Positions 1 through 64,000 of a stretch of 64,000 nt of DNA are shown in pieces. The stretch spans positions 62,001 through 126,000 of the forward strand of contig NZ_BJDK01000004.1 of assembly GCF_005405105.1 (NCBI RefSeq), written 5' to 3'. The first letter of the stretch is position 1, and each line of letters begins with the position of its first letter. The notes beneath the pieces are model-generated. The model saw only the letters and a program-made list of their open reading frames with translations. It was not told where the DNA came from and ran no database searches. Origin of the DNA: Lactiplantibacillus dongliensis. Lineage in GTDB: Bacteria; Bacillota; Bacilli; Lactobacillales; Lactobacillaceae. The translations under genes and the position numbers were made by a program.

Positions 1-1265
1 CCCCACCAGAGTTGCCGTGAGATCACCCAATCATGGACATTCTCCATCCATTGATTAAACGTATCTTCAAACCGATCCGGCACAAAGTTAACTTTGTTGT
101 CCGTCTTTTGATTCTTCAACGCTTGTTCTGCTAATGGTTGCATCTTGACGAACCATTGCGTGGATAACCGAGCTTCAACTTGAACCCCAGTCCGTTCAGA
201 ATGACCGACACTATGCACGATTGGGTCGATTTTGATCATCAAGTCTTGAGCTTGTAAATCTTTGACCATCGCTTTACGGGCTTCAAAACGATCTAAGCCT
301 TCATACTTACCAGCATTAGCGTTCATTGAGGCATCTTCATTCATCGTGTTGATGCGCTTCAAATCATGACGATTACCCACTTTAAAGTCATTCGGGTCAT
401 GCGCGGGAGTAATCTTAACCATCCCAGTCCCAAATTCAGGATCAACATAGGCATCGGCAATAATTGGAATTTCCCGGTCAGCTAATGGCAAGATGACATT
501 TTTGCCAACCAAATCCTTATAGCGATCATCACTCGGGTTAACCGCCACCGCCGTATCACCCATCAACGTTTCAGGACGCGTCGTCGCAATTTCGATGTAG
601 TGTTTACCGTTGAACGTATAATCCTTATCAGCAAATGGGTATTTAACATGGTAGAATGCGCCTTGGTCATCTTTATGAATAACTTCAATATCAGATAACG
701 CAGTCCGGGCTTGCGGATCCCAGTTAATAATGTATTCGCCACGGTAAATCAAGCCTTTTTTGTAGAGGGTGACAAAGACTTTTTTAACTGCGTCAGACAA
801 CCCATCATCCATCGTAAAGCGTTCACGTGAATAGTCGAGGGATAAGCCTAACTTAGCCCATTGTTGTTTAATAATTGAGGCATATTCGTCTTTCCAATCC
901 CAAACTTGTTGGACAAACTTTTCACGGCCGAGGTCGTAACGACTAATGCCTTGTTCGCGCAACTTGGCTTCAACCTTCGCTTGGGTCGCAATTCCGGCAT
1001 GATCCATCCCTGGTAACCAGAGCGTGTCATAACCTTGCATCCGCTTTTGACGAATAATAATATCTTGTAACGTGGTATCCCAAGCATGGCCTAAATGCAA
1101 CTTACCAGTAACATTAGGCGGTGGAATCACGATGGAATAAGGTTTAGCTTTTTGGTCGCCCGAGGGCTTAAATAGTTCTTCATCCAACCAAGTCTGATAC
1201 CGACCTTTTTCAACGGCGGTCGGATCATATTTAGTTGGCATATCAGTCGTTAATTCTTCTGACAT
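1..1265 (-). CDS. valS: Valyl-tRNA synthetase, N-terminal part (3' end outside window)
   Basis: Class I aminoacyl-tRNA synthetase that charges tRNA-Val in the cytoplasm. Translation from the ATG at 1265 gives 421 residues, starting [19 protein letters not shown]. The HIGH signature appears as HLGH within [15 protein letters not shown], followed by [10 protein letters not shown] and the editing-domain [14 protein letters not shown] motif. The reading frame runs off the left edge, so the KMSKS loop and anticodon-binding domain are not visible; full-length ValS is usually near 880 residues. The gene is preceded by a T-box leader with its own promoter, so it is expected to rise when uncharged tRNA-Val accumulates. 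Confidence 0.97.
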
Positions 1266-1295
1266 GAAGGGCACATCCTTTCTTTGACTGGGTAC

Positions 1296-1673
1296 TAAAA
1301 AATCCATTCGTGCTAGTAATTGGATTACTAGGACGAATGGATTCGCGGTACCACCTAATTTTAAAGAGTGGTCTGAAAGCCGGGAGCTACCGAGCACCGC
1401 CTAGCTAACTGGTGATGCGGCGGTTTTTCCGCATTAGCAGTTGGCGTAGCGCGCACAGGTTGCTGGCTTTCAGAGCACGTTTCGGCAAATTTGCCAAAAC
1501 CTCTCTACACTTAAACATTATTGTTAACGAACGGCGCATCCGTCCGGTCAGCCCTACTGCTTTCAGGCTAACAGCTCACAAGGTACCTTCACCTAACCAC
1601 CGGCAAAAACTTCCAGCACCGTTTTCTCTCTAAAACCGGTCAGTTAAGTTACTCACTTGCTCATCGCTTGAAT
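1296..1673 (-). promoter_or_regulatory. T-box riboswitch leader of valS (Val specifier)
   Basis: The conserved T-box core AGGTGGTACCGCG is read on the minus strand at 1356-1344, directly before the terminator. Upstream, the Stem I 3' side reads GAAG-GTA-CCTTGTGAGC, laid out as in known glycine T-boxes, which puts the specifier codon GUA (valine) at 1586-1584. The AGAGAG distal-loop motif of Stem I is also present. The leader should bind uncharged tRNA-Val and switch from terminator to antiterminator. Confidence 0.93.
1297..1343 (-). terminator. T-box-controlled terminator before valS
   Basis: On the minus strand AATCCATTCGT pairs with ACGAATGGATT around an inner CTAGTAAT/ATTACTAG stem and ends in a run of Ts. 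The 5' arm overlaps the segment that would pair with the T-box core in the antiterminator. Confidence 0.9.
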
Positions 1674-1679
1674 GTTCCT

Positions 1680-1708
1680 ATTGTAATGAATTTTTAATTA
1701 AACGTCAA
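1680..1708 (-). promoter_or_regulatory. valS promoter
   Basis: On the minus strand TTGACG (-35, 1708-1703) and TACAAT (-10, 1685-1680) are separated by 17 bp. It lies between the tpx stop and the T-box leader, so transcription starts near 1673. Confidence 0.85.
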
Positions 1709-1712
1709 TTAC

Positions 1713-2207
1713 TTATTCGAATTGTTTTAACGCATCTAAAGCAGCCACGTAGTTTGGTTCGTGGGTCATTTCAGGGACAATTTCATGATAAACAACCTTG
1801 CCATCCGCATCCAATACATAGATTGCCCGGGCTAAAGTCCCGTTATTCGGCAAATATAAATTCGTCGCGTAACCAAATGAGAGTTCTTCATCGGAAGCAA
1901 CCGTTAAATTCTTGACGCCTTCTTTAGCACACCAACCAGCTTGATCGGCAATCGAGTTATTGGAGATGGCTAAGAACCGAACATGTGGATATTGGTCCGC
2001 TTGTTGATTGAACTTGCGCGTTTGAATGGAGCAGACCCGCGTATCGATATCGGGCATCACACTAATTAAGACTGGTTTGCCTAATAAATCCTTCGTTTTG
2101 AGCTTTTCGTTATGCGTCGTGAAGACTTTGAACTTTGGCAATTGGTCGCCGTCAGCGAGTGGTTCGCCAACCAAATCTAATTCTTGATCATGAAATAATA
2201 CTTGCAC
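1713..2207 (-). CDS. tpx: Thiol peroxidase (Tpx, atypical 2-Cys peroxiredoxin)
   Basis: Reduces hydrogen peroxide and alkyl hydroperoxides with thioredoxin as electron donor. The peroxidatic cysteine lies in PDIDTRVCSIQTRKFN and the resolving cysteine in QAGWCAKEG, 34 residues later, the spacing of Tpx. A frame upstream opens with GTG at 2216, but that codon abuts AAGGGG. The GTG at 2207 has AAGGGG eight bases upstream and gives a 164-residue protein beginning MQVLFHDQEL, the normal family length, so it is preferred. The gene stands alone between valS and the gshA-like gene and fits the redox theme of this end of the window. Confidence 0.93.
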   Translation of the reverse strand: MQVLFHDQELDLVGEPLADGDQLPKFKVFTTHNEKLKTKDLLGKPVLISVMPDIDTRVCSIQTRKFNQQADQYPHVRFLAISNNSIADQAGWCAKEGVKNLTVASDEELSFGYATNLYLPNNGTLARAIYVLDADGKVVYHEIVPEMTHEPNYVAALDALKQFE

Positions 2208-2309
2208 GTCAAACACCCCTTCAAAGAATTAATATCGATTATCAGGCTAGCGCTTGCTAGCTTGTGTCAAATTTACCGCAAACTGGGGCCTACCGCAACT
2301 GATAAACTT

Positions 2310-3572
2310 TCAAATTGCCAGTTGCTGCGCTTGATAACGTCGCGCCGCTTGTAGGGCGGCGGCCGTTTGACCAGCGGATTGAATTAATTGCCACCATTGG
2401 GCCGCTAAAGTTTGTTCAGGGTGTCTTAACCGCGATTGCGCATGCTGCACACTGGATTGAAAGCTCGTGAGCTGTAGCCGATCGACTAATTGCGCCAACA
2501 TCGCTAACAAGTCCGTTCCTTCGGCCAGTCGTAAAGGTGCCGACCACGGCGGTGTTAACGCTGTCGCTTGATTACGAGCCGTGCCGCTAGCAACCCACTG
2601 ATCAGCCGCGGCCGTTTCAGGTAACATCAGCATCAAGATTAAAAAAAGCTGGACAAATCTCACCTGCTCAACCGTAATCCCGACCGGGGCCAAAGGATTC
2701 AAATCTAAATGCCGTAACTCTAAATACTGTACACCCGTTTTGGCTAAGTCGGTCATCTGATGACCACCACGCAAGCGAATGTGCCCATAAAATTCCTTAA
2801 CCGCGCTCAACTGGCCAGTAGCGACCGCCGTCTGTAAATCAGCTAAATAGCGCGTTAACGAACCATATGAAACTTGGACCTGTGTCGCGTTCGTATAACC
2901 ATAACGACTATTACGCAGACTACGCACCGGTTCTTGCGGACGATCCGTCGTGGTGAAAAAGCGTGCTTCGCTGACCGGCGTCGCACCAAATAAATACGTG
3001 ATTAACCAGCGATAATGTAAATAATTACGCGCAATCTTAAAATACGCGGCATTTTTAAAATCCTGCCAAACCGCAAATTCAGTCTGATGCTGAAAGAGTT
3101 CCACCAACAATTGCGGGGCTAGTTCAATGTTTAGATGCACGCCACTCAGCATTTGCCGGCGTCGCCCATAAACTTTAGCTAGCTGTTGGCGATAACGAAC
3201 GGCCAACGGATCGGCTAAGCGAGCAATCGGAATCTGATTAGTAGCAACTGGCAACGCAGGCGGCATGCTCAGTGGCCAGATCAATTCAGTTGGGGCCAAC
3301 GTACGCTGGACAGTTGTTTGCAACTTTTGTAACGCCCCGATAGCCGCTGCAGCGCTAGTGGTGATTGGGGTTACCAGTTCCAGTTGTGTTTCGGCAAAGT
3401 CGCGTTGAATGGGACTCCCCGGATAATTAAACACTGCTGGAAACGCTGTGGATGCTAGCTGGCCCATCGACATCACCCGCTGGCCTTCCCGTTCCAAGCC
3501 AATGTTAGCGGCCACTAAATTCGTGGGTGTCGCATATTGATCTAATAAGGCTTTAAAGTCGATAGTCACCAC
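2310..3572 (-). CDS. gshA: Stand-alone glutamate-cysteine ligase-like protein (GshA type)
   Basis: Expected to join L-glutamate and L-cysteine with ATP, the first step of glutathione or gamma-glutamylcysteine synthesis. The 420-residue protein aligns with the E. coli GshA family. It has GLEREGQRV near residue 25 and DFAETQLELVTP near residue 58, which hold the four metal/ATP-site glutamates of the family, followed by WPLSMPP and, later, YLELRHLDLNPLAPVGI. Usual members are near 500 residues, so it is somewhat short. Two adjacent GTG codons lie at the start, close to an AGGGGA ribosome-binding site, so the first residue is uncertain. A second, fused copy (gshF) occurs at 14.7-16.9 kb and differs at these catalytic glutamates. 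Whether this strain makes glutathione cannot be told from the sequence. Confidence 0.8.
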   Translation of the reverse strand: MVTIDFKALLDQYATPTNLVAANIGLEREGQRVMSMGQLASTAFPAVFNYPGSPIQRDFAETQLELVTPITTSAAAAIGALQKLQTTVQRTLAPTELIWPLSMPPALPVATNQIPIARLADPLAVRYRQQLAKVYGRRRQMLSGVHLNIELAPQLLVELFQHQTEFAVWQDFKNAAYFKIARNYLHYRWLITYLFGATPVSEARFFTTTDRPQEPVRSLRNSRYGYTNATQVQVSYGSLTRYLADLQTAVATGQLSAVKEFYGHIRLRGGHQMTDLAKTGVQYLELRHLDLNPLAPVGITVEQVRFVQLFLILMLMLPETAAADQWVASGTARNQATALTPPWSAPLRLAEGTDLLAMLAQLVDRLQLTSFQSSVQHAQSRLRHPEQTLAAQWWQLIQSAGQTAAALQAARRYQAQQLAI

Positions 3573-3740
3573 TCCCCTACCGGAAAAAGATAAATGATTG
3601 GCATTATCTTAGCATAATTTTCCAGGACCATCACGCATTCCTCCCTGTTATGGGCCCAGCAGCTACCCTTGGCAAGCTGTCGCCGTAACGCCTGTCGTCA
3701 TGGCTAGCCTGCAAAATACGTTTCCGGCACCCTCCTCAAC

Positions 3741-4514
3741 CTAAATTCGCCGCCTTGAAAAGATCACTGCACCTACCCCGACAAAGAACAACGCCCATAC
3801 AAGATTTCCGACACCCAACTGTTGAATCGTCAAATGGGTCACATTCTGCTGGTAGCTGGGATTGCCATACTCCTCCTGTAGGAAGAACATATTAAACGGA
3901 TTCCATTTCATCACTGGCAGTAACGACTTAAACGACTGCAATAATAGACTGGACACACCCTCCCCAACGAAACAAACACCAACACCAATCGCAATCGCCG
4001 CTGCACTGTTATGACTGCAACTTGCCAGTAAGAAGACTAGCCCAACAATCATCACGCCGCCATACATATCCAATGCTGCATTTGTTACTAAATTAGTCAA
4101 TAAGGATTGATGGTAAAGATAGATGTTCTGCCACGAGCAGTTTCGTCCACTGCTCCCTTTGAGTAATAGTGTCATGAGGATGACTACCCCATGGAGTAAG
4201 ACGCTATAGCCAAGGACTAAGACATACTTCCCCACAAAGATCGTCCAGCGATGATTCACTTGAATCGCCAACTGCTTGATGGTCCCGTACTCAAACTCCA
4301 TTGTCACACAGCTGGCGCCAATCACAATAATGAGTATTGTCAGCCATTGGAACCCGCCATACGCCGATGAAACATAAAATTTCTGATCACTGACCGATAC
4401 CCCATGTGCCGTCATTGCCAATCCTGCCTGTAAAAGGACCAAGATGACTGGTGCGAGCCATGCCAATCGCTGATGTCTGAATTTAAAAATCTCCTGTTGC
4501 AATAATTGTCCCAT
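3741..4514 (-). CDS. ABC transporter permease (ABC-2 type, bacteriocin-immunity/exporter-like)
   Basis: Integral membrane protein of 257 residues with about six hydrophobic segments (near residues 15-35, 55-75, 100-120, 150-172, 172-192 and 232-252) and the TMEFEYGTIKQL motif typical of ABC-2 permeases such as LanE/BcrB. The ATG at 4514 follows AAGGAAGG by eight bases. Only three bases separate the stop of the ATPase gene from this start, so the two are co-transcribed. The substrate is unknown; close relatives of this architecture confer self-immunity to lantibiotics or export peptides. No peptide precursor gene is visible next to it. Confidence 0.82.
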   Translation of the reverse strand: MGQLLQQEIFKFRHQRLAWLAPVILVLLQAGLAMTAHGVSVSDQKFYVSSAYGGFQWLTILIIVIGASCVTMEFEYGTIKQLAIQVNHRWTIFVGKYVLVLGYSVLLHGVVILMTLLLKGSSGRNCSWQNIYLYHQSLLTNLVTNAALDMYGGVMIVGLVFLLASCSHNSAAAIAIGVGVCFVGEGVSSLLLQSFKSLLPVMKWNPFNMFFLQEEYGNPSYQQNVTHLTIQQLGVGNLVWALFFVGVGAVIFSRRRI

Positions 4515-4517
4515 GCA

Positions 4518-5420
4518 CTATGCCTTCCTTTCTGCCAACAAGCGTAACAAGACTGTCTCTAAATCCTCCTGATACTGGTTCACCTTTAAAATCTGAATAT
4601 GGGCATCGAGAAGGATGTGCAGTAAGGGCGTCAGCGCAACCGGCTTGCTCACAATTAAGTCGCTGCCCCGCTGTATCACTGGATAGTCCGCCTGTAAAAG
4701 CACCCGTAAAGCCCGCGCATTCTCCATCGTTCGTATCATCAGAGATTGCCGCGCCGATTCCTGAAACTGAGCCATCGTCCGTTGCAATAATACTTGTCCT
4801 TGATCAATTAGAATCACTGTATCAATGATCTTTTCCAACTCACTCAAAATATGACTGGAAATTAGAAAAGTAGTCCCTTCCCGTGCTAATTGAACGATCA
4901 AATGGCGTAATCGCTTAACTGACTGTGGGTCCAACCCATTCATTGGCTCATCCAATATGACTAACCGTGGTCGGTTCACTAATGCCATGGCAATCCCCAG
5001 TTTTTGCTTCATGCCTAACGAATACCGTTTGGCCGGCCGGTAGATATAATGTTCCATCTGAAAGACCTGCACGACCCACTTCATTTGTGCCACAGAGTTC
5101 GTTATCAATTGCAAATGTTGCCAGCCACTCAGAAAAGGATAAATCGCCGGACGTTCGATGAGCGCACCTACCTGTTGCGTCACAACTGTATGGGTAGTAA
5201 CCGACACTGGCTGACTCAAAATCCGAATGTTCCCGGCATCCGTCGCCAGCAGTCCCAGTAATGCTTTCATAATGGTCGTCTTCCCCGCACCATTGGGACC
5301 GACTAAACCGACAATTTTGCCGGCTGAAAATTCAAAGTTCACATCATGTAAGACGGTTCGGCGGCCGAAAGTTTTCCGTAACCCGACTACTCGAACCATG
5401 CTCTCTTGTATGCGTTGCAT
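4518..5420 (-). CDS. ABC transporter ATP-binding protein (BcrA/LanF-like)
   Basis: ATPase subunit, 300 residues, for the permease directly downstream. Walker A GPNGAGKTT, the SLGMKQKLGIAMAL signature, Walker B LVILDEPMNGLDP and the switch histidine in ISSHILSE are all present. The C-terminal 80 residues have the extra domain of the BcrA/drug-exporter subfamily. The first methionine at 5420 has a weak ribosome-binding site. An internal ATG at MVRVVGLRKTF (5399) follows GAGAG closely, so the start is uncertain by seven residues. The gene is divergent from an XRE regulator 140 bp away that is the obvious candidate to control it. Confidence 0.88.
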   Translation of the reverse strand: MQRIQESMVRVVGLRKTFGRRTVLHDVNFEFSAGKIVGLVGPNGAGKTTIMKALLGLLATDAGNIRILSQPVSVTTHTVVTQQVGALIERPAIYPFLSGWQHLQLITNSVAQMKWVVQVFQMEHYIYRPAKRYSLGMKQKLGIAMALVNRPRLVILDEPMNGLDPQSVKRLRHLIVQLAREGTTFLISSHILSELEKIIDTVILIDQGQVLLQRTMAQFQESARQSLMIRTMENARALRVLLQADYPVIQRGSDLIVSKPVALTPLLHILLDAHIQILKVNQYQEDLETVLLRLLAERKA

Positions 5421-5562
5421 TAGACATCGTCTCCTCTACTCCCTTTCAGCGTACCCGTTCAAACCGCCGGATGATACGGATGCTAGCGAGAATAGCTTGC
5501 TATTTTCTGCTGATTCTCTATGCTAGAGTTAACAGCAATTATTAAGGAAGTGAGGTGCCCCC

Positions 5563-6147
5563 ATGGCATCGACAGAACTAGGCCCGCGTTTGAAACAGTT
5601 CCGGCAAACGCGACAATTAACCCAAACAGCATTGGCGGATCAGCTTCACGTCTCGCGCCAAACCGTTTCCAGCTGGGAGACCGGACGAAACCAACCGGAC
5701 ATCGCCACCATTACCCAATTAGCCACTCTATACGCTGTCCCAATAGATGACCTCTTACAGGGCACAGCAGCAATACCCGTAACAAAAACAGTTGCCGATC
5801 CAAGTCCCGTCCTATTAGTGGTCCTGTTCGGCATTCTCCTGGTGGAACGCATCACCCAGTTTTCAACCTTCCCCGGCCTCTACTGGATTGACTTTCTCAT
5901 CCTCTTGCTGATTGGCCTGATGATTAATTTAGGCATTGCTCGTCACCACCCGAACATTTGGACAAATCGAGTACATTGGATCGGCTTGTCAGTGTTTGCC
6001 ATACTTAGCCTCATTAGTGGGAGTATCAATGCTTTTAACATGGGTTTTGGCCTCATGACGACCTGCCAATTCAGCGGCCTAGTGGTTGTCATCGCACTAG
6101 TCAGAAAGTGCTGGCAATCTCGAGCAGTTAAGGTTAGACAACCCTAA
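5563..6147 (+). CDS. XRE-family regulator with C-terminal membrane domain
   Basis: The protein has 194 residues. Residues 5-60 form a helix-turn-helix of the Cro/CI type (LADQLHVSRQTVSSWETGRNQPD, interrupted here only for description). Residues 85-185 hold about four hydrophobic segments, so the DNA-binding domain is probably anchored to the membrane. The ATG follows GAGGTG. It is divergent from the ABC exporter operon, and a short inverted repeat (AATAGC-TT-GCTATT, 5491-5504) in the shared intergenic region is a possible operator. HTH plus membrane-domain proteins beside exporters often sense envelope-active compounds; this role is inferred. Confidence 0.8.
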   Translation: MASTELGPRLKQFRQTRQLTQTALADQLHVSRQTVSSWETGRNQPDIATITQLATLYAVPIDDLLQGTAAIPVTKTVADPSPVLLVVLFGILLVERITQFSTFPGLYWIDFLILLLIGLMINLGIARHHPNIWTNRVHWIGLSVFAILSLISGSINAFNMGFGLMTTCQFSGLVVVIALVRKCWQSRAVKVRQP

Positions 6148-6252
6148 GGTCATTCGGACATAAAGTTTAATTTTTTCGGCTCTCGGCGATATTTTGCCTG
6201 GAAAATCTGGGGATCATTCGGTGGGTGTTTAAATAGGCGTGATGACTAAAAA

Positions 6253-6297
6253 ACAGCGGCGGCTAGTCAACCGAAAATGGTTGGCTAGCCGCCGCTG
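6253..6297. terminator. Strong bidirectional terminator between XRE gene and thiI
   Basis: A 19-bp perfect stem (CAGCGGCGGCTAGTCAACC and its complement) around a GAAAAT loop, flanked by an A-run on the left and TTTATTTT on the right. It can end transcription from both convergent genes. Confidence 0.9.
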
Positions 6298-6311
6298 CTT
6301 TATTTTGTTTT

Positions 6312-6435
6312 GCTGAAACGTGTTCGGCAAAGCTGGGGACTCCGCTTGCTACGCCAAGTCAACAACTCGGAAAGATCACCGAGTCATTGACTTAGCTAGG
6401 CAATGCTCGACCCCAACCCGCTGTGCCTCACACTC
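6312..6435 (-). repeat. Family A structured repeat, copy A1
   Basis: Read on the minus strand it begins GAGTGTGAGG and ends near GAACACGTTTC, with the shared GAGCATTGCC and CGTAGCAAGCGGAGT blocks. It starts immediately after the thiI stop codon, so it forms the 3' untranslated region of thiI ahead of the terminator. It matches copies at 18717 and 53906-54276. Confidence 0.9.
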
Positions 6436-7653
6436 TTATAATAGTTCCGCGAAAACATCTTCCTGAGCATTCATATAATTCTCGCCCGGTTTAATTTCGC
6501 TAATCTTGATTCCATCTAAGGCCCGTTGCATCAAGCCTTCAACGTCGATCCGTTCTTCATATGACCGTGACCGATCAAGCTTTGGATGCGTCTTCGGTGC
6601 AGGTGGGGCAAAGATTGTACAGCAGTCTTCGAATGGCATGATCGATAAGTTATACGTATCAATCTCTTCCGCAATCTTAATAATTTCGGTTTTGTCCATC
6701 GAAATAACTGGCCGTAAGACTGGTAATGTCGTGACATCATTGATGGCAATCATACTGTCCATCGTTTGTGATGCTACTTGGCCTAAGGATTCACCATTAA
6801 AGATGGCCTTACCATGCCGTTGCCGCGTAATCGCATCCATCAAGCGCATCATCAACCGGCGTTGGACCGTCATTAGATACCCTTCTGGCACCTTTTCCTT
6901 GATTTCTTCTTGGATTTCGGTGAATGGAATCTGAATAAACTTCACGCTACCCGAGTAACTAGCTAAAGTTGACGCCAATTGCTTGGCCTTCGCTAAGGCT
7001 TGTTCACTCGTGTATGGCGGACTGAAGAAATGGACCATTTCCATATCAACGCCACGCTTCATACCAAGGTAGCCGGCAACCGGTGAGTCAATCCCACCTG
7101 ATAGCATCAACATTCCTTTACCAGCTGTGCCAACCGGTAACCCGCCGGCACCTTGGATGGTTTCAGAAGATAAGAAAATCCCATTAGTACGGACTTCAAC
7201 CCGTAAAACGATGTCGGGATGTTTCATCTTAACTTGAATGCCATCAACGTGGTCTAAGATTTGACCACCGAGCATATCGTTGATTTCATTTGTATCATAT
7301 TCATATTGATGATCTGAGCGCCGAGTATAAACTTTAAATGTCATCCCGGGCTTGAATTGCGCTTTCATCATGGCAATCGCCGTTTCATAAACGGCATCCA
7401 TGTCTTGCGGGACCCGAATACTTGGTGAGAAGTTTTGAATCCCAAAGACTAATTTCAAACGATCCATGACTTTTTGGGCATCGTCGCCATTTAGTGCGAT
7501 GTGCATCCGGTCACGATCAGCATGAACTTTGAGTTCAGTAAAATCGTGCAAAGCTTTGCGGACGTTACGGCCTAAACTATCAATAAAGTTCCGTTTGTTC
7601 TTCCCTTTAGTTGAGAGTTCGCCGTAACGCACCATAATTTCAGTGTATTGCAT
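6436..7653 (-). CDS. thiI: tRNA 4-thiouridine synthase / thiamine sulfurtransferase
   Basis: Introduces 4-thiouridine at tRNA position 8 using sulfur from a cysteine desulfurase. The 405 residues carry the N-terminal ferredoxin-like region, a THUMP domain (about 60-165) and the PP-loop ATP pyrophosphatase motif [13 protein letters not shown] near residue 187. There is no C-terminal rhodanese domain, as is usual for Firmicute ThiI, where the desulfurase partner supplies the persulfide. That partner is encoded 18 bp upstream, and the two form an operon. Family A repeat A1 begins right after its stop codon. Confidence 0.96.
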
Positions 7654-7671
7654 GAACAGGTTTCCTTTCAG

Positions 7672-8826
7672 TTAGACGTCAGCGTTGATTTTTGAGAATT
7701 TTTGATACAACTTATCAAAAACTCGGTTAAATTCATCCGCTTCAGCTAAGGTGTTGTTTTCATCGAGACTAATCCGAATGGCACTCGTCGCAATCGCTTC
7801 CGGCGTATGCATCGCCGTTAACGTGCTAGAGGCGGCATGTTTTTTAGACGAACAGGCACTGGTCGTTGAGATATAGATGCCTTGATCTTCAAACGCATGC
7901 ACAATGGTCTCGCCCCGCACGCCATTAATCGTAAAACAGAGAATGTGCGGTGCAAAGCCATCAGTCGGTTGACTAAAAATCGTGACCTTATTGAAGGTCT
8001 TAATGTGATCATAGACCCGTTGCTTAATGGCCCGTTCACGTGCGACTTTTTCATCTTCATCAGTTAATAATAATCGTAAGGCCTTGGCCATCCCAGCAAT
8101 TGCGGGCACATTTTCAGTCCCAGAACGCAAGTTGCTTTCTTGCCCACCACCAGACATCAGTGGCGCTAACTTCCGACCGGTCCGAGAATAAATAAACCCA
8201 ATCCCGCGGGGCGCATGGAACTTATGCCCCGAGAAGGTCACAAAGTCCACCCGATCGTTCATAATCATCGATTGAATGCCCTTACCAATCCCTTGGACCG
8301 CATCAATATGAAAATGAATCTTCGGATATTGCTTCAAAACTTCGGCCACTTCAGTCAGTGGTTGAATCGTGCCGATTTCATTATTAACGGCCATCACGGA
8401 TACTAAAATCGTATCTGGACGAATTGCTGCCTTTAAATCATCAACCGAAATTCGGCCCTCTTTGTCAACTGGCAAATAAGTAATGTCGAAGCCTAAATCT
8501 CTGAGTTGTTCCATTGAATTATGAATTGCCGGATGTTCAACGGCAGTCGTAATCAAATGCTTGCCAAAAGACCGCTTTTCAATCGCAGTGCCTTTCACGA
8601 CCCAGTTATCACCTTCCGTCCCACCAGACGTGAAGAAAATTTCCCGGGACTTCACACCCAATAACGTGGCAATCTGATGACGGGACTGTTCCAATAAATG
8701 GAAGGCCGTTTCACCAAAGTTGTGCAAACTAGACGGATTTCCCCACACTTGTTGAGAAACCTTCGTATACGTCTCTAATACTGATGGTGCAGCTTGCGTG
8801 GTTGCACTATTATCAAAATAAATCAT
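7672..8826 (-). CDS. nifS: Cysteine desulfurase (NifS/IscS family, NifZ-like partner of ThiI)
   Basis: PLP enzyme that takes sulfur from L-cysteine as an enzyme persulfide. It has 384 residues. The N-terminal IYFDNSATTQAAPSVLETY is typical, the PLP lysine lies in FSGHKFHAPRG, and the catalytic cysteine in STTSACSSKKHAA. It is the first gene of a two-gene operon with thiI, which points to tRNA thiolation as its main role; no suf or isc genes are nearby. A promoter lies 64-91 bp upstream. Confidence 0.94.
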   Translation of the reverse strand: MIYFDNSATTQAAPSVLETYTKVSQQVWGNPSSLHNFGETAFHLLEQSRHQIATLLGVKSREIFFTSGGTEGDNWVVKGTAIEKRSFGKHLITTAVEHPAIHNSMEQLRDLGFDITYLPVDKEGRISVDDLKAAIRPDTILVSVMAVNNEIGTIQPLTEVAEVLKQYPKIHFHIDAVQGIGKGIQSMIMNDRVDFVTFSGHKFHAPRGIGFIYSRTGRKLAPLMSGGGQESNLRSGTENVPAIAGMAKALRLLLTDEDEKVARERAIKQRVYDHIKTFNKVTIFSQPTDGFAPHILCFTINGVRGETIVHAFEDQGIYISTTSACSSKKHAASSTLTAMHTPEAIATSAIRISLDENNTLAEADEFNRVFDKLYQKFSKINADV

Positions 8827-8889
8827 CTTGAGCCTTCACTTTCCTAAAAAGCAGCACAGCATGCTTACTTTCGATAAGAATTCTTTGCA

Positions 8890-8917
8890 ATTATACCAAA
8901 TATTAAGGTTGAAACAA
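8890..8917 (-). promoter_or_regulatory. nifS-thiI promoter
   Basis: On the minus strand TTGTTT (8917-8912) and TATAAT (8895-8890) are separated by 16 bp, upstream of the desulfurase start. Confidence 0.6.
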
Positions 8918-8997
8918 GTTTTTTTGTTTTCAAGCTGGCGTTTTCAGCCTATTTTGACCGTGACACAGCAACTTTATTTAAACTAGCTGCTAATTGG

Positions 8998-9164
8998 CCG
9001 TCTCCGTTGACCAGCAAGTTCGCGGTGGGGCAGACCTGCAGCCAAAAAACGGTCTGCAGGGCACTTGTTAGCCGAAAAAACACGTCTAACAAGCTGGCCC
9101 AATCACTAAGACCGGCAAGTCACCGGTCAAGTGATTCGACACGGCGAACTTACTGGTCACTACG
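8998..9164 (+). repeat. Family C cloverleaf repeat, copy C1
   Basis: Four helices can be drawn. The outer stem is GACCAGCAAGTTCGC with GCGAACTTACTGGTC. Inside are CTGCAGCC/GGTCTGCAG, TTGTTAG/CTAACAA and a fourth arm from ATCACT..GACCGG to CCGGTC..AGTGAT. The GGTGGGGCAGACC and CGACACGGCG blocks are shared with C2 and C3. It lies between the nifS promoter and the end of ezrA. Confidence 0.85.
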
Positions 9165-9250
9165 ACTAAAACTAGCCATGACCATACCATCAATTAACGA
9201 AATATTCTGAACGTGATCAACTACAAAATCAACTAGTTATTTAGCGCAGG

Positions 9251-9390
9251 GCGGGCTGGATGATGCTCAGCGGTGTCGTTTGACTTAGGTTGGATGATTT
9301 TTCCAGCCTTAGTCAAAGCCCGGCTTGGAAGACCGCTCCTTGGCTTCCAAACGTGGCCACCACGTTCCAGCATCAATCCAGCCCAACCGA
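9251..9390 (+). repeat. Family B cloverleaf repeat, copy B1
   Basis: The outer stem GCTGGATGATGCT pairs with AGCATCAATCCAGC. Inner arms are TTTGACTTAGG..CCTTAGTCAAA and TTGGAAGACC..GGCTTCCAA. It shares CAGCGGTGTCG and ACGTGGCCACCACGTTCCAGC-like blocks with the other B copies. It follows C1 by less than 100 bp. Confidence 0.88.
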
Positions 9391-9410
9391 AGCGAAAAGT
9401 ATCGCCTATC

Positions 9411-9440
9411 AAAAAAACGATACCCTCATTGGCATCGTCT
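9411..9440 (-). terminator. ezrA terminator
   Basis: On the minus strand ACGATGCC-AATGA-GGGTATCGT is followed by seven Ts, ten bases after the ezrA stop codon. Confidence 0.85.
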
Positions 9441-9450
9441 TTCATTGATA

Positions 9451-11160
9451 CTATTCAGCATCGTCTTTCTTCTGACTATAATAACTGTCTTCAATCCGCT
9501 TGTAAGACCCCGGATTGACTTTATCGACCGCCGACGCAATCACTTCTAAGCTGCGTGCATAATCGAAATCCTCATTGAACAAGCGTTGTGCTTCTTCGCT
9601 GGCTGCCTGTACGTCATCATGACTGTTCTTATAACGGTTAGCATACTGCAACAGTTGTTCCGACAAGACCGCCGCATCTGTCAAATCAGTCGTCTTTTCC
9701 TTTAACGTGGCCATATCAGCTTGAATCACAATAAGCTGCTTGGTGATATCTTCCATATTAATCACTAGCTTATTAATATCATGATCCAACTTTTCGATTT
9801 CTTTACCGACCACCATAAAGTAATCCAAATAGTCTTTCGGCAACCCTGGTAAGTTCATATTCTCAACTTGCCGCTTAATCGCATGGATCTCAAAGTCAAA
9901 ACGTTGCAACGTATCATGGGCTTTGGATTCTTCCGCTGCCAAGCCGGCCACACCGTCATTAATTCCGACCTGTTCTTCTTCGATCCCTTTTAATTGCTTA
10001 TCTTGGTCTTCATAATGGGCCGCAATCTGACTGTAAACGGCTTGTTTGCTCGTCAAGGCGGTCATATCGGCTTGATAGATATCTTGAATATTCTTTAATT
10101 GCTCATTGAGTTCACGAGTCCGCTCAATCTCGTGGTTATTCAAAGTATAACTCTGGGCCAACCGATCTAGTTCCACTTGTAACCGGTGATTTTGGTTCAT
10201 CGCATGCGTTAAGAACTTGCTGATTTCGTCTTGGCGCGCATCCACAACTTCTTTAGCATCGATTTCTGCTTGCATCACGTCATATAAGTGGTCAATCCGC
10301 TTTTCAATCGCGTGATTGCCATTTTGGGCTGCTTCAACTTTTAAGTTACCTAACAAGTCTTTATTATCGTCGATGGCTTTGTTCAATGACTGAATCTCCG
10401 GTTCAATCGTAGCCACTTCAAAGTGAAAATGCCGGTCAATCAACTGATGATACCCAGATTGTAGTTCGGTTAATTGGTCTGGAAAACCACTCACCAAATC
10501 TTTATAAATTGGTGGAATCTGATCAATATCGGTCTCTAAAGCACTCGTATCATGCCGGAGCTGATCCAAAACTTTTTCCGCCGCATCATGGTCACCAGAC
10601 TTCGCTAATTGGGAGAAGTTATCAAAGTCACTCTCTAAGTTAGCTAAGCGGTCTTCCAACTTATCGATACTGGGGCCAAATGAAAAGTTTTGTGATAACA
10701 AGACTTTGCGTAAATCTTGATATTTCTTTTCCAAACTAGCCACGGCCGCGCGATGGGCTTGGTCCGCATCGTCTAAAGCATCTAATCCCGCTTGGACATC
10801 CCCAAGTTGGGCTTTGATTGCCGCTAACTTGGTATCCACTTTTTTTAAGTTCTGCCGCGCATCGACAAACTTAACACCATGCGCCTGTTGTTTGATCTGC
10901 GTCAGTTGTTCACTAACCGCGGGTAATTGCTCGTTTTGAATGGCCTTGGCCGTCGCCTGCAAGTCTTCGAACTTGGCTAACGAACCACCGGTCAAACTTA
11001 ATTGTTCAATTTTTTCAAAATCAGTCGCCTGAGCTTGATCGACAATGGCTTGTTGGCGGTCCGCTAATTGCTGAACCTGCTTATCTATGTATTTTTGGAA
11101 GCCAATAATCGCAATGTAAATCACGACTGCGACGATCACAATACCGATTGCTACTTGCAT
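9451..11160 (-). CDS. ezrA: Septation ring formation regulator EzrA
   Basis: Membrane-anchored regulator of FtsZ ring formation in Firmicutes. The 569 residues have one N-terminal transmembrane segment (about 4-22, QVAIGIVIVAVVIYIAIIGF), a short basic stretch, and then almost entirely heptad-rich coiled coil, the layout and length of EzrA. The ATG at 11160 follows AAGGGG with good spacing. A -10 element with extended TGC lies upstream, and a terminator follows the stop. It appears to be a single-gene unit. Confidence 0.94.
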   Translation of the reverse strand: MQVAIGIVIVAVVIYIAIIGFQKYIDKQVQQLADRQQAIVDQAQATDFEKIEQLSLTGGSLAKFEDLQATAKAIQNEQLPAVSEQLTQIKQQAHGVKFVDARQNLKKVDTKLAAIKAQLGDVQAGLDALDDADQAHRAAVASLEKKYQDLRKVLLSQNFSFGPSIDKLEDRLANLESDFDNFSQLAKSGDHDAAEKVLDQLRHDTSALETDIDQIPPIYKDLVSGFPDQLTELQSGYHQLIDRHFHFEVATIEPEIQSLNKAIDDNKDLLGNLKVEAAQNGNHAIEKRIDHLYDVMQAEIDAKEVVDARQDEISKFLTHAMNQNHRLQVELDRLAQSYTLNNHEIERTRELNEQLKNIQDIYQADMTALTSKQAVYSQIAAHYEDQDKQLKGIEEEQVGINDGVAGLAAEESKAHDTLQRFDFEIHAIKRQVENMNLPGLPKDYLDYFMVVGKEIEKLDHDINKLVINMEDITKQLIVIQADMATLKEKTTDLTDAAVLSEQLLQYANRYKNSHDDVQAASEEAQRLFNEDFDYARSLEVIASAVDKVNPGSYKRIEDSYYSQKKDDAE

Positions 11161-11269
11161 ACGAATACCCCTTACTTATTAAATTGCTTATTTTTTTGCT
11201 AGTGACAGCGATACCTTGCCGAACCGCTGCCTTGCTTTTTCTTGAATTTCCAATTAAAATCTAACCTAA

Positions 11270-11278
11270 ATTATAGCA
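11270..11278 (-). promoter_or_regulatory. Extended -10 promoter element for ezrA
   Basis: On the minus strand TGCTATAAT, about 110 bp upstream of ezrA. No good -35 hexamer is seen, which is usual for extended -10 promoters. Confidence 0.6.
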
Positions 11279-11332
11279 TAGTCGCAATTATCAGACAGTA
11301 TCAATTTGCTAACTTTCTAGGAGGAATTTCAG

Positions 11333-11794
11333 ATGTCAGAGACCCAAACTTCACTGATGAACCAGCAACTCGACGCCCTACTCTATCAAGAAACTAATTT
11401 GGTAGCTAACTTAGCAAACGCTAGTGCGCTGATCAACGATACATATACCGACCTTAACTGGGCTGGTTTTTATTTATATAATTCAGACACCCAAGAACTC
11501 GACTTGGGCCCCTTCCAAGGCAAAGTCGCCTGCATGCACATTAAGGTCGGCGCCGGCGTTGTCGGGACCGCCTTTAAAGATCAACAAGCGCATCGTGTGG
11601 CTAATGTTCATGAATTTCCTGGACACATCGCTTGTGACAGTGCCAGCAATTCCGAAATCGTTGTGCCTTTAACTAAGGGCGACCGTCAAATCGGGGTACT
11701 GGATATTGATTCCCCATCATTAGATCGCTTTACAGCTGAAAATGAAGCCGAATTAGTCGAATTTGCGAAAATTCTCGTGCAACACATTGACTAA
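11333..11794 (+). CDS. msrC: Free methionine-(R)-sulfoxide reductase (GAF domain)
   Basis: Reduces free methionine-R-sulfoxide. The 153 residues form one GAF domain with the family motifs DLNWAGFYLY, GKVACMHIKVGAGVVGTA and HEFPGHIACDSASNSEIVVPL. Family members usually have three cysteines; here Cys67 and Cys101 are kept. The middle one, normally in a GVCGTA motif, is Val77. The enzyme can still work if the first and last cysteines form the catalytic pair, as I recall being proposed for the E. coli and Neisseria enzymes. The ATG follows AGGAGG by eight bases. No terminator separates it from rpsD, which has its own leader. Confidence 0.88.
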   Translation: MSETQTSLMNQQLDALLYQETNLVANLANASALINDTYTDLNWAGFYLYNSDTQELDLGPFQGKVACMHIKVGAGVVGTAFKDQQAHRVANVHEFPGHIACDSASNSEIVVPLTKGDRQIGVLDIDSPSLDRFTAENEAELVEFAKILVQHID

Positions 11795-11835
11795 ACTAGG
11801 TTTTCCATGCTATGCTACTCTTTGTGTAAAATAAT

Positions 11836-11950
11836 GCAGCAGTGAGTGGGTAAGCTCGTCAACAGATTGGTGCCACTTATTGGTCAGTTAGTAACCTGCG
11901 GCTGCAATGGCGAACCCTGCAGTTCAATCTGAACGAATATCGAACTCACA
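11836..11950 (+). promoter_or_regulatory. Structured leader upstream of rpsD (candidate S4 autoregulatory site)
   Basis: Between the upstream gene and rpsD, nested complementary segments can pair: GTGAGT (11842-11847) with ACTCAC (11944-11949), and CAGATTG (11863-11869) with CAATCTG (11925-11931). GCAG/CTGC pairs lie inside. S4 represses its own mRNA in Bacillus and in E. coli by binding structured leaders, so this is a reasonable site for S4, but binding here is inferred. A possible -10, TAAAAT at 11827-11832, lies just upstream. Confidence 0.55.
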
Positions 11951-11994
11951 TCGGATTATTTTACTCCAACTAAAATTATTGGAGGATACAACAT

Positions 11995-12603
11995 ATGTCT
12001 CGTTATACAGGTCCAAGTTGGAAGATCTCCCGTCGTTTGGGAATGTCTCTTTCAGGTACTGGTAAAGAATTAGCTCGTCGTCCTTATGCACCTGGTGATC
12101 ATGGTCAAGGTCGTCACAGTAAGCTTTCAGAATACGGTACACAATTACGCGAAAAGCAAAAGTTACGGATGATGTACGGTTTAACTGAACGTCAATTCTC
12201 TAACTTATTTATCAAAGCTGGTAAAATCCGCGAAGGTAAGCATGGTGTTAACTTCATGATCTTACTCGAACGTCGTTTAGACAACATGGTTTACCGTTTA
12301 GGTTTAGCGACTACTCGTCGTCAAGCTCGTCAATTGGTAAACCATGGCCACATCACTGTTGATGGCAAACGTGTTGACATTCCTTCATACGAAGTTAAAG
12401 TCGGCCAAGTTATCTCAGTTCGTGACAAGTCTAAGAAGTTAGTCGTTATCACCGGCGCTGTTGAAGCCGTTGTTTCACGTCCTAACTTCGTTCAATTCGA
12501 TGCCGACAAACTTGAAGGCTCATTGATTCGCTTACCAGAACGTGAAGAACTTGAAGCAGATATCGACGAATCACTTATCGTTGAATACTACAACAAACTT
12601 TAA
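11995..12603 (+). CDS. rpsD: 30S ribosomal protein S4
   Basis: Primary 16S rRNA-binding protein that starts assembly of the small-subunit body. The 202 residues begin [20 protein letters not shown]. The S4 RNA-binding domain is visible at [20 protein letters not shown] and [19 protein letters not shown]. It is the cysteine-free form; the four N-terminal zinc-binding cysteines of the C+ paralogues are absent. A strong GGAGG precedes the ATG, and a terminator follows. The gene is monocistronic, outside the ribosomal operon, as in other Firmicutes. Confidence 0.98.
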
Positions 12604-12615
12604 TTTCCGGTTTAT

Positions 12616-12650
12616 TAAAAAGTCGCTTGCATTTGCAGGCGGCTTTTTTT
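12616..12650 (+). terminator. rpsD terminator
   Basis: AAAAAGTCGCTTGC-ATTT-GCAGGCGGC followed by seven Ts, immediately after the rpsD stop. Confidence 0.88.
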
Positions 12651-12735
12651 GTACGCTCAATTTGATTAATCAATCTGGAATCGGCTCAGCTTACCAGCCG
12701 ATTCCAGCTTTCTTATTTTAATCCCAACCCCACTA

Positions 12736-13356
12736 CTAATCTTCATTCAACCAGGCGGCCATAATTGGTTGGTAAATTGGCATTAGCTTTTCAAACGTCG
12801 CAAAAATATACGCATTTAATGCCTTGGGGTTCGCAAATAACTCATCATCTGCCATAACCGCGCGCCCCGCCACCAGCTCGCTATGCTTGTACTTGTCAAA
12901 CTTTGTCATCGCCGCCTCAATATTGGCCAGCGTCGCAGGTTCAGTCTGTGGTACCCCATGATTGTTGCTGATCACAAAATCTGCTGGTAACTGCTGATAC
13001 AGCCGCTTCAATTCAACTGGTGACACCGCAGCTTGTACCGCGGCTTTACTTTCATCCAAAATATCGAAATAAATAAACAAGCGATCCGGCCAAAAGCCGA
13101 GTTCAAAGTGTGGTAAGGCTTTGTAACTACGGGCGTTCTCACTAAACGCCACCCAGGTATCTACCGGTGGATTCTTAAAACGCCGCAAATGTTTCGCCAC
13201 ATGCGCATAGAATTGATGGGCCGGTGGTGTACTCAATTGATCAATGATGGTCGGCGCAATGGCGTCAAACTTCGGATCAATCACCGTTTTGATCAAGTGC
13301 ATCCGCCCAGCTAACGTTGGCTCATTAAAAATCTCAAAATCACTTTGCGTAAACAT
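12736..13356 (-). CDS. DUF1054 (UPF0637, YktB-like) protein
   Basis: Soluble protein of 206 residues with no signal peptide or membrane segment. It starts MFTQSDFEIFNEPTLAGRM and contains the family stretches FDAIAPTIIDQL, LPHFELGFWPDRLFIYFDI and KYKHSELVAGRAV. The family is widespread in Bacillales and Lactobacillales and has no proven function. AAGGA lies nine bases before the ATG. It is encoded just downstream of the frameshifted secreted-protein gene, with a 22-bp gap. Confidence 0.85.
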   Translation of the reverse strand: MFTQSDFEIFNEPTLAGRMHLIKTVIDPKFDAIAPTIIDQLSTPPAHQFYAHVAKHLRRFKNPPVDTWVAFSENARSYKALPHFELGFWPDRLFIYFDILDESKAAVQAAVSPVELKRLYQQLPADFVISNNHGVPQTEPATLANIEAAMTKFDKYKHSELVAGRAVMADDELFANPKALNAYIFATFEKLMPIYQPIMAAWLNED

Positions 13357-13378
13357 CCCGTCACGTCCTTATCCTAAA

Positions 13379-13685
13379 TTATCGTTTGAAAATCTTAGCG
13401 CCATAGTTCACCTGCGCATAATAGACCTTAGCACTACTCTTCTTCACTTTACTGAAACGCCATGTATATGTTCCCACACCACGCATATGCAGCCGCAAGA
13501 TATTCTTCTTAAACGTCGTGCGTTCATGGAAGCCCCCTTCCGTTCCAGAAGCCGTGTAGTACCAAGTATGCCGCCGAATCGTCTTTGGTAGATACGTCGT
13601 CTTGGCATTAGCGGTAGCCGTTGACCAGCCTAGGCCCACCACCTAAACTCAATAAAGCCAGTAGCACCCAAATTTGCTTTTTCAT
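13379..13685 (-). pseudogene. Frameshifted small secreted protein gene
   Basis: The ATG at 13685, after GAGAGGGACG, begins MKKQIWVLLALLSL, a typical signal-peptide start. That frame leaves the rest of the protein at the GGTGGTGGG run (13643-13635) and meets a stop soon after. A +1 frame from about 13642 continues as VVGLGWSTATANAKTTYLPK, which supplies the expected A-x-A cleavage site (ANA), and reads on for about 75 residues to the stop at 13379 (ending YGAKIFKR). Joining the frames gives a plausible secreted protein of about 100 residues. The second frame alone would have to start at a GTG with a stop codon directly before it. A single-base indel, or a sequencing error, is the simplest reading. 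Confidence 0.7.
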
Positions 13686-13854
13686 TTTACCACGTCCCTC
13701 TCCGTTCAATTAACATGCCTCAAGTATAGATGATTCCTCACTTACTGACCAGTTGTTAAACAAAATTATCAGGGTGGGATTGCGCAGGACTTTCATCGCC
13801 TTTCCACTGAGAACATGCTACAATTAAGTGATTACCTGAGAAAGGATGTTTTCA

Positions 13855-14316
13855 ATGGCTGACACAGAAAAGCAACCCGTTGATCGCCTACAAACTGCCA
13901 TGCATGGGACGCCTAAGTTGCATCCCGACGAGCAGCGCAAGTATCTCGGCACCTTTCGTGAACGGGTCGAAGTTGCCGTGACCGTCTATCAGATCAAACG
14001 CCACCACTACGTCGATGAGCTGAATCGCGCGTTTGCAGCGCATCCAGATTACCGCTTACTCATCAACGGCAATTTGGACGAAGATATTCTCGGCCCGTAC
14101 ATGGCGGCGGTCGCTAAAGCGGGCGTCCAATTCACTTTAAAGACCGATAACATGTATCACACTGGTGATGACGACTATGCGCTGGTCTTTGCGACCAACA
14201 CGGCGATTAATCAAGACGTGATTGATATCGAAAAGCGGTACCAACCAACTGTTGACGCTACCGCCAAGCCTAAGAAGTCAGGCGGTTTGTTTGATAAATT
14301 AAAAAAATTATTCTAA
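13855..14316 (+). CDS. DUF1694 (YueI-like) protein
   Basis: Soluble protein of 153 residues with the family signatures RVEVAVTVYQIKR, LLINGNLDEDILGPYM and DYALVFATNTAIN. YueI-like proteins have no assigned function. Two in-frame ATGs exist. The second, at 13855, has AAAGGA eight bases upstream and is preferred; the first, at 13846, overlaps the ribosome-binding site. The C-terminal lysine-rich tail (KPKKSGGLFDKLKKLF) may form an amphipathic helix. It is convergent with gshF across family B copy B2. Confidence 0.85.
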   Translation: MADTEKQPVDRLQTAMHGTPKLHPDEQRKYLGTFRERVEVAVTVYQIKRHHYVDELNRAFAAHPDYRLLINGNLDEDILGPYMAAVAKAGVQFTLKTDNMYHTGDDDYALVFATNTAINQDVIDIEKRYQPTVDATAKPKKSGGLFDKLKKLF

Positions 14317-14344
14317 CTACACTTGGTGCTAGCTGGTTTGAATT

Positions 14345-14496
14345 GCCACTCTGGTTGGGCCAGAATCGGCTGGAACGTGGTGGCCACGTTTTCGAGCCAT
14401 AGTGCGGTCTCGAAAGCCAGGCTTTATCTAAGTCGGAAAATCACCGACCAAGATAAACGACACCACTGAGCCAATTCTGGCCCGCCCGCCGTTAAC
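14345..14496 (-). repeat. Family B cloverleaf repeat, copy B2
   Basis: Inverted relative to B1. The outer stem runs from GGCCAGAATCGGCT to AGCCAATTCTGGCC. Inner arms are TTTCGAGCC..GGTCTCGAAA and TTTATCT..AAGTCGG..CCGAC..AGATAAA. Its CCACTCTGGTTGG flank matches the flanks of B6, B7 and B8. It occupies the convergent gap between the yueI-like gene and gshF. Confidence 0.9.
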
Positions 14497-14553
14497 TAAC
14501 GGCTATTAAAAAATTAACGATTGATTATTTCCAGTTCAGTCATTTAGCCAAAA

Positions 14554-14603
14554 GGTTAGTTCCTAAAATGGCCCATGGCATTCCAGCGTTTTAGGAACTA
14601 ACC
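14554..14603. repeat. 15-bp perfect inverted repeat
   Basis: GGTTAGTTCCTAAAA (14554-14568) is exactly complementary to TTTTAGGAACTAACC (14589-14603) around a 20-base loop. There is no T-run, so it is not a typical terminator. It sits between repeat B2 and the gshF terminator. Function unknown. Confidence 0.8.
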
Positions 14604-14644
14604 GGCAGGCCGCAATTTCAACTAACACTAAGCATACGCTAACT

Positions 14645-14687
14645 AAAAAAGTTCTCTTAACCTTAAAACGGTCAAGCGAACTTTTTT
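14645..14687. terminator. Terminator downstream of gshF
   Basis: AAAAAAGTTC and GAACTTTTTT form the outer stem, with TTAACC/GGTCAA inside. The A- and T-runs on both sides suggest it works in both directions. Confidence 0.82.
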
Positions 14688-14695
14688 AGATTACC

Positions 14696-16945
14696 TTATT
14701 TCACTGGAAATAATTGATCCAATAACTGTTGGGCAACCGGTTGAGCATCACCAAACATTGGGAATTGATGCGGGTACAAGAACGGTGCCGCGTGAACCCC
14801 AAGATAAATCACCATTTCTGGATGTTCTGGCGTCAGTTCGGCATAAAGATTCGGAATCATCACGTCAAAGCCAGCAACTGATAACTGTAGCTTGGCCGCC
14901 AAATCCTCCACCGCGTCGATGTAAGACTGATGCATGTCACTCGTCGCATCTAAGACATCCGCCCCATTGCCAAATGTCGCATCTTCTCGTAATAAGATCT
15001 GCGTGCCACGTCCCACCACAGAATCCAAATCCAAATGATAAGACTGGAGCCGGTAGCGTTCAATCGTGCCTAATTTTAATTCCGATTGAGGATAGGCAAA
15101 CGCCGTGCCCCGCAATGTCCGGCCATTTTTACGGTCAAGTAACGTTTGAACCGTTGAACGACCGTCACCCACAATATTAGCTGGCAAGCGTTCCACGATT
15201 GCTTGCACCTTGCCACCAATCACTAAGAACCGATAACTGGAAGCCACAATCAGCTCCTCAGCCATCACACTGTTCGTTTGTTCAAAGAGCTGGCGCACCA
15301 CTTGTTCAAACAACACGCGCTTGGGCATGATTCGAAATGCGACAACCGCTTGATTACGGTCAGTCGCTTTGAGGACAATGCCACCAGCCGCATACCGATC
15401 GTAATCATCAATCAGCTGGTTCGCTGAACGATACGTTTGTGAGGCGGGGACTTGCACGCCATGCTCAGCCAATACTTGTTTGGCCGCTACCTTATGCGTT
15501 AGCACACTCGTCAAGGCTTGAGGATTCAAGTCCGTTCCGCTCCCATGAACCACTAATTGGGCCTGCTGCTGGCGGGTTAAGCGTAAAATACTAGCATTTT
15601 CGTCAACAATATCGACCTTAAGCCCTCGTCTTAATGCTTGTTCAGCCAACAATTGACTGGATAAATCAACACCCGTAAAGCCCGGCAACTCGAACGGCTT
15701 AGCTAAAGCTGCGGTCTGATAGGCTTGGGCTTGTTGGTTCGCCCAAGCTAACGGTTCCGCTTGCTGAGCAACTTGGGCACTTAAAATCTGCTTGGGATCA
15801 CTGACCCGCGTCTTCAAATGCGTCAACAATACCCCATCACTCGCCGGCAAGCCTTGCTTAGTGACGAAATCACGCAATGCATCCAAGACTTGTAAGGCCG
15901 GTTGGGCTTGGGCACTAGCCGTTGTTGGATTCTCCGTCGTCACCTGAGCGGTCAAGGCGGCTGCTTGGGCACTAACTTGGGCAACCATCGCAGCTGGCAA
16001 GGCTGGCATCATCACAAAGTAACTCGCTAACAACCGTAGGAACGCCACTGCATTTTGATCGACCCCCGTGGCGCTAGTCGGATCTAAATCAAGGCCGCGG
16101 AACTCTAAGTAATACACGCCTTGCTTGGCAAGATTAGTGAGTTCGCCTTGGCTCCGAAACCGGACCGGCCCATCAAAATCACTGATCGACAGCAGTTGAT
16201 GTTTACGCACGGCCGCTTGTAACGCCGCCACATAAGCGTCAATCGACGTATAGTCACCAGTCACGGCACTATAGCGACCGGCCGGACTGTGTACACTACT
16301 GCGTTGCCGTTTTGCCTTAGTAGCTTGAATCGTTAACGTTGGCGTGGCCCCAAACAAATATTGAATCAACCAATTCATCCGGACAAAACCTTGAGCCACT
16401 TTCAAATAGATGGCGTTCCGGAACTCAACGTAACTTGAATATTGTTGATGGAACGTTTCCGTATATAAACGCGTAAATAATTGCTCATTAAAACTTAAAT
16501 TAACGTGAGTTCCGGTGGTCATCAGCTTCGTTATATCATACTGCTTAGCCTGCTGCTGACGCCGCTTATTCCCAATTGCATCGGTATTGGTTAACGGAAT
16601 CTGGGTCAAGTCGGCTGGTAACACCGGCGTACTAGCTAAGGGCCACAAATAATCACCGGTTGCCAATGCTCGGCGTGCCGTCGTCGTTAATCCGGTTAGA
16701 TAAGCCATCAAAGCGGCCAAATCTGGCATGGCTGGCGTACTAATCTTTAGTTGTGTCTGGGCAAACCCATGATGAATTTGGGCATTTTTTCGTTGATCGC
16801 TGAAAGCTTGCGGCACTGGTTGGGTCGACAATGCGCCCTGGGCATCAACGCGCTGCATGGTGACCTCCAACCCTAAATTCGAGTGACTCACTAGTGGGAC
16901 TAAGTGGTACTGCTGAATTGCTTTCCCAACTGCATCTAATTCCAT
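14696..16945 (-). CDS. gshF: Bifunctional glutamate-cysteine ligase/glutathione synthetase-type protein (GshF)
   Basis: GshF fusions make glutathione from glutamate, cysteine and glycine. The 749-residue protein has the expected layout: residues 1-450 a GshA-like ligase domain (GVYYLEFRGLDLDP near 280), then an ATP-grasp domain (about 480-749; GIVLKATDRN, VIGGKVQAIVERLPANIVGDG, AGFDVMIPN). In the first domain, however, GLEREG is replaced by GLEVTM, and the DFAETQLEL seen in the stand-alone gshA is GFAQTQLKI here. Three of four predicted metal-site glutamates are thus lost, so this half may be inactive or altered. AAGGATGG precedes the ATG. The ATP-grasp half resembles cyanophycin synthetase, as in other GshF proteins. 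Confidence 0.85.
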   Translation of the reverse strand: MELDAVGKAIQQYHLVPLVSHSNLGLEVTMQRVDAQGALSTQPVPQAFSDQRKNAQIHHGFAQTQLKISTPAMPDLAALMAYLTGLTTTARRALATGDYLWPLASTPVLPADLTQIPLTNTDAIGNKRRQQQAKQYDITKLMTTGTHVNLSFNEQLFTRLYTETFHQQYSSYVEFRNAIYLKVAQGFVRMNWLIQYLFGATPTLTIQATKAKRQRSSVHSPAGRYSAVTGDYTSIDAYVAALQAAVRKHQLLSISDFDGPVRFRSQGELTNLAKQGVYYLEFRGLDLDPTSATGVDQNAVAFLRLLASYFVMMPALPAAMVAQVSAQAAALTAQVTTENPTTASAQAQPALQVLDALRDFVTKQGLPASDGVLLTHLKTRVSDPKQILSAQVAQQAEPLAWANQQAQAYQTAALAKPFELPGFTGVDLSSQLLAEQALRRGLKVDIVDENASILRLTRQQQAQLVVHGSGTDLNPQALTSVLTHKVAAKQVLAEHGVQVPASQTYRSANQLIDDYDRYAAGGIVLKATDRNQAVVAFRIMPKRVLFEQVVRQLFEQTNSVMAEELIVASSYRFLVIGGKVQAIVERLPANIVGDGRSTVQTLLDRKNGRTLRGTAFAYPQSELKLGTIERYRLQSYHLDLDSVVGRGTQILLREDATFGNGADVLDATSDMHQSYIDAVEDLAAKLQLSVAGFDVMIPNLYAELTPEHPEMVIYLGVHAAPFLYPHQFPMFGDAQPVAQQLLDQLFPVK

Positions 16946-17092
16946 GACTATCCATCCTTATCGTGACTTTAATTTGATACCGTTGCATGCTAATTAAACT
17001 CGCTACTGATTGCGTACAAGTCCGACTAACTAGCATCAACGGGTGACCTGCTTGCGTACTTAAACCGATTACTCGGTCCAACTCCTTCTAAA

Positions 17093-17101
17093 TGCTATAA
17101 T
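17093..17101 (+). promoter_or_regulatory. Extended -10 promoter for rarA
   Basis: TGCTATAAT, 38 bp before the rarA start; the -35 region is weak. Confidence 0.7.
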
Positions 17102-17138
17102 AGTTGGGACTAGTTTTGCAAGGGAGGAATTCAAAAAC

Positions 17139-18419
17139 ATGCAACAGCCATTAGCTTATCGCATGCGACCACAGACGATTGAAGAAGTCGTCGGCCAGAC
17201 GCAATTAGTTGGTCCTGGCAAGATCATTGCGCGGATGGTCAAGGCTAAACGCCTGTCGTCCATGATTCTTTACGGGCCGCCGGGTACGGGTAAGACCAGT
17301 ATTGCCAGCGCCATTGCCGGTTCAACCAAGTATGCCTTTCGCATGCTGAACGCGGCTACCGATAGTAAAAAGCAGCTGCAAATCGTCGCTGAAGAAGCCA
17401 AGATGAGCGGCACAGTCATTTTACTCTTAGATGAAATCCATCGACTCGATAAAACCAAGCAAGATTTCTTACTGCCACATCTAGAAAGCGGCCGGATTAT
17501 TTTGATCGGCGCAACTACTGAAAATCCATATATTAGCATCAATCCGGCAATTCGTAGTCGGACGCAGATCTTCCAAGTTTATCCGTTACAACCAGCCGAC
17601 ATCGAGATTGCCGTTAAACGCGCCTTAGCCGACGAACAGCGTGGCTTGGGTTCCTATCAGGTTGACCTGGAGCCAGCCGCCTTACACCACTTATGTACGG
17701 CAACTGACGGTGATTTACGGAGCGCGCTCAACGGTTTGGAGTTGGCAGTCTTATCGACCGCGACGTCACCGACTGATCACGTTAAGATTACGCAAGCCAT
17801 TATTGAAGAATGCCTGCAGAAAAAAGCCTTATCCGCTGACAAAGACGGCGATGCGCATTATGATGTCATCTCGGCATTCCAAAAGTCGATTCGAGGCTCG
17901 GATGCTAATGCCGCCTTACATTATATGGCTCGTCTAATCGAAGCCGGCGACTTAAAGAGTCTTATGCGGCGACTATTGGTCATTGCCTATGAAGACATCG
18001 GCCTCGCCAACCCGCCTGCTTGTACCCACGCCGTCGCCGCCGTCCAAGCAGCGGATCAATTAGGCTTGCCCGAAGCTCGGATTCCACTGGCGAATGCCGT
18101 GATTGAACTAGCGCTATCACCGAAATCCAATTCAGCGATGGCTGCCGTTGACAGTGCGTTAACGAAAGTTCAGGCCGGACATTTCGGTGATATCCCTGCT
18201 GATCTCAAAGACGCCCACTATGCCGGCGCAGCTAAGTTAGGACACGGCGTTGGCTACGACTTTCCCCATGACCATCCTGGCGATTGGGTCGCCCAACAAT
18301 ACTTGCCAGACGCCATCAAGGGGGCCGAATATTATCAACCTAAGGCTAACGGTCGCTTCGAAACGGCGTTAGGTGAACAATATAAAAAATTATTAAAAGC
18401 CAATTCACGAAACCGTTAA
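17139..18419 (+). CDS. rarA: Replication-associated recombination protein A (RarA/MgsA AAA+ ATPase)
   Basis: Clamp-loader-like AAA+ ATPase acting at stalled replication forks. The 426 residues contain Walker A YGPPGTGKTS near residue 46, Walker B LLLDEIHRLD, sensor 1 IGATTENPY, and the C-terminal tetramerisation region ending with the KGAEYYQP block. AGGGAGG precedes the ATG. The gene has its own extended -10 promoter and is followed by a probable 6S RNA gene, a neighbourhood I recall from other Lactobacillales. Confidence 0.96.
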   Translation: MQQPLAYRMRPQTIEEVVGQTQLVGPGKIIARMVKAKRLSSMILYGPPGTGKTSIASAIAGSTKYAFRMLNAATDSKKQLQIVAEEAKMSGTVILLLDEIHRLDKTKQDFLLPHLESGRIILIGATTENPYISINPAIRSRTQIFQVYPLQPADIEIAVKRALADEQRGLGSYQVDLEPAALHHLCTATDGDLRSALNGLELAVLSTATSPTDHVKITQAIIEECLQKKALSADKDGDAHYDVISAFQKSIRGSDANAALHYMARLIEAGDLKSLMRRLLVIAYEDIGLANPPACTHAVAAVQAADQLGLPEARIPLANAVIELALSPKSNSAMAAVDSALTKVQAGHFGDIPADLKDAHYAGAAKLGHGVGYDFPHDHPGDWVAQQYLPDAIKGAEYYQPKANGRFETALGEQYKKLLKANSRNR

Positions 18420-18442
18420 CATAGTGATAACCGCGTGAATCA

Positions 18443-18471
18443 TTGCAACTTTTATTTTAATATGCTAGACT
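18443..18471 (+). promoter_or_regulatory. Promoter of the probable 6S RNA
   Basis: TTGCAA (18443-18448), 17-bp spacer, extended -10 TGCTAGACT ending at 18471. It starts an untranslated transcript near 18478. Confidence 0.8.
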
Positions 18472-18477
18472 AATAGT

Positions 18478-18713
18478 CGAAATTACTAAGGTGTGCGCAT
18501 TGCTCTAAACAAAGTGTTGCCGAACAATTAATACTACTTTGGGACTGACTACAGGTAGTCATCATAACATGCCTTATCATTTGGTAGTTAGGAGGCTATA
18601 CAGTCGGTCCCACCTGCCTTGAAGCGGGTCAATACTGAAGGGCGATTAACGGCACTACTAGTTTTTCCGGAAGCTTGCTTCCGTGAGTCAGGATTCTTCC
18701 TGGCTCTTTTTTT
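18478..18713 (+). ncRNA. ssrS: Probable 6S RNA
   Basis: A stand-alone transcription unit of about 200-235 bases without an open reading frame lies right after rarA. It has its own promoter and ends in a terminator. GGGACTGACT pairs with AGTCGGTCCC to form a long central hairpin. GTGTTGCCG and CGGCAC can close an outer stem, leaving large internal bulges on both sides, as in 6S RNA, which binds the main sigma-factor form of RNA polymerase. The identification rests on position, size and fold, not on an alignment. A perfect 7-bp hairpin (CGGAAGC/GCTTCCG) precedes the terminator. Confidence 0.65.
18685..18713 (+). terminator. Terminator of the probable 6S RNA
   Basis: GAGTCAGGA-TTCT-TCCTGGCTC followed by seven Ts. 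Confidence 0.9.
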
Positions 18714-18716
18714 GTA

Positions 18717-18840
18717 GAGTGTGAGGCAAAGCGGGTTGGGGTCGAGCATTGCCTAGCTAAGTCAACGACTCGGTGGGCTTTCCGAGTGGGTGACTTAGCG
18801 TAGCAAGCGGAGTCCCCAGCTTTGCCGAACACGTTTCAGC
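18717..18840 (+). repeat. Family A structured repeat, copy A2
   Basis: Stems: GGCAAAGC (18725-18732) with GCTTTGCC (18819-18826), TGGGG with CCCCA, GCTAAGTCA (18756-18764) with TGACTTAGC (18791-18799), and ACTCGG with CCGAGT. It begins three bases after the T-run of the 6S terminator. Confidence 0.92.
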
Positions 18841-18884
18841 CACAAAAATCACCCCACCAAAACAAACGGAGGTCCACATAAAAA

Positions 18885-19169
18885 ATGATCACAGTCCTAC
18901 TAATCCTATACACCCTAATCGCCGCTTTACTCGGCTATTATTTAGTTAGTCATCAGTCAAAACCATTTCTAACTTTCGACCCAACTAAGACCCCCGCCGT
19001 CCGCACCATTGCCCGCTATGGCGGCAGCTTAATGTTAGTTGTTGCGGTCGCCAGTGCCATCACAATTTTTGTGCAAAGTACGGCTTTTATCGCGCTAACT
19101 TTAGCGAGTGGGTGTATCATCATGATGGGCGTTGGCCTATTTTTAATGAGTTTTATGGGGGAATCGTAG
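18885..19169 (+). CDS. Small membrane protein of unknown function
   Basis: The protein has 94 residues with three predicted membrane segments (about 2-20, 47-67 and 70-90) and a short polar loop (SHQSKPFLTFDPTKTPAVR) between the first and second. GGAGG lies 12 bases before the ATG, rather far, but no better start is seen. It is followed 60 bp later by a universal stress protein gene on the same strand. I do not recognise the family with certainty. Confidence 0.7.
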   Translation: MITVLLILYTLIAALLGYYLVSHQSKPFLTFDPTKTPAVRTIARYGGSLMLVVAVASAITIFVQSTAFIALTLASGCIIMMGVGLFLMSFMGES

Positions 19170-19232
19170 AAAACGCTTTTTATTTTTTACGAAAACCTTT
19201 ACAATATAGTTATAAAGTATTGAGGGGTGAGA

Positions 19233-19718
19233 ATGATGTTACAACAATACCAACACATCTTAGTTCCCGTTGATGGTTCTTATGAAGCGGAATTAGCATT
19301 TAAAAAAGCGGTCGCCGTTGCCAAACGGAATGGCCCCAACGCAGCAGTTCATATGGTGCACGTTGTCGATACCCGGGCCTTCCAAAACATTTCAAGTTTT
19401 GATACGACCATGGTTGAACAAGTTACCGATACGGCCCAAAAGACTTTAGACAAGTACGTTGCCGAAGCCAAGAAAGACGGTCTCGCTAACGTCGATTACT
19501 CAATCGAATATGGCGCACCTAAGACGATCATCGCCCGCGATGTTCCTAAGGACTTGGGCATTGACTTGATCATGATTGGCGCTACTGGGTTGAACGCCGT
19601 AGAACGATTACTCATTGGTTCAGTAACCGAATACGTCACTCGAATGGCGGTCTGCGATGTTCTCGTTGTTCGGACTGATTTGGAAAACAAGCCAGCACCG
19701 AAACCTAAGAAAAAGTAA
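19233..19718 (+). CDS. Universal stress protein (UspA family)
   Basis: Single-domain ATP-binding Usp fold. The N-terminal YQHILVPVDGSYEAELAFKKA and the C-terminal MIGATGLNAVERLLIGSVTEYVTRMAVCDVLVVR give the G-x2-G-x9-G(S/T) nucleotide-binding pattern. GAGGGG is followed by GTG, ATG and ATG in frame. The ATG at 19233 (161 residues) has good spacing and is used here, with 19236 equally possible. A lysine-proline tail (NKPAPKPKKK) ends the protein. The gene is convergent with the secreted-paralogue cluster across a shared terminator. Confidence 0.9.
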   Translation: MMLQQYQHILVPVDGSYEAELAFKKAVAVAKRNGPNAAVHMVHVVDTRAFQNISSFDTTMVEQVTDTAQKTLDKYVAEAKKDGLANVDYSIEYGAPKTIIARDVPKDLGIDLIMIGATGLNAVERLLIGSVTEYVTRMAVCDVLVVRTDLENKPAPKPKKK

Positions 19719-19729
19719 ATAAGTGTAAA

Positions 19730-19770
19730 CTAAAAACGCCACCTGCAATTTTTGCAAGTGGCGTTTTTAG
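19730..19770. terminator. Bidirectional terminator between usp gene and secreted-protein operon
   Basis: CTAAAAACGCCACCTGCAA and TTGCAAGTGGCGTTTTTAG pair around a TTT loop with one mismatch. A- and T-runs on the two sides serve both convergent units. Confidence 0.9.
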
Positions 19771-19781
19771 TTTATCGAATT

Positions 19782-20984
19782 TTAGTTATTACCAGGTTCG
19801 TATGGGTTTTTGACCGTTGCTGTCTTATCCCATTGGTTTAAGGTCAAATTATATTGATATTGTGTATAGTTGTTATCCTTAATATTATACTGGAACCAAT
19901 TTGCGCCTGATACATAGTCTTCGTGTTGGGATGTAATTCCAGGCTTAAAACTTGCTGCTGGCGCATAAATACTGAAATAATTGTTTTCGTCATCCTGCAT
20001 CGTATCACCATCTGCAGGAACTTTGACATTAGCTACCTTCCAAGAAGGCGAGGGCACATCTTTTTCTTGTCCATTAACCGTTCCAACTAATTTTTGCTGA
20101 TAAACATATGGATTAGATGTGTCATACTTGTAATGCATGTTAGTATATAGTTCACCACCATAATAAACACCTAATGAGTAAGTATTGCCTTGCCGCAAAA
20201 ACGTATTAAAATCCTCTTCATAAATGATAATAGGACTACGCTTACCGTCATAACTTGTCCAAGCTGGGGTACTGTCACTAGTTGACGCATTGGTTGATGA
20301 ATCAGCATTGTTGTTTGGTTCAGTAGTCGCAACATTATTAGTATTTGTTGTCGAACTTGCATTATCAGTAGCCTTCAAATAGCCATGCCAAGTCCAACCA
20401 CTAACCTTCTTATCAGCACTTGTCACAAAGTAGTACAAGTATTTCTTACCAGCCTTATAAACATAACGTTGCTGCGTTTGCGTATAGTTTTCACCAGTCT
20501 TCAAAGCTTGGCCGTTACTGAATTTAATATACGTATTGTCGCCACTTAATGTGTAAACTTTACCTGCTTTAGATGGCGTATAAGTTGTAGCGGTCGCTGT
20601 AGTCGCAGTCGTTGCTTGGAAGTTTTTTCCAGCCTTTAGATACTTGCTGTAAACCCAACCAGTTGCACCATTGCGACTATTTCTAACGTAATAATATAAG
20701 TATTGCTTACCATTCTTAGTAACCGCCGTCTTCTTAGAAGCTTGCCAAGTTGTTTTCGTATAATTCTTTAAAGCATGGTTTGCTTTAAAAGTTAGCTTCT
20801 TAGCTGTGCCTTTGAATTGGTAAGTCTTCCCTGTTTGACGTTGCGAATAATAAGCTTTTGATGAAACTTTAGTGATTTTACCCCGTTTGTACGTCGTTGC
20901 GGCATTTGCAGTCAAAGTGGTTGCGCCCATTGCTAACGTTGCTAAGACAGTTGCTGATAAAATTAAGCCTTGATTGTGTTTCAT
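19782..20984 (-). CDS. Secreted two-module surface protein, paralogue 1
   Basis: Extracellular protein of 400 residues. The signal peptide MKHNQGLILSATVLATLAMG... is cut after TANA. Two related modules follow. The first is at about 30-120 (KYLYYYV-type, written here as QYLYYYVRNSRNGATGWVYS). The second is at about 135-205 (KKYLYYFVTSADKKVSGWTW). Both end in Y-L-K-A, recalling SH3-like wall-binding repeats. A Ser/Thr/Asn-rich linker (about 208-240) leads to a unique C-terminal domain ending in QYNLTLNQWDKTA. There is no LPxTG or lipobox. The first 210 residues are nearly identical to paralogues 2 and 3; the C-terminal domains differ. GGAGG precedes the ATG. Function unknown; a wall-attached module plus a variable outer domain is the inference. 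Confidence 0.82.
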   Translation of the reverse strand: MKHNQGLILSATVLATLAMGATTLTANAATTYKRGKITKVSSKAYYSQRQTGKTYQFKGTAKKLTFKANHALKNYTKTTWQASKKTAVTKNGKQYLYYYVRNSRNGATGWVYSKYLKAGKNFQATTATTATATTYTPSKAGKVYTLSGDNTYIKFSNGQALKTGENYTQTQQRYVYKAGKKYLYYFVTSADKKVSGWTWHGYLKATDNASSTTNTNNVATTEPNNNADSSTNASTSDSTPAWTSYDGKRSPIIIYEEDFNTFLRQGNTYSLGVYYGGELYTNMHYKYDTSNPYVYQQKLVGTVNGQEKDVPSPSWKVANVKVPADGDTMQDDENNYFSIYAPAASFKPGITSQHEDYVSGANWFQYNIKDNNYTQYQYNLTLNQWDKTATVKNPYEPGNN

Positions 20985-21070
20985 AATTTTTCCTCCAAAT
21001 TAAACCTAATTGAGTCATATATAGTTACCATATGTCTGTTATCATGTTTTTATATAAACGTTTTTCGCTT

Positions 21071-21090
21071 TATGAAACAGTTGTTTCATA
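21071..21090. repeat. Hairpin between paralogues 1 and 2
   Basis: TATGAAAC-AGTT-GTTTCATA, 8-bp perfect stem just after the paralogue 2 stop codon. There is no T-run. It could be a weak processing or termination hairpin or an operator for paralogue 1, the only member of the run with a gap (122 bp) large enough for its own promoter. Confidence 0.55.
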
Positions 21091-21106
21091 GTTTAACTAA
21101 ATTACA

Positions 21107-22297
21107 TCAATAATCAATACTATCAACTTGATCCCACTGATTAGTTCTTAAATTATATTTCCAGAATGTTTTTGAACCATCCATACTGTATTGAACCCAA
21201 CTAGGACCAAAATCTTTATATGCATCAACATTATTAGTCTGGTATTCTGTTTGTTTTTCTGGTGCATTAAAGCTCATAAAAAATGCTTCATCTTCAACGT
21301 ATAGTGCGTCCCCGTCTGCTGGGACTCGATCACCCACCAATACACTTAGTTTACCGTCAACGATACCTTCTGGAACAGCATAATTTGAATAAGGGTTATT
21401 GGGATTAGGGCCATAAGTTACATCAGTTGCTAGAACTAGCTTCGCATCTCCAACAACTGAACTATATAAACCCAAAGTATATTTATGTCCTGATTTAATA
21501 TACGCATCAAAATCGCTCATCGGAATGCCGACACGTGCCCGCTGTCCATCATCAGTTGCCCAAACTGGCGTACTGTCATTTACTGAGGAATCAGTCGCTG
21601 TAGAATCCGTATTGTTAGTACCAGTTGTGGTTGTATTATTAGTATTAGCCGTCGTTGATGATGCTGAACCAGTACTACTATCTGCCTTCAAATAACCGTG
21701 CCAAGTCCAGCCACTAACCTTCTTATCAGCACTCGTCACAAAGTAGTACAGATACTTTTTACCAGCTTTATAAACATAACGTTGTTGTGTTTGCGTATAG
21801 TTTCCACCAGTCTTCAAAGCTTGGCCGTTACTAAATTTAACGTATGTGTTGTCACCATTTAACGTGTAAACCTCACCCGCTTTAGCTGGCGTATAAGTTG
21901 TAGCGGTTGTCGCAGTTGGAGTCGTAGCTTGGAAGTTCTTCCCAGCCTTTAGATATTTACTGTAAACCCAACCAGTTGCGCCGTTGCGACTATTCTTAAC
22001 GTAATAATATAAGTATTGCTTACCATGTTTAGTAACCGTCGTCTTCTTAGAAGCTTGCCAAGTTGTTTTTGTGTAGTTCTTCAGCGCATGGTTAGCTTTA
22101 AAGGTTAACTTTTTAGCTGTACCTTTAAATTGATATGTCTTCCCCGTTTGCCGTTGTGAATAATAAGCTTTTGATGAAACTTTAGTAACTTTACTCCGTT
22201 TGTACGTCGTTGCAGCGTTTGCGGTTAGTGTGGTTGCGCCCATTGCTAGCGTTGCTAAGACAGTTGCTGATAAAATTAAACCTTGATTGTATTTCAT
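21107..22297 (-). CDS. Secreted two-module surface protein, paralogue 2
   Basis: Protein of 396 residues with the same signal peptide and two Tyr/Gly-Trp modules as its neighbours, then a Thr/Asn linker and a C-terminal domain beginning near DSTPVWATDDGQRARVGIPM that it shares in part with paralogue 3. The end, KYNLRTNQWDQVDS, matches the C-terminal motif of the other two. Two ATGs six bases apart follow GGAGGG. The second (22297) has better spacing and aligns with the MKHNQ start of the paralogues, so it is chosen. Near-identical DNA over the first 600 bases suggests recent duplication or gene conversion. Confidence 0.82.
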   Translation of the reverse strand: MKYNQGLILSATVLATLAMGATTLTANAATTYKRSKVTKVSSKAYYSQRQTGKTYQFKGTAKKLTFKANHALKNYTKTTWQASKKTTVTKHGKQYLYYYVKNSRNGATGWVYSKYLKAGKNFQATTPTATTATTYTPAKAGEVYTLNGDNTYVKFSNGQALKTGGNYTQTQQRYVYKAGKKYLYYFVTSADKKVSGWTWHGYLKADSSTGSASSTTANTNNTTTTGTNNTDSTATDSSVNDSTPVWATDDGQRARVGIPMSDFDAYIKSGHKYTLGLYSSVVGDAKLVLATDVTYGPNPNNPYSNYAVPEGIVDGKLSVLVGDRVPADGDALYVEDEAFFMSFNAPEKQTEYQTNNVDAYKDFGPSWVQYSMDGSKTFWKYNLRTNQWDQVDSIDY

Positions 22298-22332
22298 GAT
22301 CATAATCCCTCCAAAATAAATTTAGTTAACCT

Positions 22333-23544
22333 CTACTTAAAGCTTTCCCATTGACCTTTATCCAAGTTGTATACCCAATCAGTATACGAACCATCTAAAT
22401 TATATTGAAACCATCTTGGACCATACATTTTGTATGCATCTTTATCACCGGTAGCATACTGCGTAGTTACTTCTGGTTTACTCAAACTGGCAAATACTTT
22501 TGTATTGCCCATCTTTTGAAACAATGCATCTCCATTTTTGGGTATCAACTGCACAACGTCGTCTGAAGCTTCTACGACAAAATCACTCCCATTAGCTGTC
22601 CCTTGTAATACATCGTAACGTGAATACGCATTGTTTTTTTCTGGCCCATAGGAAATATCGCTAACCAATACTAATGGATCTGGCAATGATGGCTCATCTG
22701 ACTCTTCGGCATACAAGCCACCATTATATTGATGACCAGCCTTCAAATAAGCTTTTAGATCATTCATTGGAATGCCGACACGTGCCCGCTGTCCATCATC
22801 GGTTGCCCAAACTGGCGTACTGTCATTTACTGAGGAATCAGTCGCTGTAGAATCCGTATTGTTAGTGCCAGTTGTGGTTGTATTATTAGTATTGGTCGTA
22901 GTCGTTGTTGAGGCCGATGTACTACTATCTGCCTTCAAGTAACCATGCCAAGTCCAGCCACTAACCTTTTTATCAGCGCTCGTCACAAAGTAGTACAAGT
23001 ATTTCTTCCCAGCTTTATAAACATAACGTTGTTGTGTCTGCGTATAATTTTCACCGGTCTTCAAAGCTTGACCGTTACTAAATTTAACGTATGTGTTGTC
23101 ACCATTTAAGATGTAAACCTTACCCGCTTTAGCTGGCGTATAAGTTGTAGTGGTTGTCGTAGTTGGAGTCGTAGCTTGGAAGTTCTTCCCAGCCTTTAGA
23201 TACTTACTGTAAACCCAACCAGTTGCGCCGTTGCGACTATTCTTAACGTAATAATATAAGTATTGCTTACCATGTTTAGTAACTGTCGTTTTCTTAGATG
23301 CTTGCCAAGTTGTTTTTGTGTAGTTCTTCAGCGCATGATTAGCTTTGAAGGTTAACTTCTTCGCCGTGCCTTTAAACTGGTAAGTCTTCCCCTTTTGCCG
23401 TTTTGAATAATAAGCTTTTGATGAAACTTTAGAAATTTTACTCCGTTTATACGTCGTCGCAGCATTTGCGGTTAGTGTGGTTACACCCATCGCTAACGTT
23501 GCTAAAACTGTCGCTGATAAAATTAATCCTTGATTGTGTTTCAT
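22333..23544 (-). CDS. Secreted two-module surface protein, paralogue 3
   Basis: Protein of 403 residues, built like paralogues 1 and 2: signal peptide cut after TANA, two wall-module-like repeats, a low-complexity linker (TTTTTNTNNTTTTGTNNTD-like), and a C-terminal domain. That domain has an acidic insertion (YAEESDEPSLPDPLVLVSD) not found in the others. It ends in VYNLDKGQWESFK. GGAGGAAAGACT precedes the ATG. The gap to the next paralogue is about 30 bp, so the two are probably on one transcript. Confidence 0.82.
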   Translation of the reverse strand: MKHNQGLILSATVLATLAMGVTTLTANAATTYKRSKISKVSSKAYYSKRQKGKTYQFKGTAKKLTFKANHALKNYTKTTWQASKKTTVTKHGKQYLYYYVKNSRNGATGWVYSKYLKAGKNFQATTPTTTTTTTYTPAKAGKVYILNGDNTYVKFSNGQALKTGENYTQTQQRYVYKAGKKYLYYFVTSADKKVSGWTWHGYLKADSSTSASTTTTTNTNNTTTTGTNNTDSTATDSSVNDSTPVWATDDGQRARVGIPMNDLKAYLKAGHQYNGGLYAEESDEPSLPDPLVLVSDISYGPEKNNAYSRYDVLQGTANGSDFVVEASDDVVQLIPKNGDALFQKMGNTKVFASLSKPEVTTQYATGDKDAYKMYGPRWFQYNLDGSYTDWVYNLDKGQWESFK

Positions 23545-23565
23545 AGTCTTTCCTCCAAATTTAAC

Positions 23566-24231
23566 TTAGTTTGAACGATAATAGGTACCACCGTTAACTT
23601 TAATCGAACGGTGATTACTGCTTAACTTCCAAGTAGTTGTGTAATGTCGATCATCATGTGGACAATACGCATGTGTCTTATACTTATTTTTACCTAACTT
23701 CTGATACTTAACATTAATCCAAGGATGAGAAGTTGCAACCCAGCCAACAGTCCGATCCCAGACAACTACATGGTTCCTATAAAAATGCCAACCATACATT
23801 TTATTAACCCATTTATGTCGCAATACTTTTGGCGTCCCAGTATGCCAAGCAGGCGCTTTGGCCAGTACAGTCTTGTGAGTTGGCAGTCCCGTATTATTAT
23901 ATTTAGTAAAATGACCACCATCTAACGTTCCAAACAACGCACTAATTTTCACGTATTTACCGTGTCGCACCAAAGTGAATGTGTCCTTACTTCTAGCACC
24001 CGGTAACGTTGTAATCACCGTGCGTTTAGCAGACTCAGATTTCAAATGTGGCAATTGTAACTCATAGCCATAGCCACCCCGCTTTAAAATCGACTTAGCT
24101 TGTTTAAACGAAATAGCTTTAGTTGCGGCTTGAGCGTTCATACTAGTTCCAATTGAACTAACAGCCGGTACTAATAAAACCACCGCAGCTGGTAAAACTA
24201 ATCCCCGTCGCAGTCCTTTTAACCTTTGCAT
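23566..24231 (-). CDS. Secreted protein of unknown function
   Basis: Protein of 221 residues. The basic start MQRLKGLRRGLVL, hydrophobic core and MNAQAA give a clear signal peptide cut near residue 35. The mature part is rich in Tyr, His, Lys and Trp (WVNKMYGWHFYRNHVVVWDR), with no module I can name; basic, aromatic-rich secreted proteins of this type are common in Lactobacillaceae. It lies 21 bp upstream of paralogue 3 and 25 bp downstream of the zinc-ribbon membrane protein gene, so it sits inside the putative operon. GGGGGA lies 12 bases before the ATG. Confidence 0.75.
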   Translation of the reverse strand: MQRLKGLRRGLVLPAAVVLLVPAVSSIGTSMNAQAATKAISFKQAKSILKRGGYGYELQLPHLKSESAKRTVITTLPGARSKDTFTLVRHGKYVKISALFGTLDGGHFTKYNNTGLPTHKTVLAKAPAWHTGTPKVLRHKWVNKMYGWHFYRNHVVVWDRTVGWVATSHPWINVKYQKLGKNKYKTHAYCPHDDRHYTTTWKLSSNHRSIKVNGGTYYRSN

Positions 24232-24256
24232 CTTGCTTCAAATCCCCCTTTATTCA

Positions 24257-24916
24257 TTAATAATCACTATCAGTCGTAAAGTCGTACTTCACCTCCCCAT
24301 CTTGGGTAGTGTAAAGAGAACGATCCGTATTTTCCGGATTCATAAATCGAACGCGAACGTCACGCAAATCAGTCGGCATCTTTTTAGACATTTCAGTTGA
24401 AATATCTTCAAAGTCGCTAACATATGATTTTAATCTACCCGCACTAGCATAACCATTAACGACATCATCAGCCCGGTCGTAAAGCGTTGTCCCTGAATTA
24501 GCAACTAGATCCAGTTCATTGTTTTCTTTACTATAATAGACCGTGACTTCATCCGCCCCTAAAATATCATCGGCAACATCACCACCGATATTCGCTAATT
24601 GTTGCTCCGTTAAATGATTTCGTTTATATGTTTGATAACCTTTTACTCCGAAGAAACCCACTAGCAACAAAATGATGAACCCAATCACAATCACAGTCAT
24701 GCCACAACCGTCATTATCTTCAGCATCACCATCAGCCGTTTTCTCAGTTGATACTCGTTGTGCCTGGTTCACATCATCAGTTGCCGTTGTTTCATCAGTT
24801 GGCGCTTGACTGTCCATAGTCGCCGTAGCTTCATCATCAGTTTGTTCGGCGCCGCACCGCGTACAAAATTTTGTTCCTGGCGACAGTTGCTGACCACATT
24901 TGATACAGTATTTCAT
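24257..24916 (-). CDS. Zinc-ribbon single-pass membrane protein
   Basis: Protein of 219 residues. Residues 3-22 form a zinc ribbon (CIKCGQQL..FCTRCG). An acidic, Thr-rich linker of about 45 residues and one membrane segment (MTVIVIGFIILLLVGFFGV) follow, then a C-terminal domain of about 130 residues that should be outside the cell. The ATG at 24916 follows AGGGG by eight bases; upstream GTG and TTG codons in frame are less likely. It shares the zinc-ribbon opening with the next two genes upstream, and all three belong to one minus-strand run. The ligand of the outer domain is unknown. Confidence 0.8.
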   Translation of the reverse strand: MKYCIKCGQQLSPGTKFCTRCGAEQTDDEATATMDSQAPTDETTATDDVNQAQRVSTEKTADGDAEDNDGCGMTVIVIGFIILLLVGFFGVKGYQTYKRNHLTEQQLANIGGDVADDILGADEVTVYYSKENNELDLVANSGTTLYDRADDVVNGYASAGRLKSYVSDFEDISTEMSKKMPTDLRDVRVRFMNPENTDRSLYTTQDGEVKYDFTTDSDY

Positions 24917-24943
24917 TCTCAACACCCCTAAAAGTTTTCTAAC

Positions 24944-26035
24944 TTACGCTCCCGTGCGCAACGTTCGAATTTCACGTAGCCCCGCATTAATCAAGACCAA
25001 TACCGTCACCCAGGCCACAATGATCAACAAACCGATTCGCACCCATTCAAATGGCAAGGGCATGTCCCAGAGTGCATGCAACACGATCGTTAACCCGAAG
25101 AACCGTAAAAATCGGCCATCACGAAACATCGGCCCTGCTAACGGTCGATCCCCTTTAACCATCACCAAGGCAGCGCCATTAATCGTGCCCCATAGTGTAT
25201 GGGTTCCAAGTGAACTAATACTGCGCACTAACAACACTGACAGGCCCAAGTCTTGGGCATATCCAGCCGTTTCAAATGCTGCAAAGCCAGCCCCGATGGC
25301 CGCGCCAATCAGTAACCCATTTAAAATAAACCGGGCTTGAATTCGCTTAACATAGTACGCAATCATCACTAACTTACCGGTCTCTTCAATAAACGCCACT
25401 AGAATCGCCGTCAATACCGTTAAATTTTGAATACTCACTAATTGGTAAAGGACCATCGTCGTCAACACCGAGGCCACCCCGCCAACCATGAAGATCTTCG
25501 TCACTTTAAAAATACTGATATTTCGAAAGGTATTAATTTCAAAAAACATCATTAATAATGAAAACGGTACGGCTAAAGCACTCATAAAGATCAAACTGAT
25601 ATACATCTTTTCGCCATCGAACAGAAAATAGCTCCCTGCTAAAATGGCAATCGTTAAGGCAAAAATTAATAGCACCCGAGCGAATAGCCAAGGCTTGACC
25701 GGTGAATCGCTCACGGTTGCCAAAGACGGCGTTGTCGTTTGCGTCCCACCAATAAATAACTGCTCAGCTGCCGCTTCACTATGTGTCTTGAACACTTCAC
25801 TAAACATACTACCTAACTTAAGCGGCACCTTCCGCCGCTGCCCCGTCCAACTATTTAACTGGGTCGTCGCTGAATCCAATAGATTCGGATTCACCGGTGC
25901 GGTTGATTTTGGACTGGGCTCGGCTGGTGTAACAGTCGGTTGCAACTGGCTCACATCAAACCCGCAGTGCGTACAAAAATGAACGCCCGGCGTTAAAGGT
26001 AAGCCACAATTTGGACAAAATAGAGTTGTTGGCAT
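24944..26035 (-). CDS. PrsW-family intramembrane protease with N-terminal zinc ribbon
   Basis: Protein of 363 residues. An N-terminal zinc ribbon (CPNCGLPL..FCTHCGF), a linker with Ser/Pro and KVPLKLG, then about eight membrane segments. The PrsW motifs are present: FIEETGKLVMI (E-E-x2-K), AAFETAGY (F-x3-E type), GTHTLWGTINGAA and LHALWD. PrsW of Bacillus cuts an anti-sigma factor at the membrane in response to envelope attack. Here no sigma/anti-sigma pair is in the window, so the substrate is open; the neighbouring zinc-ribbon membrane protein is a candidate. It starts nine bases after the stop of the DUF805 gene. Confidence 0.85.
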   Translation of the reverse strand: MPTTLFCPNCGLPLTPGVHFCTHCGFDVSQLQPTVTPAEPSPKSTAPVNPNLLDSATTQLNSWTGQRRKVPLKLGSMFSEVFKTHSEAAAEQLFIGGTQTTTPSLATVSDSPVKPWLFARVLLIFALTIAILAGSYFLFDGEKMYISLIFMSALAVPFSLLMMFFEINTFRNISIFKVTKIFMVGGVASVLTTMVLYQLVSIQNLTVLTAILVAFIEETGKLVMIAYYVKRIQARFILNGLLIGAAIGAGFAAFETAGYAQDLGLSVLLVRSISSLGTHTLWGTINGAALVMVKGDRPLAGPMFRDGRFLRFFGLTIVLHALWDMPLPFEWVRIGLLIIVAWVTVLVLINAGLREIRTLRTGA

Positions 26036-26044
26036 CGGTCTGTC

Positions 26045-26635
26045 CTAACCGAAACGATTGGCTTGAGTATCACCAGGTTTGCAGATTAAAATAATGAGAT
26101 AAATCCAACCGATGACTGGTAATAAAACCCAAAAATAATTGGTGAATGAATAATTGCTATCATGCAATCGCCGACTAAAACTCGTTAAGCTTGGGACGGC
26201 AAAAACAAGCGTGACCAGTCCCATTAACACATTGCTATTGATTGACAAGTCGATGATTAGCACAGCCACATAAACAATCATATAGCCTAGATAAGCCCAC
26301 CAGAAGTTGGCCCGGCTCATCCGGCCATTGAAACTAACATAGTTTTGAAAATATTGCTTCATGGCACCAATCAAGCCCAAATTACTCTGATAATCAATTG
26401 GCGCATCCGGAGCAACACTAGCTGTGGCAGCTTGACTACGCGTGGCAGTTGGCGTCACCGGCGTTGTGTTAGTTACTGTCTCATTGCTAACCGGTACCGT
26501 TTGGCTAGGTTGTGCCGTTGGCTGAGTAGTATCAGTCGTGGCCGATTCCCCCGCAGTACTGAGATCAAACCCACAACTAGGACAAAAATGGGCTGGCGCC
26601 TTAACCGCCGTGCCGCATTTAGGACAAAAATTCAT
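26045..26635 (-). CDS. DUF805 membrane protein with N-terminal zinc ribbon
   Basis: Protein of 196 residues starting MNFCPKCGTAV. The ribbon (CPKCG..FCPSCGF) is followed by a Thr/Pro/Val-rich linker and a DUF805 domain of four membrane segments, with the family motif YFQNYVSFNGRMSRANFWWA at its start and SFSRRLHDSNYS inside. An in-frame GTG-type extension reaches 26728, but GGAGG lies exactly seven bases before the ATG at 26635, which fixes the start. It is the first gene of the minus-strand run and is divergent from an XRE regulator. Confidence 0.85.
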   Translation of the reverse strand: MNFCPKCGTAVKAPAHFCPSCGFDLSTAGESATTDTTQPTAQPSQTVPVSNETVTNTTPVTPTATRSQAATASVAPDAPIDYQSNLGLIGAMKQYFQNYVSFNGRMSRANFWWAYLGYMIVYVAVLIIDLSINSNVLMGLVTLVFAVPSLTSFSRRLHDSNYSFTNYFWVLLPVIGWIYLIILICKPGDTQANRFG

Positions 26636-26933
26636 ATAAAAGCCTCCAAAATTTGTTTTACTTTTGTGAACAGTGCAAGATAAATAACCGGCATTAGTCA
26701 TTAACATCGTCCAACGCCCCACTGTCACGCCTAAACGCGTCAGCGATTAATCAGAACCTTTGTTACCGATATGACAGTCTTATTCCAGCCTAAATTCACT
26801 AAACTTACTTAGCCATAAGTATAAGTCACCTGTTTTACTTTTGCAATCACTTTTAACACCGTTTAAACCCTGAATCCTAGGTGACACCGGGGTTTCGTTG
26901 CTATACTAGTTAGATACAAGCGGGGTGAAATCG

Positions 26934-27650
26934 ATGCAAGAGGCAACATTTGGTGATAGTTTAAAAAAGATCCGACTTAGCAAGGGCGATTCTGTTCGTA
27001 AAGTTGCCCTCTACGCCGGTATCTCCGCTTCGTACTATTCCCAGATTGAAAACAACAAACGTCAGATTCCTAAACCAGCAACGCTACGTAAAATTGCGAC
27101 CGGCTTACATATCTCAGAAACTGAAATCTTCAAATTAGCCAACTTAATTCCAGCCGAGTCATCAGCCGCCAAACCAGTTATTCACGTCAGTGGGCTAAGG
27201 ATGCCAGCTGACGTCGATTTACCAGGACGCAAGCCGACTCAATCAGCCCAAGCTAATAAAATCGGCTTAACGAATTCACATCAACAGTTGCACTACCCAC
27301 TCAGCACCCACGTTAACACGCAACTACCACCTTGGCAGGCTCAAGCTGAAACGATCCAGTGGCTTAAAATCACGGATACCAATCTCGTGATGCTCGGGAT
27401 TTTAAAAAGTGACCTGGCCGTTATTAGTACCGCCGCGAAAGCTTGCCAACTCATCCCCGAGTCGCCTAAACTAATGGCATTCAACTTAACAACCGCCAAA
27501 ACGACCGTCCGTCAAACCTTGATAACGACCGATCAGCAGGTGATGCTGACCACCGGCTTACCAACCGAAAAGCCATTATTCTTGACCTTGACCGAATTTA
27601 AACACCAATTGGCCGGTGCGGTAATCAATCTCTACCGCGACCTTCACTAA
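26934..27650 (+). CDS. XRE regulator with degenerate LexA/S24-like C-terminal domain
   Basis: Protein of 238 residues. Residues 5-65 form a Cro/CI helix-turn-helix (VALYAGISASYYSQIENNKR). The C-terminal 110 residues resemble a phage-repressor S24 fold (LKSDLAVIS near the usual GD-x-V position, QVMLTTGLPTEKPLFLTL, HQLAGAVINLYRDL), but no G-D-S-M nucleophile motif is seen, so self-cleavage is unlikely. GGGGTG precedes the ATG at 26934; a GTG nine bases earlier overlaps it. The gene is divergent from the zinc-ribbon operon with a 300-bp shared region and is its natural candidate regulator. No other phage genes are present. Confidence 0.72.
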   Translation: MQEATFGDSLKKIRLSKGDSVRKVALYAGISASYYSQIENNKRQIPKPATLRKIATGLHISETEIFKLANLIPAESSAAKPVIHVSGLRMPADVDLPGRKPTQSAQANKIGLTNSHQQLHYPLSTHVNTQLPPWQAQAETIQWLKITDTNLVMLGILKSDLAVISTAAKACQLIPESPKLMAFNLTTAKTTVRQTLITTDQQVMLTTGLPTEKPLFLTLTEFKHQLAGAVINLYRDLH

Positions 27651-27700
27651 AAAACGCCCGTAGTCCTAGTCCTTAAGGAGACTAGTACTACGAGCGTTTT
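27650..27700 (+). terminator. Terminator after the XRE gene (shared with the convergent regulator)
   Basis: AAAACGCCCGTAGT and ACTACGAGCGTTTT pair, with CTAGTCC..GGAGACTAG inside. It has flanking A- and T-runs. Confidence 0.88.
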
Positions 27701-27712
27701 CATTTCATTTAG

Positions 27713-28609
27713 CTAAGCTTCCTTCGCCACTTGCAATGGCGCAATATGATAAGCCGCCATTTCTTTAATAATTGTTTGCGTTAATTTCGCGTTATGCGTC
27801 ACCAGGCTCAGCGCATAAGCCACATAATAATGGTCATGGGCTGACTGTACATCGTTTAAGACGACTTCATTGGCTGCCTTTTGCGCATATAAGCGATCCA
27901 GCAAGTACAATGACTGACTATCCTGGGCCTTTTGTAACGCCAAGTCAATCAACTCTAAGGCTTCTTGGGGGAAGTTGATTTTTGCGTACAATTGAGCCGC
28001 GGACGCATAAATCAAAATCTCGTTTTGTAGGTAATCATCGTCACCCATCGGCAAGGCCTGGGCGTCCATCGCATGTAGCGTGCCGACCGCTTGCTTCACG
28101 AAGATCTCCGCTTTATCATACGATTGCTTGCGCTCATATGCTAACCCAGTGCCTAGCGTTGCTAGAATGGCATACATATCATGGCTCGACTTAACGAATT
28201 GGTTGAGCAGCATGCCAAAGTTGAAGATGGCTTCATCAGGATTATTGTTGAGTTCCAATTGAATGTAGCCTTCATAATAGAAGTACTGCTTTTTATCATT
28301 CGTACTCCGTAACTGCTTAGGCCGAATCTTCTCAAACACGGCCGCCGCCGCTTCTAATTGTTCATGTCGAATTAAGCTATCAATTTTTTTGAACGTCCGA
28401 TATAACTGATCGTCATTTTCAATGATAACCTCTGATAATCGGATCCCCAAACGATTACAAATTTTCATCATAATCTTCATACTAGGAATTTTGCTTTTCT
28501 TTTCAATTAAGCTAATCGTGGCTTGCGTACAAATCCCCTCAGCGAGTTCTTTTTGTGACATGCCTTTGCGCTTCCGGAACTGCCGTACTTTTTCTCCCAA
28601 TATTCTCAT
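27713..28609 (-). CDS. XRE-TPR transcriptional regulator (PlcR/RNPP-like)
   Basis: Protein of 298 residues. Residues 5-62 are an HTH (MSQKELAEGICTQATISLIE). The rest is helical and reads like tetratricopeptide repeats (YFYYEGYIQLELNNNPDEAI, LATLGTGLAYERKQSYDKAE, YASAAQLYAKINFPQEALEL). This architecture is that of the RNPP peptide-sensing regulators (PlcR, PrgX, Rgg). Such regulators usually bind a short secreted peptide encoded next to them. No convincing peptide gene is visible here, so peptide sensing remains an inference. The upstream 420 bp hold two AT-rich inverted repeats. Confidence 0.8.
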   Translation of the reverse strand: MRILGEKVRQFRKRKGMSQKELAEGICTQATISLIEKKSKIPSMKIMMKICNRLGIRLSEVIIENDDQLYRTFKKIDSLIRHEQLEAAAAVFEKIRPKQLRSTNDKKQYFYYEGYIQLELNNNPDEAIFNFGMLLNQFVKSSHDMYAILATLGTGLAYERKQSYDKAEIFVKQAVGTLHAMDAQALPMGDDDYLQNEILIYASAAQLYAKINFPQEALELIDLALQKAQDSQSLYLLDRLYAQKAANEVVLNDVQSAHDHYYVAYALSLVTHNAKLTQTIIKEMAAYHIAPLQVAKEA

Positions 28610-29025
28610 GTTAAACCCCTCTTTTTTATTGCCTGTTAAACCTAACCGCTAACTTAATCACCGGTCGACCCGACCCCACTCGCAAGCCGACCGTCGCTTG
28701 TCACCTAATCAATCCTCTCAAAGATCAAAATAATCAGTTGTCAACTATCAAATTGGACAATACCAATTACGCATATTATTATATTCAGATAAAACATAAT
28801 ACGCAAGAAATAAGATTAATTCTTATTTAATATTAAGTTATATCATGGTTTATAGTTCAGGTCACTCATTAATTATCAAGTACCCCGATTAGTTATGCAA
28901 ACTAATTTAAGACCTGTAAGCTAAACCACTAGGGTCACTGAAATCAACCAAACCAAGGGTTCAAGCCAGTTGGTTCCCGTCAAGTAAAGCCACTTACGAA
29001 TCTAATTGCCGCCGCTTGCTCACGC
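28610..29025. other. Gene-free AT-rich region upstream of the XRE-TPR regulator
   Basis: No supported gene. Only very short frames without ribosome-binding sites occur, such as a 15-codon frame starting MVYSSGH at 28845 and a 9-codon frame starting MQTNLRP at 28897. It holds two inverted repeats, listed separately, and a minus-strand TTGACA. Confidence 0.6.
28768..28829. promoter_or_regulatory. Two AT-rich inverted repeats (possible operators)
   Basis: TTACGCATATTAT (28768-28780) and ATAATACGCAA (28796-28806) are near-complementary half-sites. About ten bases on, AAATAAGA-TTAA-TTCTTATTT forms a second palindrome. They lie about 160-220 bp upstream of the XRE-TPR regulator and may be its own or another regulator's binding sites. 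Confidence 0.5.
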
Positions 29026-29055
29026 AAAAAGGCACAACCAATAATTAGTTGTGCC
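29026..29055 (-). terminator. Terminator of the glycerophosphodiesterase gene
   Basis: On the minus strand GGCACAAC-TAATTATTG-GTTGTGCC is followed by five Ts, ten bases after the stop codon. Confidence 0.88.
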
Positions 29056-29065
29056 CCTCATAAAA

Positions 29066-30592
29066 TTATAATAAATTAAACAACCAGTTAATAAGTTGAA
29101 CAGTATAAACCTGACGTGTACGGGTCATTAATCGCCGCAATTGTCCCGGCTGATTAGTAATAATCCCGTCAACGCCCAGCACCGCTAACCGTTGCTGGGC
29201 CAACTTGCCATCTGGGGTCCAGACATAGACTGGCTTACGCTGGCGCGTCGCCGCTGCCAACTGTTCCCGCGTCAACGTTAAGGCTTGCAAGGAGTAAAAG
29301 TCGGCCGCATTGGCACTGAAGCTAGTTAGATTAAACGGTGTGATATAACCCACGCGTAATTGCGGATCATGCTGCTTTAAACGTGTCACCACTGCATAGT
29401 CTAAGGAGTGAACCTGACTTCCGGCTCGACGCAACGGTTGCGCATAAGCTTGACCAAACGGCGCCATTAAGTCTGCTGCCGGGCCGACCGCTTTAATTTC
29501 AACTAGTAATGGCTGGTGCAACTGGCGAGCGGCTCGCAGATACTGTTTAAACGTGCTTAATTGCCCGCGCTCGCCATTCTCCCATAGCGGCAGTCCAATT
29601 AACTGCTGTATCCGATAATCGCGAACGGGCCCTCGACGTTGGCTCAGATGACTTAGCGTTGGATCATGCATCACGACCCAATGCTTATCTAAGGTCGGTT
29701 GAATATCCATTTCGACCGCCGCCGGATGGGTGGCCTTAACCGTCCGTCTTAAAGCGCTCGTCGTGTTTTGGACGCCATTGTGGCCATCAACCCCACGATG
29801 CGCAATAATCGCTGGTGCGGTCGTTACCGTCCCACTGAGCCACCAACCTGCAAAGACTAGGCTAACTAACAATAATAGCCCGCTAACTAACCAAGCTGGC
29901 CGCTTACTGTTAGTTGGTCGCTGGATTGCCGTAGCCAGACCAGCTAATAGTAAAACGAGCAACTCCCACAACAATCCGGCTAAGACTAGCCAACTCGTTA
30001 GTTGACCAATCATCGGGTTTAACCGCTCAATACCAAATGTTAGGCCAACCCCGATTAACGCTGAGATCACCCAGCATCCTAGCCAGCGCAATAATTTAAT
30101 CAACTGCCAGACGACCTGCCAAAAGGACTGGTGCCAGCCAGCTAACCACCACCGGCGCCAACTCGTCGGCTGTTTGAACTGCTGCCAAGTACTCGGTAAC
30201 CATTTAAAGCTGCTTAACCAGAGTAACCCCCAGATGACCCCAACAGTCGGCCCCCATTGATAACGGGTCGTAAAGATGGCGTTCTGCAGTGGCGCCGATA
30301 ACGTTAGTCCAGCTTGCAAGGTCGCCGTATAGCCACCCCAGCCGAATGGTAACCAAATGAGTCCTAACACTAGTTGTAGGCTCCAAATCAACCAGAACGA
30401 GCGATTGAATCGCCAACGGGTTACACTTAACGGCAAGCAGAGACTCAGCAGACCCAAGCCGACTAATGCCGACCAACCACCGAAAGCCACCCCGACAACT
30501 TTGACCAACAATGCTAGGCATACTAAAGCTAGCCACGGTCCTGTCAGTTGCCATTGTCCCCGCATTAAAATCTGCCAATACCGTTGCATCAA
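29066..30592 (-). CDS. Membrane-domain glycerophosphodiester phosphodiesterase
   Basis: Hydrolyses glycerophosphodiesters, or possibly glycerophosphate polymers such as teichoic acid, to glycerol-3-phosphate. The 508 residues comprise an N-terminal Trp/Leu-rich membrane domain of about 250 residues with seven or so hydrophobic segments, then a GDPD domain: IIAHRGVDGHNGVQNTTSAL, VEMDIQPTLDKHWVVMHDPT, LVEIKAVGP and DGIITNQPG. The catalytic His-Arg, the Glu-x-Asp metal ligands and the His-Asp pair are present. Given the topology, the catalytic domain probably faces the outside. It is transcribed alone between the region upstream of the XRE-TPR regulator and ddl. Confidence 0.9.
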   Translation of the reverse strand: MMQRYWQILMRGQWQLTGPWLALVCLALLVKVVGVAFGGWSALVGLGLLSLCLPLSVTRWRFNRSFWLIWSLQLVLGLIWLPFGWGGYTATLQAGLTLSAPLQNAIFTTRYQWGPTVGVIWGLLWLSSFKWLPSTWQQFKQPTSWRRWWLAGWHQSFWQVVWQLIKLLRWLGCWVISALIGVGLTFGIERLNPMIGQLTSWLVLAGLLWELLVLLLAGLATAIQRPTNSKRPAWLVSGLLLLVSLVFAGWWLSGTVTTAPAIIAHRGVDGHNGVQNTTSALRRTVKATHPAAVEMDIQPTLDKHWVVMHDPTLSHLSQRRGPVRDYRIQQLIGLPLWENGERGQLSTFKQYLRAARQLHQPLLVEIKAVGPAADLMAPFGQAYAQPLRRAGSQVHSLDYAVVTRLKQHDPQLRVGYITPFNLTSFSANAADFYSLQALTLTREQLAAATRQRKPVYVWTPDGKLAQQRLAVLGVDGIITNQPGQLRRLMTRTRQVYTVQLINWLFNLL

Positions 30593-30657
30593 TCTGCCTC
30601 CTCAAAATACGTTTCAATAGCTATTATATCGGAAATACCCACCGACTTAAAATCGAC

Positions 30658-30691
30658 AAAAAAGCGGTGCAGATAGCTAACTATCCACACC
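30658..30691 (-). terminator. ddl terminator
   Basis: On the minus strand GGTGTGGATAG-TTAG-CTATCTGCACC, followed by GC and six Ts. Confidence 0.85.
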
Positions 30692-30710
30692 ACTACTAAA
30701 CAATGCCTAA

Positions 30711-31823
30711 CTATTCAGCGTCCAACGCCACAAAATCATAATGAATGGCGGTTTGCCGCTTATATTCATCAAAGCCTAATTCGATCAACTTATCAATCAA
30801 ATCAGAATAGCCAATCCCTGAAACTTCCCAGAGTTTTGGATAAAGACTGATATTGGTAAACCCAGGCAACGTATTAATTTCACCCAAATAAGGTTCGCCA
30901 TCTTCCGAAACTAAGAAGTCGACCCGTGCCATGCCTTTTAAGCCGAGTGCTTTAAAAGCACCCAGTGACATGTTTTGAATCCGTTTCGTTAAGTCCGCTG
31001 GTAATTCCACTGGCAATTCAAATGAAACGCCACTAGCATCAACGAACTTGTTGTTGTAGTCATAAAAGGTATCTGACTTCGGTACATCGATGGCCCCTAG
31101 CTTCGAAGCTTTAGCGTCTTCGTTCCCTAAGATCGAACATTCGACTTCCCGCGGATTGTCGATGGATTCTTCAACTAAGATCTTAAAATCATACTTGAAA
31201 GCATCGGCTAACCCATCTAAATAGTCCTGTTCGTTTTCAGCCTTGTGAATCCCGACTGATGAGCCTTGGTTCGCCGGCTTGATGAATAAGTGCGGCCCAA
31301 CTTGTTCACTAACAGACGCATAGGTCATCTGATCACGGTTTTCTGGTGTGACAACGACGTACTTCGTGTTTTGAATATGATGATGCGTCAAAATTTGTTT
31401 GGTTATATCCTTATCAAAACTAGCAGCGGAGGCTAAAACCCCACTCCCAACGTAAGGCTTCTTAAGTAGCTTAAACAAGCCTTGTAACGTCCCATCTTCA
31501 CCTAAATTCCCATGCACGACTGGATAGAAAATATCAATATCCTTAGCGTGGGCTAAGTTCTTGATTGGCGCCAATGGATCACGCATATCGATGGTCGGCA
31601 TGACTTCGGCGACGACTTGATCTTCAGGTTCCCCCGCAAAAATGCGTTGGGTCGTAGCGTTATCTAATACTACCCCGTCTTTAGTCAACAAGAATAAGTC
31701 AACGTCATATTTACTTTTGTCCATGGCATCATAAATGTTGTGTGCTGAACGCTTTGAAACATCATGTTCCGAAGAATTCCCGCCAAACAACAAGCCAACG
31801 TGGATCTTTTTTTGTGTCTCCAT
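30711..31823 (-). CDS. ddl: D-alanine-D-lactate type ligase (Ddl)
   Basis: ATP-grasp ligase that builds the terminal dipeptide or depsipeptide of the peptidoglycan precursor. It has 370 residues when started at METQKKIHVG (31823), which has AGGA ten bases upstream; a start 12 bases earlier lacks a ribosome-binding site. Motifs: FGGNSSEHDVS, HGNLGEDG, KPANQGSSVG, MARVDFLV and GEINTLPGFT. At the specificity position the sequence is YDYNNKF with Phe260. D-Ala-D-Ala ligases have Tyr here, while depsipeptide ligases of Leuconostoc and vancomycin-resistant lactobacilli have Phe. D-Ala-D-Lac ends, and hence intrinsic vancomycin resistance, are therefore expected. Confidence 0.95.
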   Translation of the reverse strand: METQKKIHVGLLFGGNSSEHDVSKRSAHNIYDAMDKSKYDVDLFLLTKDGVVLDNATTQRIFAGEPEDQVVAEVMPTIDMRDPLAPIKNLAHAKDIDIFYPVVHGNLGEDGTLQGLFKLLKKPYVGSGVLASAASFDKDITKQILTHHHIQNTKYVVVTPENRDQMTYASVSEQVGPHLFIKPANQGSSVGIHKAENEQDYLDGLADAFKYDFKILVEESIDNPREVECSILGNEDAKASKLGAIDVPKSDTFYDYNNKFVDASGVSFELPVELPADLTKRIQNMSLGAFKALGLKGMARVDFLVSEDGEPYLGEINTLPGFTNISLYPKLWEVSGIGYSDLIDKLIELGFDEYKRQTAIHYDFVALDAE

Positions 31824-31924
31824 TATTAAGTTCATCCTATCAAGATTTATTTCATATTACGGCTTATCTAATTCTACAATATCTCATCACAATTGGAAAC
31901 ATTTTTGCAATCTTGGTAACGCTT

Positions 31925-32953
31925 TTATCCATTAAATGGCGCGGTTAAGACTAATTTTCCAAGCATTTGGCCAGTTTCCACAATCTCATGAGCTTGTTTT
32001 AAGGTCTGCGCACTAATTCCGGTTAACACCCGTTGTGTGGTTGGTTTGATAATCCCGGCATCCGCTAACGCCGCGACCCGGGCCAACATCATTCCTTGAG
32101 TCGCCATCTCTGAGAGTTGATAATTAGCTTTAGTGAACATGAATTCCCAAGCAAAGTTCAAACTCTTCGGCTTTAACAAGTCCATCGGCAAGGGCTTGGC
32201 ATTAGTCACCACCGCTGCAATCGTACTTAACGGCCGCATCAATGGTACAACTAACGGTAGATACAAATCAGTCGAATGTAGCAGTAACGCACTATCGACT
32301 TGCTTTATTCCCGCATCGGCCAGTTGGGTTCCTAAATCATCATGATAATCCAAGACAATATCGGCACCCAGATTCTTGACCCACGTCGTTGTTTCCGGAC
32401 GGCCAGCCGTGGTCACGACCGTTAACCCCGCCCACTTAGCCAGCTGAATCGCAATCGAGCCGACGCCACCAGCACCATTGACAATTAACACGCTATGGCC
32501 ACAGTTCGCATCTTTTTCAGGCGTCCAGCCTAACTTTTCGAACAACCCTTCCCAAGCCGTCAAAGCAGTTAGTGGCAGTCCAGCTGATTCAGTGGCCGCC
32601 CACTTTTTCGGTGCTAAGGCGACTAAGCGTTCATCGACCAACTGGTACTGCGCATCACTACCGGGCCGATCCACTGCGCCAGCATAATAGACGATATCAT
32701 CCGTCATCACACTCGTCACCCGTTCACCAACCGCCAACACTTGCCCGACTGCATCAAAGCCCAGAATCCGCGGTGTCGCTGTTTTCGCTTGAACCTGGCG
32801 CTGCTTGGTATCAATGGGATTGACTGAAACCGCTTGAACAGCGACTAAGATATCGCGTCCCGTTGGTTGGGGCACCTTAACGGTTAAGTCTTGCAACGCC
32901 TGTGGCTCGCTAAGTGGTAAGCCTTGATATAATCCGACTGCTTTTGCTTCCAT
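31925..32953 (-). CDS. Zinc-type alcohol dehydrogenase / quinone oxidoreductase family protein
   Basis: MDR-superfamily NAD(P)H oxidoreductase of 342 residues: a GroES-like N-terminal domain (DILVAVQAVSVNPIDTKQRQ, ILGFDAVGQVLAVG) and a Rossmann domain with VLIVNGAGGVGSIAIQLAKWAGL. The catalytic-zinc cysteine is absent from the N-terminal domain, which fits the zinc-independent quinone-reductase (ZADH) branch. The substrate cannot be told. It lies 20 bp downstream of a DUF2785 gene and probably shares its transcript. Confidence 0.88.
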   Translation of the reverse strand: MEAKAVGLYQGLPLSEPQALQDLTVKVPQPTGRDILVAVQAVSVNPIDTKQRQVQAKTATPRILGFDAVGQVLAVGERVTSVMTDDIVYYAGAVDRPGSDAQYQLVDERLVALAPKKWAATESAGLPLTALTAWEGLFEKLGWTPEKDANCGHSVLIVNGAGGVGSIAIQLAKWAGLTVVTTAGRPETTTWVKNLGADIVLDYHDDLGTQLADAGIKQVDSALLLHSTDLYLPLVVPLMRPLSTIAAVVTNAKPLPMDLLKPKSLNFAWEFMFTKANYQLSEMATQGMMLARVAALADAGIIKPTTQRVLTGISAQTLKQAHEIVETGQMLGKLVLTAPFNG

Positions 32954-32973
32954 CCTAAAAAACTTCCCTTCGC

Positions 32974-33948
32974 CTAACCTAAAAATTCTAATTCTTCATC
33001 CAAGTAATCTGAAACAACGGTTGGAAAATCATCATGTAACGCCATCGCTTCTAATAACCGATTCCGATTAAAGATCCGGGTCCACATCAGGGAAGAATCG
33101 GGCGCTGGCTGCATGACGAGATCCTGATGCCAGTTTTTAAAGGCCATCAACAAGTAATCCGTATACAGCTCATCTTTACTCGTAATCATCGCTAAATAAC
33201 TGGATAAGCGTTCCGGTTCTCCAAAGATCAGCGGCGTAGACAGACGTTCGTAACACTCAATCAAGGTTGCTAACATCATCAGTTTATCGGCCCGCGCCAA
33301 CCGTGGCTCTTCACCAAGCTCGTCTAATAAATTGCTGACATGGGTATAGGCATGCGCCCAGCCATGGTCAGCGACGTAACCGCGGGTATCTTTTTCCATC
33401 ACTAAATAAGCACACACTTGCTGTACCAATTGTTCCAAGCGCGCCGTCGTCATAAAGTGAAAGCCCGCGTGATCCGCATAAACTAACACCGATAAGATTA
33501 AGATTGAAAATGACCGTTTAAAGACAGCATCGTTCTCCGGTTCATCAATGTGGTCAAATAATTGGTCATCTTGAATCAAAGTATCAAAAATCAGACCAAG
33601 TTGATCTTCACTTAATAATTGTTGTTGTAACGCTTCATTTAATAAATAATAAACGCCATGGTCCCGAATATCGGGATCAAGCGACCCAATGTGGGCTAAT
33701 AATTGCTTAATCTGTTCGTCAGTTACCGTGGTTACTGAACCGGCTTGAAAGCCATCCCGTAACCCTTTCACTAACGCTTGGACCTCCCCATCCGGCACAT
33801 CGATGACCGTACTGGCGGGTACCCGGGCTTGCTGATCAATCAAATAGCCAATCCGCTGTGGCAATGATTGGTAGAGGTCACCGGCTCGCAAATGCTGGCG
33901 TAACGTCAACACGTCTGCTTTTAAAGTTGTTAATTTTTGTTTATCCAT
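32974..33948 (-). CDS. DUF2785 domain protein
   Basis: Soluble, mostly helical protein of 324 residues. The family signature DPDIRDHGVYYLLNEALQQ lies near residue 93, and GYVADHGWAHAYTHVSNLLDEL near 195; the conserved His-containing helices suggest a HEAT-like or metal-binding fold. No function is established. It precedes the oxidoreductase gene with a 20-bp gap. Confidence 0.82.
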   Translation of the reverse strand: MDKQKLTTLKADVLTLRQHLRAGDLYQSLPQRIGYLIDQQARVPASTVIDVPDGEVQALVKGLRDGFQAGSVTTVTDEQIKQLLAHIGSLDPDIRDHGVYYLLNEALQQQLLSEDQLGLIFDTLIQDDQLFDHIDEPENDAVFKRSFSILILSVLVYADHAGFHFMTTARLEQLVQQVCAYLVMEKDTRGYVADHGWAHAYTHVSNLLDELGEEPRLARADKLMMLATLIECYERLSTPLIFGEPERLSSYLAMITSKDELYTDYLLMAFKNWHQDLVMQPAPDSSLMWTRIFNRNRLLEAMALHDDFPTVVSDYLDEELEFLG

Positions 33949-34088
33949 ACGTGACTCCTATTGCTCAATTTAATCTCTATTTTAGCATGCTTAGCCTGAC
34001 TTTCACATTGCTTACACACTCAACCAACGCAAAAAAACGGCGCCTGGCAAGCATTGGTCGCTCCCCAAGCGTCGATCTAGATTATTAT

Positions 34089-35024
34089 TTAATTTTTAAC
34101 TGGTTGTGGTAAGACATCCACATTCTTCTTAATAAACTTAGCTGAAGCCGTCAACGCGGTCTTTTCTGCCGCCGTTAAATCCAAATGAATCAACTGTTCA
34201 ATCCCGTTTTTACCAATCACCGCTGGCATCCCAACGTACGTGCCATATTCAGGATCAAACGCCGAGACTGGGCAAGCGAGTTGTGCATCGGCACTAACCG
34301 CTTCGGCTAACCGGACCCCACAGGTGGCAATTGCAAAGTTGGTATAGCCCTTCCCGGCCATAACCGCAAATGCGCCTTGGCGAGCGTCTTCTTCTAATTG
34401 ATCGAGATCCAAGTTTTGCTTAGCTTGGAAGTTCGCAATCGGTTCCCCATTGACCCGCACTGTTGACCAGGCCACGAATTGAGAGTTACCATGTTCGCCA
34501 TAAACATAACCGTGCACATTTTTACCATTCGTTCCTAATGCTTGGCCAACGTACTTTTGCATCCGGGCCGTATCCAAGAACGTCCCGGTCCCAAAGACCC
34601 GGTTGTGTGGGAAACCAGTTAAGCGTTGTAAATAATCGGTCATGACATCGCAAGGATTCATAATATCAATTAAAATCCCCTTGAAACCAGAAGCCACAAT
34701 CTTCGGCGCAATATCACGCACGATTGCCTGGTTAGAATCATATTCCCCAAACCGACCTTTGGAACTAGTCATATCAATCGCCTTAATATTGCCAGAAGCG
34801 ACGATCAAGACTTCGGCATCGGCCAAAGCAGCATAGTCATTTAAAACAATTTTAGTGGTTGAGGCTAAGCGTGCCGACGCATCCTCCAGATCAATCTTCT
34901 GAGCTTGCGCCAAGGCTTCATTATGATCAATCAATACCAATTCATCGACCGTTCCTTGTTGAACTAACGTATACGCGACTGTCGCGCCCACTTGGCCTAA
35001 GCCAATCACACCATATTTACGCAT
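34089..35024 (-). CDS. hicD: L-2-hydroxyisocaproate dehydrogenase (LDH/MDH superfamily)
   Basis: NAD-dependent reduction of branched 2-oxo acids, such as 2-oxoisocaproate from leucine, to L-2-hydroxy acids. It has 311 residues from MRKYGVIGLGQVGATVAY. The start at 35024 has GGAG nine bases upstream; an in-frame ATG 15 bases earlier overlaps that site. The motifs GTGTFLDTARMQ and GEHGNSQFVAWSTVRV match L-HicDH of Weissella confusa from memory better than L-lactate dehydrogenase, including VASGNIK in place of AG. Catalytic Arg and His are in the DTARMQ and GEHGNS blocks. It is transcribed alone downstream of repeats B3/B4. Confidence 0.85.
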   Translation of the reverse strand: MRKYGVIGLGQVGATVAYTLVQQGTVDELVLIDHNEALAQAQKIDLEDASARLASTTKIVLNDYAALADAEVLIVASGNIKAIDMTSSKGRFGEYDSNQAIVRDIAPKIVASGFKGILIDIMNPCDVMTDYLQRLTGFPHNRVFGTGTFLDTARMQKYVGQALGTNGKNVHGYVYGEHGNSQFVAWSTVRVNGEPIANFQAKQNLDLDQLEEDARQGAFAVMAGKGYTNFAIATCGVRLAEAVSADAQLACPVSAFDPEYGTYVGMPAVIGKNGIEQLIHLDLTAAEKTALTASAKFIKKNVDVLPQPVKN

Positions 35025-35090
35025 GCTTACTAACTCCATTCTGAGATGTATTTAATCAGTCCGTTTTAAATGAGTCGTTGCTTGTCGCCG

Positions 35091-35232
35091 ACCGGTTGGC
35101 CCCAGCAATGCTGGAACGTGGTGGGCACGTTTTTGAGCCAAAGTACGGTCTCAAAAGCCGGCCTTGACCTAACCTGAGCAACCCACTCAGCTAAGGTCAA
35201 TTTCACCACTGAGCATTGCTGGGACCGCCCTC
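35091..35232 (-). repeat. Family B cloverleaf repeat, copy B3
   Basis: Outer stem CCCAGCAATGCT with AGCATTGCTGGG; arms TTTTGAGCC..GGTCTCAAAA and TTGACC..GCTAAGGTCAA. It forms an inverted pair with B4. Confidence 0.9.
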
Positions 35233-35269
35233 ACGGCTAAAAATCAATTGATTCTTAACTAGCCGTGAG
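35230..35269. repeat. Hairpin linking repeats B3 and B4
   Basis: CTCACGGCTA (35230-35239) and TAGCCGTGAG (35260-35269) form a perfect 10-bp stem exactly between the two inverted B copies. Confidence 0.75.
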
Positions 35270-35404
35270 GTCATCGAAAAAAATACTCAGCCGTGTCGTT
35301 GGTCTTGGTACGGTGGTCTACCGGACCTAGACCAAGGTCAGTTTTGAAGACCGCTGTTTGGCTTCAAAATGACCCACCGCGTTCCAGTATTTTTTTCGAT
35401 GACC
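35269..35404 (+). repeat. Family B cloverleaf repeat, copy B4
   Basis: The outer stem is a perfect 19-bp match: GGTCATCGAAAAAAATACT (35269-35287) and its complement (35386-35404). Inner arms are TTGGTCTTGGT..ACCAAG and TTTTGAAGACC..GGCTTCAAAA. The outer stem shares no sequence with the other copies. Confidence 0.9.
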
Positions 35405-35512
35405 GGTAGGCGAAAAACAACCATCCAATCCCACTGATTTAACCCTCAATAGCGTACCTTGCAACTGCTACAAAGTCAAGCAGGGCGCGGTCTCATTAGA
35501 TTTTAATGTATT

Positions 35513-35544
35513 AAAAAAGCCAGCCATAAATCTGGCTGACTTTT
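35513..35544 (-). terminator. metNIQ operon terminator
   Basis: On the minus strand AAAAGTCAGCCAG-ATTTATGG-CTGGCTTTTTT, shortly after the metQ stop. Confidence 0.85.
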
Positions 35545-35562
35545 ATAAATGATAATCAGTTA

Positions 35563-36387
35563 TTAGTTACCTGAAACTGGTAAGATGGCACCCTTGTACT
35601 TCTTCTTAATCCAAGTTTGGGTACTCTTTGAACGTAAGGCCTTCATTAATTTCTTAATGGCAGGTTTGTTTTGATCACCTTTACGGACCGCAATAATGTT
35701 AGCATATGGCGAGTCTGATTTTTCAAGGGTAATCGCATCTTTGCTAGGATTCAAACCAGATTGAACGGCGTAGTTGGCGTTGATAACGACCGCGTCCCCT
35801 TCGTTGTTCTTGTAGAATTGAGGCATTAACTTTGCTTCGTATGAATGCTTAAACTTCAAGTGCTTCTTATTCGTCTTGATATCATCAAAACTAGCAGCGG
35901 TTAACTTGGTCCCCTTCTTCAAGGTAATCAAACCAGCATCTTTAAAGATAGTTAAGACCCGACCATAATCAGCCACGTTGCTGCTGACCAAGACTGTCGC
36001 CCCATCTTTTAAGTTCTTCAAGTTCTTAACTTTCTTGGAGTAAACGCCGATTGGTTCCAAATGTACGGCACCGGCTGAAACTAAGGTACCGTGGTTTTCC
36101 TTGTTCCAGTTATCCAAGAATGGAATATGCTGGAAGTAGTTGGCATCTAATTCCTTAGATGCTAACGCTTTGTTTGGTAAGACGTAATCTTGGAAGACTT
36201 TGATCTTCAAGTTGACGCCTTCCTTTTTCAATTCCGGTTGGATGTGCTTCAAGATCTGTGCGTGCGGTACCGCTGAAGCGCCGACCGTAATTGTCGTTGT
36301 TTTACTTGATGATGACTTGCCACAACCAACTAACAAGAATGCAGTTGCTGCAATTGCTAATAACCCTAAAATTCCCTTTTTTCGCAT
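35563..36387 (-). CDS. metQ: Methionine ABC transporter substrate-binding lipoprotein
   Basis: NlpA/MetQ-family lipoprotein of 274 residues that binds methionine outside the membrane. The lipobox LVGC places the lipid-modified cysteine at residue 22. The mature protein shows the family landmarks KVFQDYVLPNKAL, LDANYFQHIPFLDNW and VVINANYAVQSG. It is the last gene of the metN-metI-metQ operon, which a methionine T-box controls. The gap to metI is 39 bp. Confidence 0.95.
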   Translation of the reverse strand: MRKKGILGLLAIAATAFLLVGCGKSSSSKTTTITVGASAVPHAQILKHIQPELKKEGVNLKIKVFQDYVLPNKALASKELDANYFQHIPFLDNWNKENHGTLVSAGAVHLEPIGVYSKKVKNLKNLKDGATVLVSSNVADYGRVLTIFKDAGLITLKKGTKLTAASFDDIKTNKKHLKFKHSYEAKLMPQFYKNNEGDAVVINANYAVQSGLNPSKDAITLEKSDSPYANIIAVRKGDQNKPAIKKLMKALRSKSTQTWIKKKYKGAILPVSGN

Positions 36388-36426
36388 TGAAAATGCCTCC
36401 TATGTGGTTTTGAATCCTAACTTAAT

Positions 36427-37116
36427 TTAAGCGCGTTTATCAATATGCTTGACGGCTAAGTCGCCTAAGAATTGGAAGATAAACACGATGATCACAATAA
36501 TAACCGTTGCGACTAAGGTAATCGCATTGTTGTTCGATTGGAACCCATCTTGGTAAGCCAAGTTACCAAGACCCCCAGCCCCAATCGCCCCGGCCATCGC
36601 GGTATACCCAATCAACGAAATCGTGGTCACCGTGATTCCGGAAACCAACGCCGGCATACTTTCTGGCAACAAGACCTTACGAATAATCTGCCAACGCGTC
36701 GCCCCCATTGATTCAGCCGCCTCCACGACTCCATGATCCAATTCATGGAAGGCTAATTCAACCATCCGTGCGTAAAACGGTGCGGCGGAGATGATCAGTG
36801 ACGGTAACGCTGCGCGAGGACCGATAATCGTCCCGACTAGCTTCTGCGTAATCGGCAACAGTAAGACGATTAAAATGATAAATGGAATGGACCGAAACAC
36901 GTTCACAAACAAGGCCACGACCCAGTTTAACAGCCGGACCAGCGGATTGTGACTGTCAGTGGTCTCGAATAATAGCAAGCCTAGTGCAATCCCTAGAATA
37001 GCGACCACAATCATTGACACAATCGTCAGCCACAAGGTCTCCCAAGTGGACGTCAGCATGTTACCCCAATCGACATTAGAAAATTGGAAATAAGAACTTA
37101 ACCCTTGATCATTCAC
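36427..37116 (-). CDS. metI: Methionine ABC transporter permease
   Basis: Inner-membrane channel of the methionine importer. It has 229 residues with five membrane segments and the EAA loop around [25 protein letters not shown]-started frame reaches 37137. The GTG at 37116 has GGAGG nine bases upstream and gives [15 protein letters not shown], so it is preferred. This start overlaps the metN stop by eight bases, indicating coupled translation. Confidence 0.94.
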
Positions 37117-38143
37117 GATTGAGGACCTCCGTTTCAACTCGTAGTTTTTGTAAGTAAGCTAGCGCGCCATCAATATCAGCCGGATCGCCGGTAATTTGAA
37201 TGTAAAGCGACCCAATCGCGCCTTCTTGCGTTTGATGAATATTACCTTCAATGATGTTCAAATCTAAATTGCCATATTGCTTCAACATCTCGGAAACAAT
37301 CGGTAGTTTGGCTTGATCGCCGTGGAACGTCAACTGAACGATGGTGCCTTTCGGATATTTGGCCACCAACTGTTCAACGACCGCGGTCGTATCGTGCAAC
37401 GATGGCGTCACTTCTTCATTCACGAAGCGCTTCGTCACGGCTTGCTTTGGTCGTTTGAAGACTTCTAAGACGGGACCTTGTTCAACAATCTTCCCATCTT
37501 CCATGACCGCCACGTGATCAGCAATCTTACGAATCACATGCATCTCATGGGTAATCAAGACGATGGTTAAGTTTAATTTCTTATTAATATCTAATAATAA
37601 ATCTAAAACTTCATCGGTCGTCTGGGGGTCGAGCGCACTGGTAGCTTCATCTGAAAGTAAGATTTGCGGATCGTTGGCCAACGCCCGGGCAATCCCGACT
37701 CGTTGCTTTTGACCACCGGATAATTCTGATGGATAGGCTTGTTCACGGCCAGCCAACCCAACCAAATCAGCTAAATGTTCGGCTTTCTTTTGCGCAGCGG
37801 CTTTGCTTTGACCAGCAATCTCTAGCGGGAACATGATATTTTGTAAGACCGTCCGTGACCAGAGTAAATTAAAATGTTGGAAAATCATGCCAATCTTATG
37901 GCGCTGCTCGCGTAGCTTCGTCCCCGTCAACACCGTAATTTCGACGCCGTCAATATCAACGCTACCGCTAGTCGGGGTCTCCAGGCCGTTGAGCATCCGG
38001 ACCAGCGTACTTTTACCAGCCCCGGAATAGCCGACAATGCCGTAAATATGACCGTCTTCGATGCTTAAATTAACATCTTGAACGGCATGGACCGCGCCTT
38101 GCTTGGTCGCAAATGTCTTGGTCACATCTTTAAATTCAATCAA
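37109..38143 (-). CDS. metN: Methionine ABC transporter ATP-binding protein
   Basis: ATPase of 344 residues: Walker [11 protein letters not shown]-loop IFQHFNLL, signature [15 protein letters not shown], Walker [13 protein letters not shown] and ITHEMHVI. The C-terminal NIL domain (about 265-344) binds methionine and inhibits uptake when the cell is replete. The start codon is TTG (38143), eight bases after AAGGAGG, and gives the expected [11 protein letters not shown]. It is the first gene after the T-box leader. Confidence 0.96.
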
Positions 38144-38163
38144 GTTATCTCCTCCTTATGCAC

Positions 38164-38467
38164 AAAAAAACTGCTCGTCGTATTAACAATAGTTTGCACT
38201 ATCATCAATAGGACGAGCAGCTTGGTCTCGCGGTACCACCTATCTTTACAAGCTGTTCACACAACTTGTCTCAAGAGTTAGTTATAACTCCGCACGATAA
38301 TGGGTGCACCCAAAACTGGCTAACTTACGCTCACCAATTTACATTGATTCAAGACCATCTTCTGTCGTTCGTTTAATCTCATTCCACCAACCTGAGACTC
38401 TCTAAATAAACAAAACCACATACTCATCTTTTCAAAATGACATTTTTTAATGATTTATTAATGTGTC
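38164..38467 (-). promoter_or_regulatory. T-box riboswitch leader of metNIQ (Met specifier)
   Basis: The T-box core AGGTGGTACCGCG is at 38241-38229 on the minus strand. The terminator (ACTGCTCGTCGTATT..GGACGAGCAG region) lies at 38164-38220 with a T-run. In the Stem I 3' side the layout GAAG-ATG-GTCTTGAA parallels the valS leader, giving specifier AUG at 38358-38356. Uncharged tRNA-Met should relieve termination, so methionine uptake rises on starvation. Confidence 0.92.
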
Positions 38468-38468
38468 G

Positions 38469-38497
38469 AGTATACCGAGCAGCTCACTAATTGTCAA
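38469..38497 (-). promoter_or_regulatory. metNIQ promoter
   Basis: On the minus strand TTGACA (38497-38492), 17-bp spacer, TATACT (38474-38469): a near-consensus promoter located just after the gcvH-like gene. Confidence 0.92.
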
Positions 38498-38508
38498 GCG
38501 TTCACTAA

Positions 38509-38817
38509 TTAGTCAACGTCGATTAACCAAGCAACCCCGTCTTCAACACTGTTCAACGCCGCACAATCCGCTTTTAAAGCCGGATTAACTGCCACGACTG
38601 TCCCGTTAATTGGACAGTTAAATTCTGAGACGGCCTTAGTCGCTTCAACACTTAGAAAGGCATCTTTTTGAGTGACTTTATCACCAACTGCTGGTAGTTC
38701 AACATACTTCACTTCGCCCAAAGCTTCGTGAGCGGCGGCCGTTAGCCCAATCCGCGTATGACCGTCAGTATCCTTAGTCCAAAAATAAGTTGCGTCTTCA
38801 CTCATTGATAACACCAA
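38509..38817 (-). CDS. gcvH: Short GcvH-like lipoyl-domain protein
   Basis: A 102-residue lipoyl domain with the acceptor lysine in SVEATKAVSEF and the following CPINGTVVAVNPAL. Glycine-cleavage H protein is normally about 125-130 residues; the usual C-terminal helical extension is missing here. No gcvP or gcvT lies nearby, so a role in lipoate relay or storage, as I recall for stand-alone GcvH-like proteins, is likelier than glycine cleavage. The start is uncertain: TTG at 38817, GTG at 38814 and ATG at 38805 (MSEDATYFW) are in frame, with AAGGA before the first two. It follows rodA by 13 bp. Confidence 0.8.
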   Translation of the reverse strand: MVLSMSEDATYFWTKDTDGHTRIGLTAAAHEALGEVKYVELPAVGDKVTQKDAFLSVEATKAVSEFNCPINGTVVAVNPALKADCAALNSVEDGVAWLIDVD

Positions 38818-38830
38818 TCTTTCCTTGATT

Positions 38831-40036
38831 TTATTCGAACCGATCGTTTCGGCTGAACATGTAAGACTTGTAATGGAACCGCATCGACATCATTAAGCCA
38901 ATCCCAGCCATATTGGCAATCAGCGCGGAACCCCCTTGACTAATAAACGGCAATGGAATCCCAGTCATTGGCAATAGCCCAATACTCATCCCAATATTTT
39001 CAAACACATGGAATAAGATCATCATAATGACCCCGGTGGAAATATAAGCATAAAATTCATTCTTGGTATCAAAGGTCACCCGGATCATTTGATAGATCAA
39101 CAAGAAATATAACAAAACCACGATGGTACAGCCGATAAAGCCAAAGTTTTCCCCAATGACTGAGAAAATCATATCGGATTCACGCACCGGTACGGTCACG
39201 TGCGACACGTTAAACCCGCGACCGGTAATCTGCCCAGAACCGATGGCCTTCATACTTTGCCAAACTTGATAAGCATTATTTGACGTATCGGTCGATGGAT
39301 TTAACCAAGTATCGATCCGCGCAAATTGATACGCTTTAAAACCAATAGCTTCCAAGATATGCCGACCACTTGTAGAAATCACTAAATATAGCGCTGTGCC
39401 GGCAATCCCGAAGACAATGGCAAACGTTGGGGCTAATAATTTCCAAGAAATCCCCGAAACTAAGATGACCCCGCCTAAAATAGCAAAGAACACCAACATC
39501 GTCCCAAAGTCATTTTGTAATTTTAACAAGACCGCCACTGGCACCATGTAGGCAAATAGTTTACCGATTAATAACCAGTCACTCCCCGGCGTATGTACCG
39601 GATTTTCCGTGTTGTGCATCGTGACGACTCGGCCCAGCATTAAAATAAAGGCTGGCTTCATAATTTCCGAGGGCTGGAAAGTCAAACCACCGACTGCAAA
39701 CCAACTTTTAGCCCCCGTACTTTCAAACATAGACTTACTATACAGGACCAATACCGCTGCTAACAGGAAGATGCCGAACCAATAGGCAATCGGGGCGACT
39801 CGCCACAACTGTTCGGAATCAAACTGCATGATAATGATTGCTAACGCCGTCCCAATAATGAACCACATAATCTGGGTAATGACTTGTTTCGTGACATTCA
39901 CGGAACTCGAATCATGACTCGCCGCGACATAGATCGACGCGAGGCCAATCAACCCTAACATCATAATTGAAAAGATGATACCGTAGTCAATCCGTGATTC
40001 AGCTGCTTGACTACGTAATCTGGATTCTTCTGCCAC
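38831..40036 (-). CDS. rodA: SEDS peptidoglycan polymerase (RodA/FtsW family, probably RodA)
   Basis: Membrane glycosyltransferase with about ten membrane segments and the family motifs FQPSEIMKPAFIL, KLQNDFGTMLVF, GSGQITGRGFNVSH and TGIPLPFISQGGSA. Its neighbour mreB supports RodA (elongation) over FtsW. The upstream TTG at 40042 is too near AAGGAG. The GTG at 40036 has nine-base spacing and gives MAEESRLRSQ (401 residues). The gene is part of a run with mreB, yidD and a DUF2969 gene upstream, and the gcvH-like gene follows. Confidence 0.92.
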   Translation of the reverse strand: MAEESRLRSQAAESRIDYGIIFSIMMLGLIGLASIYVAASHDSSSVNVTKQVITQIMWFIIGTALAIIIMQFDSEQLWRVAPIAYWFGIFLLAAVLVLYSKSMFESTGAKSWFAVGGLTFQPSEIMKPAFILMLGRVVTMHNTENPVHTPGSDWLLIGKLFAYMVPVAVLLKLQNDFGTMLVFFAILGGVILVSGISWKLLAPTFAIVFGIAGTALYLVISTSGRHILEAIGFKAYQFARIDTWLNPSTDTSNNAYQVWQSMKAIGSGQITGRGFNVSHVTVPVRESDMIFSVIGENFGFIGCTIVVLLYFLLIYQMIRVTFDTKNEFYAYISTGVIMMILFHVFENIGMSIGLLPMTGIPLPFISQGGSALIANMAGIGLMMSMRFHYKSYMFSRNDRFE

Positions 40037-40126
40037 AATCAATTGCTCCTTATTTGCTTAAGATATCCTTGATTATACAACAACCTGGCTTCGATTAACG
40101 ACGCCAGGTTGAAGGTTTACCAAAAA

Positions 40127-40354
40127 TTAGCCTTTGTGTAAATGATATGCAGAAATGACTTCCTGCAAACTTTCGTCAAACGACTTAGTATGCGCAAATG
40201 GTTTTGAATCACTTACCATTTCAGCTTCATATCGTTCGCCGACTTGGGTGACTTGACCGATAACTTTTTTACCGATTAAAACTTCAGTCACCGTTTGGCC
40301 GTTAACTTGCGTTTCATTTAAATCAACCGAAACACTTTTATCTTTTTTTGACAC
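40127..40354 (-). CDS. DUF2969 protein
   Basis: A 75-residue soluble protein (GTG start after GAGGAAAAG) with the family core QTVTEVLIGKKVIGQVTQ and a C-terminal FDESLQEVISAYHLH. The function is unknown. The family is commonly found with yidD and mreB in lactobacilli, as here, with only two bases between the yidD stop and this start. Confidence 0.82.
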   Translation of the reverse strand: MSKKDKSVSVDLNETQVNGQTVTEVLIGKKVIGQVTQVGERYEAEMVSDSKPFAHTKSFDESLQEVISAYHLHKG

Positions 40355-40356
40355 GA

Positions 40357-40617
40357 CTACTTTTCCTCCTCGGAGACCGGATTACGCCGCAGTGAAAAAT
40401 GGTCGGGCACTGGATCAAAGCCGCCTTTAACGAGCGGTTGGCACCGTAAGATGCGCGCCGTCCCCATCAGACTACCTTTGAATGCGCCAAACCGATCAAT
40501 CGCTTCGAGCGTGTACGTGGAACAGGTTGGCCAATACCGACAATGAGCCGGTGTTGCCACCGAAATCTTCCGTTGATACCAACGAATTCCGCGCATTAAG
40601 ATTTGTCGCATGGTCAC
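40357..40617 (-). CDS. yidD: Membrane protein insertion efficiency factor YidD
   Basis: An 86-residue membrane-associated protein with the hallmark [34 protein letters not shown] and [17 protein letters not shown], including the three conserved cysteines. It assists YidC-dependent insertion. It starts directly after the mreB stop (GTG ACC ATG), so either the GTG or the ATG six bases later is used. Confidence 0.95.
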
Positions 40618-41613
40618 TTATTTCTTACCTGCTTTTTGCATATGTTCAAGTAAAATCCCAGCACCTTGTGCTACGTTGTTTAACGGATGTTCCGCTACCA
40701 CAACGGGGACCTTTAAGTTTTCGCTGATCAATTGATCCAAACCACTTAATAAGGCGCCACCACCAGTTAAGGTAATGCCACGATCAATAATATCAGCCGC
40801 AATCTCAGGTGGTAAAGTTTCCATCACATGATGTGCGGTGCTGACAATTTGCATTAAGGTTTCATGAATGGCTTGTTCAACTTCATTGGAATCAATTTCG
40901 AGTGAACGTGGCATCCCGCTGACTGTATCACGACCACGAACTTGCATTTGCTTATCTGCATCGCCTTCTTGCTTGAAGACTTGCGCGATTTGAATCTTAA
41001 CTTGTTCCGCACTGCGTTCACCAATCAACAGATGATGTTGATCTTTGACATAGTTGACGATATCTTGGTTCATGCGATCGCCGGCCATCCGCAATGAGCT
41101 GCTGGCAACAATATCGCCCAATGATAAGACGGCAATATCACTCGTCCCACCACCAATATCGATAACCATGTTCCCACGTGGTTGGAAAATATCCATCCCA
41201 GCACCAATCGCGGCAACTTTAGGTTCAACTTCCAAATAAACCTTGTTGCCACCAGACTTTTCAGCCGCCTGTAAAATCGCCTTGCGTTCGATTTCAGTGG
41301 TGTTCGTTGGGGTACAAATCATAATACTTGGCCGTGACATAATCCCACGGACGTTTAATTTTTTAATGAAATAAGACAACATTTCCTCGGTTACATCAAA
41401 ATCCGAGATAACCCCGTCTTTCAATGGCCGGATTGCCCGAATGTTGCTAGGGGTTTTCCCAACCATTTGGTAAGCTTCTGACCCCACCGCTAAAACTTGA
41501 TTCGTATTTGTGTCAATCGCGACAACGGATGGTTCGTTTAACACGATGCCCTTGCCGGACACATAAATCAAAACATTGGCAGTACCTAGGTCGATACCAA
41601 TATCTAAAGCCAT
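40618..41613 (-). CDS. mreB: Actin-like cell-shape protein MreB/Mbl
   Basis: Bacterial actin that guides elongation-type wall synthesis. It has 331 residues with phosphate 1 DIGIDLGTANVLIYVSG, phosphate 2 NMVIDIGGGTSDIAVLSL and the adenosine motif TGGGALLSGLD. It sits upstream of yidD and rodA, in keeping with the Rod complex; no mreCD is adjacent, so it may be the Mbl or MreBH paralogue. A promoter with an extended -10 lies about 150 bp upstream. Confidence 0.93.
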   Translation of the reverse strand: MALDIGIDLGTANVLIYVSGKGIVLNEPSVVAIDTNTNQVLAVGSEAYQMVGKTPSNIRAIRPLKDGVISDFDVTEEMLSYFIKKLNVRGIMSRPSIMICTPTNTTEIERKAILQAAEKSGGNKVYLEVEPKVAAIGAGMDIFQPRGNMVIDIGGGTSDIAVLSLGDIVASSSLRMAGDRMNQDIVNYVKDQHHLLIGERSAEQVKIQIAQVFKQEGDADKQMQVRGRDTVSGMPRSLEIDSNEVEQAIHETLMQIVSTAHHVMETLPPEIAADIIDRGITLTGGGALLSGLDQLISENLKVPVVVAEHPLNNVAQGAGILLEHMQKAGKK

Positions 41614-41765
41614 GTTTTTCTCCTCTCAAACATACAGTTATACGTTTAGTTAATCTGAATTCGTCACGTCGTTTGAACTGACAATTCCTCCTAAATACCA
41701 GCCAATAACTAGCTGAGGTTAATCATCATTATCACTGCACTAAACGTACCGATATACAACATTTA

Positions 41766-41794
41766 ATTATAGCATATTCAATAATCGATTAGAA
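41766..41794 (-). promoter_or_regulatory. mreB promoter
   Basis: On the minus strand TGCTATAAT (extended -10, hexamer 41771-41766) with a weak TTCTAA 17 bp upstream. Confidence 0.7.
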
Positions 41795-41811
41795 CATGCG
41801 TCATTGCCGCT

Positions 41812-41958
41812 TCGGTTGAGCTGGATTGACGCTGGAACGTGGTGGCCGCGTTTGTAAGCCAAAGTGCGGTCTCACAAACCGAGCTTTCACTAAGCCGGAG
41901 AAATCACCGGCCAAGTGAAACGACACCACTGAGCATCATCCAGCCCAACCTGCGCTAA
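41812..41958 (-). repeat. Family B cloverleaf repeat, copy B5
   Basis: Outer stem GCTGGATTGACGCT with GAGCATCATCCAGC (one bulge); arms TTTGTAAGCC..GGTCTCACAAA and TTTCACT..GCCGG..CCGGC..AGTGAAA. It faces copy B6 about 110 bp away. Confidence 0.9.
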
Positions 41959-42067
41959 CTAGCAGCCACGGTAGTTACTGTCTAACCAAAACGAGCCTGT
42001 TAATAACTATTTAACCGATACTCGGTACTGGTTAAAAATAAGCAGCTCAATATTTACAAACCGGTAA

Positions 42068-42217
42068 TTAACGCCGGGCGGACCAGAATTGGCTCAGTGG
42101 TGTCATTTATCTTAGTCGTGCTTTTGCGACTTAGATAAAGCCCGGCTTTCGAGACCGCCCTGTGGCTCGAAAACGCGGCCACCACGTTCCAGCCGATTCT
42201 GGGCCAACCAGAGTGGT
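42068..42217 (+). repeat. Family B cloverleaf repeat, copy B6
   Basis: Outer stem CCAGAATTGGCT with AGCCGATTCTGG; arms TTTATCTTAGTCG..CGACTTAGATAAA and TTTCGAGACC..GGCTCGAAA. TTAACGCCGGGCGG on the left and CCAACCAGAGTGG on the right match B7 and B8. Confidence 0.92.
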
Positions 42218-42259
42218 AATCCTCATCTAACTAACACCAAACATGATCAACCTAACGCA

Positions 42260-42814
42260 CTAGTCGTCTTGACGCTGAGACCATTCATCAACTGTCAACG
42301 AATAGATGGCTTCATCAACATAATGATCGTTAATGAGTTCATTTTCTGGTAAGGTCGCATCCAAATGATATTGCCGGCGTTCCGCTACTGAACGGCTACG
42401 CGTATTCGCGACATCGGCCCCTAATTGTAATTTGTGCAGCTCTAGCTCAGTAAAGGCGATTTCTTCCAACCGTTCTAATGACTTGGTCATTACACCATGG
42501 CCTTCAAACGTTGCGCCTAACCAATAGCCAATTTCACCACGATGATTGGCTGCACTAATGTTATGAATATCAAGCATCCCCGCGACTTCACCATCAACGA
42601 TAATCGTCGTCAAGAAGACTTCACCACGGGCTTGCTTCGTCAACATGCCTTCAATGAAGTGACTCTCGTCTGCGACAGTTGCGGTCGCGTCGACCCATGG
42701 CATCCAGGGCTTTAAATGTGTCCGATTTTGATCAACCAAATTAAAAAGCGGTTCGGCATCCCCAATTTCGGTTGGTTTCAATGAAATGTGTTTGTCAATA
42801 ATATTAATGAACAT
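42260..42814 (-). CDS. GNAT acetyltransferase (RimL-like)
   Basis: N-acetyltransferase of 184 residues. It resembles RimJ/RimL ribosomal-protein acetyltransferases: LKPTEIGDAEPLF, ISAANHRGEIGYWLGATFEGHGVMTKSL (interrupted by the CoA-binding loop RGEIGYWLG) and a region with VANTRSRSVAERRQY. The true substrate is uncertain. The ATG follows CAGGAGG. It stands alone between murA's terminator and the B5/B6 repeats. Confidence 0.85.
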   Translation of the reverse strand: MFINIIDKHISLKPTEIGDAEPLFNLVDQNRTHLKPWMPWVDATATVADESHFIEGMLTKQARGEVFLTTIIVDGEVAGMLDIHNISAANHRGEIGYWLGATFEGHGVMTKSLERLEEIAFTELELHKLQLGADVANTRSRSVAERRQYHLDATLPENELINDHYVDEAIYSLTVDEWSQRQDD

Positions 42815-42846
42815 AACGGTTCCTCCTGAATATCAGCTTTTTTCCG

Positions 42847-42891
42847 AAAAAAAACCTTCAAAAACGAGTTTATCGTATTTCGAAGGTTTTT
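42847..42891. terminator. murA terminator
   Basis: AAAAACCTTC (42850-42859) and GAAGGTTTTT (42882-42891) with a CGA..TCG inner pair. It ends murA transcription on the minus strand before the acetyltransferase gene. Confidence 0.85.
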
Positions 42892-42927
42892 GTTAGTCTA
42901 ATTCACTAGTTTGGCCAATAATTTTCG

Positions 42928-44244
42928 TTATTCGGCTGCTTCATCTGCAAAATCGGGATTCAACGCATAGACAGATTCATCTGGTACGGAGATCCGTTTA
43001 ATTTCAGCGCCTAATTTTGCCAGCTTGCCATGGAAATCAAAGTAGCCCCGATCCAAATACTTCAGATTGGTGACTTCCGTGTATCCGCGGCTCACTAAAC
43101 CGGCAATCACTAACGCCGCCGCGGCCCGCAGATCAGTCGCTGCCACTTGGGCGCCGCTGAAATCAGTTGGCCCATACATAATCACGGACCGACCTTCAAT
43201 CTTAAAATCAGCATTCATCCGTCGTAATTCCTCCAGATGCATGAACCGATTCTCAAAGACGGTTTCCGTCAACAAACTCGTCCCTTGCGCACAAAGCTGC
43301 AAGATGGTCATTTGTGGCTGCATATCAGTTGGAAATCCCGGATGTGGCATCGTCTTAACAGAAGTTGGCTTTAAATTGGTTGGTCCGATAATCCGAATCC
43401 CAGCTTCTTCTTCACGCACACTAACACCCATTTCACGCATCTTAGAGATTAATGGCTTGTTGTGTTCCGCAATAGCATCTTCGATTAAAACATTTCCTTG
43501 GGTAACCGCCGCAGCGACCATAAATGTCCCTGCTTCGATCCGATCTTGCACGATACTATGTTCACAACCATGTAAGGCCGGCACCCCTTCAATGCGAATG
43601 GTTTCCGTCCCTGCTCCCATGACTTTAGCACCCATCTGATTTAAGATGTTTGCCAAATCCACGATTTCTGGTTCACGCGCGACATTTTCCATAATAGTCG
43701 TACCTTCTGCTAAGGTCGCTGCCATCATGATATTTTGAGTGGCCCCCACACTTGGAAAGTCTAAATAAATTGACGCACCATGTAACCGTTCCGCTGAAGC
43801 TTCAACGTAACCATCATGGCGTTCAATCTCTGCCCCTAAGGCACTTAAACCCTTCAAGTGTAAGTCAATTGGCCGTGACCCAATCGCACAACCACCCGGC
43901 ATCGCCACTTTAGCATGACCTAAACGGGCCAACAGTGGTCCCATGACCACAATTGAGGCCCGCATCTTCGATACATATTGGAACGGTGCTTCTGAAGATA
44001 AAGGATGGCTAGCGTCGATATCAATCGTTTTGTTAATCTCATCAAAATCGACTTCCGCATTCAAAAAGCGCAAGACGTTGTTCATTGTGAATACATCTGA
44101 TAGAACTGGCACGTTGGTTAAATGTGTGGCTCCATCGCTGGCTAACAGTCCGGCTGCCAAAATCGGTAAGACCGCATTTTTAGCACCCTCAATATGAACC
44201 GTTCCTGTCAAACGTTGACCGCCATGAACTACAATTTCCTCCAT
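42928..44244 (-). CDS. murA: UDP-N-acetylglucosamine 1-carboxyvinyltransferase
   Basis: First committed step of peptidoglycan synthesis: transfers enolpyruvate from PEP to UDP-GlcNAc. It has 438 residues from [10 protein letters not shown]. The start at 44244 has GGAGGG upstream; in-frame codons up to 44262 overlap that site. The fosfomycin-target cysteine is present as Cys119 in [16 protein letters not shown]. Firmicutes often carry two murA genes; this one lies downstream of a DUF1146 gene and near the atp operon. Confidence 0.95.
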
Positions 44245-44271
44245 GGATAAACCCTCCATCACAAACGATTA

Positions 44272-44505
44272 TTAACGTACAAGATAAGTAAGATTTCGGA
44301 CTGCATCGAAAAAGCTCCAGAAGAACTGACTAGCCGTGTAGCCAATAACAACCGCCAACAATACGATTAATGCTCGTGCTTGTTGCGGTGCTCTGGCATC
44401 CATTTTACGGTCAAGCCGCAATGGTTGTAATGCCCAGAAAGCAATCCAAATAAATAAAAATTGACTAACGAGGTTTAATAGCGCTTGAACTCCTAGACCG
44501 CGCAT
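44272..44505 (-). CDS. DUF1146 small membrane protein (YwzB-like)
   Basis: A 77-residue protein with two membrane segments (about 8-26 and 43-63) and a basic middle (LRLDRKMDARAPQQARAL). It is the YwzB family, usually found between the atp operon and murA in Firmicutes, exactly as here. The function is unknown. It is 27 bp upstream of murA and probably co-transcribed. Confidence 0.85.
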   Translation of the reverse strand: MRGLGVQALLNLVSQFLFIWIAFWALQPLRLDRKMDARAPQQARALIVLLAVVIGYTASQFFWSFFDAVRNLTYLVR

Positions 44506-44786
44506 TAGCTCAACTCCTTGTTGGTTTCCTAATCATCATACCATAATTAGAATGCCGAGAAATATTACATTTTACAATTTCGTTACATTTTAAGCATTTC
44601 GTGGTTCGCTAATGGTTAGTTAAGTGAGAACTTAGTGATAGCTAGGCATTCAGTTGATTCACTGGATTAATTAGTTGACCGGTCTAATGATTGAAAATCA
44701 GCTTGATAATAACTTGTAAGTTTCATTTGTAAAAGTTTTGGCTTAGGATTTAGTTCAAGTCATTAAACCTTAGTCTTGCTGAAGTT

Positions 44787-44955
44787 GATCGTCTCCGCTG
44801 ACTAGGACGATCGCGGTGGGGCAGACCTGCAGCCACACCCCGGTCTGCAGGGCGCTTCAAAGCCGAAAACCACGTCTTTAAAGTCGGCCCAGACACTAAG
44901 ACGGGAAAACCACCCGCCCAACTGTCTCGTCACGGCGTTCATCCTAGTCGCTGCG
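44787..44955 (+). repeat. Family C cloverleaf repeat, copy C2
   Basis: Outer stem GACTAGGA with TCCTAGTC; arms CTGCAGCC..GGTCTGCAG and CTTCAAAG..CTTTAAAG. A fourth arm is AGAC..AGACGGG..CCCGCC..GTCT. The unpaired blocks GCGGTGGGGCAGACC and TCGTCACGGCG are as in C1. The 240 bp between it and B7 hold nothing I can identify. Confidence 0.87.
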
Positions 44956-45197
44956 ACTGTGAATCGTGTGCTGATTTGAAATCAAGCGCAGTGCTATTTA
45001 CAGGTAGATTACAACTGCTTACCTGATAGACAACCGCTTAACTAGTGTCACTCGCTTTGATATCTATTCTTGAATCAACAGTTACTATCCCCATCAGCTT
45101 ACCAAAGTATTGAAACACCATGAACCATTGCGAAACCAACCTCACAACTAAGTTAACCAATGAAAATAATCGCTTATTCTTCTTAGATACCTGTTCA

Positions 45198-45350
45198 TTA
45201 ACGGCGGGCGGTCCAGAATTGGCTCAGTGGGGTCGTTTATCTTAGTCGTGGTTTTTGCGACTTAGATAAAGCCCGGCTTTCGAGACCATCCTGTGGCTCG
45301 AAAACATGGCCACCACGTTCCAGCCAATTATGGGCCAACCAGAGCGGCAG
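45198..45350 (+). repeat. Family B cloverleaf repeat, copy B7
   Basis: Outer stem CCAGAATTGGCT with AGCCAATTATGG; arms TTTATCTTAGTCG..CGACTTAGATAAA and TTTCGAGACC..GGCTCGAAA. It is nearly identical to B6 in the left half. Confidence 0.92.
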
Positions 45351-45387
45351 CGTAATCTACGCCCCCACACAAAATTAGTGTGTAGTC

Positions 45388-45557
45388 GGGGCCAGCCAGG
45401 GATGACCGCCGTGTCGAGTCAGTTAGCTGGGGTGGTTTTCCACAGCTTACTGACTGGGCCGACTTTACAGACGTGGGCTAGCGGCTGTAAAGCGCCCTGA
45501 AGACCGCTCCTAAGGCTTCAGGTCTGCCACCGCGGTCATCCCTGGCTGGCGGAGACG
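45388..45557 (-). repeat. Family C cloverleaf repeat, copy C3
   Basis: The outer stem is a perfect 19-bp match: GCCAGCCAGGGATGACCGC (45391-45409) with its complement (45532-45550). The arms CTGAAGACC..GGCTTCAG, CTTTACAG..CTGTAAAG and AGTCAGT..ACTGACT all differ in sequence from C1 and C2 but pair perfectly. Confidence 0.92.
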
Positions 45558-45577
45558 GAACTAAGGCTATCAAGCAC

Positions 45578-45620
45578 AAAAAAAGCACCAACAACCATTT
45601 GAGTGGTTGCAGGTGCTTTT
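45578..45620 (-). terminator. atp operon terminator
   Basis: On the minus strand AAAAGCACC..CAACCA-CTCAAA-TGGTTG..GGTGC is followed by a T-run, 70 bp after the atpC stop codon. Confidence 0.88.
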
Positions 45621-45691
45621 GCTGTTTTGCTTAGTTATTTGAACGTAGGTTGCGCTTTTGAAACGTGACTGATTCTGTCGAATCATCCACG

Positions 45692-46120
45692 CTAGTGATG
45701 CGCCACGTTCAACCGGTTCATCGCCCGCCGCAATGCGACACGTGCCCGGGCCAACTCAGCATCATCATGCTTTTGTTGGGCCGCTTGAATCCGGCTTTCC
45801 GCACGTTTCCGTGCGTTTTCCGCCCGCGCAACATCGATATCATTTTGACGTTCAGCACTGTCCGCCACGATAGTCGCGACGTTGTCACTGAATTCTACGA
45901 AACCACCGTTAACGGCAATTTCATCGTCTTCTTGATCAGTTTCGATTTGCTTGATACGGACCTCGTCAATTGCCAATGATGCAATCACGGGGATGTGATT
46001 AGGCAAAATCCCGAGTTCACCGTTAATCGTCCGGACGATCAACATCGGTGTCTTGTTTTCATAGACCTGACCGTCGGGAGTTACGATGCTAACGGTTAAT
46101 GCAGTTGCGTTTTCCGCCAT
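45692..46120 (-). CDS. atpC: F1Fo ATP synthase epsilon subunit
   Basis: Central-stalk subunit and inhibitor of ATP hydrolysis. It has 142 residues: beta-sandwich (LTVSIVTPDGQVYENKTPML, GELGILPNHIPVIASL, GGFVEFSDNVATIVAD) and C-terminal helical hairpin (KRAESRIQAAQQKHDDAELA). It is the last gene of the atpBEFHAGDC operon. Confidence 0.97.
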   Translation of the reverse strand: MAENATALTVSIVTPDGQVYENKTPMLIVRTINGELGILPNHIPVIASLAIDEVRIKQIETDQEDDEIAVNGGFVEFSDNVATIVADSAERQNDIDVARAENARKRAESRIQAAQQKHDDAELARARVALRRAMNRLNVAHH

Positions 46121-46131
46121 GCTAACCCCTC

Positions 46132-47541
<1,410 letters not shown>

Positions 47542-47559
47542 TTAATTCCTCCCAATTCG

Positions 47560-48504
47560 TTATTCTTGCGCTACCAAGCCACCGGTGATTTCCGTAATTT
47601 CAGTGGTAATCGCAGCTTGACGCGCACGGTTATATTTAAGATTCAACTTATCAATTAAATCGCCAGCATTATCTGATGCCGCCTTCATCGCCGTTGACGA
47701 TGACGCGTGCTCAGCAGTTTTGGCATCCAAAATGGCACCATAAACTAAGCTTTCAGCGTATTGTGGCAATACGGCCGACAAAATCGCGTCTTCTGACGGT
47801 TCCATTTCGTACTCAGGACCGACATCGACCCGGCTATCTTTGGCTTTACGATTATCCTGTTCACTTTGTTCAAACGTCTCTTCAGAGATCGGCAACATTT
47901 TAATTGCTCGGAAGCCTGAAGACAACCGGTTGATAAAGTGATTATAGAATACGTAAAGTTCATCGAAGACTTCGTTATGATACATCGAAGTCACCGTTTT
48001 AACGATTTCACGAACTTCTTTAAAAGTTGGGACGTCAGAAACGCCGCGGTATTCATATGCCACGTTTAACCCATTCTTTTTATAAAAGTCTGCGCCAGTA
48101 CCACCGACCGCTAAGACGACTGCGTTATCAGCATTTAGCTCATGTTTTTGCATAAAGTCGTTCGTCTGTTTCAAGACGTTACTGTTATAGCTTCCCACTA
48201 AGCCACGATCAGACGTGATCACTAGTAACCCAGTCCGTTTAACGGGGCGTTTCGCCAATAATTCACTCACCGAAATGGTGTTGGAATTACTGTTAGGAAC
48301 GCCGGCACTTGCTGACATCAGATGAGCTTTGGCAAGATGTGAAACGATACTTTCAACTTTAGAAGCGTACACCTGATACGTACTCGTATGCTTTTGGATC
48401 TGGTTCAACTTAGACGTTGAGACCATTTGCATTGCGGACGTAATCTGATGGGTCTTCTTGGTTGAGTCAATCCGGCGCTTGACATCCATTAATGATTCTG
48501 CCAT
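47560..48504 (-). CDS. atpG: F1Fo ATP synthase gamma subunit
   Basis: Rotor shaft, 314 residues. N-terminal [20 protein letters not shown] and C-terminal [31 protein letters not shown] are the conserved coiled-coil segments. It carries an insertion near 195-215 ([20 protein letters not shown]) usual in lactobacilli. Confidence 0.97.
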
Positions 48505-48534
48505 GCACTACTCACCATCCTTTTCAGCCATCAT

Positions 48535-50085
<1,551 letters not shown>

Positions 50086-50631
50086 CTAATTGTTGATGAG
50101 TGCTCGTTTTAAATTCATTAATTGTAGTGCGACACTACCGTCAAACGTTTGATTGTTTGACTTCACAATCACACCGCCAATGATTTCAGGGTCGACTCGT
50201 TGTGATAATTTCACTTGGTCGGCACCGACACGCTTGGCAAACGCCGCTGCGATGGCATTGGCTTGCTCATCTGACAACTTAACCGCTGACGTCACTTCAG
50301 CATGCACGATCTTATGACTCTCATCATAACGTTCTTCAAACGCGTCGATAATTGCTACTAAGTTCGCCATGCGGCCGTAATCATACAACATTTGAATAAA
50401 GTTTTTAATGTATTCTGAAGCATGGTCAGTCAAAGTTGACAGGGTCGCCTGCTTTTGATCAACCGGCAGCAATGATCCTGAAAGGACCTCTGCCAATTGC
50501 GGGTTATCAATAAAGACTTGCCGCAATTGTTTTAATTCAGCCAGGAAGTCGTCGGTCTGATCTTTTTCTGCTGCCAGCTCAAAGAGTGCCTTTGAGTACC
50601 GGTTAGCAATGGTAAGATTATCTAGACTCAT
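50086..50631 (-). CDS. atpH: F1Fo ATP synthase delta subunit
   Basis: Peripheral-stalk subunit joining b to F1. It has 181 residues from MSLDNLTIANRYSKALFELA. The ATG at 50631 has AAGGG ten bases upstream and overlaps the atpF end by 14 bases; an in-frame start at 50649 is less likely. C-terminal motif DPEIIGGVIVKSNNQTFDGS is present. Confidence 0.95.
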   Translation of the reverse strand: MSLDNLTIANRYSKALFELAAEKDQTDDFLAELKQLRQVFIDNPQLAEVLSGSLLPVDQKQATLSTLTDHASEYIKNFIQMLYDYGRMANLVAIIDAFEERYDESHKIVHAEVTSAVKLSDEQANAIAAAFAKRVGADQVKLSQRVDPEIIGGVIVKSNNQTFDGSVALQLMNLKRALINN

Positions 50632-51136
50632 GCTTTCCCAACCCTTCAATATACGAATTAATTAATGCTTGTTGGCCTTCAGGGTCTAATTGCTTCTTGA
50701 TAATCTTTGAAGCAATCTGAACAGAAATGTCAGCAACGTCAGATTGGACGTTCTTTAAGGCATCCTGACGCTCCTGTTCAATATCCTTACGCGCGCTTTG
50801 CTTATACTGCGTGGCTTCGTTTTGAGCGTCAGCCACAATAGTTGCGCGTTGTTTTTCACCGCTCTGCTTAGCTTCAGCGACAATGCCGCTAGCTTCAGTA
50901 CGGGAATGTGACAACGCATCACGCCGTTGGTCAGCTAAATCGCTGGCTTCTTTACGTGACTTTTCAGCCGTATCAATATCATTAGCGATCTTGTTGGCCC
51001 GTTCACCCATCATTTTCGTGATTGGATTCCATGCGACCCAAGCAATCAACGCCATCAAAATGATAAAACTAATCGCAATAAATAACATATCGCCGAGATA
51101 TAGACCGGATGCACCGATAATTAAATGCGAGAGCAT
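50618..51136 (-). CDS. atpF: F1Fo ATP synthase b subunit
   Basis: Membrane-anchored stator, 172 residues: one N-terminal membrane segment (about 15-37) with MLFIAISFIILMALIAWVAW and a long charged helix (ERANKIANDIDTAEKSRKEA). Overlaps atpH by 14 bases. Confidence 0.96.
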   Translation of the reverse strand: MLSHLIIGASGLYLGDMLFIAISFIILMALIAWVAWNPITKMMGERANKIANDIDTAEKSRKEASDLADQRRDALSHSRTEASGIVAEAKQSGEKQRATIVADAQNEATQYKQSARKDIEQERQDALKNVQSDVADISVQIASKIIKKQLDPEGQQALINSYIEGLGKHESR

Positions 51137-51188
51137 CTAATGACACCTCCTTCTTCCATTTTTATCAAAATGAATTGTCGATTAATGA

Positions 51189-52156
<968 letters not shown>

Positions 52157-52281
52157 TGAATATCACCTCTTTCCTTAAATTTCGGTGTTACGATAACCTT
52201 AACGTGTCCTATACATAACGTCAATTGTATCGAAACATGAAATAGTAAATTAGAGTTACCCCTAATCAAAATACAATGGTA

Positions 52282-52310
52282 ATAATACCACCACCGCAAT
52301 AAAAATTCAA
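52282..52310 (-). promoter_or_regulatory. atp operon promoter
   Basis: On the minus strand TTGAAT (52310-52305), 17-bp spacer, TATTAT (52287-52282), 126 bp before atpB. A weaker pair, TTGACG/TAAGGT, lies about 60 bp closer to the gene. Confidence 0.75.
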
Positions 52311-52336
52311 AATAATTTCATCTTTTCTTGATTGGG

Positions 52337-52390
52337 TGAAAATCCCACGGCCGTAAGCTTTCATTTAGCTTTCAAGTCGCGGGATTTTCA
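52337..52390 (-). terminator. Hairpin downstream of pyrP (probable terminator)
   Basis: TGAAAATCCC (52337-52346) and GGGATTTTCA (52381-52390) form a perfect 10-bp stem with AAGCT/AGCTT pairs in the loop. There is only a weak T-run, so termination is inferred. Confidence 0.6.
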
Positions 52391-52434
52391 TCAAGTCGTC
52401 CTCATTTTCACCTTTTACCACTCAGTGTTGGCGC

Positions 52435-53715
52435 TTACTTCTCATTAACCGCCGCTTTTGGTAACACTAGGTTCATAATAATTCCTAACACTGTAGCAAC
52501 CGCTAAACCACTAAATTGGAAGCTGCCTAACTGTAAATACGCGTTCCCAATCCCGATGACTAATACGGCTGAGGCGATCATTAAATTCCGCTTTTGATTA
52601 AAATCAACTTTATTATCAATCAGGATTCGCATCCCACTGGAAGCAATCACCCCAAACAAGAGGAAGCTGACTCCACCAATGACGGGTGACGGAATACTCT
52701 GAATTAACGCGGATAATTTACCAACGAAACTAAAGACAATCGCGAAGAACGCCGCGCCACCTAAAACATAAATACTGTGTACCCGGGTAATCGCTAAAAC
52801 CCCAATGTTTTCACCATAAGACGTCACTGGCGGGCCCCCAACGAAACCAGCAATGATTGAGGCGGTCCCGTCACCAGCTAAGGTATGACTCAAGCCCGGA
52901 TCTTTGAAGAAGTTTCGTTTGGTTAGCTTATTCAAGACCATGATATGACCCATATGTTCAGACATCGTGACAAAGGCAATCGGGGCCATACTGAAGATAG
53001 CGCCCCAATAAATCCCGGGATGATAGCTAATGAATGGTAACTCGAAGTCTGGCAAGACAAACCACTTGGCCGCCATAACGGGCGCAAAGTTCACGATTCC
53101 GAAGAGGACCGCAATCACATAGCCACAGACAAGCCCCAATAAGATCGGCACTAAGCTCATAAAGCCACGCAAATACATATTAAAGATAACGGTTAAAATC
53201 ATCGTCAGCATCGCGACCGCAAAGAATCGTAGATCATAGTTATTACCATTCATCGTTGCATCTTTTGCGGCTGTCCCGGCTAAGGACAAACCAATGACCA
53301 TGACGATTGGCCCAACCACGATTGGGGGTAAAGCCTTATCGATCCAGTCAGACCCAATCAGTGTGACCAACAAGCTCACGCAGAGATAAACCACCCCAAC
53401 GGCCACGGTCCCTTGGGCAATCGCCGGGTAGCCGGCCGTCTTCATCAATGATTGCATCACCACGATAAATGAAAAGCTCGAGCCCATATAAGCGGGAATC
53501 TTGTGCCGGGTAATCAAGATATAAATCAAGGTCCCGACCCCAGAACTGAATAACGCAATCCCAGGATTTAACCCCACCAGGATTGGCACGAGGACAGTGG
53601 AGCCAAACATTGAGAATAAATGCTGAATCGAAAGCCCTAACCAACTACCGAACTTCGGTCGATCATGAATGTCTAAGACGACATCATCATTATGAAACGC
53701 CGTTTGCTTTGCCAT
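52435..53715 (-). CDS. pyrP: Uracil permease (NCS2 family)
   Basis: Proton-coupled uracil uptake. The 426-residue protein has about 12-14 membrane segments: LSIQHLFSMFGSTVLVPILV at the start, the NCS2 signature ending ASSGMRIL, and TSYGENIGVLAITRVHS in the middle. A PyrR-type attenuator upstream links it to pyrimidine status. It is followed by a hairpin and then the atp promoter. Confidence 0.95.
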   Translation of the reverse strand: MAKQTAFHNDDVVLDIHDRPKFGSWLGLSIQHLFSMFGSTVLVPILVGLNPGIALFSSGVGTLIYILITRHKIPAYMGSSFSFIVVMQSLMKTAGYPAIAQGTVAVGVVYLCVSLLVTLIGSDWIDKALPPIVVGPIVMVIGLSLAGTAAKDATMNGNNYDLRFFAVAMLTMILTVIFNMYLRGFMSLVPILLGLVCGYVIAVLFGIVNFAPVMAAKWFVLPDFELPFISYHPGIYWGAIFSMAPIAFVTMSEHMGHIMVLNKLTKRNFFKDPGLSHTLAGDGTASIIAGFVGGPPVTSYGENIGVLAITRVHSIYVLGGAAFFAIVFSFVGKLSALIQSIPSPVIGGVSFLLFGVIASSGMRILIDNKVDFNQKRNLMIASAVLVIGIGNAYLQLGSFQFSGLAVATVLGIIMNLVLPKAAVNEK

Positions 53716-53749
53716 AGTGCACCCCTATCAAAAAAATTTATAAAAGAAA

Positions 53750-53845
53750 AGACAGACCCCCACTCAAAAGCGGCTGGTCTGTCTGAATTGGATTCACCTA
53801 TGGCAGGTAAAATTCCGGTCATCCTTTTCAGCCTCTCTGAGCTAA
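53750..53845 (-). promoter_or_regulatory. PyrR-type attenuator in the pyrP leader
   Basis: On the minus strand the leader holds GCTCAGAGAGGCTGAAAAGG (53842-53823), close to the PyrR-binding consensus around AGAGAGGCU. It ends in a terminator AGACAGACC..GGTCTGTCT (53784-53750) followed by TTTTC. UMP-bound PyrR should favour the terminator and lower uracil uptake. Confidence 0.9.
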
Positions 53846-53874
53846 ATTAAAGGAACTGTTTGGTTGTTGAATTT

Positions 53875-53903
53875 AGAATACTCGTGTTAGTTGAGTTTGT
53901 CAA
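53875..53903 (-). promoter_or_regulatory. pyrP promoter
   Basis: On the minus strand TTGACA (53903-53898), 17-bp spacer, TATTCT (53880-53875). Repeat A3 begins two bases beyond the -35 hexamer. Confidence 0.88.
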
Positions 53904-53905
53904 CA

Positions 53906-54028
53906 GAGTGTGAGGTAAAGCGGGTTGGGGTCGAGCATTGCTTAGATAAGCCAATTACTCGGTGTTCTTCCGAGTGGTTGACTTATCGTAGCAAGCGGAG
54001 TCCCCAGCTTTGCCGAGCACGTTTCGGC
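53906..54028 (+). repeat. Family A structured repeat, copy A3 (first of three in tandem)
   Basis: GGTAAAGC..GCTTTGCC and TGGGG..CCCCA outer stems, GATAAG..CTTATC and ACTCGG..CCGAGT inner stem. The outer half matches A2; the inner stem differs with compensating changes. Confidence 0.92.
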
Positions 54029-54030
54029 AA

Positions 54031-54153
54031 GAGTGTGAGGTTCGACGGGTTGCTCCTGAGCATTGCCTAGTCAGTCAATTATGCCGGTGCTTTTCCGGTA
54101 TGGTTGACTGGCGTAGCAAGCGCAGGGAGCAGTCGGGCCGAGCACGTTTCAAC
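54031..54153 (+). repeat. Family A structured repeat, copy A4
   Basis: Outer stem GGTTCGAC (54039-54046) with GTCGGGCC (54132-54139) and TGCTCC with GGAGCA. Inner stem CAGTCAA (54072-54078) with TTGACTG (54104-54110) and GCCGG with CCGGT. Both stems are unlike those of A3 yet complementary. Confidence 0.92.
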
Positions 54154-54154
54154 A

Positions 54155-54276
54155 GAGTGTGAACGAGGGCGGGAGTTGATGAGCATTGCCTAGCTATCAC
54201 AATTACTCGGTGCCCTTCCGAGTGGTTGTGATGGCGTAGCAAGCGGAGTCAACTGCCCGAGTGAACACGTTTCAGC
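54155..54276 (+). repeat. Family A structured repeat, copy A5
   Basis: Outer stem CGGG..AGTTGA with TCAACT..CCCG; inner stem ATCACAA..TTGTGAT and ACTCGG..CCGAGT. The GAGCATTGCCTAG, GGCGTAGCAAGCGGAGT and GAACACGTTTC blocks are conserved. Confidence 0.92.
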
Positions 54277-54719
54277 TCGCTAAATAAAAGGGCACTATCA
54301 CCATTACTTTGCTAAGTCGTAGCAATCTTTGATAATCCTCATTTCTAATCGAGCCAGCATCACCCCCAACAACAACCCAACTTTAATAACCACAAACCAG
54401 TTTTCAGCTTAGTTCGTCTCAATAACCATTATTAATTATCACGACATAAGTAATCCACCCAAGAATAATACCAACACTAACTGATCACTCGCCTTACTCC
54501 GGTCACCGACATTTTTAACCTTTTTCTACCATAATATGCGGTGCAACCGGGTGGCTCTGCATTGGCCGCTAGTTAACCCAAAATGCAAGTGAGCCTCAAT
54601 AACGCTTTTTAGGTTACGTTTCTATCACCATCTAAAACCGTCACCCTATTTAAAATAACTGTTCACAAGATTAGGTTTAAATGCGTAAATCCATTAAATA
54701 GCCCTCGACCTTAAGTCGC
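54277..54719. other. Gene-free region between family A tandem repeats and upp terminator
   Basis: AT-rich stretch of about 440 bp with no supported reading frame, no clear promoter pair and no long inverted repeat. Confidence 0.6.
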
Positions 54720-54720
54720 A

Positions 54721-54763
54721 AAAAAAAACGCCAATTAGCAACTTACTTGCTAACCAGCGTTTA
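54721..54763 (-). terminator. upp operon terminator
   Basis: AAACGC..TTAGCAA-CTTAC-TTGCTAA..GCGTTT, with a long A-run on the left that becomes the T-run of minus-strand transcripts. Confidence 0.88.
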
Positions 54764-54779
54764 AATTTAGCGTTACGTT

Positions 54780-55409
54780 TTACTTCGTCCCGAATAATCG
54801 GTCGCCAGCATCGCCCAAACCAGGCACGATGTAGCCATCTTCATTCAAATGGTCGTCCAATGCGGCCGTGTAAATGTCGATGTCTGGGTGAGCTTCTTGA
54901 AGAGCTTTAACCCCTTCAGGTGCAGCTACTAAGCACATGAACTTAATGTTGCTTGCGCCCCGCTTCTTCAACATGTCCATTGCCATAATTGCTGAACCAC
55001 CAGTAGCTAACATTGGATCAACAACAAATAATTGCCGTTGTGAAATGTCACTTGGTAATTTGACAAAATATTCAACAGGCTTCAGCGTCTTTTCGTCACG
55101 GTACATCCCCACATGCCCAACTTTAGCAGCTGGAATCATGTTTAAGACACCATCGACCATGCCAAGTCCGGCCCGTAAGATTGGCACAATGGCCACTTTC
55201 TTACCGGCTAGCGTCTTTTGCGTGGTCTTAGTAATTGGGGTTTCAATTTCAATATCTTTTAATGGCATATCGCGTGATACTTCGTATGCCATCAAAGTTG
55301 ATATTTCATTGACCATTTCCCGAAAGACTTTTGTGCCACATTCTTTTTCCCGAATGATGGTTAACTTATGCTGAATGAGCGGATGATTCAAAACCTCAAA
55401 CTTACCCAT
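54780..55409 (-). CDS. upp: Uracil phosphoribosyltransferase
   Basis: Salvages uracil to UMP with PRPP. It has 209 residues from [20 protein letters not shown], the normal start; a GTG four codons earlier touches the AAGGAG ribosome-binding site. The PRPP loop [17 protein letters not shown] and the uracil-binding [17 protein letters not shown] end are intact. Last gene of the tdk-prfA-prmC-sua5-glyA-upp run. Confidence 0.97.
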
Positions 55410-55488
55410 GTTACTTTGCACGCTCCTTAGTGATTTCTTTCTATTGTAGCTAACTTGGAGCGAAAAAACCAGACCTGTCGCGAATTAG

Positions 55489-56727
55489 TTAGTCAACATC
55501 GATCGGATGCTTGGCAGTTAAGGCCATCGCCTTAGCCTTGACATCATCGAGATTGCCCGCGTTTTCAGGGTCTTGTAAGGCTTGCAAAATTAATTTGGCA
55601 ACTTCGGTCGCATCGGCTTCATTAAACCCACGCGTAGTAATTGCCGGCGTTCCTAATCGAATCCCAGAGGTCTTAAAGGCACCTAACGTTTCATTAGGAA
55701 TCGCTTCTTTGTTGACGGTGATATAAACCGTATCTAATAAATCTTGGACTTGACGCCCATTTAAACCAGATTTAGTCACATCTAACGTCATCAAATGGTT
55801 ATCGGTCCCACCAGAAATGACCCGTACTAAGTCGGATTCATTAAAGACAGCGGCCATAGCCTGTGCGTTCTTGATAATTTGTTGCGCATAAACTTTAAAT
55901 TCCGGTTGTAAGTCTTCGCCTAACGCGATAGCCTTACCCGCAATGACGTGGTCTAAAGGTCCGCCTTGGTTACCAGGGAAAACAGCGGAATTGATCTTCT
56001 TGCCATATTCAGCCTTAGCCAAAATCAAACCGCCACGGGGGCCCCGCAATGTTTTATGCGTGGTTGTCGTAACCACATCCGCATATGGAACAGGACTTGG
56101 ATGCAATCCAGCGGCAACTAACCCAGCGATGTGAGCCATATCTACCATTAACATGGCGCCCACGGCATCGGCAATCTCACGGAATTTAGCAAAGTCAATA
56201 ATGCGACTGTAGGCTGAAGCCCCAGCAACGATTAACTTCGGCTTGAAAGCTTGGGCTTGCGCCAAAATCGCGTCATAATCCAATTCTTCAGTTTCGGGAT
56301 TTAAACCATATCCTTGAAAATCATACAGTTTACCTGAAAAGTTGACACTTGAGCCGTGAGTTAAATGGCCCCCGGCATCTAGAGACATTCCTAAAACCCG
56401 ATCGCCGGGCTGGATCAAAGCCATATACGCAGCGGCATTGGCTTGTGAACCGGAATGGGGTTGAACGTTGGCATATTCGGCACCAAATAATTCTTTGGCC
56501 CGTTCAATAGCTAAGGTTTCAACTTGGTCGATAAATTCATTACCACCGTAAAACCGATGGCCTGGATAACCTTCAGAATATTTATTGGTGAGGACACTGC
56601 CTTGAGCCGCCCGGACGCCTTTTGAGACGATGTTTTCAGACGCAATTAACTCAATGTTGTGTTGTTGACGAGCCTGTTCCTTACTAATTGCAGCCCAAAC
56701 TGCTGGATCTTGTTCTTGGTAATTCAT
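55489..56727 (-). CDS. glyA: Serine hydroxymethyltransferase
   Basis: PLP enzyme interconverting serine and glycine and charging tetrahydrofolate with one-carbon units. It has 412 residues from [13 protein letters not shown]; the ATG at 56727 has GGAGGAG upstream. The PLP lysine lies in [19 protein letters not shown]. It follows the sua5 gene and precedes upp. Confidence 0.97.
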
Positions 56728-56784
56728 GAATATTCTCCTCCATTTCGCAAGTGACAACTTTCGGGTTTTCCCGACTTGGCATTA

Positions 56785-57804
56785 TTATACCCTAAAATGT
56801 GTCTGACCGGCAGATTTATTTAATCGATTCATGTAAGCCGCACCAAGTCCGTAATTATCAAAGGCTTGAGCTAGAATATCCTTGATTGAAGTTTCCGTAT
56901 CGAAGTGCCGTAGTCCGGCAAATAATTCTCGACTTGCCGATTGAACGTCATTTCCTAACGAAAATCGTTCGCAATTTGCTGGTAGTTCGTTAGCTTTCAA
57001 AACAGCGTCGGTTGCCATCACGCCCATCGGTACCTGTTGCTGGGCGGCCCATTTCAAAGCTGCTGGCCAATCCGTCACCTGATCGACGATATAAACTTGC
57101 GCATCTGGCGCATAGTGTTTGTACTTCATGCCAGGGGCCTTGGGAACTTCTGTGGCACCAACATGATGCTGCTCAGTTAAGACCGGTTCGTCAATGACGG
57201 CTTCAATTGCTTCCGCCGTTACTGCCCCCGGCCGCAAGATCGCCGGTTGGTCACCAGATAAGTCTAAAACAGTGGATTCAACCCCAACCTTGGTGGCCCC
57301 ATCATCTAGAATCCCCGCAATCTTGCCGTCTAAATCATGTAAGACATGTTGCGCGGTCGTTGGACTCGGCTTGCCAGACGTATTCGCTGACGGCCCGACA
57401 ATCGGCGTTTTAGCCGCTTTAATCAGCGCAATCGTCGCAGCATTCGCGGGATTACGAAAGGCCGCAGTCGTTAAGCCCCCGGTAACTTCAGGCGCCAAGG
57501 CATCGGGCTTCAAATTAAAAATCATGGTTAATGGCCCTGGCCAGAAAGCTTTAATCAACCGTTTGGCATTAATCGACAATGGCTTGGCAAATCGTTCCAC
57601 CGTTGCGACATCGGCAACGTGGACAATCAACGGATTATCACTCGGACGACCCTTGGCTTGATAGACTTGCTTAACAGCCGCGACGTTTGTGGCATCGGCC
57701 CCTAAGCCGTAGACCGTTTCGGTCGGAAAAGCTACTAATTGACCGGCCGCAATCAGAGCAGCGGCCTGATCAACAGCACTTGGTTTAAAAACTTTAGTTT
57801 CCAT
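56785..57804 (-). CDS. sua5: L-threonylcarbamoyladenylate synthase (Sua5 type)
   Basis: Makes the threonylcarbamoyl-AMP used for t6A at tRNA position 37. The 339 residues comprise the YrdC domain (AFPTETVYGLGADATN, KGRPSDNPLIVHV, GPSANTSGKPSPT) and the C-terminal Sua5 domain (APGMKYKHYAPDAQVYIV). Placed after prmC, as in many Firmicutes. Confidence 0.95.
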   Translation of the reverse strand: METKVFKPSAVDQAAALIAAGQLVAFPTETVYGLGADATNVAAVKQVYQAKGRPSDNPLIVHVADVATVERFAKPLSINAKRLIKAFWPGPLTMIFNLKPDALAPEVTGGLTTAAFRNPANAATIALIKAAKTPIVGPSANTSGKPSPTTAQHVLHDLDGKIAGILDDGATKVGVESTVLDLSGDQPAILRPGAVTAEAIEAVIDEPVLTEQHHVGATEVPKAPGMKYKHYAPDAQVYIVDQVTDWPAALKWAAQQQVPMGVMATDAVLKANELPANCERFSLGNDVQSASRELFAGLRHFDTETSIKDILAQAFDNYGLGAAYMNRLNKSAGQTHFRV

Positions 57805-57832
57805 ATTAATCTCAATCCTTCTTTTTTAACAA

Positions 57833-58687
57833 TTATGGTAAGGCCACGCGTAACATCCGATCGTGCCCCGCCATATCCTGACGCAAGGTCACTTCAGCAG
57901 TTGGTAACGCTTGTTCAAATAGCCGTTTAACTGTTGGACCTTGCTGATACCCAAATTCCAAATACAACCGGCCCTGTGGCGCTAAATGGGCTGCCACGGT
58001 TTGAGCTAACTGCTCATAGATAGCTAAGCCTTGGTGGTCGGCAAACAACGCTTGTTTCGGCTCATAATCTAAAACGTTAGCATCCATGACGGCCGTTTCA
58101 CTCGTGGCAATATAAGGTGGATTGCTGACAATCACATCATACGACGTCGCCGGTAATCCGGCGAACAAATCGCTTTGGTAAAATGTCACGGGCAACTGTA
58201 ACTCCTGGGCGTTCTGTTTAGCCACCTGTAGCGCGGCCGCTGAGATATCACTGGCAGTCAGTTGCCACGCTGGTCGGGCCGTTTGCAAGGCTAAGGCAAT
58301 GGCTCCAGAACCGGTCCCGATATCTAAGACGGTTAAGGCTGGCTCGGCATAATCAGTTAAGATCCAATCAACTAGTTCTTCAGTTTCGACCCGTGGAATC
58401 AAGACGGCCGGATCAACGTGCAAGTCAAGGCCATAAAACGGGGCTCGTCCTAAAACATACTGAGCCGGCTCACCAGCGACTACCCGTTGAATCGCCGCTT
58501 GGTACCTTTCCCAAATAGCGCGCGGTAACGGCTCACGATAATGAACCAATAACTGCGTTTGATCTAATTTCGTCAACCCTAATAACAAAAAACGGGCAGC
58601 ATCAGCGGGTTGGTTAGCTGTTGTTAGACAAAAAGAAGCCCATCGCTGGGCTTCAAAGTAAGTTGGCTGCTCCGGCAACTTAGTCAT
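57833..58687 (-). CDS. prmC: Peptide chain release factor N5-glutamine methyltransferase
   Basis: Methylates the glutamine of the GGQ loop in release factors. It has 284 residues with the SAM-binding [15 protein letters not shown] and the catalytic VSNPPYI. Its ATG overlaps the prfA stop by eight bases, so substrate and enzyme are translationally coupled. Confidence 0.96.
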
Positions 58688-59762
58688 TGGCTAAGCGCTC
58701 GATTTTCTTAGTTTGATCGGCTAAAATCAACGCGTCGATGATTTCATCTAATTCACCGTTCATAACCCGGTCTAACTTATTCAAAGTTAAGCCGATTCGA
58801 TGATCAGTCACCCGGTTTTGTGGGAAGTTATACGTCCGAATCCGTTCGGAACGATCCCCAGTCCCAACCGCGGACTTCCGTTCAGCATCGTATTGGTTTT
58901 GTTCCCGTGATTGATAATAGTCATAGACCCGTGCGCGTAAGATTTCCATCGCCTTGGCCCGGTTTTGTTGTTGTGACCGTTGATCTTGCATTGAGACCAC
59001 GATTCCAGTTGGCAAGTGGGTCATTCGAACCGCGGAAGAAGTCTTGTTAATATGCTGACCACCGGCACCAGATGACCGGAAGACATCGACCCGGATATCC
59101 TTTTGATCAAGCTTGATATCAACATCCTTGGCTTCAGGCATAATGCCGACTGTCGCTGTTGACGTATGCACCCGGCCAGCAGATTCCGTCACTGGCACCC
59201 GTTGAACTCGGTGAGCGCCACTTTCATACTTCAGCTTCGAGTAAACTTTTTTCCCGGAAATAATTAAGACGATTTCTTTAAAGCCCCCGACTTCGGTTTC
59301 GTTACGGTCAGCGACTTCAATATTCCAGCCTTGACGTTCCGCATACTTGGAGTACATGTTGAATAAGTCAGCGGCAAATAAACTGGCTTCGTCCCCACCA
59401 GCCGCGCCATGGATTTCCATGATGATATTTTTATCATCATTAGGATCTTGTGGCAACATTAATAAGGTGATTTCATGTTCCAATTGGTCTTTTTGGGCGT
59501 TTAAGTTCTTCAAATCGTCCTTGACCATTGCATTCATCTCATCGTCGAGCTTTTCACGCAATAATTCGTCATTTTCCTTAATTTGGTCAGTGACATCTTT
59601 ATATTGCTTGTACTTTTCAACGGTTTCGCGAATGCTGGCTTCTTCTTTCGACAGCTTTAAGAACCGTTGCGTATCCGCAATAACTTCGGGATCGCTCAAC
59701 AGTTCGCCGAGTTCTTCATACCGGTCGGCAACCGCTTGTAATTTATCAAAAAACTTATCCAT
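58680..59762 (-). CDS. prfA: Peptide chain release factor 1
   Basis: Recognises UAA and UAG. It has 360 residues with the GGQ loop in [18 protein letters not shown] and the anticodon-like PVTE motif in [12 protein letters not shown] (PxT type). Overlaps prmC. Confidence 0.97.
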
Positions 59763-59776
59763 ACGTGTTTAATTCC

Positions 59777-60355
59777 TCACTTTGTTAATTTCGGCGGACA
59801 GAAGTAATGACGACGACAAACTGGGAAGTATGCTTGATTCCCCCCAATTTGAACTTGGTCGCCTTCGTAAACCGGCTGACCATCGTTATACCGCAAGTTC
59901 ATAATCGCCTTTTTCCGGCAGAACCAGCAGATCGTCTTCATCTCTTCAATCTTATCCGCATACAACAACAGGTATTTACTACCTTCAAATAATTCATTCT
60001 TAAAATCATTCTTTAACCCAAACGTCATGACGGGGATCTGCAAGTCATCCACGATGTGCGCCAATTCTAAGATATGATGTTTCTTTAAAAATTGGGCTTC
60101 ATCAATTAAGATGCACGCCGCATCAGTATTGATTTTTTTAACGGTCTCTAAAATGTTCGTGTCATCATAAATCGTAACGGCATCCCGTTTTAGACCAATC
60201 CGACTGCTGACGACACCCACACCATCGCGGCTATCCAAACTACTGGTCATAATAATGATTGATTTATGTTGTTCCTCATAATTATGGGCGACTTTTAAAA
60301 TCTCAATCGACTTACCACTATTCATTGCGCCATATCGAAAAAATAACTGTGCCAA
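59777..60355 (-). CDS. tdk: Thymidine kinase
   Basis: Salvage kinase of 192 residues, type II: P-loop [19 protein letters not shown], and the C-terminal zinc-binding CWFC with a later C-x2-H-type pair (CRRHYFC). The start is TTG at 60355, ten bases after AAGGGG and one base after GAGGAG. First gene of the run that continues with prfA 14 bp downstream. Confidence 0.94.
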
Positions 60356-60389
60356 GCTCCTCGGTCCCCTTTTTTACACATTTCTAATT

Positions 60390-60395
60390 AATTAT
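60390..60395 (-). promoter_or_regulatory. -10 element of the tdk-prfA operon
   Basis: On the minus strand TATAAT, 35 bp before the tdk start; the -35 hexamer is poor. Confidence 0.5.
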
Positions 60396-60620
60396 AGCCG
60401 ATTTAAGCCCAAATTTCAGCATTCAGTTATGAAAACTGATTAATGATTTCATAAAACCGAGTTAAACCCAACAGTATCGCTTTTCTTTTAACCACGTTCA
60501 GTATAAAATACTTGGGAGTACTTGAACGCGTTTAGACTGCTTTTGGTGATCGTTAACTTGCCGCCTACCGGTTGGATCCTAAAACTATTGGAACCAATAC
60601 GGTTTCTAAATTCCAGTTAA

Positions 60621-60772
60621 TTAACGCCGGGCGGCCCAGAATTGGCTCAGTGGTGTCGTTTATTTTGGTCAGTGATTTTTCCGACCTAGATAAAGCCCGG
60701 CTTATGAGACCGCACTTTGGCTCATAAACGTGGCCACCACGTTCCAGCCGATTCTGGGCCAACCAGAGTGGC
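60621..60772 (+). repeat. Family B cloverleaf repeat, copy B8
   Basis: Outer stem CCAGAATTGGCT with AGCCGATTCTGG; arms TTTATTTTGGTC..GACCTAGATAAA and TTATGAGACC..GGCTCATAA. It lies in the divergent gap between tdk and murT, closer to murT. Confidence 0.92.
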
Positions 60773-60818
60773 AATCAATCACCAGACGCAGTTAATTAAA
60801 AAGTAAGGGGCAGTATCG

Positions 60819-62165
60819 ATGTCAATCAATAGTCTTTTGGCAACTTGGACTGGTAAGTCAGCTTATTGGTTCTTGCATACCTTCCGCGGCGGCGGTAGTT
60901 CGCTACCCGGAAAATTAGCATTGAAGCTTGATCCAGCAATTTTAAAACATTTGGCACGCAATTATGACGTCATCGTCATTACTGGAACCAACGGGAAGAC
61001 GTTAACAACGGCGCTAACTGTTAAAGTTTTGCAGGCCCAATACCCAGACATTCTCACCAATCCTAGCGGGTCAAACATGAAGCAAGGGATCGTCACGACG
61101 TTCTTAACAGCACCACGGGCTCATCAAAAGCCATTGGCCGTGTTAGAAGTCGATGAAGCCAATGTCATTATGGTCACGAAATACATCACCCCCAAAGCCT
61201 TCGTCTTCACGAATATCTTCCGGGATCAGATGGACCGTTATGGCGAAATCTATACCACTTATCAAAAGATTTTAGATGGGGTTGCCTTAGCACCCACCGC
61301 GACGATTATTGCAAATGGTGATTTGCCATTATTTAATTCGAAGCAATTACCAAATCCAATCTTATATTATGGCTTTGATTACCAAGCTGACGGTGACGAA
61401 CACGCCCCCGCCAATACGGACGGCTTGCTATGTCCCCGTTGTCAGCACATCTTACATTACCGTAACCGCACGTACAGTAACATGGGTAAGTATTTCTGTC
61501 CTAATTGTGGCTTTGAACGGCCTCAATTGACCTATAAACTCAATGCCTTAACTAACATGACACCAACGTCTTCGGACTTTGAAATCAATGGTCAAGCGAT
61601 GCATCTAAACATCGGTGGCCAATATAACATTTATAATGCGCTGGCTGCTTATGCGGTGGGCCGCTTTATGGATGTCCGCCCGGCTCAGATTGCGCAAGCG
61701 TTGAGCGATAACGATGAACAAGTCTTTGGGCGCCAAGAAATCTTCCATGTGGGCGACAAAGATGTCACCTTAATTCTGGTGAAGAACCCTGTTGGCCTCA
61801 ATCAAGTCTTACAAATGATTGGCACCGACACCCGGCCCTTCTCGTTTGCAGCGTTACTGAATGCGAACTATGCCGATGGAATTGATACCAGTTGGATCTG
61901 GGACGGCGATTTTGAAGCGTTACCGAAGTTGCATGTTCCCGCCTATATTAGTGGCGGGGAACGCTACCGTGACATCACGTTCCGTTTGAAAGTCGCGGGT
62001 GTTCCTACTGACGACTTAACGATCGTGCCGGATCTAACCAACATGACCGCTGAGATTCAAAAATTACCAACGCAGCAAGTTTACGTGGTCGCAACTTACA
62101 CCGCAATGTTGCAGTTGCGTAAACAATTGGCTAGTCAAGGCATTATTGATGGAGGGATGGCTTAA
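60819..62165 (+). CDS. murT: Lipid II isoglutaminyl synthase, MurT subunit
   Basis: With GatD it amidates D-Glu of lipid II to D-isoglutamine. It has 448 residues: a Mur-ligase core with P-loop [14 protein letters not shown], the inserted zinc ribbon [16 protein letters not shown] near residue 207, and a C-terminal DUF1727 domain. AAGGGG precedes the ATG. The stop overlaps the gatD start in TAATG. Confidence 0.96.
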
Positions 62166-62890
62166 TGGCAACTTACACGTTAAACGCCGCCCATCTATAC
62201 GGCGACTTAATGAACACTTACGGTGATATCGGCAACATCTTAGCGATGGGTTATTATGCCAAGGCGGTCGATGCCGAAATCAACACCGAACTGGTTAGTT
62301 TGGATGATCTGTTTGACCCGGACAACTATGATTTTGTCTTATTCGGTGGCGGTCAAGATTATGAGCAAACGATTGTCTCAAAAGATTTACAGACCAAAAA
62401 AGCCGCTTTAACCAGCTACATCGAAAATGACGGCCCGTTTTTAGCCATTTGTGGTGGCTTTCAAATGCTTGGGCACTACTATATCGGTGCCCAAGGTGAA
62501 AAAATTCCTGGCATCGGCGCTTTAGATCACTACACCCTTAGTCAGGATCATAACCGATTCATTGGGAACATCACGATTAAGAATGCCGAAACCGGTCAGA
62601 CTTACTACGGCTTTGAAAACCATAATGGGACAACGTTCCTCGGCAAGAGCGAACGCCCACTGGGGACTGTTGAACAAGGTAACGGCAATAACGGTCAAGA
62701 TAAATCCGAAGGCGTCATCTACAAGAATACCTTTGGTTCATACTTCCATGGTCCCATCTTGGCGCGGAATGAAGCCCTCGCCAAGCGCATCTTAAAGTTA
62801 GCCTTACAACGTAAATATCCTGACGCTGACTTCAGCGCGCTCAATCAATTAACTGAAGATTTAACGAAGAATGTCACGATTAAACCTTAA
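62165..62890 (+). CDS. gatD: Lipid II isoglutaminyl synthase, GatD glutaminase subunit
   Basis: Class I-like glutamine amidotransferase of 241 residues that supplies ammonia to MurT. Nucleophile Cys96 is in [11 protein letters not shown]; the catalytic His is in [11 protein letters not shown]. It is translationally coupled to murT (one-base overlap). Confidence 0.96.
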
Positions 62891-62939
62891 CTAAAAAATC
62901 ACGTTCGGCCAGATATACGGCTGAACGTGATTTTTTAGT
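62891..62939 (+). terminator. murT-gatD terminator
   Basis: CTAAAAAATCACGTTCGGCC pairs with its near-complement ending GTGATTTTTTAG, around AGATATAC. Confidence 0.92.
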
Positions 62940-63019
62940 TAACCCCTCAAAGTTATAAATAAATATTATAGACTTAAAAGAAGTAATTATTGTTAAACTG
63001 ATAGCCACAGCTTTTAGGC

Positions 63020-63056
63020 AAAAAAGATTGATACCAGCAATTAGCCGATATCAATC
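63020..63056 (-). terminator. manA terminator
   Basis: On the minus strand GATTGATA..TATCAATC is followed by six Ts. Confidence 0.85.
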
Positions 63057-63084
63057 TCAATTATAGTTTCAGGTGTTTAACTAA

Positions 63085-64000
63085 TTACGCTTTTTCGCCG
63101 GGTTCGGAAGCAATGATTTGTAAATCACCCTTTAACGTCCATTGTTTAACATCGAATGGCAAGATAAAGTGAACCCCTTTCTTCAAGGGATAATCCTTAC
63201 CGTCAACCGTAATACTCCCGGCCCCATCTAAGACTGAGACCAATGTATAAGGGGCCTTGCCGCGATTGAAAGTGGCTTGACCATCCGTTAACCGCCATTG
63301 CCAGACGCCAAAGAATGGCGATTGCACGTATTTCGTAACCGTGGCATCGCCAACCTGGGTCTTCGTAATGTCTAACTTAGGATCTTCATGAGGGACGATC
63401 GTCGTATCGATCGATTGTTGTAAGTGCAATTCACGCTTCTTACCAGTCGTCTTATCAACGCGATCCCAATCATACAACCGATAAGTCGTATCAGAACTTT
63501 GTTGGGTTTCTAAGACCATGATCCCTTTACCAACCGCATGAATAGTCCCAGATGGCACGTACAAGAAGTCACCAGGTTTAACTGGGACCCGCCGGAACAA
63601 CTTATCCCATTCGCCGTTGTGAATCCATTCGGCTAATTGTTCCCGAGTCTTAGCATAATGCCCATAAACCATGGTGGCCCCGGGTTCCGCCGCAATCACA
63701 TACCAGCATTCCGTCTTACCAAGTTCGTGTTCATGTTCAGCGGCGTAAGCATCGTCCGGATGCACTTGGACTGATAAGTCTTCGCTAGCATCCAAAATTT
63801 TCGTCAATAATGGGAAGACATCGCCTTTGGCATTACCAAAGACATCGCGGTGTTGTTCCCAGACCTTATCCAAGGTCATCCCAGCATAAGGCCCATTTTC
63901 AACCGTTGCTGGGCCATGAGGATGAGCTGAAATTGCCCAGCATTCACCAGTATGATCACTAGGAATTTCGTAACCAAAATCACTCTTTAGTCGGGTTCCA
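63085..64000 (-). CDS. manA: Mannose-6-phosphate isomerase, class I (5' end outside window)
   Basis: Interconverts mannose-6-phosphate and fructose-6-phosphate. The frame is open to the right edge (first visible residues GTRLKSDFGYEIPSDHTGECW), so at least 304 residues are seen and only about 15 are missing. Zinc ligands are in DLSVQVHPDD and LGKTECWYV; the active-site DFLYVPSGTIHAVGKG block is present. The internal methionine at 63879 is not the start. Confidence 0.95.
   Translation of the reverse strand, partial: GTRLKSDFGYEIPSDHTGECWAISAHPHGPATVENGPYAGMTLDKVWEQHRDVFGNAKGDVFPLLTKILDASEDLSVQVHPDDAYAAEHEHELGKTECWYVIAAEPGATMVYGHYAKTREQLAEWIHNGEWDKLFRRVPVKPGDFLYVPSGTIHAVGKGIMVLETQQSSDTTYRLYDWDRVDKTTGKKRELHLQQSIDTTIVPHEDPKLDITKTQVGDATVTKYVQSPFFGVWQWRLTDGQATFNRGKAPYTLVSVLDGAGSITVDGKDYPLKKGVHFILPFDVKQWTLKGDLQIIASEPGEKA

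Follow-up and report, generated by a model that had tools for sequence, protein, structure and literature searches.

An IS982-ended mini-transposon with outward-facing structured modules accounts for many short repeats of Lactiplantibacillus dongliensis

Many of the short repeats in the genome of Lactiplantibacillus dongliensis are halves of one small mobile element. The repeats known as Family B, which the original prediction identified in a stretch of 64,000 nt (assembly GCF_005405105.1, contig NZ_BJDK01000004.1, positions 62,001-126,000 of the forward strand; hereafter the window), are the right half of a non-autonomous mini-transposon (MITE), which in its type-1 form is ~404 bp long. Each repeat is half of a longer element, with an inverted partner module upstream of many copies. 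Families B and C are not independent families, both being halves of one element kind. Our overall reading, to which we assign a probability of about 0.7, is that a MITE mobilised by IS982 carries outward-facing modules selected as a single-strand fold, likely RNA, that makes its insertions tolerable.

All eight predicted Family B copies (B1-B8) were recovered at their reported positions, and all eight are intergenic, lying between open reading frames (ORFs) of at least 120 aa. Their scores of 126-146 bits come from a covariance model that was built in part from window sequences and so indicate consistency and not proof. B8, a type-1 element with a shortened left half, occupies 60537-60791 (+) with inverted ends CTGCTTTTGGTGAT.. 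/ ..ATCACCAGACGCAG, a TATAAAAT box (60502-60509) on one side and the murT start (60819) on the other, and its right module, a three-way-junction fold, spans 60630-60770 (+; 146.3 bits). B2, a type-1 element with part of the left half deleted, lies at 14318-14635 (-), with ends ATGCTTAGTGTTAGTTG / CTAGCACCAAGTGTA and a right module at 14347-14486 (-; 145.8 bits). B1 together with a Family C copy forms a type-2 element at 8996-9394 (+), whose left half starts at 8996 and whose right module is at 9250-9394 (+; 142.7 bits); no IS982-type ends were seen on it. B5 (41808-41949, -; 134.0 bits) and B6 (42077-42215, +; 141.6 bits) are two right-type modules placed back to back and facing outward (41783-42245, no strand assigned), with an IS982-type end on the B6 side only (CTAACACCAAACATG, 42231-42245). 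B3 (35088-35229, -; 137.5 bits) is accompanied by B4 (35270-35410, +; 126.3 bits), which is oriented outward relative to B3 and has left-type junctions and a unique basal stem, the 19 bp of which are exact as predicted (35269-35287 pairs with 35386-35404). The remaining copy, B7, has its right module at 45207-45346 (+; 129.8 bits). Additional weaker matches of the covariance model were found at 8999-9161 (-), 14555-14609 (+), 45390-45556 (+; 38.4 bits, E 1.6e-7), the last absent from the original prediction, and 44845-44935 (-; 24.7 bits), within a second Family C copy (44785-44935, -; repeat D9), a type-2 left-half module. Genome-wide, the 19-base junction block occurred 250 times at up to 3 mismatches and its reversed control 0 times, and a sequence model found 315 modules in the 2.35 Mb of this genome.

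Type-1 elements, modelled over 404 positions, consist of an IS982-type end, a left module, a 76-bp AT-rich spacer, a right module and a second IS982-type end, with ~40 nt of element end separating the fold from the flank. Terminal inverted repeats (ACGCTTGGTGCTAGTT..) are present at either end, and among 53 full elements the longest closed ORF is at most 65 aa, leaving none of the size of an IS982 transposase gene. In these respects type-1 elements have the features of MITEs. Among type-2-like copies, a left half is recognisable in 7/41, and conserved outer ends were seen by eye in 0 of those 7.

The type-1 ends match those of a 960-bp insertion sequence (IS) of the IS982 family, ends that are found in this genome too, and 17-18 terminal bases of the IS are identical to the type-1 consensus (18 bases at the left end; at the right end 16 bases counted from the C, or 17 including the A). 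Its transposase matches the IS982 transposase model NF033520 at 219.1 bits, against a cut-off of 130. Target duplications of at least 6 bp flank 20 of the 45 type-1 copies that retain both ends (300 shuffles gave a mean of 1.1 and at most 5) and are absent from the other 25; they are ~9 bp long, AT-rich and varied in sequence (TACTAGAAT, TATTTAGTT, AGAGAAATT and others). An earlier scan at fixed offsets, now superseded, had stayed near shuffled values (e.g. 0.548 vs 0.505 at 3 bases) because duplication lengths vary and bases of the ends were mixed in. The statement that neither a transposase nor a target duplication accompanies the repeats thus fails for type 1, with its IS982-type ends, duplications and matching transposase in trans; in copies of the B1/Family C type, neither IS982-type ends nor a target duplication was seen. 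The suggested comparison of empty and filled sites revealed empty sites of type-1 elements in relatives. B8 is missing from the murT site in all 11 relatives examined (10 named Lactiplantibacillus and one uncultured Lactobacillus), and for two insertions of the sister genome G017 (L318 and L327) the corresponding sites in our genome are cleanly empty. The B5/B6 pair is found in G017 and missing in G006 and G014, and the B1/Family C insertion is shared with G017 and not found in G006, G014, G011 and G020. Mobility of type 1 is supported by the shared ends, the target duplications, the empty sites and the presence/absence differences between sister species.

Each module comprises a basal stem, an internal loop (CTCA/GTTCC), a 6-bp helix and two arms, so that the predicted cloverleaf is confirmed as a structured unit, with a three-way junction in place of three equal arms. 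Complementary variation of the arms exceeds chance: among 47 modules, 29 of 50 pairs are compensated against 24.1 in shuffles, and 423 cells against 155.5, with a covariation of 0.495 vs 0.183 shuffled. Across 74 copies, 18 of 45 predicted pairs were altered on both sides with pairing kept. Junctions are nearly invariant while most stem pairs change, a contrast that was seen in part in a set picked by the covariance model. In a single copy tested, the DNA fold is very stable (z -10.7), and a second fold-stability test gave z -11.1. The prediction of an intergenic, structured family whose junctions are fixed and whose arms covary is hence borne out, and terminal inverted repeats alone are insufficient to account for it; of the competing idea that the copies are fragments of a mobile element whose stems merely reflect its ends, the first half proved correct and the second did not.

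The form in which this fold is selected was addressed by comparing G.U with A.C changes at paired sites between nearest copies, each module being read in its own direction. In the right module, changes from Watson-Crick pairs to G.U numbered 122 and those to A.C 61 (other mismatches 84, compensated doubles 70), and in the left module 63 and 33 (other mismatches 23, compensated doubles 22), while at unpaired sites C>T was not appreciably higher than G>A. Counted by pairs, G.U exceeds A.C only modestly (22 vs 18 in the right module; 26 vs 14 in the left, full fold). Orthologous copies shared with G017 (19/26 kept) gave 28 G.U against 13 A.C changes; left- and right-frame orthologue figures were kept apart and not summed, since both sets contain the same modules. 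The A.C changes and 6 other mismatches in these orthologues break pairs, and paired sites changed at 4.4% vs 6.6% for unpaired sites; as orthologous copies gather pair-breaking changes, selection on single copies is weak. The ~2:1 ratio of G.U over A.C points to a fold in one strand, probably RNA, rather than a DNA cruciform. In a cruciform both strands fold, every G.T has A.C as its counterpart on the opposite strand, and a 1:1 ratio is expected.

This strand signal bears on two other explanations. Modules that extrude as cruciforms or hairpins, to be bound or processed by the transposase or by a nucleoid protein of the host, would fit the very high stability of the DNA fold in the single copy examined, and the outward symmetry suits a two-ended DNA substrate; the ratio nevertheless rejects a cruciform as the sole selected form, and no module was matched at three IS loci of genome G013, even at E values up to 1, so that we regard a DNA-level function as quite unlikely. 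An ordinary IS982 MITE with a passive interior, whose stems look compensated through template switching in imperfect palindromes and have no function, would agree with the MITE features of type 1 and with the pair-breaking orthologous changes. Correction of quasi-palindromes is an established mutational process, but it restores perfect pairs and is strand-blind, predicting neither the excess of G.U over A.C nor near-invariant junctions amid changing stem pairs, and we consider this explanation unlikely.

Of 106 pairs of neighbouring modules within 400 bp, 95 are oriented outward. Relative to genes in tandem contexts, right modules have no orientation bias (24 same sense, 17 opposite), and 21 of 85 placed elements lie between convergent genes, compared with 147 of 945 background gaps. 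This slight excess is what bidirectional terminators or attenuators might produce, and one terminator-like site does occur antisense within the right module of the element L031, a second one in that stretch falling in the flank. B8 has 0 such sites, however, and shuffles average 1.0, giving no clear excess; an intrinsic terminator in the sense direction was rejected, there being none in the two elements scanned, and B8 sits on the sense strand between a promoter-like box and the murT start. A role in termination is therefore very improbable. No promoter emerged from pattern scans of two elements. Outward reading, towards the flank, together with the structure-specific strand signal, might also recall an undescribed RNA-guided system in which the modules are scaffolds like guide or omega RNAs and read into the flanking DNA. 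We find this proposal extremely improbable, as ~40 nt of element end separate the fold of type 1 from the flank and no use of RNA is known for IS982 enzymes.

The module extends well beyond this species. The covariance model detected it in 49 of 201 sampled Lactobacillaceae genomes, representing 11 of 40 genera, two species having at least 150 modules each, and the 23 matching genomes of an order-wide sample all belonged to the Lactobacillaceae. At most loci examined in other genera IS982 ends were not found, and elements of genome G068 have other imperfect ends by eye (GTTAGTGTAAAGTTTCTC/GTAAGTGTCAACTTTTTC). The fold is thus shared by elements with IS982 ends, elements with other imperfect ends and copies without recognised ends. 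Across many lactobacilli the shape of the module is better conserved than its sequence. As many copies outside this genus apparently have no IS982 ends, the module probably predates them.

Among known repeats, BOX and RUP of Streptococcus pneumoniae are modular or IS-mobilised structured repeats. MITECca01 of Cardinium cOegib resembles our element in being short (~240 bp), mostly intergenic and high-copy, with IS982-family ends and no transposase, while the accessible part of its description, from one strain only, mentions no conserved internal fold or paired modules (PMC9769881); here the module occurs across genera. In the Bacillus cereus group, bcr1-bcr3 are likewise MITE-like and intergenic (BCRs of 100-400 bp, often parts of UTRs; up to 130 copies of bcr1), but differ in a TTTAT motif, in confinement to that group and in that the available text describes no back-to-back modules (PMC3446304, PMC6542083). 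No such target motif was seen here, where duplicated targets vary. The conserved secondary structure of our module is paralleled by bcr10/bcr18, which are transcribed in 5' UTRs and have a predicted role as RNA (PMC3446304); these groups have about two copies per strain (PMC6542083) and are not, in the sections available, described as cargo of IS-ended elements, inside which type-1 modules lie. REP/BIME are also high-copy palindromic repeats, with reported units of 20-40 bp (PMC3733652). That REP/RAYT unit size is not matched here, where three-way junctions of ~140 nt sit in elements of ~400 bp that show target duplications. A known Rfam RNA was rejected, as the window's sole hits at gathering score are two T-box leaders that lie away from the copies, and 60520-60850 has no match up to E 5. 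A tRNA-like cloverleaf was dismissed with 0 ARAGORN tRNA genes in the window, as was a plasmid or phage origin, one full element having no match in a plasmid or phage collection. Our searches of open-licence papers brought up no Lactobacillaceae MITE of this kind.

In the IS982-mobilised reading that we favour, a transposase of the kind present in the genome would move the type-1 element in trans, duplicating ~9 bp of AT-rich target. Selection would favour a single-strand fold read outward from the element centre, most likely as RNA within transcripts crossing the element. Read-through of a paired element in either orientation would leave one sense module beside the downstream gene, and the fold may keep crossing transcripts harmless or stable, so that insertions in leaders and operons could be tolerated. 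A bolder view, which we advance tentatively and think somewhat doubtful, is that the module is a mobile structured-RNA family of Lactobacillaceae, riding on several unrelated transposon ends and persisting because its RNA acts; it is prompted by the recurrence of the fold under differing or no ends and by the strand-specific covariation. Outward facing nearly wherever paired, the modules would give every crossing transcript one sense copy, which might act on host RNA decay or translation, or on the spread of the element itself.

MITEs are usually regarded as empty shells of an IS. The shell described here holds a fold kept for its shape over many genera despite much turnover of stem sequence, and the strand signal of that fold points to RNA. 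This makes an old question testable, namely whether bacterial mini-transposons carry functional RNA cargo that aids their spread or spares the host. A family of food and gut bacteria also gains a large structured element without an Rfam match, which is useful for annotation and for interpreting leaders such as that of murT.

All eight copies of Family B, the ~150-bp repeats that the original prediction had located in the window, are present where it had placed them. In the 3.1-Mb genome of L. dongliensis, of which the window is a part, their junction block GTGGCCACCACGTTCCAGC is found at 250 sites when up to 3 mismatches are allowed, and the reversed block, searched as a control at the same tolerance, at 0. 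With up to 2 mismatches the block was found in 26 of the 199 genomes searched, L. dongliensis included, at 234 places in L. dongliensis, 287 in its sister species G017 (whose EzrA is 98% identical) and 98 in G020, and 5 of the other 20 genus members had none; the nearest matches of the L. dongliensis MurT are named Lactiplantibacillus records (up to 96%). A covariance model (R1) of the module, a ~140-nt fold with a three-way junction, matched 19 of 21 genomes of the genus (E 1e-3), so that a missing 19-mer does not imply a missing module, and it found at least 150 modules each in L. dongliensis and G017, 132 in G020 and 128 in G019. Matches were obtained in 49 of 201 genomes and 11 of 40 genera in a sample of the family (E 1e-6, at most 15 scored per genome), and in an order-wide sample, with at most 8 scored per genome and stricter filters, 23 of 395 genomes matched, all 23 within the family.

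Upstream of many Family B copies lies a second, inverted module, and the two form the halves of a ~404-bp element, ordered as end, left module, 76-bp spacer (62% A+T), right module and end. A model built from 51 full elements (404 positions), with the search space extended to 2.35 Mb, gave 353 non-overlapping matches there, comprising 63 full, 192 right-half, 76 left-half and 22 other. Family B is the right half of this element; Family C, another of the window's repeats, is the left half in a second subtype, that of copy B1, whose outer ends are unconserved. A recognisable left half was found in 7 of 41 copies resembling this type 2, and by eye no common outer end was seen in those 7. Paired modules face outward: among 315 modules in 2.35 Mb, neighbours at most 400 bp apart were outward in 95 of 106 cases, inward in 2 and tandem in 9, and in other species all 14 module pairs less than 700 bp apart, counted by hand in a model-selected table, were outward. 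By simple ORF calls the elements are mostly intergenic (5 of 91 overlap a predicted ORF), and the 85 placed elements lie in 48 tandem, 21 convergent and 16 divergent gene contexts, with a background of 609, 147 and 189, respectively; in tandem contexts the right module is in gene sense 24 times and in the opposite sense 17 times.

Type 1, the form of the element with ends ACGCTTGGTGCTAGTTG, is mobile and has IS982-type ends. Among the 45 copies that retain both ends, 20 carry a flanking duplication of at least 6 bp, against 1.1 on average and no more than 5 in 300 shuffles; these 20 duplications have a mean G+C of 20%, and 8 copies have one of at least 9 bp. The relative G013 has a 960-bp IS bounded by these same ends. 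Its 17–18 terminal bases are identical to the element consensus, and it encodes an IS982-family transposase (219 bits against a cut-off of 130); the module model gave no match on three loci of this IS. In the L. dongliensis genome no complete copy of the 960-bp IS was seen; such IS ends lie at seven of its contig ends, the pattern that a collapsed multicopy IS would leave. A diverged IS982-like copy of 980 bp also occurs there (C22:22563-23542), its transposase frame broken by a stop, with the TIR ACGCGTTGTGCTAGTT and a TAAGCCT repeat in its flanks.

Empty sites, whose comparison with filled ones in relatives the original prediction had proposed as a check, exist for B8, in the murT leader, and for two G017 insertions. 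B8 is absent at murT in all 11 relatives examined (10 named Lactiplantibacillus and one uncultured Lactobacillus), out of 80 murT loci fetched. For 21 of the best 30 G017 copies the corresponding place was located in the part of the L. dongliensis genome that was fetched; opposite L318 and L327 the L. dongliensis site is cleanly empty, with a single copy of the duplication, and opposite L309 it measures empty too, though the flanks are less clean. L. dongliensis and G017 share B1 and B5/B6, which are missing in G006 and G014. At three shared sites (L319, L304 and L300 in G017 vs C8:52084, C31:21437 and C3:25124 in L. dongliensis) the L. dongliensis element is very different, reading opposite to its sister's at L319 and L304; L300 seems alike by its differences. 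At L319 the rare GCATCAAGC variant occurs in the left end of both elements, which points to an element inverted on the spot and not to a new insertion.

The fold is conserved. From 86 junction-block copies, taken from 41 stretches (864 kb, the window among them) and retaining the 5' part in 76 cases, 74 were aligned after two incomplete copies were removed by hand, and RNAalifold returned a three-way junction of 45 pairs, 18 of them changed on both sides yet kept. One element folded as DNA (z -10.7) and one folded as RNA (z -11.1) both fell far under shuffles, and the left module, on its own strand, has the layout of the right one with different stems. In 47 modules of both kinds, picked without a fixed rule from 70 random draws out of 108, 96.0% of pair cells were paired vs 78.5 shuffled, 29 of 50 pairs changed on both sides, and covariation was 0.495, vs 0.183 after shuffling and no more than 0.075 after sliding. 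For 54 modules of 12 other species the values were 97.0% paired, 47 of 50 pairs, 0.669 vs 0.178, and G.U to A.C 133 to 14, in a set that the model both chose and aligned; this selection favours the structure and this count.

If the fold counted solely in double-stranded DNA, changes leading to G.U should be as frequent as those leading to A.C. A strand signal was observed: with copies found by sequence alone (length filter passed by 176 of 179 right and 70 of 72 left modules), nearest-neighbour comparison of 80 right pairs gave 122 WC-GU changes, 61 WC-AC, 84 other mismatches and 70 compensated double changes, and that of 28 left pairs, read on the element's other strand, 63, 33, 23 and 22, respectively. 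At unpaired positions no corresponding bias was seen (C>T at 0.038 vs G>A at 0.061 in right modules, both at 0.063 in left ones), and nearest copies differed at paired vs unpaired sites by 6.2 vs 10.2% and 6.1 vs 10.7%. Counted by pair in the full consensus fold, G.U exceeded A.C at 22 vs 18 right and 26 vs 14 left pairs, the excess thus being carried by a subset of pairs; in the shorter alifold structure it did so at 15 vs 5 in each. Of 26 orthologous pairs between L. dongliensis and G017, the 19 with up to 20 differences and more than 90 compared sites (right and left pooled) gave 28 G.U vs 13 A.C changes, six compensated doubles and six other mismatches, with differences at 4.4% of paired and 6.6% of unpaired sites. 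This excess of G.U over A.C points to the folded single strand, in the outward reading, having mattered, if weakly for any single copy.

Module loci were also searched for IS982-type ends with a 16-letter pattern (at most 2 mismatches). Both ends were found in G013 and G008, one at L358 of L. dongliensis, and ends at 5 of 8 G019 loci (two clear) and 1 of 8 in G020 (L328); none were found at 7 loci each of G068 and G014, at single loci of G010, G252, G229, G206, G012 and G009, or at L360 of G017, though other G017 copies bear them. The G068 loci (L330, L333, L337, L341, L345, L349 and L354) hold single-module elements, 89–97% identical to each other, with other imperfect inverted ends, GTTAGTGTAAAGTTTCTC/GTAAGTGTCAACTTTTTC by eye; these elements are possibly carried by another transposase. 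Seven G019 loci (L331, L338, L342, L346, L350, L353 and L357) have a long form with two outward modules ~360–450 bp apart, ~900 bp where measured (L346, L350, L353), and in some copies an IS982-like end, ACGCATTGTGCTAGTT or similar. More diverged module subtypes occur at 45390-45556 of the window and in the mreB region of G007 (L270); they seem to adjoin or replace type-1 elements, and the diversity of the family exceeds what a single model captures. Family A repeats (GAGCATTGCC..CACGTTTCAGC), at 18716-18840 and 53905-54276, with three copies next to one another, appear to be a further structured family whose end blocks are related. Two T-box leaders lie on the minus strand, at 1326-1673, where the leader overlaps a Family A-like stretch (repeat D8), and at 38206-38444.

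Type 1 shows every feature of a MITE that was testable here, and is therefore of a known kind, its transposition probably being driven by an IS982 enzyme. The available parts of the relevant papers describe an IS982-derived MITE in Cardinium (PMC9769881), for the B. cereus group the MITE-like bcr1-3 together with bcr10/18, which are structured (PMC3446304, PMC6542083), and a survey of stem-loop families with Lactobacillus johnsonii as its only Lactobacillus (PMC2267715); no published account of the present module or element family was found among the open-licence papers searched. The cargo is not of a known kind: a paired, outward-facing, shape-conserved module, present across a bacterial family. 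With modules placed outward, a transcript that enters a paired element, from whichever side, exits via a sense module immediately ahead of the next gene; in the murT leader, B8 illustrates a sense module ahead of a gene. The selected strand is probably RNA, and as a proposed role of this RNA the fold may shield or insulate transcripts that cross the elements.
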